A DNA stretch of 64,000 nucleotides from Bacteroidota bacterium (GTDB lineage: Bacteria; Bacteroidota; Bacteroidia; Bacteroidales; F082), in assembly GCA_024279935.1 (NCBI GenBank), contig JAJRQZ010000103.1:1-64000 (forward strand), read 5' to 3'. Shown one piece after another: positions 1 to 64,000 of the stretch. Position 1 is the stretch's first letter. The number at the start of each line of letters is the position of its first letter. The notes beneath the pieces were generated by a model. That model had not been told where the DNA came from. It saw nothing but the letters and a program-made list of their open reading frames with translations, and did no database searches. The position numbers and the translations under genes are program-made.

Positions 1-102
1 AGCAAAAGTGGGTAAGGGGGATTTGTGCCCCTATAGTCGTGAAATAGAACTTTTTATGAGTTTTTAGTAAAAAATATTTTCAATTCATACGATTTCAGGT
101 AT

Positions 103-3100
103 TTGTGGACGAAAATATTCTTTTGCGGATTTAAGGTGATAGTTTCTGTTTTCTCTTTTGTTTCTTGCGATAGAAATAAATCGAAACAGTTCGGTATGGA
201 TTACCGGGCATCCTTATCAATTGAATTGCCCGAACGGGAATATGTTCATCCCGATTCGTTGCTGATAAGGACTCCCGGAATGGATGGTGAGGCGAATGCA
301 ACTATTGTAATATCAGACATGCCGAAAGAAGAAGAGTTCACTATCTTAAAAAGAATAATCCCGGGGATTTCTTATCTGCCGCTTACGGCCGAGGAAAAAC
401 TATCGGGCAAAGCGCGTGCAAAAAGCATGAAACCCCTTGTTCGTTATTTGAGTGCCGATGCCTCATTATATGTTATAACACCTGAGGCAAACACAAAGAA
501 ACTACTTCTTCCAAAGCCTTTGTCAATTAATCATGATAGCATATCCTTATTTGATGCAATTGCAGGTCGAGCCGGATTGATAAGCGTACAAAATGAAGAT
601 ACAATTTACCCACCCCTAAAGTTGTTTTCTGCCAAGCCCATAAGGGCCAAGGCTCTCGACTTTGAATATAAGGACGATGCCGTTTATGATATTTGCTTTT
701 TAGGAGAGAACCAGAATCTCCCCAATTCCTATATCAGAAGTATATCGAGAGATAAATACGGCATTATCTGGATAGCTTCTTATACTGGTGGGCTTATTTC
801 CTACGATGGGCAGTTCTTCGACCAGTATTTGGAAAAAACGGGATTGTCGGATAATGAAATCATCTCGATGACAATTGGCCATGACAATAAGATATGGATG
901 GGTACAACCAGAGGCGGCGTAAATTGTTATGATGGGAATACGATTACGCAATATACTGTTAAACAGGGGTTTCCGTCAAATGTCGTCCTTGCGGTCATGG
1001 AAGACTCAAAAGGAGGGATGTGGTTTGGGACTACTAAGGGGCTTGCTTGTCTCAAGAATGATACCCTGGAAGTGTTTACAACACAACAAGGCTTGGCGAC
1101 GAATGCCGTTTATACGCTTCTCGAGGATAGCCGCGGGAATATCTGGATTGGGACTTATGGTAAAGGCGTACAGAAGTGGAACGGGAAATATTTCGTTTCT
1201 TATAGAGAGAAAGATGGCCTTGCCGGCGATAAAGTGCTCTCTCTGTTCGAGGACAGCAAGGGGAATGTTTGGATCGGCACCCAAGGTGGCGGCGTTTCCT
1301 GCTTCAACGGTAAGTCATTTGTCAACTACAGTATTGAGCAGGGTCTTGGGAACACTAATGTTTTGTCGGTGGTCGAGTCGGCTGACAATAAAATTTGGTT
1401 TGGCACTTTCGGAAACGGAATCGTTAGTTTCGATGGCACAGCTTTTGCCAGCTTTACGACAAAAGAAGGGCTTAACGATAACTATATCAGGACATTGTTC
1501 GACGATGGGGACGGGAGCTTGTGGATGGGCACCGATGGGGGCGGGCTTTCAAAATTCAAATTAAACGGCTTTAAACATTTCACTAAAGATCAAGGCTTAA
1601 CAGACAAGCTTATTGTATCCGTATATCATGATGACAACGATAGAATGTGGTTGGGAGCCTTTGAGAAAGGTCTTATGTTGAGCAATAAAATTAAGCATGA
1701 CGAGCATTTGCGGACTTTTGTCCCGATAAATACCGGCGAGGGCCTGGCAAACAACATAGTAACATACATCTTCCAGGATAGCAAGAAAAATTATTGGTTT
1801 GCGACTTATGGCGGGGGAGTTAGCATGCTGGATCATAAAAGCTACGAAAACGGCAAATTGAAATTTACTAATTATACAAGTAAACAAGGATTGTTAAGTG
1901 ATATAGTACGAAACATAATTGAAGATGAAAACGGGGATATCTGGTTCTCGACCATGGGCGGGGCTACAAAATTCGACGGCAAAAGCTTTATTACGCTGAC
2001 AAAAAAGGCCGGTCTTGGCAGCAATGACGTTGTATGCTTGTTCTTGGACAAGGAAAATGCCATCTGGATAGGTACTAAGGAAGGAGGGGTTTCCCGATTG
2101 AAAAATGATAGCATTACCACCTTTAACACTATTAACGGCCTTGCGGACAAGAGCGTTTGGACCATAACACAGGATAAAAACGGTATCCTTTGGTTTGGGA
2201 CGGACGGCAATGGGCTGAGTTATTATGACGGAAAAAAATTCGTTAACATAAATACTGATGACGGTTTGTGCAATAATTTTGTGTTTTCGCTTACAGCTGA
2301 CGATCAAAACTCTCTTTGGGCAGGAACAACGAGGGGCTTGAGCAAGTTGATACTAAAGCCCGCTATTGATGAAAAGAACGGAAAAGGCTTTTATAAAAAA
2401 CCTCAAATAATAAATTATTCAAAGCACGAAGGTCTCAAGGCATTGGATTTCTACCATAACTCAGCCATGCTCGATAAATATGGCGAATTATGGTTCGGGA
2501 CCGTAAGCGCCCTTACAGTGCTTGATTTGAAAGCTTTGGATAAAGCTTCCGCCGAAACTATTGTTCACCTTAACGGATTGTTGATCAATGATAATGACCT
2601 GGCATTTACAGGCTTGAAAAAAGATAAACGAAGACTTAGTGAAGAAGGTGTCCGATTCGACAGCCTTGTTCCGTTTTTGCACCTTCCGCTTGGTTTGAGT
2701 TTGCCCAACAATTTAAATCACATTACTTTTAGTTTCTCAGCCACTAATTCGGATTTGCCCCATAAGGTGGAATTTCAATTTAAATTAAATGGTATCGACG
2801 ATGCTTGGAATCCGGTAACGAAAGAAAAAACAGCCGATTACCGAAATATTTCCCCCGGAACTTATTCTTTTGTGCTTAGGGCAAAAGGGATTTCCGGAAA
2901 ATGGAGCAAGGAAGTTGAGTACCCGTTTGCGATCAGAAGCCCCTGGTGGCTGTCGTGGTGGGCAATAACTGTTTATTTTGTTGCGGTAGTCTCGCTTGTA
3001 TGGCTAATCGTTCAATGGCGGGTGAATATTGTTAAAAGGCAAAAAAACGTGCTCGAGCGAATGGTTGTAAAACGAACCAGGGATCTCGACAAAGCATTGG

Positions 3101-5274
3101 TTATGGCTGAAAAAGCAACTGTTGCCAAAAGCCAGTTCGTTGCCAGGATGTCGCATGAAGTGCGTACGCCCTTGACCGCAATCCTTGGATTTACAAAACT
3201 GCTGGCTGATATAACTACCAACCCAAAACAAAAGGACTATCTGACAAAAATTGACCGATCGGCAAGTACCATACATTCTTTAATCAACGAGATCCTTGAT
3301 TTCTCTAAAATAGAATCAGGTAAAATGGAACTGGAGTTTATCCCTTTCGACCTGGAGATTCTTCTTAACTCAATCATAATATTGAACCACAAGCAGCTAC
3401 ATGACAAAAATCTTGAGCTGATAATCTATATCGAACCGGAAGTGCCTAAAACATTAATCGGTGACCCGCTTAGGTTGGGGCAGGTGATCACGAACCTGAT
3501 CAATAATGCCGTTAAATTTACTGATACCGGCGAAGTGTTTGTCCGCATCAGCCTAAAAAAGAAGCTTGCAAATAACAAAATGCTGCTGCAGTTTGCCGTA
3601 AAAGATACCGGAATAGGTATTGACGAAAGTCAGATACCCAATCTTTTCGATGAATTCCAGCAGGCCGACAACAGTATTACAAGGTGCTATGGTGGCAGCG
3701 GCTTGGGGCTTGCCATAAGTAAATCCTTGGTGAACAATATGGGGGGTGAGATATGGGTTGAAAGTGAGCAATCCGTAGGGAGCACCTTTTATTTTACTGT
3801 TAAGCTTTCGGGGAAACAGCCAGGGGCGGGACCGGAAAAAACAATGCCGGACGAAATAAAGGGCATAAATGTGCTGGTTTGCGACAGTAGGCCTTCAACC
3901 AAAAAGCTTATAAATGATTATTTGGGTGTTTTCTCATTGAAAACGGAAACTGCCTCATCGGCAACCGAGCTGGCAGGGAGGCTTGAAGCAAGGCATTTCG
4001 ATTTGTTGCTTATCGATCATGATTCATTTAGAGAAGGTGGTATTGATGGCTTTATAAAGCTTTTGAGCAATCTTGAGGGCGATATGAAAACAATTGTGCT
4101 TACTGCCTCAGAGAATCAAATAAACGATTTGGGCAAACAGAACATCCCTTTCGACGATTACCTTTTGAAACCTGTTTTGCCCACTGCTCTTTTCGAGAAG
4201 ATATTGAATGTCTTCAATATCGAGGATATTTCTGCCGGCGATAATCTTAACGATGACGGGAAACTTGATCAGGTCCGCTCGGCCCTGTGCAACAACAAAG
4301 TCCTGCTTGCCGAGGACAATGAAGTAAATAGCGGGCTGATCAGGGAACTGCTCGAAAAAGTGGGGGCCCTTGTCGATTTGACGGATAATGGCGCAAGTGC
4401 GGTCCGGAAAACCATGGATAATGATTACGATTTGATTCTCATGGACTTGCACATGCCTATAATGGATGGTTTTTATGCCTCTGTGCAAATAAGGAAGAAT
4501 AACTCAAAAATCCCTATCATTGCCATATCCGCCGATACTTTACAAACGATAAAAGCAAAATGCGAGGAATCGGGAATAAACGATATCGTCGCTAAACCCA
4601 TCGATCAGGACGTGTTTTATAAAGTATTGATGAAATGGGCCTCTTTTAAAAAGAAAACAACAAGCAAACCTAAGATATCAAGAACAAGCCAATCTTTAAG
4701 CCCCGGGTCATTGTCCATAAGCGGTTTGGACGTGGAAACCGGGATTCGCAGGTTTGGGGGAAATGATGCCCTTTATTATAAAATGCTAAAGAAGTTTATG
4801 ATCGGGAACAAAAGCATTTGTGGCAAAATAAACGATTTAATACAAAAAGGCGACTTTGCGGATGCCCATTTAAAAATACATGGCTTGAAAGGCGAGAGTT
4901 CCAATATCGGTGCTGACGAGGTTTATCTTCAAACAAAAGTCGTGGAGAGCTTTATCTTGGGGGACGACGGCTTCGAGGCCTCAAGGTCCTTGAAAACCCT
5001 TGGCGGATACCTCGACGACTTGATTTCCGGGCTGCAAGCTTACTTTGAGCATTCGGCCACTGAACAGCCTGGCAGCCCATTATCCCTGGACATCTTAGTG
5101 AAGGATTTGATCATGAACCTGCGAATGAATGACCCCAAGGCCTTGGACCTGCTTGATGATTTGAACGAAAAGGATCTCCCCGCTCCGCAAATAGGACGCA
5201 TTAACAAGGCGGTTAATGACGGAAATAACGATGAGGCCTGTGCTTTGCTCAAGAGCTTATTGAAGAATATCTAA
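103..5274 (+). CDS. Hybrid sensor histidine kinase with propeller sensor, two receivers and HPt
   Basis: A 1723-residue one-chain phosphorelay. The start is a TTG: no ATG lies upstream in the open frame, and starting here gives a hydrophobic leader ending in a lipobox-like FVSC near residue 22, which the next ATG (residue 32) would remove. Fourteen two-component propeller repeats (residues about 200-750, each with a W-[IFM]-G-T type motif) suggest two seven-bladed propellers, followed by a Y_Y_Y domain (about 870-935) and one membrane helix (about 947-971). The cytoplasmic half has HisKA with H1018 in MSHEVRTPLTA, a HATPase domain (about 1130-1245), a first receiver with probable D1305, a second receiver with D1448 in LILMDLHMP, and an HPt domain with H1593 in IHGLKGESSNIGA. 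Such proteins usually sense extracellular polymers or cues; the ligand is unknown. It has no adjacent response regulator with a DNA-binding domain, so its output partner is elsewhere. Confidence 0.93.
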   Translation: MWTKIFFCGFKVIVSVFSFVSCDRNKSKQFGMDYRASLSIELPEREYVHPDSLLIRTPGMDGEANATIVISDMPKEEEFTILKRIIPGISYLPLTAEEKLSGKARAKSMKPLVRYLSADASLYVITPEANTKKLLLPKPLSINHDSISLFDAIAGRAGLISVQNEDTIYPPLKLFSAKPIRAKALDFEYKDDAVYDICFLGENQNLPNSYIRSISRDKYGIIWIASYTGGLISYDGQFFDQYLEKTGLSDNEIISMTIGHDNKIWMGTTRGGVNCYDGNTITQYTVKQGFPSNVVLAVMEDSKGGMWFGTTKGLACLKNDTLEVFTTQQGLATNAVYTLLEDSRGNIWIGTYGKGVQKWNGKYFVSYREKDGLAGDKVLSLFEDSKGNVWIGTQGGGVSCFNGKSFVNYSIEQGLGNTNVLSVVESADNKIWFGTFGNGIVSFDGTAFASFTTKEGLNDNYIRTLFDDGDGSLWMGTDGGGLSKFKLNGFKHFTKDQGLTDKLIVSVYHDDNDRMWLGAFEKGLMLSNKIKHDEHLRTFVPINTGEGLANNIVTYIFQDSKKNYWFATYGGGVSMLDHKSYENGKLKFTNYTSKQGLLSDIVRNIIEDENGDIWFSTMGGATKFDGKSFITLTKKAGLGSNDVVCLFLDKENAIWIGTKEGGVSRLKNDSITTFNTINGLADKSVWTITQDKNGILWFGTDGNGLSYYDGKKFVNINTDDGLCNNFVFSLTADDQNSLWAGTTRGLSKLILKPAIDEKNGKGFYKKPQIINYSKHEGLKALDFYHNSAMLDKYGELWFGTVSALTVLDLKALDKASAETIVHLNGLLINDNDLAFTGLKKDKRRLSEEGVRFDSLVPFLHLPLGLSLPNNLNHITFSFSATNSDLPHKVEFQFKLNGIDDAWNPVTKEKTADYRNISPGTYSFVLRAKGISGKWSKEVEYPFAIRSPWWLSWWAITVYFVAVVSLVWLIVQWRVNIVKRQKNVLERMVVKRTRDLDKALVMAEKATVAKSQFVARMSHEVRTPLTAILGFTKLLADITTNPKQKDYLTKIDRSASTIHSLINEILDFSKIESGKMELEFIPFDLEILLNSIIILNHKQLHDKNLELIIYIEPEVPKTLIGDPLRLGQVITNLINNAVKFTDTGEVFVRISLKKKLANNKMLLQFAVKDTGIGIDESQIPNLFDEFQQADNSITRCYGGSGLGLAISKSLVNNMGGEIWVESEQSVGSTFYFTVKLSGKQPGAGPEKTMPDEIKGINVLVCDSRPSTKKLINDYLGVFSLKTETASSATELAGRLEARHFDLLLIDHDSFREGGIDGFIKLLSNLEGDMKTIVLTASENQINDLGKQNIPFDDYLLKPVLPTALFEKILNVFNIEDISAGDNLNDDGKLDQVRSALCNNKVLLAEDNEVNSGLIRELLEKVGALVDLTDNGASAVRKTMDNDYDLILMDLHMPIMDGFYASVQIRKNNSKIPIIAISADTLQTIKAKCEESGINDIVAKPIDQDVFYKVLMKWASFKKKTTSKPKISRTSQSLSPGSLSISGLDVETGIRRFGGNDALYYKMLKKFMIGNKSICGKINDLIQKGDFADAHLKIHGLKGESSNIGADEVYLQTKVVESFILGDDGFEASRSLKTLGGYLDDLISGLQAYFEHSATEQPGSPLSLDILVKDLIMNLRMNDPKALDLLDDLNEKDLPAPQIGRINKAVNDGNNDEACALLKSLLKNI

Positions 5275-5478
5275 GGGGAATTTAAGTTTATTTTAACAAG
5301 CGGTAAGGGTAAAACAACATTTGTCTGTCTTATTATTTAGAAATCGCTTTTTTTTGTCGAATAAAAAGATTCCTGCCAAACCGAGACTGAATTATAATTG
5401 TCGATATTGATTATATAGTCATGTCCTTCTTGGACTTATAGTTAAGGGTATCGACCGTGCGTTCATAATATATTACTG

Positions 5479-8400
5479 ATGAAAAAAACAAATATACAGA
5501 TGATGTTGTCGGTTTTGTTATCGGCGATTTTCATGAACATTTATGCTAATGACAATTCAAATTTGCTAGGGTCTGATTTGAGCAAACAATCCAAAGAATC
5601 AACCTTTCTAATAACTGGTGTTGTGAGCGGTAATATTACCGATTGCAATACCGGAATTGGGATTTCCAATGTTTTGGTCGAGGCCGACGATGGCACAAAT
5701 CACTATGAGGTTGAGAGCGACCAGAATGGCGATTACACTCTGACCGTTGAAGCATCTACTTATAGCCTTCAATTCAACTTACTTGGTTATCAGGAGGTTA
5801 TATATAACAATGTTGTTGTTAGCGGAGGACAGACAAAAATCCGGAATACCCAATTGTGCGAAAACGCCAACCCTGTGTCCAATGTTTATGCCAATCCCGA
5901 CCTAAACTGCCCCGGGGTTACTATTAGCTGGGATCTTCCGGCAGGGCCTTATGCGATAATTTATGATGATAACTCGGCCGAGGACTATTCCATCTGGAAT
6001 CAGGCAGGTGGGGAAATCGCAGTTGAATTTACGCCCGGTTCTTATCCGGCAACCCTGACGGGAGGAAAGATTTATGTTGGCGATGGTTCTTTTCCCGCTG
6101 GTGGCAACTGGTTGGGAACCACAATGGAAATAGGTGTTTTGGATGATGATGGCCTTTACGGCCTGCCGGGAAGTGTTCTGGAGACCGATACAGTTACCGT
6201 CGATAATTATGGATGGGTTTTGTTTCAGGGAGTTTTTTCATCGGAAATAAGCGAAGGGAGCTTTTATATTTATTATAAGCAGCTTCACGACTCGCCAAAT
6301 GCCGCTCCCATTGGAGTTGACGGTGATTTGCCGATAGTGTATCAATCATACGTAAAACAAGCCGGCGGCAGTTGGGTGTTTTCGCCTTATCAGGATTTTA
6401 TGATTAGGGCTGAACTCTATGGCCCAACAGGACAATATGCTAATTTTACCCCAAGCCGCACATATCTGGAACCCGCGGAGCCTATTGCGCGGGACGATGT
6501 TTATTTAGCCACTTCCCACAAAAGAATTCAAGCCGGTTTCAGGAAATCGGGCGAAATAATTCCTCTGGGCGATAAAACCCGCTCGCTTTCTAAATATAAT
6601 TTGTTCCTTGTCTCGGGTTTCGACCCCGATCAAGGGGAAGGTCCTGAATCAGGAACGCCGACCAGCATTGGAAGCACCAGTGCTATCTCATATTACGATA
6701 ATTTCCTGAAATCACCTGGCTTCTATGCCTATGCCGTTGAGGCAGAATACGATAGCGGTGATAAATCATCGTGGGCCTATTCAAATATTTTTAGCTGCGG
6801 ATTAGACAATGTTGTTGATTTAAGAGCAAGCCTTTGCGATAGTAGCCAAGCCGATAATGTTGAATATCATGCAATTGGAACTAATTTTCCTTATCAGGAT
6901 ATCTTATTGATGAGCGATGACAGCGGCCTTGTGGTTTTCGATAGCTTGATAAACGGAAGCTATAATATTGAGGTTTTTAAGATCGGATATGAGAAAGTTA
7001 GCCTGAACGACGTTTTAATTAGCACCGACAGTAGTTTGTCGGTCGAGTTATATGAAAACACTTTTTCGCCGCGGAATTTATTTGTGGATTCCTTGACAGC
7101 AGTTGCAACATGGCAACCAGCCTTGGTAACGGCTCTGGAAACTGAAGACTTCGAGGGTGTGCAATTCCCTCCCGAAGGATGGTACCAGACCATCGACCTT
7201 GGAGATCTTTCGTGGTGGCAGCGATCGAACACCGGATATAATGTGCCTCCGCAATTTGAGGACGGCACCTCTTCCTGGTTTGCGGCTGGTAAAAAAAGAG
7301 AAAGTCTTCATCCGGGAAATTCATATCTTGTTACTCCTTATGTTGATTTAAGGCTAAGCGATAGCTTATATCTAACTTTTGATAGATATTTTGACGGTAC
7401 TTATGGTGATGTATCAAGGGTTTTTTATTCCAATAATAATGGCCTCGACTGGGTGTTGCTGCAGGAACTGTATCTTGCTCAGCAGTGGATAAACCAGTCG
7501 ATTGATTTGTCATCTATTTCAGGTTTTGAAAATGGAAACGACAGTGTCGTGTTTGCCTTTTCCAACGCTTCTGCCGGAGGTTACCCCGCAGTTTTTTGTG
7601 TTGATAATGTAAGTGTCCACAACGGCCCGGCAGCCGTTACAGAATATGACGTTTATCTGAATGACGGTTTTGCCGGGTCAACTGCGCCAGATACCTTGAC
7701 TTATTCATTCAGTGGCTTAGAGTATGGAGTAGAATATACCGCAAAGGTAAGGGCGGTTTATTCATGCGGTATTTCCGACCCCATTAGTTTTACGTGGACA
7801 TCGTCTTTTCTTTATCCGCCGCGAAACCTGGATCATGATTATACTTATAATACCGATGAGGTTTTGTTGAAATGGAATCCTCCTCTGCACCAGGCCAACT
7901 ACTATTCAAACTATGTTACGGCAATTTCCGATACTGCGTTTATACCTGCGGGATTGATAGGTTTCAATGTTTATAAAAACGATGAATTAATTGGTTTTCA
8001 GGATTATATAGGCCAGGCTGAAGACCAGCTTGTTTATTTTCTGGATAATAATGTCGATCCAGGAACTTTTATATGTTCAACAAGCGCTATTTATGACCTG
8101 ACACCATACGGGTTTGCAGGGGATACTGCGGAATCAATGCCCTCCAACTTTGACACTGTCAAAGTAGTCTGGGGAAATAGCATGCCTTTCTTTGAAGGCT
8201 GGGAACAGGCTGATTTCGATTTTCAGGGATGGGAGACAAGCCCTGGCAATTGGAGAATAAGTTCACAAACGGGCGATGATGCACCATCGGCGGAATTTTC
8301 CTGGGAACCTCAGCTCGACACTTCCTATAAAAGGATGCTCGTTTCGGCCCCGATAAACGCAGATATGATTGGCATAGGTGATGTTTTCCTGGATTTCGAC

Positions 8401-9843
8401 ATAAAACTAGACGATAGAAATGCCGGCAATACTGAGAAGATGATGATTCAGGTTAAGAAAGCAGGTGAAACAAATTGGCATGGCATAGATACTTTATACA
8501 ATAACGGATCTTTCGATTTTGCTCGCAAGCATTACGATATTACGTCGAAATCGCGTGATAACGTATTCAAGATCAGGTTTGTGGCAAGTGGCGAAAATTC
8601 CTTTAACATAATTTCCTGGTATATCGATAATATTAACGTTTACCGCACTTGTAAACCGCCGTCAGGCTTGAATGCCGATTATTTTTGGGATGCGGACGAT
8701 GATTATGGTATCTCGCTTTGTTGGGAAGCACCCCAATTGCCAATATATTACCTTCATTGGGGCGATGGAGTGGTTTTTAGCGGTATCGGACTTGATTCCG
8801 GAGGTGTATTTAGTGCCGCAGCTCGTTGGGATGCGGATATGTTGACGGATTATGACGGCTTATTTGCAACAAAAATCATGTTCCGGCTTGCAGATACAGG
8901 GTTTCAGAAAGTAATTGTTAAAATATGGGAAGGGCCCGATGCCGGCATCTTGCTTGCTGAAAAGTTGGCTGTTTCACCAGTTGTGCCCGGCCTGAACACT
9001 GTGGAACTTGATGTTCCGGTGCCAATAAATGTCAGCAAGGAACTATGGGTCGGATATACTATTTATAGCGATCTCGCTTCCTTTCCTGCCGCTGTCGATG
9101 CCGGGCCAGCCATCTCAGGCTATGGAGATAAAATTAGTTTAGATGGCATTTCCTGGGACAACCTCTCTGATTTTGGTTTGGGTTATAATTGGAATATAGG
9201 AGTGCGGCTGGAAGAATTGTATCAGTCGTATCCCCGGAATGTTATTGGCGAAGCTGCTTACGGAAATACCGGCAGCAAGGCGGAATTTGTTTTGGGGCCG
9301 ATAGTGAAAAGGCAAAAAACCGCACCATCTTATTCTGAAAGGAGCTTAGACGGTTTTAATATTTACTCCAAAACAGGTGAGGATAACGAATACGGATTTG
9401 TGGGATTCGTTCCTTATGCCGAGGGGCAATCAGCCTATTGTTATAAATTTAAGGCCGAGGATGATGTGCAGTCCGGTAAATGCTATTTCTATCAGGTTAC
9501 ATCAGTAAACTCTTCTGCCGAAGACCAATGTGAATCGGCCCCGGCCACTGCGCAAGATGGTGAAGATTATGCTTATGCTTGTGTTACAGGCATAAACGAG
9601 GCTTATGTCCCTATAATCAATATGTATCCTAACCCGGCTTTAAACACGGTCAATATCAGATCAATATCAAATATCAACAAAATAGTGGTCACGAATTTTT
9701 TAGGACAGCTTATAATAGAAATTAAACCCTCGCAGAGAACATCAGTAATCCTCAACACTACATCGTTCCCCAACGGTGTATATCTCGTTCATATTGATAC
9801 CGATAATGGAGTGCAAACCAAAAAACTAAGTATCGCCAGGTAA
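5479..9843 (+). CDS. T9SS-exported multidomain surface protein (adhesin-like)
   Basis: 1454 residues, beginning with a signal peptide (MKKTNIQMMLSVLLSAIFMN). A carboxypeptidase-like regulatory domain follows (about residues 45-130, with DQNGDYTLTV and NLLGYQEV motifs). The middle holds fibronectin type III-like stretches and choice-of-anchor J/MAM-like beta-sandwich modules that open with EDFEGVQFPPEGW and FFEGWEQADFDFQGW. The end is a typical type A T9SS sorting domain: NMYPNPALNTVNI, then FPNGVYLVHI and a basic tail LSIAR. It should therefore cross the outer membrane through the type IX system and be attached to the surface or released. No catalytic motif was recognised, so adhesion or matrix binding is the best guess. 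It follows the hybrid kinase after a 204-base gap and ends at a strong terminator. Confidence 0.88.
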   Translation: MKKTNIQMMLSVLLSAIFMNIYANDNSNLLGSDLSKQSKESTFLITGVVSGNITDCNTGIGISNVLVEADDGTNHYEVESDQNGDYTLTVEASTYSLQFNLLGYQEVIYNNVVVSGGQTKIRNTQLCENANPVSNVYANPDLNCPGVTISWDLPAGPYAIIYDDNSAEDYSIWNQAGGEIAVEFTPGSYPATLTGGKIYVGDGSFPAGGNWLGTTMEIGVLDDDGLYGLPGSVLETDTVTVDNYGWVLFQGVFSSEISEGSFYIYYKQLHDSPNAAPIGVDGDLPIVYQSYVKQAGGSWVFSPYQDFMIRAELYGPTGQYANFTPSRTYLEPAEPIARDDVYLATSHKRIQAGFRKSGEIIPLGDKTRSLSKYNLFLVSGFDPDQGEGPESGTPTSIGSTSAISYYDNFLKSPGFYAYAVEAEYDSGDKSSWAYSNIFSCGLDNVVDLRASLCDSSQADNVEYHAIGTNFPYQDILLMSDDSGLVVFDSLINGSYNIEVFKIGYEKVSLNDVLISTDSSLSVELYENTFSPRNLFVDSLTAVATWQPALVTALETEDFEGVQFPPEGWYQTIDLGDLSWWQRSNTGYNVPPQFEDGTSSWFAAGKKRESLHPGNSYLVTPYVDLRLSDSLYLTFDRYFDGTYGDVSRVFYSNNNGLDWVLLQELYLAQQWINQSIDLSSISGFENGNDSVVFAFSNASAGGYPAVFCVDNVSVHNGPAAVTEYDVYLNDGFAGSTAPDTLTYSFSGLEYGVEYTAKVRAVYSCGISDPISFTWTSSFLYPPRNLDHDYTYNTDEVLLKWNPPLHQANYYSNYVTAISDTAFIPAGLIGFNVYKNDELIGFQDYIGQAEDQLVYFLDNNVDPGTFICSTSAIYDLTPYGFAGDTAESMPSNFDTVKVVWGNSMPFFEGWEQADFDFQGWETSPGNWRISSQTGDDAPSAEFSWEPQLDTSYKRMLVSAPINADMIGIGDVFLDFDIKLDDRNAGNTEKMMIQVKKAGETNWHGIDTLYNNGSFDFARKHYDITSKSRDNVFKIRFVASGENSFNIISWYIDNINVYRTCKPPSGLNADYFWDADDDYGISLCWEAPQLPIYYLHWGDGVVFSGIGLDSGGVFSAAARWDADMLTDYDGLFATKIMFRLADTGFQKVIVKIWEGPDAGILLAEKLAVSPVVPGLNTVELDVPVPINVSKELWVGYTIYSDLASFPAAVDAGPAISGYGDKISLDGISWDNLSDFGLGYNWNIGVRLEELYQSYPRNVIGEAAYGNTGSKAEFVLGPIVKRQKTAPSYSERSLDGFNIYSKTGEDNEYGFVGFVPYAEGQSAYCYKFKAEDDVQSGKCYFYQVTSVNSSAEDQCESAPATAQDGEDYAYACVTGINEAYVPIINMYPNPALNTVNIRSISNINKIVVTNFLGQLIIEIKPSQRTSVILNTTSFPNGVYLVHIDTDNGVQTKKLSIAR

Positions 9844-9865
9844 AATAGTTTGTTATTTGTATCAG

Positions 9866-9904
9866 TAAAAAGGTTGCCGGTAATTTACGGCAACCTTTTT
9901 TTTA
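9866..9904 (+). terminator. Rho-independent terminator after the T9SS protein gene
   Basis: An 11-base stem (AAAGGTTGCCG / CGGCAACCTTT) with an eight-base loop is followed by a run of eight T residues. It lies 23 bases after the stop codon of the T9SS protein and separates it from lon. Confidence 0.9.
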
Positions 9905-10098
9905 AAATTTGTTGTCAATTCAATGCTGCTGCATAAAAAAACGGCATCAAAGTTGTCTCATACACCGACCTTGATTCCACAATAGTGCAAATAGGATAGT
10001 TATTTAGGTAATTGTGTGTAAATGAGTTTAATACAAATGAAGATAAAATGCCGTTTATGGGAATAATGACATAATGGCGCAAACATCGAATATAATTT

Positions 10099-12537
10099 AT
10101 GGAAACGAAGTTTAATCTGACAGAAATACTAGATGCAGACACCGAATTTTTCCCTTTGCTTTCTTCGGAAGACGAAGAGATGATTAACTCGGAGGATGTT
10201 CCCGGCGATCTGCCGATATTGCCACTTAGAAATACAGTTTTGTTTCCGGGGGTAGTTATACCTATTACCGTAGGGCGCGATAAATCGATAAACCTGATCA
10301 GGGATGCTTATAAGGGAACCAAGGTAATTGGTGTTGTTGCCCAAAAAGATGCCGAGGTCGAAGATCCCGTCGCGGAGGATTTAAACAAGGTAGGGACGGT
10401 CGCGCGCCTTATTAAGACGCTTCAAATGCCCGACGGCAACACCACAGCCATCATCCAGGGGAAAAAGAGGTTTGAAATAAGCGAGATAACCCAACAAGAT
10501 CCATATTTCAAGGCCAAGGTCCAGAATTTTGAATCTGATAATGTCGTTCCGGAAACTAAAGAGTTCCAGGCTCTTATTTCGTCAGTAAAGGATATGGCAA
10601 TCCAAATCATCGAAAAGTCGCCCAATATTCCCACCGAGGCGGTATTTGCAGTAAACAATATTGAAACACCTGCGTTCCTGGTTAATTTCGTTTGCTCAAA
10701 CCTGAATGCCGATAATACCACAAAACAAAAACTGATCGAGATTTCTGATATCGAGCTGCGCGCCAATAAAGTCCTGGCAATACTTACCAAGGAATTGCAA
10801 ATGGTGAACCTTAAGACCGATATCCAGAAAAAGGTAAAGACCGATCTTGATAAGCAGCAGCGCGATTATATGCTCAACCAGCAGCTAAAGACCATACAGC
10901 AAGAATTGGGCGGCGGCCCGCACGATAGCGAAATAAAAGAACTGGAACAAAAGGCAAAGAAGAAGAAATGGAGCAAGGAGGCCGCCGATACTTTTAAGTC
11001 GGAACTACATAAACTGCAGAGGATGAATCCCTCGGCGGCGGAATACTCTATCCAGCTTAACTATTTGGACGTATTTGTGGAACTGCCCTGGGATGAGTTT
11101 ACAAAGGACAACCTGGATTTAAGGCGCGCCGAAAAAGTATTAAACGAGGATCATTACGGACTCGACAAAATAAAGGAGCGGATAATTGAGTATCTCGCTG
11201 TTCTAAAGCTGAAAAACAATATGAAGGCCCCGATCCTATGTTTTGTCGGTCCTCCCGGGGTTGGTAAGACTTCGCTCGGGAAGTCGATAGCCCGTGCCCT
11301 TGACCGAAAGTATATCCGCATGTCGCTTGGCGGCGTTCGCGACGAGGCCGAGCTGCGCGGCCACCGCAAGACTTATATCGGCGCCATGCCAGGCAGGATT
11401 ATACAAAACCTTAAAAAGGTAAAAGCTTCCAACCCTGTTTTTATGCTCGACGAAATTGATAAGGTAAGCGGCAATACATATAGCGGCGATCCGCAGGCTG
11501 CTTTATTGGAAATACTTGACCCTGAGCAAAACAACCATTTTTATGATAACTTTTTGGAGCTCGAGTACGACCTTTCCAGGATAATGTTCATCGCCACGGC
11601 GAATACCTTATCGACTATTCACCCGGCATTGCGCGACAGGATGGAGATAATCGATTTAAGTGGTTATTTGCTGGAAGAGAAACTGGAGATCGCAAAAAGA
11701 CACCTTGTCCCTAAACAACTTGAGGAACATGGTGTGAAATCATCTCAGCTTAAGTTCAACAAGGCTGTTTTGGAGGCAATAGTCGAAGATCACACCCGTG
11801 AGGCGGGAGTGAGGCTGCTCGAAAAACAAATTGCCAAAATCATACGGAACCGGGCGAAATTCATTGCCATGGGCGAAGAGTTCAAGGCTAAGATAAGCAA
11901 GCAGGACCTGAACAAGATTCTTGGGCCGCCGCGATTCCAGAAAGATCGAAATATCAAAAATGACATCGCCGGAGTAGTTACCGGCCTGGCCTGGACTGCC
12001 GTGGGCGGCGAAATACTGTTTATAGAGGTTAGCCTGAGCAAAGGCAAGGGGCTGCTGAAGCTTACCGGCAACCTGGGCGACGTGATGAAAGAGTCCGCAA
12101 GCCTGGCTTATGAGTATTTAAAAGCTCATTCCATGCTTTGGGACATTAATCCTGATGCCTTCGATAATTGGAACGCGCATATCCATGTTCCTGAAGGGGC
12201 GACGCCGAAAGACGGCCCGTCGGCGGGCGTAACCATGTTGACCGCACTGGCGTCGGCGTTTACCCAGCGAAAAGTAAGGGCTAAGATGGCAATGACAGGC
12301 GAAATCACCCTTCGAGGTAAAGTAACACCGGTAGGGGGTGTGAAAGAAAAAATTCTTGCGGCTAAACGCGCTAAGATCAAGGATATTCTTCTGTCGAAAG
12401 AAAACGAGAAGGATATATTGGAGATAGACGAGAGTTTTATCAAAGGTGTTGAATTCCATTATGTCGAAAATATGACCGAGGTCCTGGACTTTGCCCTGCT
12501 AAACGAAAAAGTGAGGAACCCCATCAAAATTTCATGA
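10099..12537 (+). CDS. lon: ATP-dependent protease Lon
   Basis: 812 residues, the usual length for Lon. The N-terminal LON substrate-binding domain (about 35-240, PILPLRNTVLFPGVVIP) is followed by the AAA+ module with Walker A GPPGVGKT (384-391, K390) and Walker B FMLDEIDK. The C-terminal protease domain has the Ser-Lys dyad S708 in PKDGPSAG and K751 in GGVKEK, aligned to E. coli S679 and K722. The enzyme degrades misfolded and regulatory proteins in the cytoplasm as a hexamer. It is a single gene between a terminator and the thrS promoter. No HrcA/CIRCE or other heat-shock site was recognised upstream. Confidence 0.98.
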   Translation: METKFNLTEILDADTEFFPLLSSEDEEMINSEDVPGDLPILPLRNTVLFPGVVIPITVGRDKSINLIRDAYKGTKVIGVVAQKDAEVEDPVAEDLNKVGTVARLIKTLQMPDGNTTAIIQGKKRFEISEITQQDPYFKAKVQNFESDNVVPETKEFQALISSVKDMAIQIIEKSPNIPTEAVFAVNNIETPAFLVNFVCSNLNADNTTKQKLIEISDIELRANKVLAILTKELQMVNLKTDIQKKVKTDLDKQQRDYMLNQQLKTIQQELGGGPHDSEIKELEQKAKKKKWSKEAADTFKSELHKLQRMNPSAAEYSIQLNYLDVFVELPWDEFTKDNLDLRRAEKVLNEDHYGLDKIKERIIEYLAVLKLKNNMKAPILCFVGPPGVGKTSLGKSIARALDRKYIRMSLGGVRDEAELRGHRKTYIGAMPGRIIQNLKKVKASNPVFMLDEIDKVSGNTYSGDPQAALLEILDPEQNNHFYDNFLELEYDLSRIMFIATANTLSTIHPALRDRMEIIDLSGYLLEEKLEIAKRHLVPKQLEEHGVKSSQLKFNKAVLEAIVEDHTREAGVRLLEKQIAKIIRNRAKFIAMGEEFKAKISKQDLNKILGPPRFQKDRNIKNDIAGVVTGLAWTAVGGEILFIEVSLSKGKGLLKLTGNLGDVMKESASLAYEYLKAHSMLWDINPDAFDNWNAHIHVPEGATPKDGPSAGVTMLTALASAFTQRKVRAKMAMTGEITLRGKVTPVGGVKEKILAAKRAKIKDILLSKENEKDILEIDESFIKGVEFHYVENMTEVLDFALLNEKVRNPIKIS

Positions 12538-12790
12538 TGTTGCCTTAGGGCTGATAAAAGCCTTGGGAAGAATAAGAAGGATAGGCAATGCGATGGACAC
12601 CGATGTGGCTTGGCCATATAAGTTCTGGTGGTTTGAGCGACGCACCGCCCTGTTTGTAGCACTGCCGGCAACAGTTCGTCGAGTTGCCGCATACGGCCCT
12701 TTAGTACAAGGAGGCAAAGCGTCCGGCTTCATATCCGGGTTTTGTTCCGAAAGCTTGATTTTGCCCCCTGAACATTTCGGTCGTAATTAG
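12538..12790. other. Unassigned stretch between lon and thrS
   Basis: No convincing gene was found in this gap. Short open frames exist on both strands (for example 75 codons on plus from 12563, 66 codons on minus from 12732), but they overlap each other and encode Arg/Pro/Ala-rich, non-domain-like sequence. The stretch is visibly richer in G+C than other gaps here, which are AT-rich. It could be a decayed gene, a structured RNA or a long leader for thrS. Only the thrS promoter at its right edge is assignable. Confidence 0.35.
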
Positions 12791-12820
12791 TTGTAAATGT
12801 GCAAAAAATTAGTACTTTTG
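12790..12820 (+). promoter_or_regulatory. Promoter of the thrS-infC-rpmI-rplT operon
   Basis: A perfect Bacteroidota -7 element TACTTTTG (12813-12820) fits TAnnTTTG. A GTTG -33-like element lies 19 bases upstream (12790-12793), the spacing known for the primary sigma factor of this phylum. The thrS ATG is 28 bases downstream of the -7 box. Confidence 0.75.
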
Positions 12821-12848
12821 CAGCCAATTTTTTCAGCGAAAACAGAAG

Positions 12849-14792
12849 ATGATAAATATTATATTACCGGATAAATCGAAACGCGAGTATGCCGAGGGAG
12901 TTAACGCTCTAGAGGTCGCTAAAGACATCAGCGAGGGCCTCGCCCGCAATGTATTGGCGGCAAAGGTGAACGGAGAAGTATGGGATGCTAATCGCCCCAT
13001 ATTTCAGGACGCTGACGTTCAGCTGCTTACGTGGAAGGATGATGAGGGTAAAGCTGCAATGTGGCATTCTTCGGCCCACCTGATGGCGGAGGCAATCGAA
13101 TTGCTGTTCCCGGGTGTCAAGTTCGGCATAGGCCCCGATATCGAGAACGGCTTTTATTATGATGTTGATTTCGGGGAATATGAGGTCTCGGAAAACGACC
13201 TTGTCAAGATCGAGGGCAAAATGCTGGATCTTGCCCGCGAAAAGCAGGTTTTCGTGAGAACGGACATTTCAAAGGTTGACGCCCTAAAGTATTTTACGGA
13301 TAAGGGAGACGAATATAAAACAGAGTTGATAAACGATCTCAACGATGGTGAGATCACTCTTTATAAGAGTGGGCATTTCACTGACTTATGCCGCGGCCCG
13401 CATATACCCAGCACTGCTTTTATCAAGGCAATAAAGTTAACAAGCATAGCCGGTGCTTATTGGAGGGGCGACGAAAACAGGAAACAGCTTACGCGCATTT
13501 ATGGAATTACCTTTCCAAAGAGAAAGGAGCTTGATGAATATTTGTTGATGCTTGAAGAAGCCAAGAAGCGTGATCATCGCCTGTTGGGCAAAGAGCTTGA
13601 GCTGTTTGCTTTTTCGCGGAAAGTGGGGCAGGGATTGCCGCTTTGGCTGCCGAAAGGCGCCGAGCTTAGGGAAAAGCTCGAGCAATTCCTGAAGAAGGTT
13701 CAAAAGGAAGCAGGGTATAAACCGGTCATCACCCCCCATATAGGCAACGTTGATCTGTATAAGACCTCGGGGCACTTTCAAAAGTACGGCGCCGAGTCGT
13801 TTCAGCCCATTAAAACCCCTGCCGAGGGCGAGGAGTTCTTTTTGAAGCCGATGAACTGCCCTCATCATTGCGAGATCTATAATAGCAAACCTCATTCATA
13901 TAAAGAATTACCTATCCGCTATGCCGAATTCGGCACCGTGTATCGTTATGAGCAAAGTGGCGAGCTGCATGGGCTTACAAGGGTCAGGGGGTTTACCCAG
14001 GACGATGCTCACATCTTCTGTACGCCCGATCAGATCAAGGACGAGTTTAAGGCTGTCATCGATATCATTGAGATAATTTTCAAGGCCCTCGACTTCAATG
14101 ACGTCATGGTTCAGATATCGCTCCGCGACCCTGAAAACAAGGAAAAGTATATCGGTAGCGATGAAAACTGGGAAAAAGCCGAGGCTGCCATCAAAGAAGT
14201 TGCCGAAGAAAGAGGCTTGAACGCTAAGACCGAGTATGGCGAAGCGGCGTTTTACGGGCCTAAGATGGACTTCATGGTAAAAGATGCCCTAGGCCGCAAG
14301 TGGCAGCTAGGCACTATCCAGGTTGATTATAACTTGCCCGAACGTTTCGATTTAACTTATATCGGATCCGATAACGAGAAGCATCGCCCTGTAATGATTC
14401 ACAGGGCGCCCTTTGGCTCAATGGAGCGTTTTGTCGCCGTTTTGATCGAGCATTGTGCCGGCAAGTTCCCTTTGTGGTTAGCACCCGAGCAATTTATTCT
14501 CTTGCCGATAAGCGAAAAATATCAAGTATATTCCGAAAAAGTTTTAAATTTGCTGAATAAACAGAATGTCAGGGGTATAATTGATGACCGCAGCGAGAAA
14601 ACCGGAAGGAAAATCCGTGACGCCGAATTGAAGAAGATACCGTTTATGCTGATAGTGGGCGAAAGAGAGGAATTGGAGGGAAGCGTGTCGGTGAGAAAGC
14701 ACGGCCAAGGTGATTTAGGAACATTTAGTATTGAGGATTTTGCGGCAATGATAAACAAGGAAGTTGACAATTTAACCGCTCAGGATAATTAA
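12849..14792 (+). CDS. thrS: Threonyl-tRNA synthetase
   Basis: 647 residues, full length. It has an N-terminal TGS domain (residues 1-60), an editing domain with the [11 protein letters not shown] motif (about residue 75) and a second zinc-type motif [10 protein letters not shown]. The class II catalytic core includes [10 protein letters not shown] (zinc-binding Cys), motif 2 [21 protein letters not shown], and motif 3 [13 protein letters not shown]-terminal anticodon-binding domain follows. It charges tRNA-Thr in the cytoplasm. It is the first gene of a thrS-infC-rpmI-rplT operon, the classic bacterial order, with only 33 bases to infC. Confidence 0.98.
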
Positions 14793-14811
14793 ATAAAGTA
14801 TTAATAAATAT

Positions 14812-14828
14812 AGGAGGACACGACAATA
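14812..14828 (+). promoter_or_regulatory. Strong Shine-Dalgarno and AUA start of infC
   Basis: A perfect AGGAGG (14812-14817) lies eight bases before an ATA codon (14826-14828) that opens the IF3 reading frame. A TAG at 14811-14813 closes the frame just upstream, so no ATG/GTG/TTG start is available before the conserved N-terminal part. In E. coli infC the AUU start gives autoregulation through initiator-codon discrimination by IF3; the same logic would fit here. Confidence 0.8.
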
Positions 14829-15380
14829 GCACAATTTAGAGGTAGAAGAAGGCCTAGGAAGCCTTTTAGGAAAGCAGAAGATCCGCACCGGATTAACCAT
14901 AAGATCACATCTCCTGTGGTAAGGCTCGTCGGCGATAATGTCGAAACGAACATTTATCAGCTGCGGGATGCTTTGGATATGGCCGACAGACAAGAACTGG
15001 ACTTGGTTGAGATATCACCATCTGCCAATCCGCCAGTTTGTAAAATAATGGATTATAAGAAGTTTCTTTATCAGCAAAAAAAGAAACAAAAAGAAATTAA
15101 GGCTAAAACAGCAAAAGTAGTCATCAAGGAAATCAGGCTTGGGCCTAATACCGATGATCACGATTTTAATTTTAAGCTATCCCATGCCAAGAAATTCCTT
15201 GAAGAAGGTGCAAAAGTTAAAGTTGACGTGTTTTTTAAAGGAAGATCTATCATTTATAAAGACAAAGGGGAATATATCCTTTTGCGGTTTGCCCAGGAAC
15301 TTGAGGACTTCGGCAAGGTTGAGAGCTTGCCGAAACTTGAGGGCAAGCGCATGATAATGATAGTTACCCCCAAGAAATAG
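14826..15380 (+). CDS. infC: Translation initiation factor IF-3 (AUA start)
   Basis: 184 residues when begun at the ATA codon. The region between 14826 and the first conventional in-frame start (GTG at 14916) encodes a basic Arg-rich leader followed by PHRINHKI, which corresponds to the conserved HRINEKI segment of IF3. A GTG start would delete it. The N-terminal domain continues with VRLVGDNVE and [20 protein letters not shown], then the linker [10 protein letters not shown], and the C-terminal domain with [18 protein letters not shown] and [15 protein letters not shown]3 binds the 30S subunit and checks start-codon pairing. Autoregulation through the weak start codon is inferred. Confidence 0.95.
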
Positions 15381-15425
15381 AAATTTTTTAATAAGTATAT
15401 TTTAATCAATAAATTCATTTGTGCA

Positions 15426-15620
15426 ATGCCAAAAATGAAATCTAAATCCAGTGCCAAGAAGAGGTTTACCTTTACAGGCACCGGTAAAATTAAAAGGAAG
15501 CACGCTTATAAAAGCCACATCCTGACAAAAAAATCGAAAAAGCGTAAGCGTAATTTAACTTACTCGGCTATTATCGATAAGTCGGATGAAAAAAGGATAA
15601 GAACCTTGCTTCGTAATTAA
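15426..15620 (+). CDS. rpmI: Ribosomal protein bL35
   Basis: 64 residues, highly basic, with the typical bL35 opening [23 protein letters not shown] and the [14 protein letters not shown] segment. It is a small structural protein of the 50S subunit. It sits 45 bases after infC and 72 bases before rplT in the conserved translation operon. Confidence 0.97.
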
Positions 15621-15692
15621 TAAGTTGTTTAACGTTTGTTATAGCAAAAAAGATCCTGGAAAGGGCGCTATAACGAAGAAAAATTTAAAAAA

Positions 15693-16037
15693 ATGCCAAG
15701 ATCTGTTAATTCAGTAGCTTCAAAAGCAAGGAAGAAAAAGCTTATGAAGCAGACCAAAGGACAATTTGGTCGAAGAAAAAATGTCTGGACGGTTGCCAAA
15801 AACGCGTACGAGAAAGGAATGCTGTACGCTTACCGCGACAGAAGAGTTAAAAAACGCAGCTTCAGGGCTTTGTGGATTCAGAGAATCAACGCCGCCGCCC
15901 GCTTGCATGGAATGTCGTACTCGGTTTTCATGGGTAAGCTTCATGCCAAGAATATCGAGATTAGCAGGAAGGTCCTGGCCGACCTTGCCATGAACAATCC
16001 TGAAGCGTTCAAGGCAATTGTAAAAGCAGTGAAATAA
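15693..16037 (+). CDS. rplT: Ribosomal protein bL20
   Basis: 114 residues. The conserved N-terminal extension ([19 protein letters not shown]) and globular domain ([30 protein letters not shown]) are intact. bL20 binds 23S rRNA and is needed for early 50S assembly; in E. coli and Bacillus it also represses its own operon, which cannot be judged from this sequence. It is the last gene of the operon and is followed by a strong terminator. Confidence 0.97.
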
Positions 16038-16051
16038 ATGCTTTCGAAGAA

Positions 16052-16092
16052 ACAAAAAGCCGTCCCGCCTTAGGCAGGGCGGCTTTTTTTTT
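16052..16092 (+). terminator. Rho-independent terminator after rplT
   Basis: A GC-rich hairpin (GCCGTCCCGCC pairing with GGCAGGGCGGC, one mismatch and one G-U pair, three-base loop) is flanked by five A residues and a run of nine T residues. The flanking A and T tracts could let it serve the converging minus-strand operon as well. Confidence 0.88.
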
Positions 16093-16212
16093 GAAGAATT
16101 CCCAAGGACTTTCTTTACAGGCTGTCTTTGCCGTTTTTAGCCAAAACACATTTGTATAGGTGATATTTTCCTGCTCTCTAACCAACAGCCCGGCTGCGGC
16201 CCCGGATGGATT

Positions 16213-17595
16213 TTATTCAATACCCAGTTTCTTTATCCTTCTGTCAAGAGCCTGCCAGGTGATGTTCAACAATTCGGCAGCCTTCGATTTATTATTGTTG
16301 CATTTATCTAGTGCCCTTATTATTAGTGATTTGATATTTTCGTCTAAATCAAAGATCTCGTTATTGGGAATAGTTGCCGGTTCGCGGGCCGTATTTGTGC
16401 CTTCATTGGAGAACAGCCTGAAATGCTTGCTCGTCAACACATCGCCATCGCATAATATCACTGCTCTTTCGAGCATGTTCTTGAGCTCCCGGATATTTCC
16501 GGGGAAATTATAATTGCTTAAGTCCTCAATTACCGATTTATCGATCGACTTCACTTTGTTCCCCATCTGCTTTGCGTAAAACCTCATATAATAATCCAAC
16601 AGTATAGGAATATCTTCCCTTCTTTCCCTCAATGGGGGGATTTCAATTACGAATATGCTGAGGCGGTGGAATAAGTCCAACCGGAATTTATTCTCCAAGG
16701 CCATGCTTTCCAGGTTTTTGTTCGATGCCGCAATAACCCTTACATCAACCGAGCGGCTGACGCGCGAGCCAACTTTATTTACCTTTCGCTCTTCGAGGAC
16801 CCTTAGTAACTTGGCTTGTTGCATCAGTGGCATATCACTTATCTCATCGAGGAAGAGGCTGCCTTTATCGGCAATCTCGAACCAGCCGTCCTTATCTTCC
16901 GTGGCACCGGTAAAAGCTCCTTTTTTATGTCCGAAAAACTCACTTTCGAATAAGCTCTCAGGTACTGCTGAGCAGTTTACCGAATAAAACCTTTGTTTGT
17001 TCCTTTTGCTCAAATAATGAATGCCATGGGCTACTAGCTCTTTGCCAGTGCCGCTTTCCCCCAACACCAGGACGGAGGTGTTCTCGGTTTTTGCAACCTT
17101 GATCATCATCGAGATCAGGTTGTTTACGGCGGCACTGTTGCCCAGGATTTGTACCCCGATGTTATGCATCAGCTTTTTCGAGAGTATGTTCACGTCTTCC
17201 CTGCTGTCCTTCAGCTCGCGGTTAAGGAATATAAACCTCTTGGTGCGCAAGATAGCATTGTTGATGTCCAACAGGCGGAATGGCTTTTGGAAATAGTCGG
17301 TTGCGCCAAAACGCATGGCTGCTATAACAGTTGACATGTCGCCATGGCCCGAGACCATGATAACCTCGGCATCAGGCTGTTTTTTCTTAATTATTTTCAA
17401 GACCTCGATCCCGCTCATTTCGGGTAGTTTTATGTCGAGGATTACAATATCTATCTTAGTTTTGTCAATTACCCTGAACGCAATAGAGGGCTTGGTAGCC
17501 TTGTAAACAGTAAAATTCTTGTTCCCCAGGAATTCGTTGAGCTCCTCGAGCAATCTTTCCTCGTCGTCAACTATCAATATATTAAGTTTCTTCAT
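16213..17595 (-). CDS. NtrC-family sigma-54-dependent response regulator
   Basis: 460 residues. A receiver domain (1-120) has the phosphoacceptor D54 in IVILDIKLPEMSG. The AAA+ domain has Walker A GESGTGKE and the intact sigma-54 contact loop GAFTGA (in FGHKKGAFTGATEDK), plus the arginine-finger region PLRERREDIP. A Fis-type helix-turn-helix closes the protein (NNNKSKAAELLNITWQALDRRIKKLG). It should activate sigma-54 promoters when phosphorylated. Its start codon directly abuts the stop codon of the kinase gene upstream (no gap), so the two are translated together and are almost certainly partners. Confidence 0.95.
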   Translation of the reverse strand: MKKLNILIVDDEERLLEELNEFLGNKNFTVYKATKPSIAFRVIDKTKIDIVILDIKLPEMSGIEVLKIIKKKQPDAEVIMVSGHGDMSTVIAAMRFGATDYFQKPFRLLDINNAILRTKRFIFLNRELKDSREDVNILSKKLMHNIGVQILGNSAAVNNLISMMIKVAKTENTSVLVLGESGTGKELVAHGIHYLSKRNKQRFYSVNCSAVPESLFESEFFGHKKGAFTGATEDKDGWFEIADKGSLFLDEISDMPLMQQAKLLRVLEERKVNKVGSRVSRSVDVRVIAASNKNLESMALENKFRLDLFHRLSIFVIEIPPLRERREDIPILLDYYMRFYAKQMGNKVKSIDKSVIEDLSNYNFPGNIRELKNMLERAVILCDGDVLTSKHFRLFSNEGTNTAREPATIPNNEIFDLDENIKSLIIRALDKCNNNKSKAAELLNITWQALDRRIKKLGIE

Positions 17596-19284
17596 TTATT
17601 CTTTTATTAATGGTAGTTCTATTGTCAGCTTGGTGCACTCTTGAGGAGAGCTTTCCACTCTTATCAACCCGTTCATCTCTTTAATTATGCCATACGAGAT
17701 GGATAAGCCAAGGCCTGTTCCGCTTTCTTCATCCTTAGTTGTAAAAAACGGATCGAAGATCTTGTCGAAGATCTTGTCGCTGATGCCAATTCCGTTATCG
17801 CTTATATAAATTAAGATAAAGTCGTCTTCGGTATCCACCTCAATCTTTATTTTCTTCTTGAAATCATGGTTTTTTGATTGGGCCGCCCTCTTGTCAACCG
17901 CCGATTTGGAGTTCGAGAGCATGTTCAATATCACTTGCTCAAGCTTAAACGCGTTGCCCGATGTTGTAAATATGCCTTCCGGATAAGTAAACTGTAGATC
18001 AACCGAGTGGTTGAGATATTGCCTGTTTATGAGGGAGATGGACTTGCTGATGACTTCGATGACATTGATGATGGAGTGATCCGCTCTTTGTTGGTCGCGG
18101 GAGAATACCCTGACGTGCTCGATAATGTTTTTTATCCTGTCGATATCCTGGAACAGTACATTTATCTTGGATTTTATATAGTTGATGTTAAGATCGCCCT
18201 CGGCTATTTTGTATATTATGTTCTCGAGCCCCATCGAGATACCTCCCAAAGGTTGGTTTATTTCGTGGGCAAGCCCGGCACTCAGCTCCCCCAATGATTC
18301 CAGTTTCGACTTTTGGATAAGCAGCTGCTGCTGGCTTTTTACCTTCTCGACTTCGCTCTTGATTCGCTTTTCGAGGTTCTTGTTGAGTTTTGTCAAGTTT
18401 AATTGTGCTAGTTTTCTTAGTGTGATGTTGGAGGCGAAAACAAGGTAGCCCGCTTCGTTGTCCCAGTCTATAATATTTATTTTCAGCTCAAGCCATTTTT
18501 GTTTCTCGCTTTTGGTGGAAATCATCACCTCGAAAGATTTCTCCGTTTCCAAAGGTTGCTCGTCCAAGAAATATTCTTTGATATCGTCTGCGTTTTTGCT
18601 TTTAATGAATTTGTAAAGAGGCTTCCCGATAAGGTTGCGGGGGATATCCTCCATCAGGTTGACCATTGTAGGGTTCAGAAGGATGATTATGCCGTTTTGG
18701 ATAAGAAGAATACCGTCGCTGGCATTTTCATAGATAAGTCGGTATTTTCCCTCGCTTTCCCTCAAAAGCAACTGGGCATTGGTTCGTTCGGCTATTTCAA
18801 GCTCAAGTTCCTTTGTCCTTTCCCTTACCCTTTTCTCAAGGGTTATGTTCATGTTTATCAGTTCTTTTTCTGCTTCGATACGCCTTTTTTCTGCTTCGGC
18901 TAAATTCCTTTCGAGTAAGATGTCGTTTGCCTGTTCAGTAACTATTTTAATAAGGTCCTCGTTTTTGACCGGTTTGATGAGGAAGCCTTTCACGCCGGTT
19001 TCAATGGCATTTAAAAAGTATCTCGACTCTCCATAAGCCGACATTATGATGATTCTTACTTTGGCGTTCCTGTCGCGGATTTCACGTATCATGTCAAGCC
19101 CGTTCATGATCGGCATTTTAATATCCGACAGTATTAAATCGGGTTTGATGTCGGAATACTTTTGCAGGCCTTCCTCGCCATTCGACGCTAAATAAATCTC
19201 ATTAACTGTTTTCTCTAAAACCCTATAATAGATATTTCTTATTATGGGGTCGTCTTCTACTATTAATAGCTTAATGTCGAACAT
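17596..19284 (-). CDS. Sensor kinase with N-terminal receiver and PAS domain
   Basis: 562 residues, no membrane helix, so cytoplasmic. It has an N-terminal receiver (1-120, D54 in LILSDIKMP), a coiled-coil linker (about 125-170, EAEKRRIEAEKELIN), a PAS domain (about 170-290, ILLIQNGIIILLNPTMV) and a second coiled coil. The HisKA phosphoacceptor is H340 in AGLAHEINQPLGG. The HATPase domain has N, G1 and G2 boxes (ISDNGIGISDKIFDKIFDPFFTTK, GTGLGLSISYGI). The HEINQPL type of HisKA is typical of NtrB/AtoS-like kinases that partner NtrC-type regulators. The N-terminal receiver could take input from another kinase. Confidence 0.94.
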   Translation of the reverse strand: MFDIKLLIVEDDPIIRNIYYRVLEKTVNEIYLASNGEEGLQKYSDIKPDLILSDIKMPIMNGLDMIREIRDRNAKVRIIIMSAYGESRYFLNAIETGVKGFLIKPVKNEDLIKIVTEQANDILLERNLAEAEKRRIEAEKELINMNITLEKRVRERTKELELEIAERTNAQLLLRESEGKYRLIYENASDGILLIQNGIIILLNPTMVNLMEDIPRNLIGKPLYKFIKSKNADDIKEYFLDEQPLETEKSFEVMISTKSEKQKWLELKINIIDWDNEAGYLVFASNITLRKLAQLNLTKLNKNLEKRIKSEVEKVKSQQQLLIQKSKLESLGELSAGLAHEINQPLGGISMGLENIIYKIAEGDLNINYIKSKINVLFQDIDRIKNIIEHVRVFSRDQQRADHSIINVIEVISKSISLINRQYLNHSVDLQFTYPEGIFTTSGNAFKLEQVILNMLSNSKSAVDKRAAQSKNHDFKKKIKIEVDTEDDFILIYISDNGIGISDKIFDKIFDPFFTTKDEESGTGLGLSISYGIIKEMNGLIRVESSPQECTKLTIELPLIKE

Positions 19285-19287
19285 ATC

Positions 19288-20517
19288 CTATTTTGCGTGT
19301 TTGTATCTTTTTTCACCTGCCTTTATATTGATGTTCAGATGGTTGCCAAAAGGGACCAAGGGGCACGACCACCTTTCGGAATATGCGCAATAAGGATTGT
19401 ACGCACTATTGAAATCCAATTCTACACTATCGGTTTCCGGGATGCGTAAATCTAGATATCGGCCTCCGGCATAAGTGGTGTTTCCATTTGTTAAATCGGT
19501 AAAGGGGACAAATAATGAGTTGCCGTAAACCGGATGGTTAATAAACTCCATGTTTTGGTAAGCGGTCAAGTTGAGCATGGTGTCGTCGAGGTTGAAATCA
19601 AGATGCCCGTAAATTCTATAAAGCGGCTTCCTGGATGTGGTTGTCGGCATCTCGAAAACAGCGTGTGAGGTGTCGAGGCTGAATTTGGCCTTGGCGACAT
19701 ACCGGGGGCTTATATCAAAATAATTAAACTTTTTGTGGTGGGAAATCTCCTCTTTGTTAAAAGGGGAGGTCAGGGTATCCGTAAACTCAAATTGTTTTTT
19801 TGACCTCTCATTCCTGTGCTTGTCAAAGAACTTGCCCCTGTCAATTCTTGTTAAATAATCTTTTTCATCAGGGTAAAAAAACAAGCCGGCGTAAAAGTAA
19901 GCTAGCATCTCGTTGGTGACCGTGCGGAAACCAACGCTGCTGGTCCACCATTTGTTACCTATGTACGTTCTTACCGAATGAGAGATTACCCCGATTTTAT
20001 AATCTCCGCCGAATGCTTTTTTAAACAATAACAAACTGCGCCTCGAATGAACGCCCATGGAATAAACGTTGAATGACTTATCCCACCCGGGATGTGCCTC
20101 AAATATTTCCTTTGCCGTTAAAGCAGTGCTATAGGTACGGTCTTGGTAGATGTTTGTGGGTATCGAGGCCTCGTAAATCGTGTCGTTGAACCCGAAGTGA
20201 TTTAATGCCTGTATGGTGGCTTGCGAGGTATAATTAAAATCGGATGCATATTCATATTGCGTTATCGGGATGCCGGTAACGATAAGGTGCTTGTAATTGT
20301 TGGCCTCATAGTATTTAATAAGGTCGGTCAGGGCATAGGATGAAACCCAGCCTTCAAGTATCATGGTTTGTGAGTCAACAGCTTTGTCGAGTGATAAAAA
20401 CGAGTGCATAGCAGGCATCGACAACCTCAACAAACTTAATATCGCACCTAGTATGATGATTGCTCCAGGAATAGTGGGTCGGTAACAGTATTTTTTTTTG
20501 AACAAACTGATTTTCAT
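19288..20517 (-). CDS. DUF218 (YdcF/SanA-like) fused to DUF1684
   Basis: 409 residues. One N-terminal membrane helix (about 17-38) anchors the protein. Residues 45-230 resemble the DUF218/YdcF/SanA family: MILEGWVSSYALTDLIKYYE, then HLIVTGIPIT, DRTYSTALTAKEIF and VYSMGVHSRRSLLLFKKAF. The last about 130 residues match the DUF1684 signature, with LTNGNTTYAGGRYLDLRI, LDFNSAYNPYCAY and CPLVPFGNHLNINIKAGEK. The biochemical role of either domain is not firmly known; DUF218 proteins affect the cell envelope. The gene precedes the sigma-54 type kinase/regulator pair by three bases and should be in the same operon. Confidence 0.82.
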   Translation of the reverse strand: MKISLFKKKYCYRPTIPGAIIILGAILSLLRLSMPAMHSFLSLDKAVDSQTMILEGWVSSYALTDLIKYYEANNYKHLIVTGIPITQYEYASDFNYTSQATIQALNHFGFNDTIYEASIPTNIYQDRTYSTALTAKEIFEAHPGWDKSFNVYSMGVHSRRSLLLFKKAFGGDYKIGVISHSVRTYIGNKWWTSSVGFRTVTNEMLAYFYAGLFFYPDEKDYLTRIDRGKFFDKHRNERSKKQFEFTDTLTSPFNKEEISHHKKFNYFDISPRYVAKAKFSLDTSHAVFEMPTTTSRKPLYRIYGHLDFNLDDTMLNLTAYQNMEFINHPVYGNSLFVPFTDLTNGNTTYAGGRYLDLRIPETDSVELDFNSAYNPYCAYSERWSCPLVPFGNHLNINIKAGEKRYKHAK

Positions 20518-20543
20518 CTTGCTAAAAACTCATTAGTTTAGCC

Positions 20544-20551
20544 CAAAAGTA
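20544..20551 (-). promoter_or_regulatory. Probable -7 element for the DUF218/two-component operon
   Basis: Read on the minus strand this is TACTTTTG, a perfect TAnnTTTG, 26 bases before the ATG at 20517. No good -33 TTTG is present at 19-20 bases. Confidence 0.5.
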
Positions 20552-20625
20552 CACAAAAAGCTTATTGTTATAACTGTTGTGGTATATGTTTTTTTAATTT
20601 TATCAACATCGGATATCAAGTGGCT

Positions 20626-20823
20626 TCAAGCCATTTCGTTCAGTTCTTGTACAAAACCCTCGATATCCTCGTCAGAAAACGACTTTTCTTTTGCGGCTTC
20701 TTCCAGCGTCCCCCATATAGGTTCGCCGCACATGACGCACTTAATTCCTTTTTCCATCAGATATCTTACCGAAAACGGATAATCGTTCACCAGATCCTCT
20801 ATGTAGATGTCCTTGCTGATCAT
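20626..20823 (-). CDS. DUF1858 domain protein
   Basis: 65 residues, the whole protein being one DUF1858 domain: KDIYIEDLVNDYP, then a GIKCVMCG dicysteine motif and TLEEAAKEKSFSDEDIEGFVQEL. Members are small soluble proteins, often found beside iron-sulfur or hybrid-cluster-type proteins; the CxxC suggests redox or metal binding, but function is not established. A -7 element is found upstream, so it is probably transcribed alone. Confidence 0.85.
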   Translation of the reverse strand: MISKDIYIEDLVNDYPFSVRYLMEKGIKCVMCGEPIWGTLEEAAKEKSFSDEDIEGFVQELNEMA

Positions 20824-20846
20824 TTTTTTGTTTAATCCAGAAAAGG

Positions 20847-20854
20847 CAAATTTA
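20847..20854 (-). promoter_or_regulatory. Probable -7 element for the DUF1858 gene
   Basis: On the minus strand this reads TAAATTTG, a perfect TAnnTTTG, 23 bases before the ATG at 20823. The -33 element is not recognisable. Confidence 0.45.
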
Positions 20855-20915
20855 CTTTTTATAGTTTAGAATGGCTTATAAATTGTAATTATCGCCTTAG
20901 TGCCACGTAAAGAGC

Positions 20916-22643
20916 TTAATCATTGATATCGAATTCGATCAGGTTCTTCAGGCCGGGGCTTAGTGATAGGTTTGCTTGTAGCTCGCCGGTAATTTTCTTT
21001 ATTAAAGCCGAATGTTCATCACTAAGCTTGGCGGCTGCAAGAAGCTCTGACAGGAACAACCAATCATTGACTTTTAGTTTCTTGTATTCCTTAAATAGAA
21101 TGGACGGCTCATTATAACCAGTTTGCCTTCCGTTAACAAACTCTTCGGTTTTTCTGTACAAGTCATGAAGCTTTATTGTCTTGTCGTCATAGTTTATCTT
21201 TAGTGTTTTTTCTTCCGGGGCTTGTTTAGGCAATTCAAAAGCATCGGCATCGGCTGGCCCCGAAAAGGCGGAAACGATACTTTCGCCAACAGCCATGTCA
21301 TAATGCCCCCATGATGGGTCGAAAAGTATTTTCCTGTTATGCCTTACTGTGCAATCATAAAAAGTAATGAGGAGTATCTTGCCGTCTTTCCTGACCACCC
21401 TGTCAAGCACCCCCTCTACATTTATGCCCGATTCAAACTCAAAACTACAATGCTTGCCTTTAATGATCCCGTAATCCGCAAGGTCGGCATCGCTTAAGAA
21501 CCGGGTAGGCTTGAGCGTTCCTTTTATTTTGCCGATGGGCGAGCCAAAACCGTCAGCATGATTTTCCTTTCCTTGCCCGTCCATCAACTTGTTCTTGTAA
21601 TTGAGTGTCGTAGGGCCATTGGTGTTTATATAAACCGGGCGTCCGCCAGAAATTAAAACATCGCTGAAGGAGCCAGATACTTGAAGCCCTGACGAATATT
21701 CCAGCGTTGCGGTATTGCCGGATTCAATCGCTTTCATTATTCCGTCAAGGCCTCCTGTAGTAAATGCCATTTGCTTTGCGAACTCCTCTAGGACGCTTGT
21801 AAGATGCTTGAAATCAGGCGTTACAAATAGTTGCGGTTGTGGCTTTGTTATATCAAAACCATAATCCATCGCATCGAGGCTGTATAGGATTTTCTTGACA
21901 TCGTATTTTAAGGCGTTCTCGCTCTCGCTTATGCTTGAGAGCAGGCCAGCCCCATATATTTTAGGTTTTGTCAGGCTCCCGATTAGGCCGTACTCGACCG
22001 TCCACCAATGCAAATTCCTTATCAGGGTCATTTCCGAGGGCATGCCCGATTTAGCGCTTAGCATTTCGATCATTTTCACGGCCAGGTTGATTTCTTCCCT
22101 TTTTGAATATGGGTTGGCCTTTAAAATCGATAAGTGCCTGATCGCCTCGTAAATTTTATGATCGTTCCTCGATGAGAAAGCTTTAGAGCCCAGCTCGCCG
22201 AAATATCGTAAATATTCAGCATATTCAGTATCGGCGATAATGGGAGCATGGCCGGCTGCCTCATGAATGATATCAGGGGCAGGAGTATATTCTATTTGGT
22301 CGAAAGGCCTTATGTCAGCAGCTATCACCAAGACTTTGTGCTTTTGGAATTCCATAAATGCCGAGGGCGGTATAAAGCCGTCAACGCAAACCGCAGCCCA
22401 TCCGATCTTGCCCAGGCTGTTGTTCATCTCTTCAACCGATGGGATATGACCCATTGATATCCCCGTGCTTTCCAGCCCTTCCACGTATGATTTATGGGCA
22501 TGATTGCCTAGGAACTTCATGTTTCTTTTCATGACATATCTCCAGACCGCTTGGTCGCGGGATGTATATTTATCGTAATTTTGCTCTATTATAAAAGTGT
22601 GCAAATGCCTAGGCAGTTGTTGTATTATTGGATTGTCGTGCAT
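20916..22643 (-). CDS. Pterin-dependent aromatic amino acid hydroxylase, long form
   Basis: 575 residues when begun at the ATG at 22643; a TTG 33 bases upstream keeps the frame open but overlaps the likely promoter. The N-terminal half is the biopterin-dependent hydroxylase fold with the iron ligands H127 and H132 in HEAAGHAP and E217 in WWTVEYGLIG. The expected reaction is hydroxylation of phenylalanine (or another aromatic amino acid) with tetrahydrobiopterin and oxygen. The last about 270 residues are an extra region of no recognised fold (for example NTNGPTTLNYKNKLM, GKILLITFYDCTVRHNRKI), giving twice the size of typical bacterial PhhA. Substrate cannot be decided from sequence. Confidence 0.88.
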   Translation of the reverse strand: MHDNPIIQQLPRHLHTFIIEQNYDKYTSRDQAVWRYVMKRNMKFLGNHAHKSYVEGLESTGISMGHIPSVEEMNNSLGKIGWAAVCVDGFIPPSAFMEFQKHKVLVIAADIRPFDQIEYTPAPDIIHEAAGHAPIIADTEYAEYLRYFGELGSKAFSSRNDHKIYEAIRHLSILKANPYSKREEINLAVKMIEMLSAKSGMPSEMTLIRNLHWWTVEYGLIGSLTKPKIYGAGLLSSISESENALKYDVKKILYSLDAMDYGFDITKPQPQLFVTPDFKHLTSVLEEFAKQMAFTTGGLDGIMKAIESGNTATLEYSSGLQVSGSFSDVLISGGRPVYINTNGPTTLNYKNKLMDGQGKENHADGFGSPIGKIKGTLKPTRFLSDADLADYGIIKGKHCSFEFESGINVEGVLDRVVRKDGKILLITFYDCTVRHNRKILFDPSWGHYDMAVGESIVSAFSGPADADAFELPKQAPEEKTLKINYDDKTIKLHDLYRKTEEFVNGRQTGYNEPSILFKEYKKLKVNDWLFLSELLAAAKLSDEHSALIKKITGELQANLSLSPGLKNLIEFDIND

Positions 22644-22673
22644 ATTGTTATTTAGAAGTGTTTTAAATAAGTT

Positions 22674-22681
22674 CAAAAATA
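22674..22681 (-). promoter_or_regulatory. Probable -7 element for the hydroxylase gene
   Basis: On the minus strand this is TATTTTTG, a perfect TAnnTTTG, 30 bases before the ATG at 22643. It overlaps the alternative TTG start at 22676, which argues against that start. Confidence 0.5.
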
Positions 22682-22729
22682 CTTATTTTTTTTACTTTTT
22701 GAGGAATCTGTGGTTTTTTACAAATTTTT

Positions 22730-23938
22730 ATGATTTACTTGGCGCTCCCAATATTGAACGAGTCGGAAAACCTGCCGGCTTTAATTAATTGTTTGTCGTT
22801 TCAGGAAACGGACGGGTTTGAGCTATTTGCCTGTGTAAACAATTATGACTATTGGTGGGATGAGGAGGATAAGCTAAGCCAATGCAGGGATAATCAAGAG
22901 AGCATAAGGATTTTACGCTCAATTTCCGGATTTAAGGTAAATGTCCTCGATAAGAGTTCACGAGGAAAAGCCTGGCACAAAAAGAAAGGTGGGGTGGGGC
23001 ATGCACGGAGAGTGTTGATGGATGCTATCAGCAATACCGCTGCCCCCAACGATATAATAGTGAGCATTGATGCCGATACGTATTATCCCCCTGACTACTT
23101 GCGGGAAATTGCCAAAGTGCTTGATGGGACAGGCGTAATAGGGCTTTCGTTGCCTTATTATCATAAGTTAAACGGGCTAAACGACCGATTGATATTGCGA
23201 TATGAGATTTATATGCGCTATTATTTGTCGAATATGCTCAGGATAAAAAACCCTTATGCTTTTACTGCCATCGGCTCGGCAATGGCATTCCCGGCCTGGG
23301 CTTACCGCAAAGTGGGCGGGATAACGCCAGTCAGTAGCGGAGAGGATTTTTACTTTTTGCAAAAGCTGTCGAAAAGCGGTATCGTTTGCAATTGGGCAAA
23401 CACGACTGCCTATCCGTCGGCGCGCTTTTCCGACAGGGTTGATTTTGGTACCGGACCTGCACTGATAAAAGGAGGCATGGGCGATTGGGGCTCATATCCG
23501 TTTTATCCACCGCATTTGTTCAATATCGTTAAAAGCACTTATGATAAATTCCCGCTCTTGTATGAGCGCGACCTAAGGTGCGATATGGATTGTTATTTGC
23601 ATAAACAGTTCAGATCCAATAATATATGGGGTGCGCTAAGGGGTAATTATAAAGATAGGGAAAACTTTGTTAAAGCCTGTGCGAATAAAGTCGATGCCTT
23701 GAGAATATTACAGTTTCTAAGGTCAGAGAATATAAAATCCCCTGTAAATGATTCAACCGTTCTTAAGCGATATTTAAAAAAACATCATTTAGATGATTTA
23801 AGCCCGGAGCTTATTGAGCTTGTTGAAGGGTTGGATCTGGTTAACTCCTCCGTTCAGGAACTGGACTTGTTAAGAAACTGGATGTTCGACGCTGAAAACA
23901 AAATCAGGGAACAACGGGCGTCTGGGCATTTCAAATAG
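22730..23938 (+). CDS. Family 2 glycosyltransferase
   Basis: 402 residues, GT-A fold: YLALPILNESENLPALINCL at the nucleotide-binding start, a DXD-type IVSIDADTYYPPDYL (about residue 120) and an acceptor-site region GSAMAFPAWAYRKVGG...SSGEDFYFLQKL. No membrane helix is obvious. It is divergent from the hydroxylase (86 bases between starts) and upstream of miaA by 57 bases. The sugar donor and acceptor are unknown. Confidence 0.83.
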   Translation: MIYLALPILNESENLPALINCLSFQETDGFELFACVNNYDYWWDEEDKLSQCRDNQESIRILRSISGFKVNVLDKSSRGKAWHKKKGGVGHARRVLMDAISNTAAPNDIIVSIDADTYYPPDYLREIAKVLDGTGVIGLSLPYYHKLNGLNDRLILRYEIYMRYYLSNMLRIKNPYAFTAIGSAMAFPAWAYRKVGGITPVSSGEDFYFLQKLSKSGIVCNWANTTAYPSARFSDRVDFGTGPALIKGGMGDWGSYPFYPPHLFNIVKSTYDKFPLLYERDLRCDMDCYLHKQFRSNNIWGALRGNYKDRENFVKACANKVDALRILQFLRSENIKSPVNDSTVLKRYLKKHHLDDLSPELIELVEGLDLVNSSVQELDLLRNWMFDAENKIREQRASGHFK

Positions 23939-23995
23939 TTGATGGCTTTTGTAATTTATTTTCATTCTTATATTACTTTCTAGTATCTTGCACTC

Positions 23996-24913
23996 ATGAA
24001 CCGATTGATATGCATTCTTGGGCCGACGGCGGCCGGAAAGACTTCGCTGGCTTCACATTTGGCTGCTTTGATAGGGGGTGAGATAATTAGTGCCGACTCT
24101 AGGCAGGTGTACGTAGGGATGGATATAGGCACCGGCAAGGACTTAGGGGATTATACCGTTGGCGGGGTAGAAATCCCGTATCACCTAATTGATATTAAAG
24201 AGCCTGGATACGAATACAATATTTTTGAGTATCAAAACGATTTTGCGGAAGCATATAAAAAAATCATCACCAACAAAAAAATCCCCATTCTGTGCGGGGG
24301 CAGCGGCATGTACCTCGATAGCATACTGCGTGCCTATGAGATGAACAAAATCCCCGAAAACAAAGCATTGCGCACGGAATTACAGCAAATGCCCGACAAA
24401 CAGTTGTCGGATATGCTAAAAGGTTTGCAAAACTTACATAACACAAGCGATACGACTAGTCGGGCGCGGATGATTAGGGCCATAGAGGTGGCAAAGGCCA
24501 ATAAGGTCAACCTGGATACGGTGAATCTGGTCAAGTCGTTGCGCAGCATTAATTTCGGTGTTCTTTTCGATAGGCAAACATTAAGGGAGAGAATCACCGA
24601 GCGCCTTGTGCAAAGGCTTGATAATGGCATGCTTGATGAAATAGGGCACCTTCTCGAAAAGGGCATTTCCAAGGACGAGCTTCTTTTTTATGGTTTGGAA
24701 TATAAATTCCTCACCCTGTATATTACTGGCGACATTTTGTACGATGAAATGTTCGACGGCCTCAATACGGCCATTCACCAGTTTGCCAAAAGGCAGATGA
24801 CCTGGTTTAGAAGAATGCAAAAACATGGGGTCAGGATAAATTGGATCGAGGGGAATTTAAGTATGGAGGAGAAAATCTCTCTGATCTTGAATATAGTGTC
24901 AAAAGTAAATTGA
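23996..24913 (+). CDS. miaA: tRNA dimethylallyltransferase
   Basis: 305 residues, full length. P-loop GPTAAGKTSLA at the N-terminus, the conserved ISADSRQVYVGMDIGTGK, PYHLIDIKEP, and LCGGSGMYLDSIL are present, with the later KRQMTWFRR motif. The enzyme transfers a dimethylallyl group to A37 of tRNAs reading UNN codons. The stop codon TGA shares its last base with the ATG of the next gene (TGATG), so the downstream sensor kinase is translationally coupled to it. Confidence 0.97.
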   Translation: MNRLICILGPTAAGKTSLASHLAALIGGEIISADSRQVYVGMDIGTGKDLGDYTVGGVEIPYHLIDIKEPGYEYNIFEYQNDFAEAYKKIITNKKIPILCGGSGMYLDSILRAYEMNKIPENKALRTELQQMPDKQLSDMLKGLQNLHNTSDTTSRARMIRAIEVAKANKVNLDTVNLVKSLRSINFGVLFDRQTLRERITERLVQRLDNGMLDEIGHLLEKGISKDELLFYGLEYKFLTLYITGDILYDEMFDGLNTAIHQFAKRQMTWFRRMQKHGVRINWIEGNLSMEEKISLILNIVSKVN

Positions 24914-27900
24914 TGGTTGGGGAAATGCGCATATTGATTGTTTTTTGCTCGTTGATCATTGCGACGGGGGCAATGGGACAGCGCAAGCTGCTTTATAACG
25001 AAGCAGTCGTCAAAGATATCCAAACAAGATTTATAAACCTTAACACTTCTGACGGACTAAGCAATGATGTTGTTACCGATATGCTCCAGGATGAAAAAGG
25101 TTTGATGTGGATATGTACCCTCGATGGTATTAATTCATACGACGGCTCTGTTTTCACCAACTACTATCATTTTGAAGGCGACAGCCTTAGCCCGCAGTCT
25201 AACGAGGTTTACTGTATCGAGGAGGATGCAAGCGGGAATCTGTTTTTCGGGACGGAGAAGGGCTTGTGCAAATATTCGCCCTATTCCGATAATTTTGTTC
25301 AAATTAACTTGAGAGGTAGTTCCTATTCGAATAAGTCTGCTCATATCAGGCAGTTGAGGAGCAACGGAAAGGGCGGTTTGTGGATTGAGGTCCTGGAAGG
25401 TGCTTTGTTGTTGTATGATATTGAAAACGACTCCGTCGAGAAAGTGTTCCGACATAATGCGACACAGCAGCCTTATTATCATTATCATGCTATTTATTAC
25501 GATAGCGACTCAACCTTATGGGTAGGGGGAAGGGGCTTGGATCCGCTATTTCTGAAAAAAGGCAGTAAATTAATGGAAACAATCAGGAATGATGAGCTTG
25601 ACCCGGACAAAAAAAGGGAAAACGACGTCGCTTGTTTTTATGAGGACAGCAGGGGCGATTTTTGGGTGAGCGCCCTCGACGGGGTTTATCTGCTGAACAG
25701 GGAATCATTGGTATATACGAAATTCATGAGAACCTCGACCTGGGATATTATCGAGGATAACGAGAGTAATATCTGGTTTGCCGGCGGCAGTGGCGTTTTT
25801 AAGTATATGCCGAGCACTAATCAAATGGTCTGGTTCGCAAAAGATAAGGACAATCCCGCATCGCTTGCCTCCAACAGTGTCTTAAAAATTTATGAGGATT
25901 ATCACAATAATTTGTGGTTTGCCACTAATAATGGAATAAGTATATATAGTCCAAGCGTTTACCCTTTTGGCACTTATTCGCATATACCCGGTATCGAACA
26001 AAGTCCGCAAGGGGTTGTGGTAACTGCTGTCGCCGAGGATAAAAAGGGTAATTTATGGATTGGATATGAGGAAAATGGCCTGGATTATCTTATGCTTCGC
26101 GACAGGCAGTTCGATCACTATCAAAAGGCTTGGAACGGCCTGTCGGCCAACGAGATATCAAGTCTTTACATTGATGAGCATAATATGCTTTGGATAGCCT
26201 TGTGGCGGGGTGTCGGCTTTAATTCGTTGAACCTTGCCAATGGGAAGTTCACCTTATATACTTATGACAAGACTAGTTCCAAATTTGATTGGTACAACGA
26301 TTTCATAGAAGATGATTCGGGCAATTTTTATCTTGGGTTTTGGGGCGGTGAAGGATTAACGCTTTTTGATAGAAAAAAAGGAAAGTTCATAAAATCACTT
26401 AAGCATAAATTCCCTCGCTTGCAGCAATCAAGGTTGATAACCCGATTGTTAAAGGATAACAACGGAAATATCTGGTTTGGGACTTCAAGGGGTGGCTTAT
26501 ATGTTTACGATCCTATAAGCGATACTTCAAGGGCGTATTTTGCCGATATTGACGACAATAGAGGCCTATTGTCGAACTCTGTAAATGATTTGTGCATGGA
26601 CAACGACGACGATATCTGGTTAATAGGAAATAGCTTGCAAAGGTATGTCCCCGAGACCGATTCGTTCGTGTCGTATGGAGCAGAACATGGGCTTGGCAGC
26701 ACCAATCTAGTTTCCTTGCTGCCCGATAATTTGGGCAATATCTGGGTCGCTACGGCTGATAAAGGTTTGTTTAAGTTTAATAAATATGATAAAAGCTTTA
26801 TTCGATACACCGAAGATGCAGGTCTGCAGTCGGACAAGTTCTCAAAAGCAAGGTTGAAGCTGTCAACAGGTGATTTGTTTTTCGGCGGTTCGAAGGGATT
26901 TAATTTGTTCACACCCGGATTTATTATCAGCAGGTCGATTATACCAAAACCGTTTTTCGGGAACCTTTATGTCAATTATAATAAAACCTTTCCTAATTTG
27001 AATGACCGAGGAAGGCTGGTGTTTTCTTCCGATGTTAATAATATCAAGATAGAATTAAGATCTACCGATGCGGTAAACCCCGAACGCTACTATTATCAAT
27101 GCATGCTCGTTGGCTACGATGCCGATTGGGTGGATGTTGACCGTAAATACCGGGAGATCGGATATTCGTTTATACCGGCCGGCAGTTATACTTTTAAGTA
27201 TAGGATGGGCGACGGCATCAACTGGTCGGATAGGGTCGCCGAGTGCAGCCTGGTGTTTCGGGAGCCTTTTTATAAGTCGTGGTGGTTCGGGCTTCTGGTG
27301 GTTGTAGCCTTGGCGGCAATACTTTTTGCTGTTGTTAAACAGCGTCTGTTCGACTTAAGCCAGAAACACAATAATTTGGAGCTGGAACAACGTTTGTTCC
27401 GTTTGCAGATGAACCCGCACTTCATTTTCAACGCCTTGCTGGCAATACAGAATTTTGTTTTTAAAAAGGACGTGAAGGAAGCCGGCTTGTATATCTCTGA
27501 TTTCGCCAAGCTGTATAGGCTGATACTCGACAACAGCCGCAGCGAGTTCGTGCTTTTCGAAAAAGAAGCTGAAACGCTGAGCTTATACCTGAAGCTTCAA
27601 TCGCTGCGCTACGAAAATAAATTCGATTTTATAATAGACGTTGATGAAAACATCGGAAGCGGTATGTTTATGATTCCGCCCATGCTGGCCCAGCCGATTA
27701 TCGAAAATGCCGTGGAACATGGTATTTTTAAAAAACAAAGCAAGGGCTTTATCAACATCAAATATATATTGTCGGATAAGGTAATTTATTTTGAGGTCGT
27801 CGATGACGGGATTGGGCTGACTGCTTCAAAAGATTCCGTAAGATATACCGAACATAAATCCTCGGCCCTAGATATCACGCAGCGCAGATTGAAGGTCTTG

Positions 27901-28017
27901 GCGAAGAAATATTCCTTCAACCCAAACTTTGTATTGGAAGAAATAATTGAGGATGAAGTTGTTAAAGGCACAAAGGTAAGTTTTAACCTGCCTTATAAAT
28001 ATATGTATGCAACATAA
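24913..28017 (+). CDS. Propeller sensor kinase of the LytS type
   Basis: 1034 residues from the ATG at 24913, which overlaps the miaA stop by one base; an ATG four codons later (24925) is also possible, and both give a signal peptide (MRILIVFCSLIIATGAMGQ). Longer versions starting inside miaA are unlikely. Fourteen propeller repeats (for example NIWFGTSRGGL, NIWVATADKGL) are followed by a Y_Y_Y domain (about 690-765), one membrane helix (WWFGLLVVVALAAILFAVV), a His_kinase domain with H836 in LQMNPHFIFNALLAIQ and a HATPase domain. This is the LytS/YehU kinase class, whose partners are LytTR regulators, and one is encoded 14 bases downstream. The ligand is unknown. Confidence 0.93.
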   Translation: MVGEMRILIVFCSLIIATGAMGQRKLLYNEAVVKDIQTRFINLNTSDGLSNDVVTDMLQDEKGLMWICTLDGINSYDGSVFTNYYHFEGDSLSPQSNEVYCIEEDASGNLFFGTEKGLCKYSPYSDNFVQINLRGSSYSNKSAHIRQLRSNGKGGLWIEVLEGALLLYDIENDSVEKVFRHNATQQPYYHYHAIYYDSDSTLWVGGRGLDPLFLKKGSKLMETIRNDELDPDKKRENDVACFYEDSRGDFWVSALDGVYLLNRESLVYTKFMRTSTWDIIEDNESNIWFAGGSGVFKYMPSTNQMVWFAKDKDNPASLASNSVLKIYEDYHNNLWFATNNGISIYSPSVYPFGTYSHIPGIEQSPQGVVVTAVAEDKKGNLWIGYEENGLDYLMLRDRQFDHYQKAWNGLSANEISSLYIDEHNMLWIALWRGVGFNSLNLANGKFTLYTYDKTSSKFDWYNDFIEDDSGNFYLGFWGGEGLTLFDRKKGKFIKSLKHKFPRLQQSRLITRLLKDNNGNIWFGTSRGGLYVYDPISDTSRAYFADIDDNRGLLSNSVNDLCMDNDDDIWLIGNSLQRYVPETDSFVSYGAEHGLGSTNLVSLLPDNLGNIWVATADKGLFKFNKYDKSFIRYTEDAGLQSDKFSKARLKLSTGDLFFGGSKGFNLFTPGFIISRSIIPKPFFGNLYVNYNKTFPNLNDRGRLVFSSDVNNIKIELRSTDAVNPERYYYQCMLVGYDADWVDVDRKYREIGYSFIPAGSYTFKYRMGDGINWSDRVAECSLVFREPFYKSWWFGLLVVVALAAILFAVVKQRLFDLSQKHNNLELEQRLFRLQMNPHFIFNALLAIQNFVFKKDVKEAGLYISDFAKLYRLILDNSRSEFVLFEKEAETLSLYLKLQSLRYENKFDFIIDVDENIGSGMFMIPPMLAQPIIENAVEHGIFKKQSKGFINIKYILSDKVIYFEVVDDGIGLTASKDSVRYTEHKSSALDITQRRLKVLAKKYSFNPNFVLEEIIEDEVVKGTKVSFNLPYKYMYAT

Positions 28018-28031
28018 TTTAATTATAAGAT

Positions 28032-28784
28032 ATGATCAGGACAGTTATTATCGATGATGAACCAAATGCGAGACAGCTTATCGCAAACGTATTGGAATTG
28101 TATTGTGAAAACGTGGAACTTGTCGGTCAGGCAGAAAGCGTTGACACCGGCTTGGAGCTAATTAACAAACTTAAGCCAGAATTGGTCTTGCTCGATATCC
28201 AAATGCCCGACGGCAGTGGTTTCGATTTATTGAAAAAAATAGAGAATATCGACTTTAAGTTTATTTTCATTACCGCTCATCAGCAATATGCGATTAAAGC
28301 GATAAAACTGAGTGCTTTGGACTATGTTTTAAAACCCATTAATACCAACGAGTTGATCGATGCGATCGAAAAGGCGGAGCTGAGCCATGAGAATGCTGAT
28401 GAAATAAGGACAAAGCTTGATAATTTCCAGAACAATATAAATAGCAATAATCCTGACAAGCGCATCAGCATTAATACAACTGATTCGGTTTATAGTATCC
28501 GCATAAAAGATATCCTATATTGCAGATCGGATAAGAACTATACTGAAATATTTCTTTTGAACAAAAGTAAACTGTTGATATCCAAAACATTAAAAGAATT
28601 TGAGCATTTGCTGGCCGACTATGGTTTCTTTAGGGCGCACCAATCCTATTTGGTGAATATGAAATTCGTGAACCGATTTGCGAAAATTGGCCTGGGCGGA
28701 AGTGCGGTGCTCGACAATGATGTGAAAATACCTGTTTCGTCGCGCAAAAGGGAAGGGTTCCTGAGGTATATGGAAAATATGTGA
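28032..28784 (+). CDS. LytTR-family response regulator
   Basis: 250 residues. Receiver domain (1-120) with D55 in LVLLDIQMPDGSG and the conserved LDYVLKPI; then a LytTR DNA-binding domain (about 145-248) with ILYCRSDKNYTEIFLLNKSK, FFRAHQSYLVNMKFV and VKIPVSSRKREGF. It lies 14 bases after the propeller kinase and is its likely partner. Target genes are unknown; the small lipoprotein gene downstream is a candidate. Confidence 0.95.
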   Translation: MIRTVIIDDEPNARQLIANVLELYCENVELVGQAESVDTGLELINKLKPELVLLDIQMPDGSGFDLLKKIENIDFKFIFITAHQQYAIKAIKLSALDYVLKPINTNELIDAIEKAELSHENADEIRTKLDNFQNNINSNNPDKRISINTTDSVYSIRIKDILYCRSDKNYTEIFLLNKSKLLISKTLKEFEHLLADYGFFRAHQSYLVNMKFVNRFAKIGLGGSAVLDNDVKIPVSSRKREGFLRYMENM

Positions 28785-28945
28785 TTCTAAACCGGGGCCC
28801 TCTCCTGTATCGTATTTTAGTTTAACCTAGACGTTTGTTAAATAAACCCTAACGTATCTACATTAAATTCTGCCATCAACTTTGTTTGTAAGTAATTTAG
28901 TTTGAAAATTATTACTAATCGGTTTGATTTGGCTCAAACACAAAA

Positions 28946-29365
28946 ATGAAAATTATGAGAGTAAATAGTATTTTTAAGTTAATCGCAATTACACTGGTAA
29001 GCGTAACAATGATCTACGGATCCTGTAATAAAACTGATGACCCCGTTGCGCCCGCACCTTATCTTCCAGGCTTCAACGCGACTTCCATATCCGGTAATGT
29101 TGGTGGCGTGGAAGTTATCGAGTTTGCAATTGTTTGTACAACAGACGATGTAAACATTACTAAAATAGAAGTTCATGCACCTGACGGAAGTACTTATACC
29201 TATACGGGCGGCTTATTTGTGAGAAACCAGCAAATGATAATCCCGGATACTTTTGTGAAGCTTTCGGGCAACTGGACTTTTGCCATAACAGGATCGGTAT
29301 CGGGTGGCACGCATAATGCGGAAGGTTTTAATGCATCGGCCGCGGTAAGCGTTTCGGCAAAATAA
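28946..29365 (+). CDS. Small lipoprotein with an immunoglobulin-like fold
   Basis: 139 residues. An N-terminal helix ends in the lipobox IYGSC, so it should be lipidated. The mature part is short, Gly/Ser/Thr-rich and beta-strand-like, with VNITKIEVHAPDGSTYTYTGG and LSGNWTFAITGSVSGGTHN, suggesting one Ig-like domain. No family is recognised. It follows the LytTR regulator after 161 bases and ends at a terminator. Confidence 0.75.
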   Translation: MKIMRVNSIFKLIAITLVSVTMIYGSCNKTDDPVAPAPYLPGFNATSISGNVGGVEVIEFAIVCTTDDVNITKIEVHAPDGSTYTYTGGLFVRNQQMIIPDTFVKLSGNWTFAITGSVSGGTHNAEGFNASAAVSVSAK

Positions 29366-29437
29366 ATTTTTCCCGCGGAAACTGATTAATTGATTCTTCA
29401 TATTTTTATATTGGACCTGATATGTTATTCAGGGAAT

Positions 29438-29465
29438 AAGCCACTGTAAAGCAGTGGCTTTTTTT
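29438..29465 (+). terminator. Rho-independent terminator after the small lipoprotein gene
   Basis: A nine-base perfect stem (AAGCCACTG / CAGTGGCTT) with a five-base loop is followed by a run of T residues, 73 bases after the stop codon. Confidence 0.88.
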
Positions 29466-29770
29466 ATGTCTCTTCTTTCCTTTCTTGGATATTGTTTTTT
29501 GATTTATACCAATGAGCCAAGATCGGGATACGCTCAGCAGTTTGGTGATAGCGTTCAAGCAGGCGCTTTTGGTGTGTTAGTGTCCTTTCGCCTTTGAAGG
29601 GTAGGAGGGCGCATATAGTCTATATCAAATTGAGGGGATATGTATTCATGAATGGCGATACCTGTCTAATAGACAGTCCCCGTCTTCTAAGCATAATTTG
29701 TCGTTGCTTTATTTTCGTTCCCCCTTGTTTCACAATAATGTTAATGATTAAGGAACAGATTAGACGCTTG

Positions 29771-29784
29771 TGTACAAATGTAAC
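29771..29784. promoter_or_regulatory. Operator-like site 1 (single core)
   Basis: TGTACAAATGTAAC matches the core TTACAAATGTAA found twice more upstream of the XRE regulator. It is the most distal and least symmetrical copy, 375 bases before that start codon. Confidence 0.4.
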
Positions 29785-29852
29785 CTATCCCAATTACATA
29801 CCTGAATATCAAACATATAACGGTTGAGCCATTTTGACGTCCAATATCCGGA

Positions 29853-29882
29853 TGTTTACAAATGTATATACATTTGTAAACA
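29853..29882. promoter_or_regulatory. Perfect 30-base palindrome (operator-like site 2)
   Basis: Arms TGTTTACAAATG and CATTTGTAAACA flank a central TATATA; every base pairs. It contains two inverted copies of the core TTACAAATGTA seen in sites 1 and 3, as expected for two dimers of one regulator. It is 277 bases before the XRE gene. With no T-run after it, a terminator is unlikely. Confidence 0.6.
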
Positions 29883-30068
29883 ATGCTGGATTTAATAAAT
29901 GCTTAATATAATAATCACATAACCAGACTTATAAATGTCAATATATCAAATACACTTTAAAATATCGGCATAAATGTAGTAAAAATTCGATGAATGTATT
30001 TAGTGATATAAATATATATGTATCAATGTAATATAATAATGAATCAGAATTATAGTTTAAATAATTAT

Positions 30069-30088
30069 GTTGTTACATTTGTAACAAC
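30069..30088. promoter_or_regulatory. Inverted repeat just upstream of the XRE promoter (site 3)
   Basis: GTTGTTACA and TGTAACAAC are perfect nine-base arms around TT. It shares the core TTACATTTGTAA with sites 1 and 2 and lies about 20 bases upstream of the -33 region of the XRE gene, a place suited to autoregulation. Confidence 0.6.
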
Positions 30089-30131
30089 CATATCTTTTTC
30101 ATTGACGTTTACATCTGAATACTATTTTGTT

Positions 30132-30139
30132 TAACTTTG
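30132..30139 (+). promoter_or_regulatory. -7 element of the XRE regulator gene
   Basis: TAACTTTG is a perfect TAnnTTTG. A TTTA at 30108-30111 is 20 bases upstream and may serve as -33. The ATG is 20 bases downstream. Confidence 0.6.
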
Positions 30140-30158
30140 TGTATTAAACATTGCTGTT

Positions 30159-30626
30159 ATGATACAGAGAATAAAAAGTTTTATCGAGAGCCAAAACCTG
30201 AGCTCCTCGGGATTTGCGAACGAGATCGGTGTTCAGCGTTCTTCTGTTTCGCATATCTTATCGGGCAGGAACAAGCCTAGCCTGGATTTTATATTAAAGT
30301 TTAAGGAACATTATCCCGACTTAAGTTTCGAGTGGTTGTTGACGGGCAAGGGTGGCATGTTCGCTCACGAGGAAAAAGTTGCCAAAACCGATAAGCCCGG
30401 CGGCAAGAAAAAAGCTGCTGACAAAGAAACCGGGGAAAATGAATTATCCTTGTTTGCCGATGAACAAAAACCATTTAGTGAAACAAAACAGGTTTCCCCG
30501 GATATATCAAGTGAGGTAAAAGACGAGGAAATACCTTATTATGGAATAAAAAAGGTATCTAAGAGGCTTAAAAAGGTTATTTTACTTTATCATGACAATA
30601 GTTTTGAGGAGTTCAATCCAGAATAA
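30159..30626 (+). CDS. XRE-family transcriptional regulator
   Basis: 155 residues. Residues 1-65 form a Cro/CI-type helix-turn-helix (SGFANEIGVQRSSVSHILSGRNKPSLDFILKF) with the FEWLLTGKGGMF extension common in Bacteroidota regulators of this type. A Lys/Glu-rich linker follows, and the C-terminal tail ends in KRLKKVILLYHDNSFEEFNPE, also recurrent in this group. No sensor or peptidase domain is seen. The palindromes upstream suggest that it controls its own promoter. It is transcribed alone and ends at a terminator. Confidence 0.9.
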   Translation: MIQRIKSFIESQNLSSSGFANEIGVQRSSVSHILSGRNKPSLDFILKFKEHYPDLSFEWLLTGKGGMFAHEEKVAKTDKPGGKKKAADKETGENELSLFADEQKPFSETKQVSPDISSEVKDEEIPYYGIKKVSKRLKKVILLYHDNSFEEFNPE

Positions 30627-30630
30627 TGCA

Positions 30631-30668
30631 AAAAAAAGGCTGCCTTTTACGAAAGGCAGCCTTTTTTG
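30631..30668 (+). terminator. Rho-independent terminator, probably bidirectional
   Basis: A perfect hairpin with arms AAAAAGGCTGCCTTT and AAAGGCAGCCTTTTT, four-base loop, lies between the convergent XRE gene and ndk. The A tract on one side and T tract on the other allow use from both strands. Confidence 0.88.
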
Positions 30669-30684
30669 ATCTTTAACGGCAAGC

Positions 30685-31104
30685 TTAAAACATCTCCCTC
30701 TGTGAGAAGAAGAAATTTGCTTCGATTCTTGCGTTCTCATCGCTGTCGGACCCATGAACCGCATTGGCTTCTATTGAAGTAGCATATAGCTTGCGGATGG
30801 TTCCCTCCGCCGCGTCGGCAGGATTGGTTGAGCCAATATATTCCCTATAAGCTTCAACAGCATTTTCTTTTTCAAGTACGGCGGCTATAATCGGCCCCGA
30901 CGACATAAAGGACACTAAGTCGTTATAAAAGGGGCGTTCTTTGTGAACTGCATAAAACTTTCTCGCGTCATTTTTTGTTAAGCGTGTAAATTTAAGGGCT
31001 TTAACCGAAAAGCCGCCCTCGATAATCTTGGCGATTATGTTTCCCATATTGCCATCAGCAACAGCCTTGGGCTTAATCATCGTAAAAGTTATGTTTCCTG
31101 ACAT
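30685..31104 (-). CDS. ndk: Nucleoside diphosphate kinase
   Basis: 139 residues, full length. [17 protein letters not shown] at the start and the catalytic H117 in [15 protein letters not shown] are intact, as are the nucleotide-binding [11 protein letters not shown] and [15 protein letters not shown]. It exchanges gamma-phosphates among nucleoside di- and triphosphates. It is divergent from nrnA with 74 bases between start codons. Confidence 0.98.
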
Positions 31105-31128
31105 AGTTAATGTTAATTAAAATTTTCG

Positions 31129-31136
31129 CAAAAATA
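31129..31136 (-). promoter_or_regulatory. Probable -7 element of ndk
   Basis: On the minus strand this is TATTTTTG, matching TAnnTTTG, 24 bases before the ndk ATG. It lies within about 20 bases of the nrnA -7 element, so the divergent promoters overlap. Confidence 0.45.
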
Positions 31137-31147
31137 CATGTTATTTT

Positions 31148-31155
31148 TATCTTTG
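31148..31155 (+). promoter_or_regulatory. -7 element of the nrnA-FKBP operon
   Basis: TATCTTTG is a perfect TAnnTTTG, with a TTTC 20 bases upstream (31124-31127) as a weak -33. It lies downstream of the TTG/ATG starts that would give a longer nrnA protein and so supports the start at 31179. Confidence 0.55.
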
Positions 31156-31178
31156 CCACTTCTAATTTACAAAATGCA

Positions 31179-32222
31179 ATGTTGACGAAACAACAACTTG
31201 ACGAAATCAACGGTTTTATTAGTGATGGGAGTAAAATCGTTATAACAGCTCATACAAACCCTGATGGCGATGCTGTTGGGTCTTCACTGGCCGTTTACCA
31301 CTATTTAAAGGCAAAAGGAGCTGAGGTAAGTTCGATGGTGCCTAATAAATTCCCGGGTTTTTATAACTGGTTATCAGCGAGCAACGAGATAATCGTTTAT
31401 GAAACCGATGCAAAGAAGGCTAAAAAAGCCCTGATGGGCGCGGATTTGATCTTCTGTTTGGATTATAATGCCGTCCACAGGCTTGGGGCCATGGCGGATA
31501 TACTTCGGGCGGCCAAAGGGAAGAAAATCCTTATCGACCATCATGTTTCCCCCGAGACCGAAAGCTTCGATTACGTTTTGTCGGATATAAACACTTCTTC
31601 GACAGGTGAATTAGTGTATGATTTTATCGTTGCCCTGGGGGATGAGGAATTAATAGACTCGAAGGTCGCAGAGTGTCTTTACACCTGTATTATAACGGAT
31701 ACCGGCTCTTTTAGCCATTCGTGCAACAACCCGAAAACTTATGACGTGATGGCAAATCTTGTGCGCAAAGGCATCGATGCGCGAAGGCTGCACGGTTTTA
31801 TATATGACACCTTTTCTGAAAACCGCCTGCGTTTGCTGGGCTTTGCCATAAACGACAGAATGCTGGTCTGGGAGGAGCTTAAAACGGCCCTTATTTACCT
31901 CACTAAAGATGATTTAAAGAAGTATAAATATCAAGTTGGTGATACTGAGGGAGTTGTTAACTTTGCCCTATCGATGGAAAAAGTAAATTTGGCAGTGTTG
32001 GTTACTGAAAAAGATAAAAAAATACGATTAAGCTTCCGCTCGAAAGGGGATTTTTCCGTAAACAATCTTGCCCGCGAGCATTTCAACGGAGGAGGGCACC
32101 GCAATGCCGCCGGTGGTAACATGAACCTGCCCATCACGGACGTTATCGATAAGGTAAAGTCCGTCTTGAGCAGTTATCGTACAGAACTGAATTATAATAA
32201 TGCAAGTACTGATGGGCTTTAG
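31179..32222 (+). CDS. nrnA: DHH-family nanoRNase / pAp phosphatase
   Basis: 347 residues from the ATG at 31179 (MLTKQQLDEIN); the open frame extends 23 codons upstream but those lie over the promoter and are not conserved-looking. DHH-domain motifs are present: VITAHTNPDGDAVGSSLA, the ILIDHHVSPE signature, TSSTGELVYDF and TDTGSFSHS. The C-terminal DHHA1 domain ends in FNGGGHRNAAGG. NrnA proteins degrade short oligoribonucleotides and pAp. It overlaps the next gene by 23 bases. Confidence 0.93.
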   Translation: MLTKQQLDEINGFISDGSKIVITAHTNPDGDAVGSSLAVYHYLKAKGAEVSSMVPNKFPGFYNWLSASNEIIVYETDAKKAKKALMGADLIFCLDYNAVHRLGAMADILRAAKGKKILIDHHVSPETESFDYVLSDINTSSTGELVYDFIVALGDEELIDSKVAECLYTCIITDTGSFSHSCNNPKTYDVMANLVRKGIDARRLHGFIYDTFSENRLRLLGFAINDRMLVWEELKTALIYLTKDDLKKYKYQVGDTEGVVNFALSMEKVNLAVLVTEKDKKIRLSFRSKGDFSVNNLAREHFNGGGHRNAAGGNMNLPITDVIDKVKSVLSSYRTELNYNNASTDGL

Positions 32223-32745
32223 CTTTAAAATGCTGATATTGGCTTTATCGATGGCTTTCTTTTTTTCTTGTACAAATGAGGTCGATAAGGGCGATGTTAT
32301 TTATAAGACAACTAGCCGCGACAAGGAGCGGGCATTGTTGAAGGCCAATAAATATATGCTGAAGATCGAGAATCAGGAGATAGACAACTATGTGCGCAGG
32401 CATTCGTGGAATATGGCCTCGTCCGGTTCCGGGCTCAGGCTCGGGATTGTGGAAAAGGGCAGTGGCAAGGCAATAAAAAAGGGCGAGTTGGTGAGGATGG
32501 ATTACGAGACCCGATTGATAGACGGCAGCCTCGTTTATTCTTCGGCAAACGATGGGACGAAATCGTTTATCGTCGGACATGGTGGCGTCGAGTCGGGTCT
32601 GGAAGAAGCAGTGCTGTTGATGCATTATGGCGATGAGGCAAATATTATTATTCCTTCTCACCTGGCTTTTGGTTTGTTAGGTGACCAAAAAAGAATACCT
32701 TCGCACGCAACTTTGATTTATAAGGTTAAAATATTGATCAATTAA
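32200..32745 (+). CDS. GldI-type FKBP lipoprotein
   Basis: 181 residues. The leader ends with the lipobox-like FFFSC, so it is likely a lipoprotein facing the periplasm. A spacer of about 70 residues precedes one FKBP-type domain (about 88-181: KKGELVRMDYETRLIDG, IVGHGGVESGLEEAVLLMHYG, IIIPSHLAFG). The canonical active-site FDSS and GWDEG motifs are replaced by VYSS and SGLEEA, so prolyl isomerase activity may be weak. The layout matches GldI, which supports gliding/T9SS in flavobacteria. The order ndk-nrnA-gldI is, from memory, also found there; that needs checking. Alternative starts at codons 5 and 11 exist. Confidence 0.75.
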   Translation: MQVLMGFSFKMLILALSMAFFFSCTNEVDKGDVIYKTTSRDKERALLKANKYMLKIENQEIDNYVRRHSWNMASSGSGLRLGIVEKGSGKAIKKGELVRMDYETRLIDGSLVYSSANDGTKSFIVGHGGVESGLEEAVLLMHYGDEANIIIPSHLAFGLLGDQKRIPSHATLIYKVKILIN

Positions 32746-32819
32746 AATAATAATAGTAGTTTGGGTTGTAAGGTTTTGTAAACCAGGATATTGCAATTCA
32801 ACAATTAAAATTTAAGGTA

Positions 32820-33692
32820 ATGAAAAAAACATTTTTAGGATTAATGGCCATAGGGTTTTTTGCTGTTTTAATCTCCTCATGCGGGGATAATGGCGAATCA
32901 AAAACTACCGAGAGTGGGCTTAAGTACAAGTTTTATGAGACAAACGATGATGGGCGCATCCCTGTTAAAGGCGATATTATTGAGGTAAACATGAGTTATC
33001 AAACTCCCGATACTGTTTTATTTGATAGTAAGACAATGCCGAACCCCTTAGTTATGCGCCTGGACGAGTCTGTTTTCCAAGGTGACTTATACGAAGGTAT
33101 TTATTTGATGCACGAAGGCGACAGCGCTTCTTTTTCTTGTAATACCGACTCTGTTTTCATGAAGCTTTTCCGTCAGAAAGTAACACCGCCGCAATTTGAT
33201 TCGGTCGATTATATAACTTTCAACATCAAACTGTTGAGCGTCAAGTCGCAGGATGAGCTTAAGAAAGAGCAAGAAGCCGAGAATAAGGCCGCACAGGAGA
33301 GCGAGAAGGCTGATTTGGATAAATATCTGGCCGATAACAATATAACTGCCACCCCTACCGAAACTGGCCTGATCTTTATCGAAACTCAAAAGGGGAAGGG
33401 CGAGAAGCCTCGAAAAGGAGATAATGTGAAAGTTCATTATACAGGTTATTTGTTGGACGGGACTAAGTTCGACAGTTCGCTGGACCGCGGCAAGCCTTTT
33501 GAATTCGAGCTTGGCGCCGGGCGCGTTATTAAAGGCTGGGACGAAGGTATTGCCCTTATGAATGTCGGTAGCAAGGCCACGCTTATCATTCCATCTGCCA
33601 TTGCTTATGGGCCAAGAGGCGCCGGTGGTATGATCCCTCCTTATTCAACTCTTAAATTCGATGTTGAACTTTTAGGCTTCGACAAGAAATAA
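32820..33692 (+). CDS. Double-FKBP peptidyl-prolyl isomerase lipoprotein
   Basis: 290 residues. Lipobox LISSC near residue 21. An N-terminal FKBP-like domain (about 45-145: VNMSYQTPDTVLFDSK, FQGDLYEGIYLMHEGDS) is followed by a charged helical linker rich in Glu/Lys and a canonical C-terminal FKBP domain. That domain (about 195-288) has VHYTGYLLDGTKFDSS, VIKGWDEGIALMNVG and AIAYGPRGAGGMIPP, so the catalytic residues are complete here. It should assist folding in the periplasm. It is the middle of three FKBP-type genes in a row. Confidence 0.92.
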   Translation: MKKTFLGLMAIGFFAVLISSCGDNGESKTTESGLKYKFYETNDDGRIPVKGDIIEVNMSYQTPDTVLFDSKTMPNPLVMRLDESVFQGDLYEGIYLMHEGDSASFSCNTDSVFMKLFRQKVTPPQFDSVDYITFNIKLLSVKSQDELKKEQEAENKAAQESEKADLDKYLADNNITATPTETGLIFIETQKGKGEKPRKGDNVKVHYTGYLLDGTKFDSSLDRGKPFEFELGAGRVIKGWDEGIALMNVGSKATLIIPSAIAYGPRGAGGMIPPYSTLKFDVELLGFDKK

Positions 33693-33797
33693 TTGATTCT
33701 TAGTGAATGAGTCGTTGGTTATGGTAATGATAATCAGCGGCTTTTTCATATTTGTTTTCTAAATGTGTCCCATTGGCACTAGCAATCTTTTAATCTT

Positions 33798-34742
33798 ATG
33801 AAGAAGTATTTTGTAATATCAAGTGTGATTATCGCATTTTTCAGTTTATTTAACGGATGCTCGAACTCGGGATATCCGGGTTATGAACTGTCCGATAATG
33901 GGGTCAACTATAAATTTATTACTCGCTCAGCCGATACTGCAAAGGCAGAAGTATCGGATTATGTGGCAGTTAATATGACCTATGGCCTGGCCGACACCTT
34001 GTTGTTCGATAGCAAGACATTGGACGACGAGCTGGTGTTCCCATATATTGAGCATACATTTGCTGGCGACCTATATGATGCTTTGGGCCTAATGTCGGTT
34101 GGTGATTCCATGTCGTTTGTTATAGTAGCCGATTCGTTTTACCTTAAAACTGCAAATATGGACAAACTGCCAAGTTATGTAAAGGCAGGGGAACCAATGT
34201 ATTACAAACTGAAACTGCTGCGGGCCGAGACAAAAAAACAGTATCAGCAGGCAATTATAGATACTCAGACGGAGAAGAGAAAAAAGGAAATCAGCACCTT
34301 GCTCGATTATGTGCGCAACAACAAGATCAGCACACCGCCAGCTGCCAGCGGCTTATATTTTATAGAAACAAAAAAGGGCAGGGGGCACAAGCCCGAAAAA
34401 GGCGACGTCTGCAATATAAGACTTATGGTTAAAACCTTGAACGGGACTCAGTTATATTCAAACCTTAAAAAAGATATCCCTGTCCTGAAAGTAGAGTATG
34501 GAAAAGAGTTCGATACCAAAGGATTTATGGAGGGTCTGGGTATGATGAAAGAAGGCGGGGAAGCCAAGCTTATAGTTCCTTCCAACATTGGTGTCGGGGC
34601 TTATGGAATGCAAGGCGTTGACGGGTTTACAACTCTGGAATATATACTTGTGCTTGAATCAATAACTCCGTTTGCTGTGGCGGAAAAACAAAGAATTGAG
34701 GAAGAGAAGATCAGAAATGCCGAGCTAGTTTCTGTTAAGTAA
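33798..34742 (+). CDS. Double-FKBP-like lipoprotein with degenerate active sites
   Basis: 314 residues. Lipobox LFNGC near residue 21. Same two-domain plan as the gene before it: N-terminal VAVNMTYGLADTLLFDSK and FAGDLYDALGLMSVGDS, helical linker, then a C-terminal domain with VCNIRLMVKTLNGTQLYSN, KGFMEGLGMMKEGGEAKLIVPSNIG. The FDSS and GWDEG active-site motifs of the last domain are lost (LYSN, KGFMEG). Probably a paralogue kept as a chaperone or structural lipoprotein. Its 3' end overlaps the convergent receiver gene by 18 bases. Confidence 0.85.
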   Translation: MKKYFVISSVIIAFFSLFNGCSNSGYPGYELSDNGVNYKFITRSADTAKAEVSDYVAVNMTYGLADTLLFDSKTLDDELVFPYIEHTFAGDLYDALGLMSVGDSMSFVIVADSFYLKTANMDKLPSYVKAGEPMYYKLKLLRAETKKQYQQAIIDTQTEKRKKEISTLLDYVRNNKISTPPAASGLYFIETKKGRGHKPEKGDVCNIRLMVKTLNGTQLYSNLKKDIPVLKVEYGKEFDTKGFMEGLGMMKEGGEAKLIVPSNIGVGAYGMQGVDGFTTLEYILVLESITPFAVAEKQRIEEEKIRNAELVSVK

Positions 34743-35156
34743 TGTTTGGTTGGTGGTCAACTCTTTATTGTTGTTAAAGTATTTCTCGATCAGATCTGTC
34801 AGTTCTTCTACCAAAAAAGGTTTTGCCAGAAAATTATCCATGCCCGCATCGAAACAGCTTTGCCTGTCTGTCTCCATGGCGTAAGCGGTAACGGCAATAA
34901 TTTTTACCGGGGGTAAATTGTTTGCGGCTTCATATTCCCTTATTTGGATCGTGGCATCCAATCCGTTCATTTCGGGCATTTCCAAATCCATAAGTATTAA
35001 ATCGTATTTATTCTTTTTGTAAAAACCTATGCCTAACTGGCCGTTTACGGCGATATCTGTTTTATGGCCTAATCTGTCAAGAACAATTTTCACAAACTTT
35101 ATATTCATTTCGTCGTTTTCGACTAGCAGTATTCTCAGTCCTTTTACTCTTTCCAT
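34725..35156 (-). CDS. Stand-alone receiver protein (CheY-like)
   Basis: 143 residues, a single receiver domain with the acidic pair END (13-15), phosphoacceptor D57 in LILMDLEMPEMNG and the conserved FLAKPF. No output domain; a 25-residue Asn/Thr-rich tail follows. It lies 197 bases downstream of the histidine-less hybrid kinase and may act with it or with an HPt protein encoded elsewhere. Confidence 0.93.
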   Translation of the reverse strand: MERVKGLRILLVENDEMNIKFVKIVLDRLGHKTDIAVNGQLGIGFYKKNKYDLILMDLEMPEMNGLDATIQIREYEAANNLPPVKIIAVTAYAMETDRQSCFDAGMDNFLAKPFLVEELTDLIEKYFNNNKELTTNQTLLNRN

Positions 35157-35353
35157 ATTAGTATTTCTTTGTTGTTATTAGTACTTAATTATTGTAAATC
35201 AAGATATATGCCATTTTTAAACTTATTGGTATAATACTGGTAACGTGGTCATTATAATATTACATGCGAAATGGTCGAGTTTCAAATCGGGACATTTTCT
35301 TTGATAATAAAACAAATAACAATCAATGTGGTTCTTAATAGAAGAATTTTCCG

Positions 35354-36751
35354 CTACAAATTTAATACTTTTTCGATTACGGAGATCAATTCCGTCTTTT
35401 TTATCGGCTTCGACAAATATTCGTCGAAACCTTCATTCAAGAGTTTTTCCTTTTCATTCGACATGGCATAGGCCGTTTGGGCTATAAATGGCGTGCTTTT
35501 CATTACAGGCCAGTCTTTTTTAATCCGGTGCATAAGCGATATTCCGTCAAATTCACCGGGCAGGTTGATATCCATTAGCACAAAATCAATTATAAATTGG
35601 TCGAGAGCCAGCTTGGTAAGCTCGTCCAGAGTCTCTTCCCCGGAGCCGCGGACAACAAGCTTATTGCAGCCGAATAACAACTTTGTAAATAATATTTGGT
35701 TGATCTTGTCATCTTCCACGAGCAAGATATTTTTGTTTTCCCACGGAGCCTTGTCGCTTATTTGCTTCTTCCCGGCCTTGGGCTTTTTTTGTGCCTGAGC
35801 TTCTTTTGCAAGTTGCAAGCTGATGAAAGCCTCTGTCCCGCTACCTTTTTCAGACTCGATGACAATATTTCCGTTCATCAGGTGGAGGGCTTTTTTCGCA
35901 AGTGGCAAACTTAAGCCTGCCCCTTGGTATTTCGTTGAATACCCTAAGCTTTCCTGCCTGTAAGGCTCAAACACAAGCGGGATATAAGATGGGTCGATCC
36001 CGATACCGGTATCTTTAATGCTGACGGTAACAATATCACCCTCGCTTCTTGCGCCAATTTTAATATACCCTTTATCGGTAAACCTGACCGAATTGTCCAA
36101 AACCGAATCAACAATCCTTCTCAGGGTTTCCCTGTCTGACAAACAATAGTAGGCCGGGATTTTATCGGTTATAATCTGTAAGCCTTTCTCGTCGGCTATT
36201 TTCTTGTAGTTCGCAATCGACTCGTTGAGTATGGATCTTAAATCGCAAGCCGCCAGGTCGAAACTAATATCGTTTACTTCTATCCTGCTTATATCGATAA
36301 TATCGTTTAACAGCTTGAGCAAGTTCTCCCCGCTTTCGGAGATGCTGTTCCCAAACTCATAGAGATCGTCCCTGTTAAGGTGGGCCATCTCGGTTTTAAG
36401 CAGGTTGGCGAAACCCAATATCCCGTTCAGCGGGTTTCTTATTTCGTTACTGACATTTGTCAAGAAAACATTTTTCATATAATTGGCATTTTCTTCCTTT
36501 TCTATGGAGGCTTTCAAAGACTCGTTCCTGATCTTGATGTCTTGTATGTCAATCTTTAGCGCCCCCGATTCGGATTTGTAACGGGACTCGAAACTGTTTT
36601 TGGGATTGTTAAGCTCGTTTAAGTTCAGCCTGATGTCATTCTGCTTGTCGTTTATGGTTTTAGCCCAAACAGATTTTTTTCTGTAAAGAATCAACACCAT
36701 GCTTAGGGCTAGCAAGACAAAAACGATACATAAAACATAAAATAAGCTCAT
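35354..36751 (-). CDS. Hybrid histidine kinase homologue lacking the phosphoacceptor His
   Basis: 465 residues. An N-terminal membrane helix (about 3-22) and a coiled coil (about 35-88) precede a HisKA-like helix (about 90-160), a HATPase domain (about 205-320) and a receiver (about 340-463) with D394 in FVLMDINLPGEFDG. In the HisKA signature the His of SHEIRTPLNG is Asn: N102 in NVSNEIRNPLNG, read from the codon AAC at 36446-36448 on the minus strand. The ATP-binding motifs are mostly kept (KDTGIGID, GAGLSLPLA in place of GTGLGLAI). It cannot autophosphorylate the usual way, so it may act as a scaffold or ATP-gated regulator of its receiver. Six bases separate it from the methyltransferase upstream, the end of the polysaccharide locus. 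Confidence 0.88.
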   Translation of the reverse strand: MSLFYVLCIVFVLLALSMVLILYRKKSVWAKTINDKQNDIRLNLNELNNPKNSFESRYKSESGALKIDIQDIKIRNESLKASIEKEENANYMKNVFLTNVSNEIRNPLNGILGFANLLKTEMAHLNRDDLYEFGNSISESGENLLKLLNDIIDISRIEVNDISFDLAACDLRSILNESIANYKKIADEKGLQIITDKIPAYYCLSDRETLRRIVDSVLDNSVRFTDKGYIKIGARSEGDIVTVSIKDTGIGIDPSYIPLVFEPYRQESLGYSTKYQGAGLSLPLAKKALHLMNGNIVIESEKGSGTEAFISLQLAKEAQAQKKPKAGKKQISDKAPWENKNILLVEDDKINQILFTKLLFGCNKLVVRGSGEETLDELTKLALDQFIIDFVLMDINLPGEFDGISLMHRIKKDWPVMKSTPFIAQTAYAMSNEKEKLLNEGFDEYLSKPIKKTELISVIEKVLNL

Positions 36752-36757
36752 GATTAT

Positions 36758-37564
36758 TTATTTGGTTTTTTCAGCAGTGAACAAGGTTTCTTTCGGGAAC
36801 AGCTTTAACCTTTCGACTTTCGCAGGGTCAAAATCCTCCTGTTTTATCAATTTTACCATAAAGCCTACCGATTCCAGAAGCTTAGGATAGTCTTTCCCAT
36901 ACAGCCTGACATGATCGAACTGCCCATAATTATCTTCTCTTTCCTTGACCGTGCTCAAATCAGCTCTCTCAAATGTTAAGTCAGTATTATTTGAATAAGG
37001 GATCTGCAATATGGCGATACCACCTTTTCTCAATGTCCTGTGTATCTCGCTAAGCGCCAGCTTATCGTTGGGGATATGTTCCAAAACATGATTGGCAATG
37101 ATTATATCAAATTCGGAATCGGAATAATGCACGTCCGTTAAGTCCACCAAAGTCATTTCGGCAGGATAGTATATTCCTTCATGGTATTTGGCGGCAGGTA
37201 TATAATCAGCATTTTCATAGGACGATAAAAACCTATATAAGCCGGGCTCCGGGGCAATATGAAGTATTTTTATCCTATCATCGAGCAAGTCGGGGCGACT
37301 ATCGAAAAACAATTTCACGAACCTGTCGCGGTCGGTGCTCTGGCAATTGGGGCAGATATGATTTCTTGTCCCGGCCCCTATGATTTCCTTTTCCCCGATA
37401 ATAGGCAAATTAAAACCTCCCGGCAGCATTTTCCTGAATTTCCTGTTGCAAATATTGCAATCATAAGAATTACCGGCATAATAAATACCCCTTAAACACA
37501 GAAATGTTTTTTTCAGACCTCTGGCATAAGAATTCGGCAAGTTCTTTTTTAAATCGGAAATCAT
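36758..37564 (-). CDS. SAM-dependent methyltransferase with zinc-ribbon-like N-terminus
   Basis: 268 residues. The N-terminal part has CNICNRKF and HICPNCQSTDRDR, four cysteines in two CxxC pairs likely to bind zinc. A class I methyltransferase fold follows: ILHIAPEPGLYRFL, then SEFDIIIANHVLEHIPNDKLALSEIHRTLRKGG. It is in the polysaccharide run, six bases after the beta-helix protein gene, and may methylate a sugar or lipid-linked intermediate. The acceptor is unknown. Confidence 0.85.
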   Translation of the reverse strand: MISDLKKNLPNSYARGLKKTFLCLRGIYYAGNSYDCNICNRKFRKMLPGGFNLPIIGEKEIIGAGTRNHICPNCQSTDRDRFVKLFFDSRPDLLDDRIKILHIAPEPGLYRFLSSYENADYIPAAKYHEGIYYPAEMTLVDLTDVHYSDSEFDIIIANHVLEHIPNDKLALSEIHRTLRKGGIAILQIPYSNNTDLTFERADLSTVKEREDNYGQFDHVRLYGKDYPKLLESVGFMVKLIKQEDFDPAKVERLKLFPKETLFTAEKTK

Positions 37565-37570
37565 AGATTA

Positions 37571-39208
37571 TTATTGAGTTATCAGCTTGCGGTTTACTGA
37601 ATAAGTTCCGGCATTAACCGTTAAGATACATAATTGGGGAGGCAAGCTATTTAAATCAATTTCTATCTTATTATTTATGCCGCCCCGGCAGTACGAATCA
37701 AATTTCAATAATTGCTTACCGTCAATTGACCGAATCGTTAAAGTACAAACCCCGTTGTTTAAAGGCTTGATGTTGATATAAGTAAGATTTTCGGCAGGGT
37801 TCGGAAAGGCCTGGCCGATAAAAGCGGTCTCTTTCCCGGTTTCGCCGATTGCGTCAGGCCCCTGATATTCGTATGCGCCAACATCGTAAAAAGTATTATA
37901 GGGGCGGTCATGGTTCAGTAAATCGAATGTTACGCCTTCGCTACTGAGATTTTTCCCGAAGTCGATGGCGATAGAGCCATTTTTGAGGCTATAATCGTCG
38001 GACGAGGGATTTGCAAACCCGATGTCCGAAACCGAGGGCGAAAAAATATTATTGCTCAGGGTTAAATTTGCCGAAGAGGTGAGGTTGTTGACATAAGCTG
38101 ATTCCCCCTCGTCAACTTTACCCGGGTCCGCTATTATATTATTGATTATGATGCCTTGATTGGCAACGGCGTTATTATAGGTGATCCCATAGGACTTAGG
38201 GCTGACGATAGTATTATTGTAAAGCTTGAAGTCGAGATTGGCGAGCGTTACAACATCGCCGACATAAATGCCGTGCTTGGCAGAGTTTGGATTGCCAGGC
38301 TCAAACGTTCTGCCGGCCCTGACTATCAGATTGTTGTAAACCATAAACCCCCCAAGGCCGAGAATGTCGATACCATCGCCCTTGCCGTCGTAGATTTCAT
38401 TGTTATAGCAATTGCAGCGGGAGCCGCCACCGATTAATATCCCCGACATCTGATAAAGCGTTTCCTTGTCCGAGTCGTAGCGGATAATATTATTATAGAT
38501 ACTGCAGTCCTCGTCGGATGACGATACCTGTATGCCGTCCCAACCACAATGCTCCAGAATGTTGTTGTATATCTTTACGTCTTTGATCAGGTGCGGGAAA
38601 ATAGTAGTGTCGCAGGCATCCAAATAAACACCTTGTTCATATTTCGAATGACCGATATACATGCCCTCGTCGCCGATGTCGTGAAAATAACAATCGTGGA
38701 TATGCAGCGAATACATGGTGAAATTGTCGCGGCTGGAGGCAAAAGTACAATCGGGGTCGGTCTTGGCATAAAGCCCGGCAATGAGGGTATTGCTAATCTC
38801 AACATTTGAGACTTCGACATTGGTGCTGAGCTCGTCAATCGACATGCCCGAACCATTGGCAACCCTTTTAATTTTAAATCCGTAGTCGATGCCCTCATAA
38901 CCATTGCCAAGAAATTTTATAAATGAACAATTCGCGATCTTGATACCGTAAAAGTGGTCGGTATCGAATAAGACCTGTCCATTGCTGTTGATAAAAGTTA
39001 TGGGCTGGTCCTCGGTGCCGTGCACGTTCTTGACAAGCAAATAATCCTTTTGCGACGCTTCGATACATACTGTGCTTCCGGCCGCTATGCTTGTCGTTTC
39101 GCCATCAACAATAAACTCATTGGCTGCTATTGTCATGTCGCAATCTTGCGCCGATAAGCTAAAGGTTAGTAAAGAGCAGAATAAGACAATATATATTAGT
39201 TTTATCAT
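37571..39208 (-). CDS. T9SS-exported right-handed beta-helix protein
   Basis: 545 residues from the ATG at 39208, whose ATGA overlaps the stop codon of the glycosyltransferase before it; the frame is open eight codons further but that would extend into that gene. Signal peptide MIKLIYIVLFCSLLTFSLSAQ. The centre has many PbH1-type repeats (VYNNLIVRAGR, IYNNILEHCGWDGIQVSSSDED, CYNNEIYDGKGDGIDI), as in polysaccharide lyases and C5-epimerases. The C-terminus is a T9SS type A sorting domain (FPNPAENLTYINI ... LPPQLCILTVNAGTYSVNRKLITQ). An exported enzyme or binding protein acting on the polysaccharide made by this locus is likely; the catalytic residues are not identified. Confidence 0.87.
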   Translation of the reverse strand: MIKLIYIVLFCSLLTFSLSAQDCDMTIAANEFIVDGETTSIAAGSTVCIEASQKDYLLVKNVHGTEDQPITFINSNGQVLFDTDHFYGIKIANCSFIKFLGNGYEGIDYGFKIKRVANGSGMSIDELSTNVEVSNVEISNTLIAGLYAKTDPDCTFASSRDNFTMYSLHIHDCYFHDIGDEGMYIGHSKYEQGVYLDACDTTIFPHLIKDVKIYNNILEHCGWDGIQVSSSDEDCSIYNNIIRYDSDKETLYQMSGILIGGGSRCNCYNNEIYDGKGDGIDILGLGGFMVYNNLIVRAGRTFEPGNPNSAKHGIYVGDVVTLANLDFKLYNNTIVSPKSYGITYNNAVANQGIIINNIIADPGKVDEGESAYVNNLTSSANLTLSNNIFSPSVSDIGFANPSSDDYSLKNGSIAIDFGKNLSSEGVTFDLLNHDRPYNTFYDVGAYEYQGPDAIGETGKETAFIGQAFPNPAENLTYINIKPLNNGVCTLTIRSIDGKQLLKFDSYCRGGINNKIEIDLNSLPPQLCILTVNAGTYSVNRKLITQ

Positions 39209-40398
39209 GACCCTCGTTTTGCCCTTTCCCAATTTACGGATTGCTGCCCTTTTAAAAACCGTTGAAACCCGAGGTAAACGGCATAGTTCATAACGAAAAA
39301 GTAATAGGGGACGAACAATACCTTTATGCTGATCTTTTTGTTTTCAAGAAACCAGCCCAACATTGCGAAAACGTAGAACAATACCTGAGCATAGAAAAGC
39401 AAGGTGTAAATATTGGAAAAAGTAGTTATTCCGGCATTTAAGGCCAGAAAAAAATTAAAGATAAAAATAAAAGGCAATGCAAGAGGGGCCAGCGTCCAGC
39501 GCAAAACCCTGTGTGATATATATTGAAAACTGAGGGTCTTGTATTTAAAGATGTTCAGTAAGGGGCTCAGTCGGATTATCGACTGAATGCCCCCGGCCGC
39601 AATCCTTATTTTACGTTTCAGCTCTTCCTGTACGTTGGCCGAGGAACTTTCTATCGCATAAGCTTCCGGATCGTATTGAATGGTATAACCCTCCATGGCC
39701 ACGCGCAAGGAGATTATGAAGTCGTCGAGAAGGGTGTCTTTTTCAACTTCGCGGAATAATTCGGTCCTAATCGCGAAAAGCTCACCCGCCGCGCCCACGA
39801 CGGAATACAGCTCGGCATCCCATTTTTTCAGCTTGGATTCATATTTCCAATATATCCCCTCACTGCCGACTGCAGAGTCGGAGTCCTTTTTGAAGATCCG
39901 CTTTTCGCCTGATACACAGCCCACTTTAGGATCCTTAAACATATTTACTATCCGTTGGACCGATTCTTCGCCGAGCATGGTGTTCCCGTCGGAGAAAATC
40001 ACTATTGGCGACTTGACAAACTTCATGCCCCTGTTCATGGCGCCAATTTTTCCTCCCCTGGCGTCTTCATGATAAACTTCAACGCCCCGGTCTGCATATT
40101 TCTTCAAAATGTCGGGAGTCCCGTCGTCAGAGCCATCGGTAACCCACACTTGTCTTACTTTATCCTTGTTATATTTAAGGCTGAATGAGTTCTCGACCTT
40201 GGCATCAACATAATCTTTTTCGTTATATGCCGCAACAAACAAAGTTACCTCGGGTTCGTAGTCTTCAATAATGTTCTTCTGCGAATTACCGAATATCCTC
40301 TTCATCTTGACCAGGAAGAACAATAGAATTCCATAACCCAGATAAGCGTAGAAGACGATGAAAAGCAAAAGCCAGAATATAAATGCCAATGTGTTCAT
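39205..40398 (-). CDS. Membrane family 2 glycosyltransferase
   Basis: 397 residues. One N-terminal helix (about 5-28) and about three C-terminal helices flank a GT-A domain: VTLFVAAYNEKDYVDAKV, VIFSDGNTMLG (DXD-like), DDFIISLRVAMEGY. It probably elongates the lipid-linked repeat unit at the inner face of the membrane. Twelve bases downstream of the acetyltransferase gene. Confidence 0.9.
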   Translation of the reverse strand: MNTLAFIFWLLLFIVFYAYLGYGILLFFLVKMKRIFGNSQKNIIEDYEPEVTLFVAAYNEKDYVDAKVENSFSLKYNKDKVRQVWVTDGSDDGTPDILKKYADRGVEVYHEDARGGKIGAMNRGMKFVKSPIVIFSDGNTMLGEESVQRIVNMFKDPKVGCVSGEKRIFKKDSDSAVGSEGIYWKYESKLKKWDAELYSVVGAAGELFAIRTELFREVEKDTLLDDFIISLRVAMEGYTIQYDPEAYAIESSSANVQEELKRKIRIAAGGIQSIIRLSPLLNIFKYKTLSFQYISHRVLRWTLAPLALPFIFIFNFFLALNAGITTFSNIYTLLFYAQVLFYVFAMLGWFLENKKISIKVLFVPYYFFVMNYAVYLGFQRFLKGQQSVNWERAKRGS

Positions 40399-40410
40399 AA
40401 GACCGAAAGA

Positions 40411-41049
40411 TTATTTTTTAACTTTATTTTGACTGATAACACGTTCCCACTTGCCCGATCCCTTGTTATATTGCTTGAGCAGCTTGGCAGGGTTGCCTCC
40501 AACAATCGAATAAGGAGGCACATCTTTGGTTACAACGCTCCCTCCGGCCACGACTGAGTGCTTTCCGACCGTTACTCCTGCGGTGATAACTGCATTTGCG
40601 CCAATCCACACTTCGTCTTCTATGGTTATCAGGCTTGTTCTTACATGTTGGTCGGCAATAGGGACATTAATATCCTCGTAAACATGGTTAAGCCCTGAAC
40701 AGACAATGTTTTGCGCGAACATGATATCGTTCCCGATCTTTATCGGGCCGATTATCACATTGCTCATCCCTAGCCTTGTCCGGTCACCTATCTCTACATG
40801 CCCCACGCCGTTGTTTATCGTGGAGAAGTCCTCTATAGTGGAATAACTTCCCAGCTTAAAGTCGTTATATGGAAAGACATCCATTCTGACCCGACGTCGG
40901 ATTACGGAGTTTTTCCCTCTTTTGTTCAATATAGGGTTAACGAACATTCTAACCCATAATCGCGGACGTGCCTGGTTACGGGGCATTAACATCCAAAGCG
41001 CAAAGTTCTTGAGTTTTTCGTTCGATTTTATTTTACCAGCTATACCCAT
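40411..41049 (-). CDS. Hexapeptide-repeat acetyltransferase
   Basis: 212 residues. Left-handed beta-helix repeats are clear: IGDRTRLGMSNVIIGPIKIGNDIMF, then ITIEDEVWIGANAVITAGVTVGKHSVVAGGSVVTKDVPPYSIVGGNPAKLL. This is the WcaF/NodL/maa family pattern, which O-acetylates sugars with acetyl-CoA. It is in a tight run with flanking glycosyltransferases (one base and 12 bases apart), so it likely decorates the polysaccharide repeat. Confidence 0.9.
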   Translation of the reverse strand: MGIAGKIKSNEKLKNFALWMLMPRNQARPRLWVRMFVNPILNKRGKNSVIRRRVRMDVFPYNDFKLGSYSTIEDFSTINNGVGHVEIGDRTRLGMSNVIIGPIKIGNDIMFAQNIVCSGLNHVYEDINVPIADQHVRTSLITIEDEVWIGANAVITAGVTVGKHSVVAGGSVVTKDVPPYSIVGGNPAKLLKQYNKGSGKWERVISQNKVKK

Positions 41050-41050
41050 A

Positions 41051-42256
41051 TTATTTATTATTTTCGTTTTCCACTAACTTGATATATTTGAATATTTCTT
41101 TCGCATTGGCCTCCCAGGTATGGCCGCGGGCCAGTTTCTCGCGTTTCACTTCCAGTTCGGCAGAGTTCTCGTCTAGCGCTTTTTGCACCAGTTCAAGATA
41201 GCCCTCCTTGTTTTCGGCAAGGTAGGTGTAGTCGGCAAAAACCGACATGCCTTCGGTCTTGGTGGCTACGGTGGGCTTGCCCATTGCCAGGTATTCGTCG
41301 ATCTTACGCGGGTAATTCCCTATCGTAACCTCATTTAACAGTTGCGGATTCAGGGCAACGTCGAAAGAATTAAGGTAGGCAGGCAATTCCTCCATTTTTT
41401 TGCTTCCAAGAAAATGTACGTTCTCTAAATCGTGAAGCTCACTGGACGCAAAAGCGTCATCCTCGGGCCCAACAAGTACTATGCTCCAGTCGGGGCGGTT
41501 TTTTGCCAGATGGACCAAAACCTCTATATCAAGGCGCAGGTTGAAAAGCACGCCAATATATCCAATTATCGGGCCCTTGATGTCCTTTATGTCGTGCGGG
41601 GCTTCATCAATGAGCTTTTTGTCGAACAAGCTCACATCGCATCCCTGGCCTACATAATAGGAGTGGGGGTTGAATTGCCGTGCCTTGTCGGCCAGATAAG
41701 TCGAGTTTGCCACAACAACATCCGCTTTTGCCATCAGCTTGGCCTCGTTGCGGATTCCCTGCGCCTTCCAAAAATCAACGGCAACCATATTGTCGCGCGT
41801 ATAATAACATAATGTTCTGGCCTTTATCATTTCTTTAAGATAAAAACTACGGAACATATCGGTATCGTTGAATATTATAATATCCTTAAAACCAAGTGAT
41901 TCGATTGCCTTATTGACTTCCCCGGCCTGGCGTTTGTTATTTGTCTTGTTTAAAACGTCGAAAAGCCAATCCACTTTCAGCTGGCTGATGGATTCAAGCA
42001 CCGTATTGGGATAAAGGTTCCAGAAATTATCGGCCACTTCAACCAGTTTCGGCTTTTTACCTTTCATTATCTCCCGTCGCTTGATAACCAATGGGTCTTT
42101 CCTTTCGCGCCAAAGCGTGAACCTGTCGAGGGGATAATTCACATAGAGCACCCTGTTGTGTTTGGCGAATTCGTAAGAAAGATTTATGACATTGCTTCCG
42201 ATACGGCTGTCCATGGCCGCTAAACCCACAACTACTATATCCCTGCCTTTGATCAT
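41051..42256 (-). CDS. GT-B glycosyltransferase (family 1 type)
   Basis: 401 residues. N-terminal MIKGRDIVVVGLAAMDSRIGS resembles the TuaH-like group. The nucleotide-sugar-binding half has IIGYIGVLFNLRLDIEVLVHLAK, VLVGPEDD, VHFLGSKKMEELPAYLNSFDVALNP and the EYLAMGKPTVATKTEGM acceptor-side motif. Soluble, probably acting on cytosolic lipid-linked intermediates of the same locus. Confidence 0.9.
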   Translation of the reverse strand: MIKGRDIVVVGLAAMDSRIGSNVINLSYEFAKHNRVLYVNYPLDRFTLWRERKDPLVIKRREIMKGKKPKLVEVADNFWNLYPNTVLESISQLKVDWLFDVLNKTNNKRQAGEVNKAIESLGFKDIIIFNDTDMFRSFYLKEMIKARTLCYYTRDNMVAVDFWKAQGIRNEAKLMAKADVVVANSTYLADKARQFNPHSYYVGQGCDVSLFDKKLIDEAPHDIKDIKGPIIGYIGVLFNLRLDIEVLVHLAKNRPDWSIVLVGPEDDAFASSELHDLENVHFLGSKKMEELPAYLNSFDVALNPQLLNEVTIGNYPRKIDEYLAMGKPTVATKTEGMSVFADYTYLAENKEGYLELVQKALDENSAELEVKREKLARGHTWEANAKEIFKYIKLVENENNK

Positions 42257-42261
42257 AATAA

Positions 42262-43416
42262 TTATTTTTTGTTATTGTTATAAACAGTTTTATAAAGTTC
42301 CAATACTTCCAGGGCCATATTCTTCCAGGAGAATTTTGCGGCTTGTTTTAGTCCTGTCCCTATCAGTTGCCCGCGAAGTTCCTCATCGTCCCCGATTTTG
42401 ATCATTGCATCTGTAATTTCCTCCGGCTTATATGGATCTATGATAAAAGCAGCGCCGCCGCTAACCTCAGGCATTGATGAAGTGTTTGAAGTAATTACCG
42501 GCGACCCGCAGCCCATGGCTTCCAGCATCGGTATCCCAAAGCTCTCGCGCAGCGAAGGGTAGAGGAATATCTCGCATTGCTGATAAATTGAAGGTAAGTC
42601 GGTATTGATCACATAACCCGTCAGGATGATTCGCTTTATTAAACCCGGATCGCCTATGCTGCTTAGTATTTTGGCAAGTTCTTGTTGCTCGTAATCGAGC
42701 ATGACCAGGTAAACGTCCTCGCCTGTTTTTTTCAAATAATCGCTAAAGGCCTTCAAGGTGTTCGGGGTGTTTTTCTTGGGGTCGGTATTTCCGAGGAAGA
42801 AAAAATACCTGTCGGGAAGTTTATACTTTTCTTTAACACGTTTAAGCTCATCCTTGTCGGTAACAGGCTTAAAGTGCTCGCTAACACCATTATACACCGC
42901 AACCAGCCTGTCGTCGGATTCGGGGAAGCCGAAAAAATCCTTAATTCGGTTTCGCTCAAACTTGGAAACAGTGATAATCTTGTCGCTTTTCTTAACCACG
43001 GCAGGTACTACATATCGGCGGTACATATTCCCGAACTTCTGATACCAGGTGCCACCCTTTTTGAAGATGCTGATGCCTTCGAGGTAAATTATATCGTGAA
43101 GTGTAACGACCAAAGGCATGCCAGGGTTTACGGGCGCCGTATTACTGGTGCAATGCAGTATTTCACAGCCCTCTTTTTTGGCTGCTCTGGGCAGTGCGAG
43201 CTGTTCCCATATTGGGTAAGGGCCTCCGGGCAGTTCAACTATCTTAAAGTTTTTTGTGTTCTTTAAGGTATCCTTGTCAACGTCAGGTTTCACAAATACA
43301 ACATATTCGTTATCGTGGTCCAGTTTCTGTAATTCGTTTATCAGTTCCAAAGCAACCATGTCCATACCATGTTTCTTGGTACGGAAAAGCCTTTGTCCTT
43401 CAATTGCGATTTTCAT
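42262..43416 (-). CDS. Family 4 glycosyltransferase
   Basis: 384 residues. GT4 features: VTLHDIIYLEG, KIITVSKFERNRIKDFFG, YFFFLGNTDPKKN, and the retaining EX7E motif region YPSLRESFGIPMLEAMGCGSPVI. Upstream lies the 199-base gap with the long inverted repeat, so it may head its own transcript for the distal half of the locus. Confidence 0.92.
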   Translation of the reverse strand: MKIAIEGQRLFRTKKHGMDMVALELINELQKLDHDNEYVVFVKPDVDKDTLKNTKNFKIVELPGGPYPIWEQLALPRAAKKEGCEILHCTSNTAPVNPGMPLVVTLHDIIYLEGISIFKKGGTWYQKFGNMYRRYVVPAVVKKSDKIITVSKFERNRIKDFFGFPESDDRLVAVYNGVSEHFKPVTDKDELKRVKEKYKLPDRYFFFLGNTDPKKNTPNTLKAFSDYLKKTGEDVYLVMLDYEQQELAKILSSIGDPGLIKRIILTGYVINTDLPSIYQQCEIFLYPSLRESFGIPMLEAMGCGSPVITSNTSSMPEVSGGAAFIIDPYKPEEITDAMIKIGDDEELRGQLIGTGLKQAAKFSWKNMALEVLELYKTVYNNNKK

Positions 43417-43462
43417 CTGTTTATAATTTTGTAATTAATTGTCATCTAGCATATTATATTTA

Positions 43463-43540
43463 TCATCGGATTTAACAGATTAAGTGGGTTTTAGTTTTTC
43501 GCAAGCGAAAAACACCCGTTAAACCCGCTTAATCCGATGA
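43463..43540. repeat. Long imperfect inverted repeat (78 bases)
   Basis: The ends TCATCGGATT and AATCCGATGA pair, followed by ATTAAGTGGGTTT against AAACCCGCTTAAT with a small bulge. The centre is a perfect nine-base hairpin GTTTTTCGC / GCGAAAAAC around AA. It lies in the largest gap of the polysaccharide run, between a methyltransferase and a GT4 gene. It may be a REP-like element or an attenuator; the T-run needed for a standard terminator is modest. Confidence 0.6.
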
Positions 43541-43615
43541 CTGTATTTTTGCAGAATAATCATTTTCCTGTTTGATCTAAATTAAACATGGATGTTTCAT
43601 TTTGTCAGTGTTTAT

Positions 43616-44377
43616 TTATATTATCTCCATCACGAATAAGTAATCCCTGTTCAGGTAAAAATTCGATGGTTCATATTCCGAGCGTTTAATGATCCTATAT
43701 CCGGCTTTTTCGGCAAGGATGTCAATTGTTTGGGGGTTTACGAAATAAAATCCCCCCGGCCAATATCTGTCCTGCACTTTAAATCTGTCCCAACCGCCCT
43801 GAGTGCTTAGGTTTGCCGTATGAAGAAAAACCTTTCCGTCATCTTTGAGCACTTTCTTTATTTCTTTGAAATAAGCCCAAATATTATGCAGGTCGAGATG
43901 GACGAACACATCGAAACTATAGACCATGTCAAAGCTTTTCTCTAATTTGTCATCGAACCTTGAGCTTGTGAGGTGGACATATTCGATGTTTTTATGTTCT
44001 TGCAGCGAAAGCGCAGCCTTTTTGAGCATTTCCTTTGCGACATCGAAGCCATAGAGTTTTTTTACTTTAGGAGCCACTATATCAGCAATCCTGCCGCCTC
44101 CGATACCAATTTCGCCAACGGTGCTGTCCTTGTCCACGTATCTGAGGAGATAGTCGTCGATCAATGTGTTGGCGTCCTGAAGATTACCCCATTCGTTGCC
44201 GATGAACTTGAGGTAGTCCTTGCGTTTAGCAGGATCGATCTCAACGTTCTCGACGTCTATTGTTTCGTGGTCCCAGTGCTTCGCATAGTCGTCCCAAATT
44301 TTAACATTGTATTCGACATTGTCGTTAGGGGTTACGTTTAAGATGTCTTTTATTTTTGCTTTTATTTTCGAGATCAT
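43616..44377 (-). CDS. Class I SAM-dependent methyltransferase
   Basis: 253 residues from the ATG at 44377; a TTG 16 codons upstream is open but unlikely. Motif I is STVGEIGIGGGRIADIV, followed by KKLYGFDVAKEML, SFDMVYSFDVFVHLDLHNIWAYFKEIKKVLKDDGKVFLH. Acts in the cytoplasm, probably methylating a sugar of the repeat unit or a chain end. Downstream (on the minus strand) lies the long inverted repeat. Confidence 0.88.
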   Translation of the reverse strand: MISKIKAKIKDILNVTPNDNVEYNVKIWDDYAKHWDHETIDVENVEIDPAKRKDYLKFIGNEWGNLQDANTLIDDYLLRYVDKDSTVGEIGIGGGRIADIVAPKVKKLYGFDVAKEMLKKAALSLQEHKNIEYVHLTSSRFDDKLEKSFDMVYSFDVFVHLDLHNIWAYFKEIKKVLKDDGKVFLHTANLSTQGGWDRFKVQDRYWPGGFYFVNPQTIDILAEKAGYRIIKRSEYEPSNFYLNRDYLFVMEII

Positions 44378-44446
44378 TGAATTTATTTTAAAAAGTTCAC
44401 TAATATACGAATTTTGAGGGCTCAATATCCAATTATTGAATTAAAA

Positions 44447-45568
44447 TTATTTTTTGGTTATTACGAAAAGCGGGTATTGACCGTATTTTCCCGCTGTTTC
44501 AGGATGTCTGTCCTCCCATTTAAAAATCGATTGCAGAATTTTTTTACCGCCTAGAAACGGATGAATGTAAATTTTACTGAAAGGAACCGATATGCTGCGC
44601 CAGACGAATATATCGAGTTTGAAATCCCAATCGGTATTATTAAAATGCCCATAGGGAAAAGCGTGGAAATACAATACGGGATCTGCGCTATTGTCGGTTT
44701 TTACGGGTATAAGCTTGAGTTTTTTGAGCATTGCCAGGAATATGCGTCCAATTTTTTGGAAAGCCATCCAAACCTTTATATAAATGAGTGCAATATTCAT
44801 GAAAAGTGAATACTTATCGCCCCATGTATAAACAACAGCTGCTGTATGCCCCGGTTTCAAGGCCCGGTTTATTTCGTTTAGTGCTTTCGACTGCTCGTCC
44901 ATTGGAATATGATAAATGGCGTTTAGGGCAATTGCAGCATCAAGGACGTTGTCTTTTAGCGGGAGGTTAGTTATGTCTCCCATGATGCATATCCCTTTGT
45001 CGCCAAGCTTGCTTTTGGCTTGTTTAAGGCTTTCTATCGATAAATCCACGCATATCCTGTAATCGTAGTCCTCGGAATAAACCATATAGCCGTCGTACTG
45101 TATAGGTCCGCTGCCAGCGTCCAAGATAAATTTACCTTTGGGTTGAATATATCTCTTAACCCTGTTGTTGCAGCCAGTAAAATAATCCAAGGCCACCGGT
45201 CGAAGGTCCTCGAAAATTTTGGCATCTGCAAAATGCTCGTCATCAACCTGTTTCCAACCGATATTGTCGTAAAAATTTTCGACGTCCCTCTTCTCGCTCC
45301 TCAGGTCAATATGTTCGGACTTGCGGTCATGAATCATTGCCTTGTCTTTTCTTAACACGATAACATCTTGAATAATAGGATAGTAGCAATCGGCCTCCTT
45401 TGAGAAAAGTGCCGATTGTATTTCTTCAAGCACTTTATCGCCACCCGTAAACTCCAATTCTCCGTTTTTAACTTTTTTGTTAAGTAAATCAAGGTCGTGT
45501 TTACTTGCAAGTACTAAATCGCCTCCGCTTATGGGGCATTTTAATATCTTGATAATTTCTTCTTTCAT
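44447..45568 (-). CDS. Methyltransferase with Trm112-like N-terminus
   Basis: 373 residues. The N-terminal 60 residues (ILKCPISGGDLVLAS, YYPIIQDVIVLR) resemble a Trm112p-type domain. The class I methyltransferase core follows: FILDAGSGPIQYDG, DYRICVDLSIESLKQAK, NVLDAAIALNAIYHIPMDEQSKALNEINRALKPG. Its start overlaps the previous glycosyltransferase stop by one base (TAATG). Confidence 0.87.
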   Translation of the reverse strand: MKEEIIKILKCPISGGDLVLASKHDLDLLNKKVKNGELEFTGGDKVLEEIQSALFSKEADCYYPIIQDVIVLRKDKAMIHDRKSEHIDLRSEKRDVENFYDNIGWKQVDDEHFADAKIFEDLRPVALDYFTGCNNRVKRYIQPKGKFILDAGSGPIQYDGYMVYSEDYDYRICVDLSIESLKQAKSKLGDKGICIMGDITNLPLKDNVLDAAIALNAIYHIPMDEQSKALNEINRALKPGHTAAVVYTWGDKYSLFMNIALIYIKVWMAFQKIGRIFLAMLKKLKLIPVKTDNSADPVLYFHAFPYGHFNNTDWDFKLDIFVWRSISVPFSKIYIHPFLGGKKILQSIFKWEDRHPETAGKYGQYPLFVITKK

Positions 45569-46767
45569 TATAACTTACTTTTTTTAGTTTTTTTTTGAAA
45601 AGCGTTGTATGAATGTTTTGTGTGAATAAATTCGTTATTGGCGCCTTTTATTTTCAGTAAAGATAACAACATATAATAAAAGCCTGACGGGATTTTCATC
45701 AATGCCGCAAGTGTTCTCATATTATAAAGATAGAGAGGCGTTGAAACGGCAAAAGTCAGTATGCATAGCAAAAACAGTATTCCCCATTCGACGAACAGCT
45801 CATGGGGCGCAAGAACAAAGTAAACAGCATTTATAAAAATCAACATGCCCAATAGAAGTATCCTTGGGATTAGGATAAACTGGACTGCCTTGTCGAACAG
45901 GTCGATATTGCCCTGTGTGATAAGTGCTTTTGTAGCCGGGACAAAGCTTTTCCCGAAAAAATGCAATTGTGCCGACAGCCACCTCCTGCGCTGGTCTGAG
46001 AAGACCTTTGCATCAGGAACTTTTTCGTCATAAACATAAGCGTCGGGGAGATATTCGATCTTTATTTTTTTGGCAAGCGTCAATACTTCGATTTCCTTGT
46101 CGAAGCCTCCGACAACTTCAACTTTCTCCATCATATCGCAGAAATACGAATATTCAAAAGCCATCGCTGATCCTATCAATGCCGATGAAAGACCTATCAC
46201 GCGATGGCCCTTCCTGAAGATATGGTTGTTGATTTCCTCACTGGCGGCATCGAGGATAGAGTAGGAAGTATCCATGTTTTTGGCAACCCGGTGTGCTTGT
46301 ACAACCGTGTTGCCTGCCGAAAAGGCCTTGTTCACTTTTTTCAGGAAATCTTTTTCCATCAAATTGTCAGCATCGAGAACAATGGCAACGTCATAATCTT
46401 TTTCCAGTGCGCGGAGTGCGGCGTTAATTGCCCTCGACTTTGTGCTGAATTCCAGTTCAACAACAATTAATCTGATATCCAGTATATTAAGTTGGTCAAG
46501 CGTTGATTGCCTAAAACCGTCGGCTACGATGATGACATCGAACAACTCAGGTGGATAGTTTTGTTTCAAAGCCTCGTTGGCCACTTCTACCACAACGGTA
46601 TCTTCTTTGTAACCAGGGATTAATATGGCAAACCGCCTCTGTTTGTCGTCCAAAGGTTTTTTTTGCCTGAAGTTGAACAGTCCGGCTATGGCGAAGAAAA
46701 AAATATAAATTGTCGAGAAGCCGACGATTACAAAAATCAAGTAGTTCAATATATATAGATAATTCAT
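45568..46767 (-). CDS. Membrane family 2 glycosyltransferase, copy 2
   Basis: 399 residues from the ATG at 46767 (a TTG two codons upstream is also open). One N-terminal helix (about 8-30), a GT-A domain with FAILIPGYKEDTVVVEVA, AIVLDADNLM, and the processive-type QRRRW motif in SDQRRRWLSAQLHFF, then C-terminal helices. It is a close paralogue of 47724-48947, as shown by shared EINNHIFRKGHRV and GLSSALIGSAMAFEY. Confidence 0.92.
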   Translation of the reverse strand: MNYLYILNYLIFVIVGFSTIYIFFFAIAGLFNFRQKKPLDDKQRRFAILIPGYKEDTVVVEVANEALKQNYPPELFDVIIVADGFRQSTLDQLNILDIRLIVVELEFSTKSRAINAALRALEKDYDVAIVLDADNLMEKDFLKKVNKAFSAGNTVVQAHRVAKNMDTSYSILDAASEEINNHIFRKGHRVIGLSSALIGSAMAFEYSYFCDMMEKVEVVGGFDKEIEVLTLAKKIKIEYLPDAYVYDEKVPDAKVFSDQRRRWLSAQLHFFGKSFVPATKALITQGNIDLFDKAVQFILIPRILLLGMLIFINAVYFVLAPHELFVEWGILFLLCILTFAVSTPLYLYNMRTLAALMKIPSGFYYMLLSLLKIKGANNEFIHTKHSYNAFQKKTKKSKL

Positions 46768-46778
46768 AGTCAAATATT

Positions 46779-47705
46779 TTACAACATCGGGTTTTCGTGT
46801 ATTTCCTTCGAGAATATATTCCTGATGTTCCAGCCAATGGCCCGGTAATAGGCAAAAAACAACTTAAACTTGCCTTTCAACAGGAATTTAAAAGCATTTT
46901 TCGGGATGGCGACGAACAGTTGATAAAACAAGCCCAAATAAAACTCGCGTCCTTCGATGTTACGGCGCATAAAAACTATGCGGTTTCTGTTCTGATAATA
47001 TATTTTCAATGCGCTCAACCTGCCTGTAGAGACTGATTCCTTGTGATACACGAATGTGCTGCCTATAAAATAGTTTTTATAACCGGCCTTCCTGATCCTG
47101 GCACACCAATCAGCCTCTTCGTAATAGAGGAAGAAGATATACGACATCAGGCCTATTTTCTTGATTACCCTCATAGGGACTATCATTGCCGCCCCGTGAG
47201 CATAAGCAGTTTCCTTATCCTCCTTATATTGGCCTTTGTCCTTTTCCCAGTAACCTATCGAGGCATTGCGCATAGTTATAGGGTTTATGGGAGTGTATCC
47301 GGCGTATTGTATTGTGTCGGGTTGATAATAAAATTTAATCAATGGGCTTGCTGCACCGATATGATGGTTTTTCTCGAGTTTGTTTACCAAAGGTTCCAAA
47401 AAACCCGCTGGAACCTCCACATCGTTGTTCAACAACATAACGTATTCGCCCCTGGCACGCATCAACCCGAAATTGTTGCCTGCCGCAAAGCCGTAGTTTA
47501 TCGGGTTTTCAATGTATATTATATTCGGGTATTTTTCTTTTATTATCGATGGGTCGTCTTCTGTGGAATGATTATCGATTATTATTACCTCAATATTGGG
47601 GTAGGTTATCTTATTCAAGGATTCGATCAAGGCGCAAGTAACATCAGCCTGATTGTAATTAACTGATACTATCGACACTAACGGATATTTATTACTGACA
47701 GGCAC
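46779..47705 (-). CDS. Family 2 glycosyltransferase, rhamnosyltransferase-like, copy 2
   Basis: 308 residues from a GTG start preceded by a G-rich ribosome-binding stretch (AAGGGGGG). No N-terminal helix. PLVSIVSVNYNQADVTCALIE, VIIIDNHSTEDD, YVMLLNNDVEVPAGFLEPLV and FFLYYEEADWCARI are typical of WcaE/rhamnosyltransferase-type GT2 enzymes. Paralogue of 48949-49884. Confidence 0.92.
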   Translation of the reverse strand: MPVSNKYPLVSIVSVNYNQADVTCALIESLNKITYPNIEVIIIDNHSTEDDPSIIKEKYPNIIYIENPINYGFAAGNNFGLMRARGEYVMLLNNDVEVPAGFLEPLVNKLEKNHHIGAASPLIKFYYQPDTIQYAGYTPINPITMRNASIGYWEKDKGQYKEDKETAYAHGAAMIVPMRVIKKIGLMSYIFFLYYEEADWCARIRKAGYKNYFIGSTFVYHKESVSTGRLSALKIYYQNRNRIVFMRRNIEGREFYLGLFYQLFVAIPKNAFKFLLKGKFKLFFAYYRAIGWNIRNIFSKEIHENPML

Positions 47706-47723
47706 ATTTCCCCCCTTCCTTAT

Positions 47724-48947
47724 TTAATTGTGCTTTGTTTCCTCCACATGATCGTGGGTAGTATGCAGAAACTTTTTGCTAGCACCTTTTATCTTAAACA
47801 AGCTTATGAGCATCAACAAGAAGCCATGGGGTATTTTAAGCAATGCGAGAAATGTTTTAGGATTATAAAAACTTCTAGGGATTGAAATAACCAAGCCAAT
47901 GGCAGTCATCACGAATATATCGAGCCATATAGTATAAGATGTTATAAATATTCTACTTATAAAATCAATTGACAATAATGAAAATATGGCGGATACAATT
48001 ACGCTTATGAACAACACACCGGCAAGAATAATGCGCGGAGGCATTATCATTTGTATGACTTTATCGAAATAATCGACATTGCCTTTGGTGAGAAGCTGAC
48101 CCAGGCCGTCGAGGAAATGGCTACGGAAATAATCGAGCTGGGCCGCTATCCACCTTCTGCGCTGATTAACGAAAACATCTGATTTAGAGGTCTTCTCGTC
48201 ATAAATTAGAGCATCGTGTACATATTCGATCTTGTGCTTGTCGCGAATTATCTTTAGTTCGACCTCCTTGTCCTCGCCTACGGAATCGACAGTTGCCATG
48301 GTAGATTTGAACAAATGGTATTCCAGGGCCATGCCTGAGCCGATAAGTGCCGACGAAAGGCCAAACACGCGATGACCTTTCCTGAAGATATGATTATTGA
48401 TCTCTTCGCTCATGGCATCGAGGATGGCAAAGTTGGCATTCAGGTTCTTGGCCGTGCGATGCCCTTGGACGGCAGTAAAGCCTCTTTCAAAAGCCATGTT
48501 CATTTTTGCTATGACGTCAGGTCCCATTACGTTGTCGGCATCCAAGATCATTGCCACGTCATAATTGTCGCCTATGCGCTCCATGCACAAATTAAGAGCC
48601 TTCGACTTTTTGCTTACCTCAAACTCGACCACTTCAACCCTAATGGGAAGTTTTCTTAATTTTTCCAAGGTAGAATCGGAAAATGAATCGGCAACAACTA
48701 TAACATCGTATTTTTCATCAGGGTAATCTTGTTTTGTTGCTTGTTCGGCAACGCTGACTATAACGGCATCTTCTTTATAACCGGGAATCAAAACAGCAAA
48801 TTTCCTGTGTTTGGAAACGGAAACGGTTTTGCGGTTTTTATAAAACAAGCCAGCAAGTGCGAATATAAAAACATAAAGGGAAGCCAGGCCCAGATAAACG
48901 TAGAATACTATTTCGACGCTGTTAATCAGTAATTTAAGTACACCCAT
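47724..48947 (-). CDS. Membrane family 2 glycosyltransferase, copy 1
   Basis: 407 residues. Same plan as 45568-46767: N-terminal helix, FAVLIPGYKEDAVIVSVA, AMILDADNVMG, NQRRRWIAAQLDYF (QxxRW-type motif), and C-terminal helices. The QxxRW motif is typical of processive beta-glycosyltransferases but is not proof of processivity. One base separates it from the GT2 gene upstream. Confidence 0.92.
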   Translation of the reverse strand: MGVLKLLINSVEIVFYVYLGLASLYVFIFALAGLFYKNRKTVSVSKHRKFAVLIPGYKEDAVIVSVAEQATKQDYPDEKYDVIVVADSFSDSTLEKLRKLPIRVEVVEFEVSKKSKALNLCMERIGDNYDVAMILDADNVMGPDVIAKMNMAFERGFTAVQGHRTAKNLNANFAILDAMSEEINNHIFRKGHRVFGLSSALIGSGMALEYHLFKSTMATVDSVGEDKEVELKIIRDKHKIEYVHDALIYDEKTSKSDVFVNQRRRWIAAQLDYFRSHFLDGLGQLLTKGNVDYFDKVIQMIMPPRIILAGVLFISVIVSAIFSLLSIDFISRIFITSYTIWLDIFVMTAIGLVISIPRSFYNPKTFLALLKIPHGFLLMLISLFKIKGASKKFLHTTHDHVEETKHN

Positions 48948-48948
48948 G

Positions 48949-49884
48949 TCAATTTCTTTTTAATTTTGGTATTCCAAAAACTATATCTTTACGGTGTGTG
49001 ATGTTCCACCATACAGCTTTCCAGTAAGCAGCAAACAAGTCGAAGCGTTTACGCATGATGAACCCCAAACTAATCCGCGGCCCTGAAATAAAGTATAAAT
49101 ATAATAAAGTTATCAATCTTTTTAGTCCTTTTGTATTTCTTCTTGCAAACAATATTCTTCCCCTGTTGATATAATAAATCTGAAAAGGGCTGTCTTTAAC
49201 GGTGGAAATGGATTCTTTGTGCAAAACAAGCGATTTGCCCTGGTAATATATCTTATAGCCAGCCTTTTCGATGTGCGCTGCCCAGTCATGTTCTTCGTAG
49301 TACAGGAAGAATACTTCCGTCATCATGCCAACTTTCTCGATTACTTCCATGGATACCAACATGGCGGCGCCGAATATAGAGCCGGTTTGGCAACAGATAT
49401 CATATTGCCCTTTGTCTATTTCGCCGAAACCAATGGCAAAGTTTCTGATGGTTACCATGTTAAATCTTGTAAAGCCGGCAAACTGAAGGGTGTTTTTTGT
49501 GTGGAAGTATTGTATTTTAGGGCTAACCATCGCAATGCCCGCGTCGTTTTCCAGCACTTCCACAAGAGGCTCCAGAAAACCAGGGTCAACTTCTGTGTCG
49601 TTATTGATAAAAAGGATGTATCTGCCCTTGCAGTAGGGCAGGGCCAGGTTATTCCCGCCAGCGAAACCAAGGTTCTTGTCGCTTTTTATTAAATTGATAT
49701 ACGGGAAGTCAAGCCTAAGCCTGTCCGAATCATCGATGGGCGAAGCATTGTCCACAACGAAGACCTCCGTCCTGGGATATGAAATTTTTTCCATTGAACG
49801 GAGAAACTCTGCCGTTACCTCAGTTTGATTATAATTTACGGTTACTACTGAAACTAAAGGTAATTGTATGGCTTTCTTCTCCAT
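48949..49884 (-). CDS. Family 2 glycosyltransferase, rhamnosyltransferase-like, copy 1
   Basis: 311 residues. PLVSVVTVNYNQTEVTAEFL, VFVVDNASPIDD, YILFINNDTEVDPGFLEPLV, FFLYYEEHDWAAHIEKAGYK. Cytosolic GT-A enzyme, probably adding a sugar to the growing repeat. Paralogue of 46779-47705; with the next gene it forms the unit that has been duplicated in tandem. Confidence 0.92.
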   Translation of the reverse strand: MEKKAIQLPLVSVVTVNYNQTEVTAEFLRSMEKISYPRTEVFVVDNASPIDDSDRLRLDFPYINLIKSDKNLGFAGGNNLALPYCKGRYILFINNDTEVDPGFLEPLVEVLENDAGIAMVSPKIQYFHTKNTLQFAGFTRFNMVTIRNFAIGFGEIDKGQYDICCQTGSIFGAAMLVSMEVIEKVGMMTEVFFLYYEEHDWAAHIEKAGYKIYYQGKSLVLHKESISTVKDSPFQIYYINRGRILFARRNTKGLKRLITLLYLYFISGPRISLGFIMRKRFDLFAAYWKAVWWNITHRKDIVFGIPKLKRN

Positions 49885-49896
49885 AATATATATAAT

Positions 49897-51390
49897 TTAT
49901 GTTTTTGTAAATACTGATGTTGGTGTTATGCCCTTGCTTTTTAAATAGTCCCACTCCCTATCGAACTGCTGGGACATGAAAACAAATGCCCAGCTCAGAT
50001 ATATCAGCGGCCCGGTTGGGATTTGGCCCAGTACACCATTACCGTAACTGGCGCCGACTATGCCTGCAAACCCGGCATGGACCGCTCCTAGAATACCTGC
50101 CAGCTCAGGGTTTCTTACCTTGAACAGTATTAGGTAAAAGCCTTTTATCATTATGTACGACAGTATAAATACATGGATAAACAGCCCGACGATCCCAGTT
50201 TCGGCCCATATTTGAACATACCAGCTATCGGTTGCTATTTGAGCAAGGTAGCCTTGTGGCGAAAAACGCTGGCCCCAGTTGCCCGCGCTGCCTACGCCCC
50301 CTCCAAAAGGCTTGTTCGACAAATATTCTTTTAATATGGCCCTGTTTTCCAAACGGACCTGATAAGACGCATCCTCCGTGGGCCTGAAGGCGGTACGCAT
50401 CCTGGCAATTTGATAGTTGCTGTCGCCAATATATGTATGGGCAAAGAAAACATATACAACAGCCATAAGGAATCCTCCGATTATGATGACCCTTAAATTT
50501 TTCCTCAAAATAATATATACTACTCCTCCTATCATGGGCACTATCATTGCACCCCTGGTTCCTGATAGAAACATTCCCCAAAGTCCCAGAAACCCCATTG
50601 TTAGAAAGAAGATCCTATTTCTCATCCCTTTTATGGTTGACGCCACCAACAGGCCAACTACGCCTGCAGCGGCCTGTGCCGCGCCAAATTGCCCGGCGTC
50701 GGAAAAGAATGAGAAGATGCGTAATTTGCCGAGTATTATGTGCGTTACCGCCCCAACGGTGTCAAGCCAGTATTGTTCGGCGGAATCCAAGCCTATGTAT
50801 TCTTGTTTTAAGCCAACCAAGGTTGCGAGTATGGTAAACACCCCCCATAAATACAGGAAGCCCATCATATACCTTATTCTGTTAAAGGTAAACAGGGCAA
50901 TAGGAATTAATAGCATCGAATATAGCGCGACACCCCTCATGGCATAAAACCATGCGGTGCGGCTAAGAGCCTGTGGGTTGCCCAACTGCATTAAGATATA
51001 TAAAAACCAAAAAAACAAAAGATATACTATGTCCCTGTTAATTTGCTGGAAATCAATTCGTACATGGAAATATTTAAAGAAAAACCCAAGAATTGTCACT
51101 ACCATAAACCCATCGATACTAAGCCCCAGGGGCACTCCTTGAATATAACGGGTGAGGCCGATGGCTAAAAAAGCAAATATCAATAAGGTATATATTCCTA
51201 TCGGCGGATTGTTGAACACCCTGTTCAGGAAGAATAAAACAGGCAACATCGCCACAAGCATTACAGCGGTCTTAACACCTCCCTTTGCCATTAATACACC
51301 GGCAATTACGGCAATCATCACCAATATGGCAATAACCAAAGGATGTTCAAGTTTTCGCGCACCGCGCTTTTGCTTTAATGATTCCAACAT
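49897..51390 (-). CDS. O-antigen ligase/polymerase-type membrane protein (Wzy-like)
   Basis: 497 residues with about 11 membrane helices. The Wzy_C-type loop is recognisable: AFRPTEDASYQVRLENRAIL, KPFGGGVGSAGN, ATDSWYVQIWAETGIVGLFIHV. In the locus it is the likely polymerase that joins repeat units at the periplasmic face. A ligase role cannot be excluded, but no other polymerase is present. Confidence 0.88.
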   Translation of the reverse strand: MLESLKQKRGARKLEHPLVIAILVMIAVIAGVLMAKGGVKTAVMLVAMLPVLFFLNRVFNNPPIGIYTLLIFAFLAIGLTRYIQGVPLGLSIDGFMVVTILGFFFKYFHVRIDFQQINRDIVYLLFFWFLYILMQLGNPQALSRTAWFYAMRGVALYSMLLIPIALFTFNRIRYMMGFLYLWGVFTILATLVGLKQEYIGLDSAEQYWLDTVGAVTHIILGKLRIFSFFSDAGQFGAAQAAAGVVGLLVASTIKGMRNRIFFLTMGFLGLWGMFLSGTRGAMIVPMIGGVVYIILRKNLRVIIIGGFLMAVVYVFFAHTYIGDSNYQIARMRTAFRPTEDASYQVRLENRAILKEYLSNKPFGGGVGSAGNWGQRFSPQGYLAQIATDSWYVQIWAETGIVGLFIHVFILSYIMIKGFYLILFKVRNPELAGILGAVHAGFAGIVGASYGNGVLGQIPTGPLIYLSWAFVFMSQQFDREWDYLKSKGITPTSVFTKT

Positions 51391-51432
51391 TCTATAATGA
51401 TTTGTGCCTTAAAATTAATAAAATTCCTTTAT

Positions 51433-52866
51433 TTATTTTTTTAATAACGACTTCCTGATAAAAACACTGAAAAATGAAATACCGCCTGAAAATATATTCC
51501 TGAACCGTAAATCCAATTCTTTATATAAGTAACTGAAACCCACAAATATACCTATTACTGAAAACAGTAATGTGACCACAGCCACTAATTCAAGAATGGT
51601 CAGTTTGGTAAAACCCGACAGTACGCTTATAAAGGTGTCGATACTTTCGACCTGGGTGAACAAAAGCGTAAAACCGGTAATGAACAATACAAAATAATAT
51701 ATTCCGAACACCATTATCCCATCACCTATAATATTGGCTAGTGTCATATAAACTACCTTGATAAAATTTTGCTTGGGCATATTTACGCTGTCCAGGGCAA
51801 CTCCCGTAAGCCTATCGATGGGAAGCAAAAGACCATAGAAGCAAAAGATCCTGAAAATAGTCGCTGTTTGCGCATAATTGCTTCCTCCCAATACGGTAAC
51901 AAACTCCTCGGCGAAAATAAAACAGAATAGCATCACGGGCATGAGCATATAAAGAAGTCCTCCGGCATTTTGATAATACAATCGCTTTACCTCTTTTTTG
52001 TTTCCTTCGATACTTGCCTTCGACATGCCGGGGAAGGCAGTCATGGCATAACTTCTCACGGGAATCTCTATTATCTCGGTAAGCTTTAGCGGTATGCTGT
52101 ATAAAGCGACTGCCGTGGTTCCCAAAAACGGGCTCAAGCCGATGATAAAAGTATCTGCGCTTTTAAGCAAGTTGCTCCCTATCAAGGTGCCGGTCGTATA
52201 TTTCCCGAAATCCAATATCACCTTTATCTTAGCCTTGTTGGCATGAAATATATAACGGATCCCGTCCCAGTTGAACAGCATCGTCAACAATGACGTGAGC
52301 AAGGTTGTAGAAAGGTAAACTATCATTATTTCCAATAACCCATAATTCAGGAAGAAATAGTTGACAACCAAAAACAACATAAATATCCCTACGTTGACTA
52401 TTCTGACCAAGAGGATAAGGTCGAAGCGCAAACGAGCCTGCAATACCGATAGTGAGTTGTTGAAAGGCAGGCTTAAGACGGCATAAATAGGAAACCATTG
52501 GAAAAACAGCGAGAAACCCGAACTGGAAACCGTGTCGCGGAAATAATGATCTATCAGTAAAGTAATTACGATTAGGGAAATTGATGAAATAATATTTATA
52601 GTGTAGTTGGAGCCTATAAGCTGCCTGGCCTCATTTTTTCTTGCCCCCGACAAAAACCTGACCATTGCTGTTCTGGTAATGCCGAACCTGAGCATGTCGA
52701 GAAAGTTTGCCGTTGTCAGGAACAAGACCCATTTGCCGAAATCATCGGTCGGGAGGCTGCGCACCAATACCATAAAACTGAAAAAAGCCAAAACGGCGAC
52801 CAATCCATTATTTGCTAAAGAAAGGAAGTTGTTGTTCTTTAGTATTTTAGTTAACAGATTCCCCAA
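51433..52866 (-). CDS. Polysaccharide flippase (Wzx-like)
   Basis: 477 residues, about 12-14 membrane helices, MATE/MOP-type flippase: NNGLVAVLAFFSFMVLVRSL..FGKWVLFLTTANFLDMLRFGI at the N-terminus is the classic polysaccharide-export start. The start is TTG; a good AAGGAGG lies eight bases upstream, inside the end of the previous gene, and the next Met (33) would cut the first helix. It should flip the lipid-linked repeat unit across the inner membrane. Confidence 0.9.
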   Translation of the reverse strand: MGNLLTKILKNNNFLSLANNGLVAVLAFFSFMVLVRSLPTDDFGKWVLFLTTANFLDMLRFGITRTAMVRFLSGARKNEARQLIGSNYTINIISSISLIVITLLIDHYFRDTVSSSGFSLFFQWFPIYAVLSLPFNNSLSVLQARLRFDLILLVRIVNVGIFMLFLVVNYFFLNYGLLEIMIVYLSTTLLTSLLTMLFNWDGIRYIFHANKAKIKVILDFGKYTTGTLIGSNLLKSADTFIIGLSPFLGTTAVALYSIPLKLTEIIEIPVRSYAMTAFPGMSKASIEGNKKEVKRLYYQNAGGLLYMLMPVMLFCFIFAEEFVTVLGGSNYAQTATIFRIFCFYGLLLPIDRLTGVALDSVNMPKQNFIKVVYMTLANIIGDGIMVFGIYYFVLFITGFTLLFTQVESIDTFISVLSGFTKLTILELVAVVTLLFSVIGIFVGFSYLYKELDLRFRNIFSGGISFFSVFIRKSLLKK

Positions 52867-52869
52867 TGG

Positions 52870-55806
52870 TTATTCCTCCTTTCTGATGTTAATCTTGTAT
52901 TTTAAAGGATAGGAGAGTACATTTTTAATCTTTTTTATCAATGCTTGTCTCTTACTCTTAGGTAAGGATGTCAGTAATTCCTCAAGGTTATAAAGCTCAA
53001 CTTCGTTGAGGATTACCATAGGTTCGATTTTCATGGAAGCCTTAAATATATCAAGAGCGTTTTTATCGGCTTTTTGCAAGCTGCTGTTTGCTGATACCAC
53101 CAATAAAACGCTATCAGCCAAATTGATTAGCTTTATTGGGTAATTATTGTAAACTATTGAAGGGAGCTCGATAAATATATAGTCATATCCATAGTTTTCC
53201 TTCCTGATGTTTCTTGCGTTCAGCAAATCGGGAATCGAATCCAGATCTATAAAATCGTTAGCTATTTTATAGGTGAACGAATAATTATAATCTTCGTCAA
53301 TCTCGTTTAGGTCATCTTTGCTGTAATTGGCGTATAGGATAGTGTTGCCCATGTCCCGCATGCGGTTGACAATTTTCTGCCCTAATAAGGTCTTGCCCAT
53401 TTTGTCCTGGGTGGAAACCATTAGGACAATCTTCGGTTTTTTGTCATCGTCATCCGATTGTGCAAGTTTGAACTTGATGTTTTGGATGATCATATCCACC
53501 AACCTTCCGGTAATGCGGGCCAATTCCCTGGCCTGGGCTGCCGAGCCGATTCGCGGGTAAGCACCGGCAAGTTCCAGTTTGGTCTCGTATTTCACCCTGT
53601 TCGGGCTCTTTACCGAGGAGTCGAAGTATTCCAGGATGAGAATTACGAACGCCACCAAAATAAGGCCGAACATAAATGCTGCCGCAATAAGTATTTTTGT
53701 TTTTGACGCTTTTGGCGAAATAGGGAAGAAAGCTGGGTCAACAACTTTTATGTTCGTTGACATGTCAAGTCGCTGCTGCTTCATCTTCGCGGCGTTCAGG
53801 CTTCGCAAAAGCTCGAGATAAGATTGTTCGGCAACCTTTATCTCGCGCTCTATTCGTTTAAGCATAGCACCCAGCGGCGCAAACTTTTGGTATGTCCTTA
53901 CAAAATCCATCTTGCGCCTTGCCAAAACAATAAGTGCTGCTTTTGCTTCTTCGTAGCTGAGCGTGTTCGTCAACCAGCTATCCAGCAATGTTTTTATAGG
54001 CATTCCCTGGGTTGAATGGCTATATAGGAAAAGTTGGTCCACGTACAGCTTTATATGGTCCTGTAAGTCTTTTTGCCTCAGGCGAAGCATGTTTAGCTTG
54101 TTCTTCGTCCTTTCGTCATAGCTTTCCGATAACTCGTTCAGCACTATTGCCTCGGTAATATCCGAAAGCTCTTTCTTCATTTGGTTGATCTCGTCGCTTT
54201 TCAGGTAAATGCTGTCCCTGGCTGTTAAATTAGTTTCAAGTTCCCTAAGCGACGAGGCCGACGACGCCATCCTGACCTGTTCGTTTTGATAATATAAATC
54301 GAGGTCTTCTTTTTGGGATGCTATATATTTACTCTGCTCATAGTAGTTGATAATATTGTTTTTCATATTGAACTTCAACAAGCGGTCTTCTGCTTCCTGG
54401 AGTTTTTTATCTGCCAGGGCAACCTGTTCCTCAAAATATTTTATAACAAGGTTTGTCTCGTTTTCGCGAAGCATCTTATAGTTCTTCATAAAAACCTTTG
54501 ATAATATCTTAAGTGTCTGTTGGCATATTCCTGGATCATCGGCAGAATAGATAATTTTTACCATATCACTGTTCTTCTCTCTAAAAACCTGAAGCTGAGA
54601 TATTTTAGCAATGCTATAATGAGGATGCTGGCCATAATGCAATAATCCGTAAATGAAGTTGCTGTCGTTGGCGCCGTAGAATGCCATCAAGTTATTAAAA
54701 GTTTTCTGGAAGTCCTCCGGATTGATTCCTGACGGGGTGATGGGGTCTTTTTTTGTCTTGTTGTCGCTACCAAATGTAGTGCTTATCTTAGTTGTGATAC
54801 CGTCATAGCTTTGGCTGCCGTGTGATACGGGATTCGATTGAACGACAATTCCGGGCGAGACCTGTTTTACGGCATAATCATAAGTAGTGCCTTGGTTTGA
54901 CAAAGTATTATAACCTTGTTCGATTATTATTTTTTGTCCTGGACTTAATGCCCTGTTGTTCAAGTTATTGATTTCGCGGAGCTTGCTGATGTTCATACCG
55001 TAGCGCTTAGCAATCGAATAGAGGGTCTCACCTCGTTTTACGGTGTGGTATTTAGAAGTAATGCCGGAGGGAGCGTTTTTTTTGATGATGATTGATTGTC
55101 CTCCGGATAGATCTTCGCTTGTCAGGTTGTTAATTTCCATCAGCTGCCCTCTTGATACTCCGTATCTGCTGGCGATTTCCGACAATGATTCACCTTGCTG
55201 CACCTCATGGAAAATATAGTTATCGTTATTGACCGCTGCCTGATCCTTGCCAACTCCGGCAGAAGGCCTTAATGCGGGGTCAACATATCCTTCTTGGCGT
55301 ATTTTGTTTTGGGCGGCTTTATTTTTCTTTTTTGTGATTTCTCTTTCAAGCGAGGTGATTTCTTTTTCGAGATTCTTGATCTGTTCTTCTTTCTCGCGCT
55401 CTATTCCCGATTTATTATATTTCACAACCAGGTCCTTAACCCTTTTTGGTATAAACTCCTGCAGTTTCTTATAATGTTCTTCCGAAATATACTGATTGTT
55501 GTAGCTTTCGAGGGAAAGATCCTGTGCCAATAGCCAAAGTGAGGTTGAAACAATGGTTTGGCGCGAGCTTAACATGGCAATGATATTGTCGAACTGGGCA
55601 CTGGTTGTAAAAAAGTTCGTGCTTTGCTGTGTATTGGATTCAATGGAATAACCTGTTGTGATACCTGTATAAATCAACACTTCCGATTCATATTCCAAAG
55701 TTTGGTTTCTGGTAAGGAAATAAACCACAAAGGCCAAAATTAGCGGAATGGCTGTTAGTATTACCAAGTTACGTTTGAAAAGCTTTAAAAACTGACCAAT
55801 ATCCAT
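52870..55806 (-). CDS. Wzz-type chain-length protein with two LysM domains and degenerate BY-kinase
   Basis: 978 residues. Membrane helix 1 (about 13-32) begins a Wzz-like periplasmic domain, and helix 2 lies at about 699-723 (ILIAAAFMFGLILVAFVILI). Between them, residues 200-243 (HEVQQGESLSEIASRYGV) and 253-297 (YHTVKRGETLYSIAKRYGM) are two LysM domains, and a long coiled-coil region (about 450-690) follows. The C-terminal cytoplasmic domain (about 780-940) is P-loop-like but degenerate: STQDKMGKTLLG for Walker A, ILYANYSKDD instead of the ILxxDxDxR A' motif, and YIFIELPS where the Walker B Asp should be. No Tyr cluster ends the protein. Wzz-type proteins set chain length and open a path to the exporter; LysM would anchor it to peptidoglycan. 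Confidence 0.88.
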   Translation of the reverse strand: MDIGQFLKLFKRNLVILTAIPLILAFVVYFLTRNQTLEYESEVLIYTGITTGYSIESNTQQSTNFFTTSAQFDNIIAMLSSRQTIVSTSLWLLAQDLSLESYNNQYISEEHYKKLQEFIPKRVKDLVVKYNKSGIEREKEEQIKNLEKEITSLEREITKKKNKAAQNKIRQEGYVDPALRPSAGVGKDQAAVNNDNYIFHEVQQGESLSEIASRYGVSRGQLMEINNLTSEDLSGGQSIIIKKNAPSGITSKYHTVKRGETLYSIAKRYGMNISKLREINNLNNRALSPGQKIIIEQGYNTLSNQGTTYDYAVKQVSPGIVVQSNPVSHGSQSYDGITTKISTTFGSDNKTKKDPITPSGINPEDFQKTFNNLMAFYGANDSNFIYGLLHYGQHPHYSIAKISQLQVFREKNSDMVKIIYSADDPGICQQTLKILSKVFMKNYKMLRENETNLVIKYFEEQVALADKKLQEAEDRLLKFNMKNNIINYYEQSKYIASQKEDLDLYYQNEQVRMASSASSLRELETNLTARDSIYLKSDEINQMKKELSDITEAIVLNELSESYDERTKNKLNMLRLRQKDLQDHIKLYVDQLFLYSHSTQGMPIKTLLDSWLTNTLSYEEAKAALIVLARRKMDFVRTYQKFAPLGAMLKRIEREIKVAEQSYLELLRSLNAAKMKQQRLDMSTNIKVVDPAFFPISPKASKTKILIAAAFMFGLILVAFVILILEYFDSSVKSPNRVKYETKLELAGAYPRIGSAAQARELARITGRLVDMIIQNIKFKLAQSDDDDKKPKIVLMVSTQDKMGKTLLGQKIVNRMRDMGNTILYANYSKDDLNEIDEDYNYSFTYKIANDFIDLDSIPDLLNARNIRKENYGYDYIFIELPSIVYNNYPIKLINLADSVLLVVSANSSLQKADKNALDIFKASMKIEPMVILNEVELYNLEELLTSLPKSKRQALIKKIKNVLSYPLKYKINIRKEE

Positions 55807-55813
55807 GTTAAAA

Positions 55814-56611
55814 TTATCTAATTATAGTTATTAAGTTAAAGTGCATACCTGTAATAACCTCGAGAGCATCGTAATTTTTCTGAAATTCGGTAATAACTTT
55901 AATATAGTCGATGGCACCCCTGGTCTGAATCTCTTTGAGCCTTGCGTATTCAGCAGTTGTTATCTCGCCGTTCAAGAATTCGTTTTGGGCCATTTGCATC
56001 TGTGCCAATGTAAAACTCTGATAATCATTATATATCTTAATCTGGCTCTGAAAGTTGACCAGGTCGTTATAAATGTTGATGACCCTGTCGGCCAAGAACC
56101 TCCTGTTGATTTCTTTTTGTGTTAAGGATAACTCTATCCATTTTTTTTGTTTGTTGATCCTGTTTCTTCTATCGATGAGGGTGACCAGTGGCATGCGGAT
56201 ATAAAACCCCACTGCGTAATTTCCTCTCCACGATTGCGAGTTATAGAATTTGTTGGGGTTGTTCGGGTCGCTGATCTGAAGTTCCTGCCAGTCCCAATAA
56301 TCCCATTTCCCGAAGTTCAGGTCAACGCTCCAACGAAGCATATCGAGCCATTCCCGCGCTGCCGAAAGTTGTTCGTACCTGTAATAGTCTGCTTTTAGGT
56401 CTTCATAAAGCATATCGGGAGAATTGAATGCAGCCGAGTCGATAAGCACGCTCAAAGCAGGTAGCCTTTCGGTTATGTCATCAGTTAACGGGTTGAACTC
56501 CTGCTTTTTATCGTTATTGGAGATCTGTGCGGACACATTTAGGCTAATAATTGTGAGCAATAGGAACAACCACAAATTATTAAATATATTTCCCAATGTA
56601 GATTTTATCAT
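55814..56611 (-). CDS. Half-length TolC-type outer membrane protein
   Basis: 265 residues with a signal peptide ending in LNVSAQ. The sequence fits one OEP repeat of the TolC family: LPALSVLIDSAAFNSPD at the start, beta-strand pair (WSVDLNFGKWDYWDW ... YAVGFYIRMPLVTLIDRRNR), then two long helices (LTQKEINRRFLADRVINIYNDL; AQNEFLNGEITTAEYARLKEIQ). Full TolC proteins have two such repeats, about 420-480 residues. It lies just upstream of the Wzz-LysM protein (seven bases), where a Wza-type exporter would be expected. Confidence 0.78.
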   Translation of the reverse strand: MIKSTLGNIFNNLWLFLLLTIISLNVSAQISNNDKKQEFNPLTDDITERLPALSVLIDSAAFNSPDMLYEDLKADYYRYEQLSAAREWLDMLRWSVDLNFGKWDYWDWQELQISDPNNPNKFYNSQSWRGNYAVGFYIRMPLVTLIDRRNRINKQKKWIELSLTQKEINRRFLADRVINIYNDLVNFQSQIKIYNDYQSFTLAQMQMAQNEFLNGEITTAEYARLKEIQTRGAIDYIKVITEFQKNYDALEVITGMHFNLITIIR

Positions 56612-56717
56612 TTTTTTGGTCTCTCGATTCTAGAAATTTTGTCCAAACTACTAATATATGGCATACATTAAATTGTAGTTTTCATTTATTTATTAATAAT
56701 TTCTCAACATGCAACCG

Positions 56718-57938
56718 TCAGACATTATCCTTCTGCAACAAAGCCGGAATCGTCCTTAAGATAAGCTTTATGTCCCCCCAAAAAGAATAATTGTTAGCAT
56801 ACTGATTATCAAGCATCTTACGCTCCTCTTCGCTCATAACCCCTTTTTTCCCCCTCAATTCCACCTGCCATAAGCCAGTTATCCCGGCGGGTCCCATAAA
56901 CCGCAGGCTCCAATCGTCGGATGTTAATAACTCTGCCTCGTACAAAGGCAGGGGGCGGTTGCCCACGATAGACATATCTCCCTTAAGAACATTAAATAGC
57001 TGTGGTAGTTCGTCGATACTGGTGTTCCTGATAAAATTACCAACTTTGGTAATCCTGGGGTCATTGGATATCTTTATAAACGTGGTATCGGTTAGCTCCT
57101 TTTTTTGTTTTATATACCAGTTTTCACATATTTTGTGGCCTTTGATATAGAGTATGGGGGAGCAATGCTTGCCTTCGGGAAGCTTTGCGCATTCAGGGCA
57201 GTTGAGATCCAGCTCGTAATCCTTCTCGGCTTTTTTTTCTTTTTCCCCCTTCTTGCCGCCGGCATATTGGTTCAAATGTTTTAATTCGGCAAGCTTGGCG
57301 TCGGCGCCGGTGTACATTGACCTGAATTTCAGGAAATCGAATATTTTATATCCCGTGCCGACCCTTTTGCTCCTATAAACTATCGGGCCTTTCGACTCAA
57401 GCCGTATGGCAAGGGAAACTATAAGGAGTATGGGCGAGATCAAGAGAAGAACGCTGGCAGATACCAGTATGTCGAAACCTCTTTTCACCAATGGTATTTT
57501 ATACTCGTATTTTTTCTTCTTTTTGACTTTTTGGTCAAGTATTTCGGAATAGTACTTTTGAAGCGACCTGATCCTGCTATAAATATCTATCGGTTTTACC
57601 GGGTAAAAGTAAAGATCGTCGATTATGCCCTTTGCCGCAAAGGATTTTTTTAATAAATCATTGTCTTTTTCAAATGCGAGCATAATAATCGGCGTTTTCA
57701 AAAGTTTTTTGTTGCCTCTTAAAATCCCTGCATACTCGATACCGTTCATTCCGTGCATGAACGCCTCGCAAACGATAGCGTCTATGTCCTCGTCCGATTT
57801 AATATAGCTATTGGCCTTTAGTCCATTGTCGAACTGTGTAAGCGCAAATAGCTCAGTGCTCGCCCTTAACTCCGCAATAAAGCTTTCGTTGCTTCCAACA
57901 TAAAGAACTTGCAATGGTGAGCGGGTGGGATTTTCCAT
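56718..57938 (-). CDS. Phosphoglycosyl transferase with N-terminal pseudo-receiver
   Basis: 406 residues from the ATG at 57938 (a TTG two codons upstream is possible). Residues 10-130 form a receiver-like fold that has lost the phosphorylation site: the acidic pair is GS in VLYVGSNES, the acceptor Asp is E58 in AIVCEAFMHGMNG, and the switch Thr is Ala in IIMLAF, while the Lys is kept in PVKPID. The rest is the WcaJ/WbaP type sugar transferase: RGFDILVSASVLLLISPILL, YRSKRVGTGYKIFDFLKFRSM (M208), NDPRITKVGNFIRNTSIDELPQ, NVLKGDMSIVGNRPLPLYE. Between M208 and N292 is an insert with C247, C250, H258, C259, H268 and C271, perhaps a metal site. It should transfer a sugar phosphate to undecaprenyl phosphate, starting synthesis. 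Confidence 0.9.
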   Translation of the reverse strand: MENPTRSPLQVLYVGSNESFIAELRASTELFALTQFDNGLKANSYIKSDEDIDAIVCEAFMHGMNGIEYAGILRGNKKLLKTPIIMLAFEKDNDLLKKSFAAKGIIDDLYFYPVKPIDIYSRIRSLQKYYSEILDQKVKKKKKYEYKIPLVKRGFDILVSASVLLLISPILLIVSLAIRLESKGPIVYRSKRVGTGYKIFDFLKFRSMYTGADAKLAELKHLNQYAGGKKGEKEKKAEKDYELDLNCPECAKLPEGKHCSPILYIKGHKICENWYIKQKKELTDTTFIKISNDPRITKVGNFIRNTSIDELPQLFNVLKGDMSIVGNRPLPLYEAELLTSDDWSLRFMGPAGITGLWQVELRGKKGVMSEEERKMLDNQYANNYSFWGDIKLILRTIPALLQKDNV

Positions 57939-57957
57939 AATCAAAAAATTTCGGAAA

Positions 57958-58323
57958 CTAGATCAAAAGATTTTCGATCCTAATTGCCAATTCTTCAGGG
58001 TTAAAGGGTTTGACAATGTAATCGTTTGCACCCAGCTTTAAACATTTAACCCTTTCAACACTGCTTTCAATGCCCGAAAGCATTATTATGGGTATATGTT
58101 TGAAGAAACCGCTCTCTTTTATTTTTTGCAGTAATTCGTAGCCGTCCATGTTCGGCATTTGTATGTCAGCAACAATAAGGTCGGGCATATTACCTTCCTC
58201 CAGCGATTTCAATGCTTCGATACCGTCGTTGGAAGTGGTGACGTTATAGCTTTTGCCCAAAAAATTCTCGAGTAACATTCTGATACTTAATTCATCGTCT
58301 ATAATGAGTATTGTTTTCTTCAT
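57958..58323 (-). CDS. Single-domain response regulator (CheY-like)
   Basis: 121 residues, one receiver: acidic pair D9 D10, phosphoacceptor D53 in LIVADIQMPNMDG, and ANDYIVKPFNPEEL. No output domain. It is the first gene of the polysaccharide operon, 19 bases before the pseudo-receiver phosphoglycosyl transferase, and may control the machinery by protein-protein contact. Confidence 0.94.
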   Translation of the reverse strand: MKKTILIIDDELSIRMLLENFLGKSYNVTTSNDGIEALKSLEEGNMPDLIVADIQMPNMDGYELLQKIKESGFFKHIPIIMLSGIESSVERVKCLKLGANDYIVKPFNPEELAIRIENLLI

Positions 58324-58354
58324 AAAAAAAAGTTTATTTCAATTAATATTGTAA

Positions 58355-58362
58355 CAAATATA
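58355..58362 (-). promoter_or_regulatory. Probable -7 element of the polysaccharide operon
   Basis: On the minus strand this reads TATATTTG, a perfect TAnnTTTG, 31 bases before the first ATG of the operon. The -33 region is not a clear TTTG. The surrounding 160 bases are very AT-rich. Confidence 0.5.
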
Positions 58363-58484
58363 TAAAATATCACCCATATCCTGACATTTAATATGTATTT
58401 TATTTACATGGAAAAGTTAATAACTAGCCAATATTTAACGAATTTTTTTTTTTGACCTCTCAATTCAATCGAAACCAACAGCAT

Positions 58485-58973
58485 CTAGTTGTATTTTCCG
58501 CTATCAGGACGGTAGATGGTCCATCTTTTGTTAAACGCCAATTCCTGGGATTTATAGCGTTTTCCTGCATCGTTCTCAACTATGATCCTAAAAGTGCTAA
58601 ATTTAAATTCGCTGGAATTTAGCAGTTTATAAAACTCATCGAAATCCAGCCCGGTAAGCGTTTCTAGTTGTCCATCCTCCCTTGCATTTTCTTGTTTGTC
58701 CTTTTCGGCAAGGTCAATAATCAGTCTTTCACGCTTGGTGTTTATCAGTTCCGCTTTTGGTGGATGCAAGCTTAAGTCTTTGTTGCGTAAGGTTTTAATA
58801 ATAACCGATTTATGTTTCCCGTCCTTCTTTTCTATTAAAACCCACATTTGCAGGTCCGGGAATATCTGGTGCGAAAGCCAGTAAGGGCGAGGCTTGGCAT
58901 ATCTTATTTGCCAAACTGCCACACCCCCGATTATCAATCCGAAGATTATAAGGTAAGTAAGGATATCTTCCAT
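58485..58973 (-). CDS. Small membrane-anchored protein of unknown function
   Basis: 162 residues. One N-terminal membrane helix (about 5-24, ILTYLIIFGLIIGGVAVWQI) and a soluble remainder of mixed alpha/beta character (WVLIEKKDGKHKSVIIKTLR, LTGLDFDEFYKLLNSSEFKFSTFRIIVEN, RWTIYRPDSGKYN). No family recognised. It is three bases after the AI-2E-family permease and ends the downstream operon. Confidence 0.7.
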   Translation of the reverse strand: MEDILTYLIIFGLIIGGVAVWQIRYAKPRPYWLSHQIFPDLQMWVLIEKKDGKHKSVIIKTLRNKDLSLHPPKAELINTKRERLIIDLAEKDKQENAREDGQLETLTGLDFDEFYKLLNSSEFKFSTFRIIVENDAGKRYKSQELAFNKRWTIYRPDSGKYN

Positions 58974-58976
58974 TGT

Positions 58977-60023
58977 TTAATATTTGTTTATTAATGAAGC
59001 CTCGTCGCCCAGAAGAATGCCGATTACCTTGGTTTGTTCCCTGCTGTCGAAAATTATTTTAAGTATCATTGTCAAAGGTGCCGCGATGAGCATTCCTACG
59101 GGCCCAAGGATGTATCCCCAAAACAACAACGATATAAACACGATTAAGGGGGAAAGCCCTAAATTCCTGCCCATCAACGGTGGTTCGATAATGGATCCGA
59201 TCAGGGAATTCACGACTAAATAGACAATAGCAGTGATAACCCCCTCAAAAAAACCCAACTGTATAAATGCAAGTATCACCGCCGGGATAGCTGCAATAAT
59301 AGATCCGATGCTCGGGATGAAATTCAGTATAAATGCCAATAATCCCCAGAGAAGGGCAAAGTCAACGCCAATAATAGACAAAGCCACGTAAACAATTAGT
59401 CCAGTCGCAAAGCTTGTAATGGTCTTAATGCCAAAATATATCCTGATATTCTTAATTATTTTATCGAAGCCTTTCATGGAATCCGATGAGATAATCCTCA
59501 TTTTCTTGCCGAAGCTCTTCACCTCCAGCATCATGAAGATGAATATGAAAAACACGAGGAAAGGATCGCCGACTATGCTTGGAAGGCTGGCAACAAATGA
59601 TTTTGAGGAGCCAATTATATCAGCAGACTGGAGAATGTTCCGGATATTAAATTTATCGTCGATAAGGCCATTGCGGAACAAGAAGGAATATAGGCCATCC
59701 CAATAAGTCAATAATTTCTCTTCATAAAAGGGCAGCTTGCCTGTAAAGCCATCTAGTGATTTCGTCAATAAAAAACCAAATAAATAGAGTATTACGAAAA
59801 TTATTGTTATCACGATTATAATTGCCAATATGCCCGGTATGTTTTTCTTGCGGAGCCATAAAAAGGGCGAGAGCGAAATAGATGTCAAAAACAAGGCTAC
59901 CAACACTATTGTTACCAGGTTAGATGCAGTTTTCAAGCCTGCCACCACGATTACCACGCTTGCGGCAATTACCCAAAACCTAAGTCCTTTATAACTGCTC
60001 CAGAATTTTTCGTCGAACTCCAT
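58977..60023 (-). CDS. AI-2E family transporter
   Basis: 348 residues with about eight membrane helices. The family pattern is clear: pairs of N-terminal helices, then TSFATGLIVYVALSIIGVDFALLWGLLAFILNFIPSIGSIIAAIPAVILA and the C-terminal VYLVVNSLIGSIIEPPLMGRNLGLSPLIVFISLLFWGYILG. Members export small molecules or act as ion antiporters; the substrate here is unknown. Confidence 0.93.
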   Translation of the reverse strand: MEFDEKFWSSYKGLRFWVIAASVVIVVAGLKTASNLVTIVLVALFLTSISLSPFLWLRKKNIPGILAIIIVITIIFVILYLFGFLLTKSLDGFTGKLPFYEEKLLTYWDGLYSFLFRNGLIDDKFNIRNILQSADIIGSSKSFVASLPSIVGDPFLVFFIFIFMMLEVKSFGKKMRIISSDSMKGFDKIIKNIRIYFGIKTITSFATGLIVYVALSIIGVDFALLWGLLAFILNFIPSIGSIIAAIPAVILAFIQLGFFEGVITAIVYLVVNSLIGSIIEPPLMGRNLGLSPLIVFISLLFWGYILGPVGMLIAAPLTMILKIIFDSREQTKVIGILLGDEASLINKY

Positions 60024-60040
60024 AGTATTTGTATTAGAGA

Positions 60041-62539
60041 TTATTCAGTTTCCGATTTTCGTTTATCAACTGTATTCCTTACCCTTTTCTGCAAAATGAT
60101 GTTTTCGACCTCAGTTTCAACAGACTTCAGGTGTAGATCAGTTTGGGGGAACGGAATATTTATCCCGGCCCGGTTCAGGCCATCGTATATTGCGATAGTT
60201 ACTTCGCTTTTTGTTGTCAGTCCAACCTCCATGGCAGTCCATATCCGTACCCTGAAATTTAGCGAACTGTCGCCGAAACCATCGAACAACACCCATGGCT
60301 CAGGGTTTTGCAATACGTTTATGTTGCCGTTGGCAGCGGTTTTAAGAATTTCCATAACCTTGTGGGGGTCGCTTCCGTATTCAACCCCTACATGAATGTC
60401 GCGACGTTTTCTCCTGTCGGTCAAGGTCCAGTTTATTACATCGTTTGAAATTAGGTTGCCGTTTGGCACTATAACTTCGGACCCCTCGAAAGTCCTTATG
60501 GTGCTCGACCGCACCCCTATGGACTTCACCCTGCCGATAACCGTATTAACCTCCACGGTATCACCAACTTGTATAGGCCTTTCAAAGGCAAGGATCAAAC
60601 CTGCGATAAAATTGAAGACCACATTTTGCAGGCCAAAACCAATACCCACGCCCAGCGCACCTGCCATCAAGCTGAATTGAGATATATCCACCCCCAGCGC
60701 CATAATGGAAACAACAATTCCCCATGCCACTATGAAGTACCTTACGACCATCGAAATGGCCCCCGGGATGCCGCGCGGCAAACTTATGCGGCTAAAAACC
60801 TCTTCTTCGAGGATTATTTTAATGAACTTGGAAATAAGGGTAGTGATTAATATTACGAGCAGGAAACTCAAAACCGCGCCCAGTTCAATCTTGATATCGC
60901 CAAACTCCCAGCTCAACATGAAAAAACCGCCAAACCATTTCATTAATATGTCATAGCTCGACATCAGGTTTAAAACGAACTGAACCCAAAGCAGAAGGCC
61001 GAAGGCCTTGAGAAGTATCAAGATGTATTTCTCTATTGTTTCCCTGTGCAGGGCTATAACATTCGATTTTAATAAATGTTTTGATTTAAGGAGGATGTTG
61101 AAGGTGGCATTCAGGATGAGAAGTGCCGAAAAGATAGCTATCGAGTTGAATATGGTGTTGATAATTATGTTATTGACAAAAGCCGTAAGCCCTATATAAC
61201 CAAGAATATTCGCAAATAACGGAATTAGGACAGCAATATAAAACAACTTGACGGTTCCAATTGCCAGGCCGAGCCATTTTGTGGGCACGCTGGAGTATAA
61301 AGGCCCCTCTTTTTTGAGAATGGCCCTTAGGATTATAACGCTTAAAGCGAGCTCTCCAAAAATTATCAAACGGGTTATCGGGGCGTAGGGCGGCGATAAA
61401 AGCTGTAATTGATTGAGTAAATGCAAGCCTATTGCATAATATATCACTTTTCGGTAATCGTGGTGAATGATTTTGGGAAGCAGGAATAAAGAAAGTACCA
61501 AACTAATTAACTGGAAGGTGTCGTCAACAATTGACTGACGTATAGGATATAACCAAATAACGCTGAAACTTGTTAGGTAAACAGCATTCAGGATGTTGTT
61601 GTCCAGTACGTTAAGGGGTCTTTGCAGTTTCTGGCCATCCGGCTCCAATCCTGAATTGTTTTTTTTGAGGAAGTAAAAAAAGGCAAGAAACACCAAGAGA
61701 AGGATAAAATGCAGGTAAACTTGATTTCTGTTCGCATCATAAAAAACGTAAAATGTTTTTCCGCTTATGCTTAGCGATTGTTTGTAGCTGTCGATATTTG
61801 CCGTGAACAGGAAACTTGACTTGAGAATATTCCAAATCGCAACGCCATCCTTGTTCAAATAACTTTTAGTCAGTTTTGTTCTCGCATCTTTCAGCTCGTT
61901 TATCGTTGAATCGATGAACAGGGAAATTTCCGTGATCTGGCTTTGCTTTTTGTAAATGGAAATCAGCTCGCTGTCTAACTGGTTTCTCAAATGATTTAGC
62001 TGAGCCAGTATTTCCCTGATACTCAGTAATATTTCCTTTGGCGGCTTTTGTTTCTTCGCATCCTTGAGCGTCAGGCTCCATATAATTGCCCGTTTCTCTA
62101 TCAGCAATCTGGTCTCATTTAAAAGAGTGGTTCGCTTACTGATTATACCCTGCCATTCACCAAGTTTCGACTTATAGTTTTTCCATTGCTGGATAGCGTC
62201 CTCCAATACCCTTGTGTTCGGTTTCATGTCGCTGTCGAATATCTTCTTTTTTTCGGCTGTCAGGTTCTCGGCGGCCAACTGGTAAATGGAATCTGTATGT
62301 TGAAGTTCTTCGTCCGGCTCAATATCGCCCAGTGTTTGGTTAAGCAGTTGAATGGTGCCTTCCAGGCTGGAATTCACTTCAGACAACCTAATGCTTTCCA
62401 AAACAGTGGTGTCGCCCTCATTTATGAATGTTTTTGTGCTTATTTCCTGCTGGGCAAAACCGCCAATCGAAAAAACAAGCAGCAGTTCCAGAACAATAAT
62501 AATCTTTACCGATCTAATATTTAAATATCCAGGCATCAT
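60041..62539 (-). CDS. Large MscS-family mechanosensitive channel
   Basis: 832 residues with a signal peptide (ends about 29, GGFAQQ), a periplasmic helical part to about 250, about nine membrane helices and the MscS core. The pore helix and beta domain are clear: MAGALGVGIGFGLQNVVFNFIAGLILAFERPIQVGDTVEVNTVIGRVKSIGVRSSTIRTFEGSEVIVPNGNLISNDVINWT. This is the MscK/MscM-like layout, protecting against osmotic down-shock. The start overlaps the upstream gene by 26 bases. Confidence 0.95.
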   Translation of the reverse strand: MMPGYLNIRSVKIIIVLELLLVFSIGGFAQQEISTKTFINEGDTTVLESIRLSEVNSSLEGTIQLLNQTLGDIEPDEELQHTDSIYQLAAENLTAEKKKIFDSDMKPNTRVLEDAIQQWKNYKSKLGEWQGIISKRTTLLNETRLLIEKRAIIWSLTLKDAKKQKPPKEILLSIREILAQLNHLRNQLDSELISIYKKQSQITEISLFIDSTINELKDARTKLTKSYLNKDGVAIWNILKSSFLFTANIDSYKQSLSISGKTFYVFYDANRNQVYLHFILLLVFLAFFYFLKKNNSGLEPDGQKLQRPLNVLDNNILNAVYLTSFSVIWLYPIRQSIVDDTFQLISLVLSLFLLPKIIHHDYRKVIYYAIGLHLLNQLQLLSPPYAPITRLIIFGELALSVIILRAILKKEGPLYSSVPTKWLGLAIGTVKLFYIAVLIPLFANILGYIGLTAFVNNIIINTIFNSIAIFSALLILNATFNILLKSKHLLKSNVIALHRETIEKYILILLKAFGLLLWVQFVLNLMSSYDILMKWFGGFFMLSWEFGDIKIELGAVLSFLLVILITTLISKFIKIILEEEVFSRISLPRGIPGAISMVVRYFIVAWGIVVSIMALGVDISQFSLMAGALGVGIGFGLQNVVFNFIAGLILAFERPIQVGDTVEVNTVIGRVKSIGVRSSTIRTFEGSEVIVPNGNLISNDVINWTLTDRRKRRDIHVGVEYGSDPHKVMEILKTAANGNINVLQNPEPWVLFDGFGDSSLNFRVRIWTAMEVGLTTKSEVTIAIYDGLNRAGINIPFPQTDLHLKSVETEVENIILQKRVRNTVDKRKSETE

Positions 62540-63359
62540 TATAAGTATATGGTAAATTTTGTTTAATGTACATCGCCTCTTTCAAGTTGTCCAGCTTTTT
62601 TATGTATAACCTGAGGTTGTTCCCCGTTTTCAATATGCCGGCTTCGTCAAAGCCATTGTGCTTTAAGCGCTTCAAGCCTTCCTTAGCATCTTTGTCCGAT
62701 TGAAAACTTGAGACTATAATATAAAAACTTGAAGTTTTTTCATTCTTTTCGATAGGCGTAAGCTGTTCGTTCCTAGAACAAATACTTGCTTCTCCGGCTT
62801 TGTCTGCCTTTTGGGCGAACCAAATTGAAATATAGTTTCGGCTCATTGACGCGCCCATGCTTATCCATTTCTTTTGTTTGTATCTGCCTTTGGCAAGTAG
62901 CATGTCGCGCGCGGGTTTCGACGAGATAATAAACTGAATTACAGTATCAACATTAAAAGAGTCCTCGAAATAAAGGGCTAGCTCGTATCCTCTGTAAGTA
63001 AATGACGTGAGCTCCTTTGGCTTATCCCATATACAGTGGGGCTCAGGCAGGTATTTGTGGTAGCAGCACGATGTCCATCTGCCATTGTCGGACCAACTTG
63101 ATAAATTGCAAATGCTCGTGTCCGGATGGTTTTCCTGTAAGTCGTTGGCGTGCAGACTTGCCACATAATTAAGCGATATGGAGTTGCTGATTGTCTTTTC
63201 CCCGTTCTCGGCCCTGAACAAATTAATCCTTCCCATCAATTGTTCCTCCTCGCTGCTGATGCAAAAATCGTCGGGGATACTGCTTTTTTGTTGCCCAAGA
63301 GCGTTAATTTGAAGTAGCAATACAAAAATTAGAAATATGTATGGTTTATTATTTTTCAA
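62514..63359 (-). CDS. Exported CAP-like protein with SPOR-like C-terminus
   Basis: 281 residues from a TTG start (no ATG in frame nearby) with a signal peptide ending about INALGQ. Residues 35-190 look like a CAP/SCP domain: LMGRINLFRAENGEKTISNSISLNYVASLHANDL, a Cys-rich TSICNLSSWSDNGRWTSCCYHKY and ISMGASMSRNYISIWFA. The last 75 residues (SSFYIIVSSFQSDKDAKEGLKRLKHNGFDEAGIL ... NLKEAMYIKQNL) resemble a SPOR domain, which binds denuded peptidoglycan. The role is unknown; cell wall binding is likely. Confidence 0.75.
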   Translation of the reverse strand: MKNNKPYIFLIFVLLLQINALGQQKSSIPDDFCISSEEEQLMGRINLFRAENGEKTISNSISLNYVASLHANDLQENHPDTSICNLSSWSDNGRWTSCCYHKYLPEPHCIWDKPKELTSFTYRGYELALYFEDSFNVDTVIQFIISSKPARDMLLAKGRYKQKKWISMGASMSRNYISIWFAQKADKAGEASICSRNEQLTPIEKNEKTSSFYIIVSSFQSDKDAKEGLKRLKHNGFDEAGILKTGNNLRLYIKKLDNLKEAMYIKQNLPYTYNDAWIFKY

Positions 63360-63375
63360 TGTTTTTTTTGTAAAA

Positions 63376-64000
63376 TTACGAATTCCATTTAAAAGCTCTT
63401 AAATCGTCATCCATTACAGATTGGAACTTTTCAAGAATCCTCAAAAATAATTTATTATTCGGAACGAAATCAAAAGAGCCGATTCTGTTTATCGGCAGTA
63501 TTTTTATCGATGTCCCGCTTAAAAAGGCGGCATCGAATTGATTTATTTCTTTTAAGTGTATTTCCTTTTTGATCAGCTTTATTCCTTCGCTTTCGCAGAT
63601 GCCCATAACTTTTTGTCTGCTCACACCTTTCAAAACGTCTGTGTCGCGACTTGTATAAACGTTTCTGCCTTTTATGAAAAACAAATTGCTACGGCTTCCC
63701 TCATAAAGCTTTTCGTTTTCGTCCATTATGATCAGCTCAAAGGCACCTGAATTATTAAGCTGTACCTGAACCTGTTTGCGAAGGACGTTATTAGAGGTTT
63801 TGGAATTCGGGTTTTCTCTTTTGCCTAGAATCAACTCACAAGCTATCCCGTTTTTCCTTTCTTCTTCAGTAGGATAAAAATAAGGCGACGCCCACATATA
63901 AAACTCTTGTTTGATGTTCAAATCCCACATCAGCGCCCATTTTACATTAGCGTTCACCAGTCTGTTTAAACGGATCAATGACTCAAGGCTGCTGATAATC
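63376..64000 (-). CDS. Class IV aminotransferase (5' end cut off by the window)
   Basis: At least 208 residues; the open frame continues past the window end, so the TTG at 63978 is not a real start (SLESLIRLNRLVNANVKW reads through it). The C-terminal part of a class IV PLP enzyme: LIIMDENEKLYEGSRSNLFFIKG, TSRDTDVLKGVSRQKVMGICE, FLSGTSIKILPINRIG. The family includes branched-chain aminotransferases and aminodeoxychorismate lyase. The catalytic Lys lies in the missing N-terminal part, so the exact function cannot be settled. Confidence 0.85.
   Translation of the reverse strand, partial: IISSLESLIRLNRLVNANVKWALMWDLNIKQEFYMWASPYFYPTEEERKNGIACELILGKRENPNSKTSNNVLRKQVQVQLNNSGAFELIIMDENEKLYEGSRSNLFFIKGRNVYTSRDTDVLKGVSRQKVMGICESEGIKLIKKEIHLKEINQFDAAFLSGTSIKILPINRIGSFDFVPNNKLFLRILEKFQSVMDDDLRAFKWNS

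Follow-up and report, generated by a model that had tools for sequence, protein, structure and literature searches.

A recurrent polysaccharide locus of Bacteroidia with a proposed CheY-switched phosphoglycosyl transferase and a half-length TolC-like protein as candidate exit

How is polymer synthesis started, and by what route does the polymer leave the cell, in a Wzx/Wzy-dependent polysaccharide locus that encodes no Wza-type protein? The question is raised by a window of 64,000 nucleotides (the whole stretch of DNA analysed) from a bacterium related to uncultured Bacteroidales, where 20 genes form a single run on one strand from 58323 to 34725 (Table 1). An initiating phosphoglycosyl transferase (PGT), a Wzx, a Wzy, a co-polymerase (PCP) and seven glycosyltransferases are all encoded in this one locus, as expected of a Wzx/Wzy-dependent pathway. 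Every part named in a sequence-only reading of the DNA was located, including a CheY-like regulator as first gene, a PGT with an inbuilt pseudo-receiver, a half-length TolC-like protein, a Wzz protein with LysM domains and a dead kinase domain, and a beta-helix protein. A promoter scan of positions 57900-58700, which covered the sigma-70 type only, found 0 compared with a mean of 2.9 in shuffled sequences. Gene content and order, domain make-up, conserved or lost catalytic residues and cluster stretches free of OPX genes are direct observations, and the interpretation that we consider rather probable is that of a conserved exopolysaccharide locus of Bacteroidia in which CheY switches the PGT and the half-length outer membrane efflux protein (half OEP) provides the exit.

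Table 1. Genes of the locus from first to last, with coordinates in the window
Gene	Description	Coordinates	Strand	Match
CHEY	single-domain response regulator, gene no. 1 of unit	57958..58323	-	Response_reg E 5.6e-30
RPGT	pseudo-receiver + small monotopic phosphoglycosyl transferase	56718..57944	-	Bac_transf E 8.6e-56
OEPh	half-length TolC-like protein, 265 aa, one OEP repeat, proposed outer-membrane exit	55814..56611	-	PF02321
WZZL	Wzz/PCP, two LysM + C-terminal BY-pseudokinase domain	52870..55806	-	two LysM + GNVR matches
Wzx	Wzx-type flippase	51433..52866	-	Polysacc_synt_3
Wzy	Wzy-type polymerase	49897..51390	-	Wzy_C
GT2e	glycosyltransferase	48949..49884	-	
GT2d	glycosyltransferase	47724..48947	-	
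GT2c	glycosyltransferase	46779..47705	-	
GT2b	glycosyltransferase	45568..46773	-	NCBIfam EpsU match under cut-off
MT3	methyltransferase	44447..45568	-	
MT2	methyltransferase	43616..44425	-	
GT4b	glycosyltransferase	42262..43416	-	
GT4a	glycosyltransferase	41051..42256	-	
ACT	hexapeptide acyltransferase	40411..41049	-	
GT2a	membrane glycosyltransferase	39205..40398	-	PgaC-like match under cut-off
BHEL	right-handed beta-helix protein, T9SS-type C-terminal tail (weak match)	37571..39232	-	Pfam
MT1	SAM methyltransferase	36758..37564	-	
HYBk	shortened hybrid kinase, phospho-acceptor His -> Asn	35354..36751	-	
REC2	second single-domain receiver, conserved final gene	34725..35156	-	

The expectation that these genes keep company across relatives was borne out by neighbourhood analysis. 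The order CHEY-RPGT-OEPh-WZZL is found in all 17 loci fetched around receiver-PGT hits in relatives' genomes, the OEP of one of them (L050) being recognised solely by profile, and the tail BHEL-MT1-HYBk-REC2 is kept in 14 of 15 downstream stretches; these counts omit three second PGT loci (L051-L053) and a locus at a contig edge that lacks RPGT (L065). Among the fetched family-level loci, MT3 and MT2 are confined to the window and to G003, its closest relative. In a sample of the phylum, the half-OEP profile matches at least 17 of 395 genomes, window included, a lower bound as no more than 6 candidates were scored per genome. Among 16 distant loci, window excluded, WZZL directly follows the OEP in 14, is rearranged within the stretch in one (L116) and is missing in one (L104). 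As the order persists across about 20 kb of sequence in numerous genomes, chance is excluded. The core set recurs in distant relatives too, and the notion of a locus without relatives was rejected.

At the start of the unit, CHEY has an intact active site (D9, D10, D53, S83 and K105), with the phospho-Asp, Ser and Lys retained in 27 of 27 rows of an alignment that, like the 27-row RPGT alignment, contains near-identical relatives and in which one sequence from a contig edge (L038) is gapped at the acidic pair. As with EpsW and EpsZ, the PGT shares its locus with a single-domain response regulator whose phospho-site is intact. RPGT consists of a receiver and the Bac_transf catalytic domain only, with none of the features of large monoPGTs (TM bundle, DUF), and carries a Cys4 insert (C249, C252, C261, C273). 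Its receiver, at residues about 11-130, gives a degenerate match, scoring 25.6 bits where the cut-off is 30.2, and lacks what marks a phosphorylatable receiver: the acidic pair is absent in 27/27 rows, the phospho-Asp is replaced by Glu in 25/27 and the Lys is lost in 27/27. The receiver of L105, cut at its start, is gapped at the acidic pair. As the PGT half of the RPGT structure model is poor, with pLDDT mostly <50, no statement on fold rests on it. Receiver-fused small monoPGTs were reportedly described by O'Toole et al. 2021, as cited in PMC12802240, and RPGT would share with them the fusion of a receiver to a small PGT.

In the proposed mechanism, phosphorylated CheY would bind, probably via the alpha4-beta5-alpha5 face, to the pseudo-receiver of RPGT and activate the opening reaction, in which a sugar phosphate is transferred to undecaprenyl phosphate. 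The sole invariant residues of the pseudo-receiver are D110 and R124, 14 apart, and the same spacing separates D101 and R115 of CHEY (27/27 each), while the corresponding Arg is found in 0 of 15 REC2 sequences. The value of this pair as proof of CheY-receiver pairing is weakened because an Asp and Arg at such spacing occur in 23 of 91 receiver segments of the fetched loci, CHEY family included, and because the Arg is absent in 4 of 12 distant CHEY rows. A different arrangement, in which CheY makes no contact with the PGT and serves with the terminal kinase and REC2 in a phosphorelay for another process (transcription, motility), the pseudo-receiver merely dimerising the PGT, is regarded as doubtful. 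The kinase and REC2 are part of the same unit as CheY, receiver-receiver pairing via the same face can be homotypic, and CHEY is also found in distant clusters with a receiver-less PGT (L110, L112, L113, L118), all of which would suit such a relay; yet CHEY has no output domain, the arrangement fits the logic of EpsW and EpsZ, and CHEY lies directly 5' of the receiver-PGT gene in 17/17 family-level loci from whole genomes, though in only 7/16 distant loci. The same adjacency is seen in 13/13 loci with a receiver-PGT in a further set, 4 of them on contigs already among the 17, and the gene 5' of CHEY varies from genus to genus while CHEY is constant.

The kinase that ancestrally served CheY would be the long form of the hybrid kinase with which the locus closes. 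The description of the locus as ending in a histidine-less hybrid kinase holds in that Asn replaces the phospho-acceptor His in the H-box of HYBk, and needs amending in that the kinase lies just outside the limits then drawn, is followed by REC2 and is atypical in lacking the His. This residue is present in 11 of 15 kinase sequences, window included, which led to rejection of a His-less kinase as part of the design, and 11 of 14 relatives of HYBk have both the His and a length of 775-919 aa. As the two groups with Asn (genus g1 and G006) stand apart in the tree, two losses of the His are the simplest reading, and comparison of the sequences indicates that the His was lost late, as a normal, longer hybrid kinase decayed in particular lineages. 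With the kinase decayed in the source genus, another kinase would have to feed CheY there, or CheY would act unphosphorylated.

Downstream of initiation, about seven glycosyltransferases would build a repeat unit for Wzx to flip and Wzy to polymerise. WZZL carries its two LysM domains at about residues 200-295, and its BY-kinase domain keeps GK[ST] and has lost the Walker A' acids, with the Walker B Asp changed to Glu and the Tyr tail absent. Every row read shows this degeneracy, so that WZZL does not have the Walker A/A'/B motifs and Tyr-rich tail of a BY-kinase (Wzc-type PCP-2) and is classed by sequence with EcpK-like BY pseudokinases of PCP-2 proteins, although GK[ST] is kept, unlike in EcpK. 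With the pseudokinase replacing an active tyrosine kinase, WZZL would organise polymerisation and be tied to peptidoglycan; as the Wzz of one distant locus (L050) has no LysM, such anchoring is not universal.

The proposed exit, OEPh, occupies the place expected of an OPX gene and matches PF02321 with 40.1 bits (cut-off 22), with one repeat in its 265 aa where members of the TolC/OEP family have two repeats per chain and form trimeric channels. Open frames of the half OEP in related loci encode 236-296 aa, and the idea of a truncated gene was rejected since the length is kept in all relatives read. The structure model of OEPh has the form of a single TolC repeat (mean pLDDT 76.3, with blocks of only 53-59 in the barrel strands at residues 91-140), and a Foldseek search with this model gave 12 matches at E <= 0.001, all of them TolC/OprM-type channels. 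A PDB sequence search with the half-OEP profile gave no chain at E <= 0.01. VIA-align Z-scores of 7.6-9.5 for the half OEP extend also to unrelated helical proteins and adaptor hairpins and were not counted as proof. As each chain has one repeat, six would be needed, and six copies of the half OEP may form a TolC-like 12-stranded barrel and tunnel in place of Wza. Alternatively, a full-length TolC homologue may be the partner of the half OEP; nine two-repeat frames are present in the source genome.

The earlier statement that there is no Wza-type exporter and no separate Wzc is correct for the locus and incorrect for the genome. The locus has no PF02563 (OPX, Wza-type) protein, and no OPX match lies inside the cluster stretches of 18 and 16 genomes. 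The sole match in the source genome, an OPX gene of 265 aa, is on another contig (C163). It forms a canonical pair with a BY-kinase of 825 aa that has the Walker motifs and carries a GYGYGY tail, so that absence of Wza/Wzc from the genome had to be rejected. By inspection, few polysaccharide genes surround this pair, and the contig stops 3.8 kb beyond it. This would suit an ordinary polysaccharide locus whose polymer exits via the C163 proteins, with the half OEP as an accessory or efflux remnant, as would the OPX gene found somewhere in 15 of 18 locus-bearing genomes (own genome included). This explanation is nevertheless judged unlikely: OPX presence is independent of the locus, being seen in 20 of 23 genomes without it, and the half OEP adjoins WZZL in all 17 family-level loci fetched. 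An OPX gene was not detected in 3 of the 18 locus-bearing genomes, one of which (G016) is 98% complete, and a pair that could serve the locus from elsewhere does exist, but these three genomes argue that the C163 pair is probably not the exporter of the locus polymer.

The nature of the product bears on the same question. It would be a glycan on protein or lipid (glycosylation or O-antigen), not a free exopolysaccharide, if the Wzy-like protein were a ligase; its Pfam match, Wzy_C/O-antigen ligase, is to a family covering both functions, and Bacteroidota glycosylate exported proteins. This possibility is distinctly improbable in view of the Wzz-type co-polymerase and the outer-membrane-channel-like protein conserved alongside, which fit polymerisation and export. 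For the favoured exopolysaccharide reading, the beta-helix protein would leave the cell through the type IX system and may act on or hold the polymer outside. Its match to Por_Secre_tail (PF18962) is 21.6 bits, below the Pfam cut-off of 27; by inspection, most orthologues have similar C-termini, and GldM of a T9SS is encoded in the source genome. Taken further, the single-repeat TolC-like channel might be a homo-hexamer that docks on a pseudokinase co-polymerase anchored in peptidoglycan and, with a CheY/pseudo-receiver start switch on the PGT, might make up an outer-membrane route apart from Wza, OPX/beta-barrel proteins and synthase porins, which is put forward here tentatively. The half OEP with its Wzz is also encoded by other members of the class and phylum, in genomes that are 97-100% complete.

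Several of these features can be set beside known systems. In a 2025 report, the single-domain response regulator EpsW activates the PGT EpsZ in the exopolysaccharide pathway of Myxococcus xanthus, and the authors propose that the mechanism may reach beyond myxobacteria (PMC12802240). As in that system, the locus combines a stand-alone receiver with the initiating PGT of a Wzx/Wzy pathway, and the best mechanism by analogy is that phosphorylated CheY switches on the PGT as EpsW does EpsZ. As described there, EpsZ is a dimeric large monoPGT that has a DUF and four TM helices, and the Dif chemosensory system feeds into EpsW. RPGT, by contrast, is a small PGT to which a pseudo-receiver is fused, and the Bacteroidia locus includes a hybrid kinase; receiver control of the initiating step in polysaccharide synthesis would here have an independent setting, one with a gene fusion. 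For the pairs of BY pseudokinase and PCP-2, EcpK/EpsV and HfsB/HfsA, a scaffold role is proposed and fused variants are mentioned (PMC12004946). WZZL resembles EcpK and HfsB in its degenerate Walker motifs and missing Tyr tail, and its pseudokinase probably serves as in EcpK; it differs in keeping the P-loop GK[ST], where EcpK has none of the motifs, in the fusion of pseudokinase and PCP, and in LysM domains inserted before the second membrane segment. With Myxococcus precedents for both halves (EpsW-EpsZ; EcpK), the earlier inference that receiver control replaces control by Tyr phosphorylation is unsupported in the form given. The accessible parts of papers on pseudo-receivers (PMC12632262) and TolC (PMC13082787) hold nothing on this system, and no LysM-bearing co-polymerase, TolC-type Wzx/Wzy exporter or such gene set is described among the literature matches listed (titles and abstract openings, mostly outside subscription journals). 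No precedent was found for the LysM-bearing co-polymerase or for a half TolC in the exporter role; receiver control of a PGT and the BY pseudokinase are already known in Myxococcus. With OPX and OPX/beta-barrel exporters such as Wza (PMC9601211), the half OEP shares its place and presumed role as a PCP-paired outer-membrane exit, and it differs in being a one-repeat OEP protein in a locus without PF02563. With TolC/OEP channels (PF02321) it shares the repeat fold of two barrel strands and long coiled helices; unlike them it is of half length and has a Wzz, not an efflux pump, as genetic partner, making it a candidate non-OPX outer-membrane exporter for Wzx/Wzy polymers.

The CheY, REC-PGT, half-OEP and WZZL genes, which encode a single-domain receiver, a receiver-fused phosphoglycosyl transferase (PGT), a half-length TolC-like protein and a Wzz co-polymerase with LysM domains, form a conserved unit at the front of the locus. 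The REC-PGT protein search of 41 genomes, the window genome included, gives a receiver-including match in 18, and the four genes are consecutive in all 17 stretches around the matches in other genomes (L034-L050), the distant OEP of L050 escaping BLAST and being recovered by profile (E 7e-74). The same order is found in 13 loci of another set, all with REC-PGT, at least four of which are on the same contigs as L034-L050. Further downstream, the beta-helix protein, methyltransferase MT1, hybrid kinase and second receiver REC2 genes follow in order in 14 of 15 stretches from as many genomes, the exception being G026. Full-length REC-PGT is present in 51 of 119 family genomes, the neighbourhoods read being only those of the two locus sets and the 15 downstream stretches. 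The unit starts with CheY, because the gene 5′ of it changes from genus to genus; UvrB, a transporter and a glutamate synthase-like gene are among those seen, as named from their sequences. A large part of the glycosyltransferase set is also retained across the loci of relatives, which suggests a single conserved polymer as the product rather than a variable capsule.

The draft genome holding the window (contig C105, 1-64000) is 3.73 Mb, and the closest named records of relatives belong to uncultured Bacteroidales/Marinilabiliales and to related Bacteroidetes MAGs, one of which is labelled Chlorobiota. The locus genes, with domains assigned from Pfam and NCBIfam, share one strand and are mostly separated by fewer than 45 bases, with larger gaps between PGT and OEP (106 bases), MT2 and GT4b (199) and kinase and REC2 (197), and a 161-base gap ahead of CheY. 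Three tandem FKBP-like genes lie tail to tail with the locus end, and such genes also lie downstream of REC2 in most relatives read. Most family relatives read (e.g., L036, L039, L042, L069, L070) have a gene between the acyltransferase ACT and GT2a, an FkbM-type methyltransferase in L070, the single one scanned. The window and G003 lack this gene but have two different methyltransferases, MT2 and MT3, so methyl decoration has likely changed in both. In L057, five reading frames in reverse orientation after GT2e break up the locus.

Coordinates of the locus and associated features
Feature	Sequence	Coordinates	Remarks
Polysaccharide locus, 20 genes	window	58323 to 34725	all on - strand
CheY	window	57958-58323	
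REC-PGT	window	56718-57944	CPxC...C...C insert at residues ~249-273
Half OEP	window	55814-56611	
WZZL	window	52870-55806	
MT2 and MT3	window	43616-45568	
FKBP-like genes	window	32200-34742	tandem of three
Second PGT	G000:C64	18626-19369	L026, L051; orthologues L052, L053, L129-L140
OPX + Wzc pair	G000:C163	19828-23109	L032

The half OEP has a single OEP repeat, whereas nine of ten other OEP-matching frames of the window genome have two; by sequence, its N-terminus is signal-peptide-like and holds no lipobox. Its AlphaFold model corresponds to one TolC repeat, with a helix at 65-91, strands at 92-106 and 124-138 and helices at 142-213 and 219-254 (mean pLDDT 76.3, blocks over the strands 53-59), and the best Foldseek matches are TolC, VceC, CmeC and OprM (E 5e-5 to 1e-3). 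Genes for the Wza-type exporter OPX are found in 15 of 18 locus-bearing genomes, the window genome included, compared with 20 of 23 locus-free ones, and none lies inside the fetched locus stretches of these genomes or of 16 distant ones, some stretches being cut by contig ends. All 16 distant genomes have OPX genes outside the locus stretch, and the OPX gene nearest to a half OEP is about 19 kb away on the same contig (G384). No OPX is detected in the locus-bearing G016 (98% complete), G002 (88%) and G037 (79%). This argues strongly, though not conclusively, that the locus can do without OPX, since genes may be missed in draft assemblies.

Across the phylum, half-OEP profile matches occur in 17 of 395 sampled genomes, window included, a lower bound because at most six candidates were scored per genome. 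In 14 of the 16 stretches around the other matches, WZZL is the gene immediately after the OEP (the OEPs of L112 and L113 being placed by profile, not BLAST); both genes are present and rearranged in L116, and WZZL is not seen in the L104 stretch. CheY directly precedes REC-PGT in seven of these stretches (L103, L104, L106, L107, L109, L114, L115). This arrangement is not found in L105, and REC-PGT is not seen in the stretches of L108, L111 and L117. The visible stretches of L110, L112, L113 and L118 open with a CheY-like gene, which is degenerate in the first and third of these; next come a large protein of ~675 aa and then a receiver-less PGT, with the half OEP and Wzz one gene further on; the ~675 aa proteins of L110, L112 and L118 have DFND motifs, as read from sequence.

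The WZZL of the window has two LysM domains; other aligned family members have one or two, and L050 has none. The C-terminal domain of WZZL keeps GK[ST] and has lost the Walker A′ acids, and its Walker B is Glu-[LI]-Pro in near relatives apart from L050, which has a shortened region with Asp-Leu-Pro; the degenerate pattern extends to most distant loci. The Wzc on contig C163, by contrast, retains the P-loop along with FDLRKP and IDTPP and ends in a very long Gly-Tyr repeat tail. It forms a compact pair with OPX; an oxidoreductase and a NusG-like gene come next, and few other polysaccharide genes are nearby, judging by sequence.

In an alignment of 27 sequences, near-identical relatives among them, CheY keeps the phospho-Asp, Ser and Lys throughout and the acidic pair in 26, the remaining row being cut at a contig edge. 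The PGT receiver has the acidic pair in none, Glu (25) or Asp (2) at the phospho-Asp position and no Lys in any. A receiver fold is nonetheless confidently predicted for residues 11-130 (block pLDDT 79-91), and it matches solved receivers. The only invariant residues are D110 and R124, spaced as D101 and R115 of CheY; they correspond to the Asp-Arg salt bridge in the alpha4-beta5-alpha5 dimer of PhoB/OmpR. The corresponding Arg is found in 0 of 15 REC2 and 3 of 15 hybrid kinase sequences, and the D..R pair is kept in seven of eight distant PGT receivers, five with a one-residue insertion between D and R. Because 23 of 91 receiver segments of the fetched loci, CheY family included, have the pair and 4 of 12 distant CheYs are missing the Arg, pairing of CheY with the PGT receiver through this face is a hypothesis with some support. 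The PGT catalytic domain has a CPxC...C...C insert, a possible metal or redox site, which is nearly invariant in the family, common to the second PGT, present in L024, L030 and L118 and absent in L110.

The terminal kinase is 775-919 aa long and carries a normal His in 11 of 14 relatives; of two long kinases scanned, that of L070 has TPR repeats in front and that of L075 gave no named domain in the N-terminal part. Asn replaces His in the window and two same-genus relatives (465 aa) and in G006 (502 aa). In a tree of joined REC-PGT, half OEP and WZZL, G006 pairs with L058 outside the clade holding the window genus and His-bearing genera, and the phospho-acceptor His was therefore likely lost twice independently. 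CheY is intact in the Asn-kinase genomes, so either another kinase phosphorylates it or it acts unphosphorylated.

A second, receiver-less PGT, 49-58% identical to the REC-PGT catalytic part, is surrounded by housekeeping genes, with dnaA nearby by sequence; its match in the window genome contains an in-frame stop. It tracks the locus in the 119 family genomes (49 both, 2 REC-PGT only, 5 second PGT only, 63 neither; Fisher p 4.6e-25, kinship uncorrected), and several single-PGT genomes are <90% complete. Both PGTs are absent together from G001, G010, G014 and G021, whose congeners have both. A usual flanking gene is found in eight of nine locus-free genomes, and G015 has two of the usual neighbours side by side without an intervening PGT. 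Several other locus-free stretches end too close to show the site, and the absence itself thus rests on PGT genome searches.

PMC12802240 describes activation of a PGT by a single-domain response regulator in Myxococcus and mentions receiver-fused small PGTs from a 2021 survey. The C-terminal domain of WZZL fits the already known BY pseudokinases, a class described for EcpK and HfsB in PMC12004946, although EcpK is without a P-loop whereas WZZL still has GK[ST]. In the open-licence literature searched, none of the matches listed describes a single-repeat TolC-like protein as partner of a Wzx/Wzy co-polymerase or a LysM-bearing Wzz. The locus is therefore regarded as a variation on known systems, in which the exporter is the part that could be newer than a variation on a known pathway.
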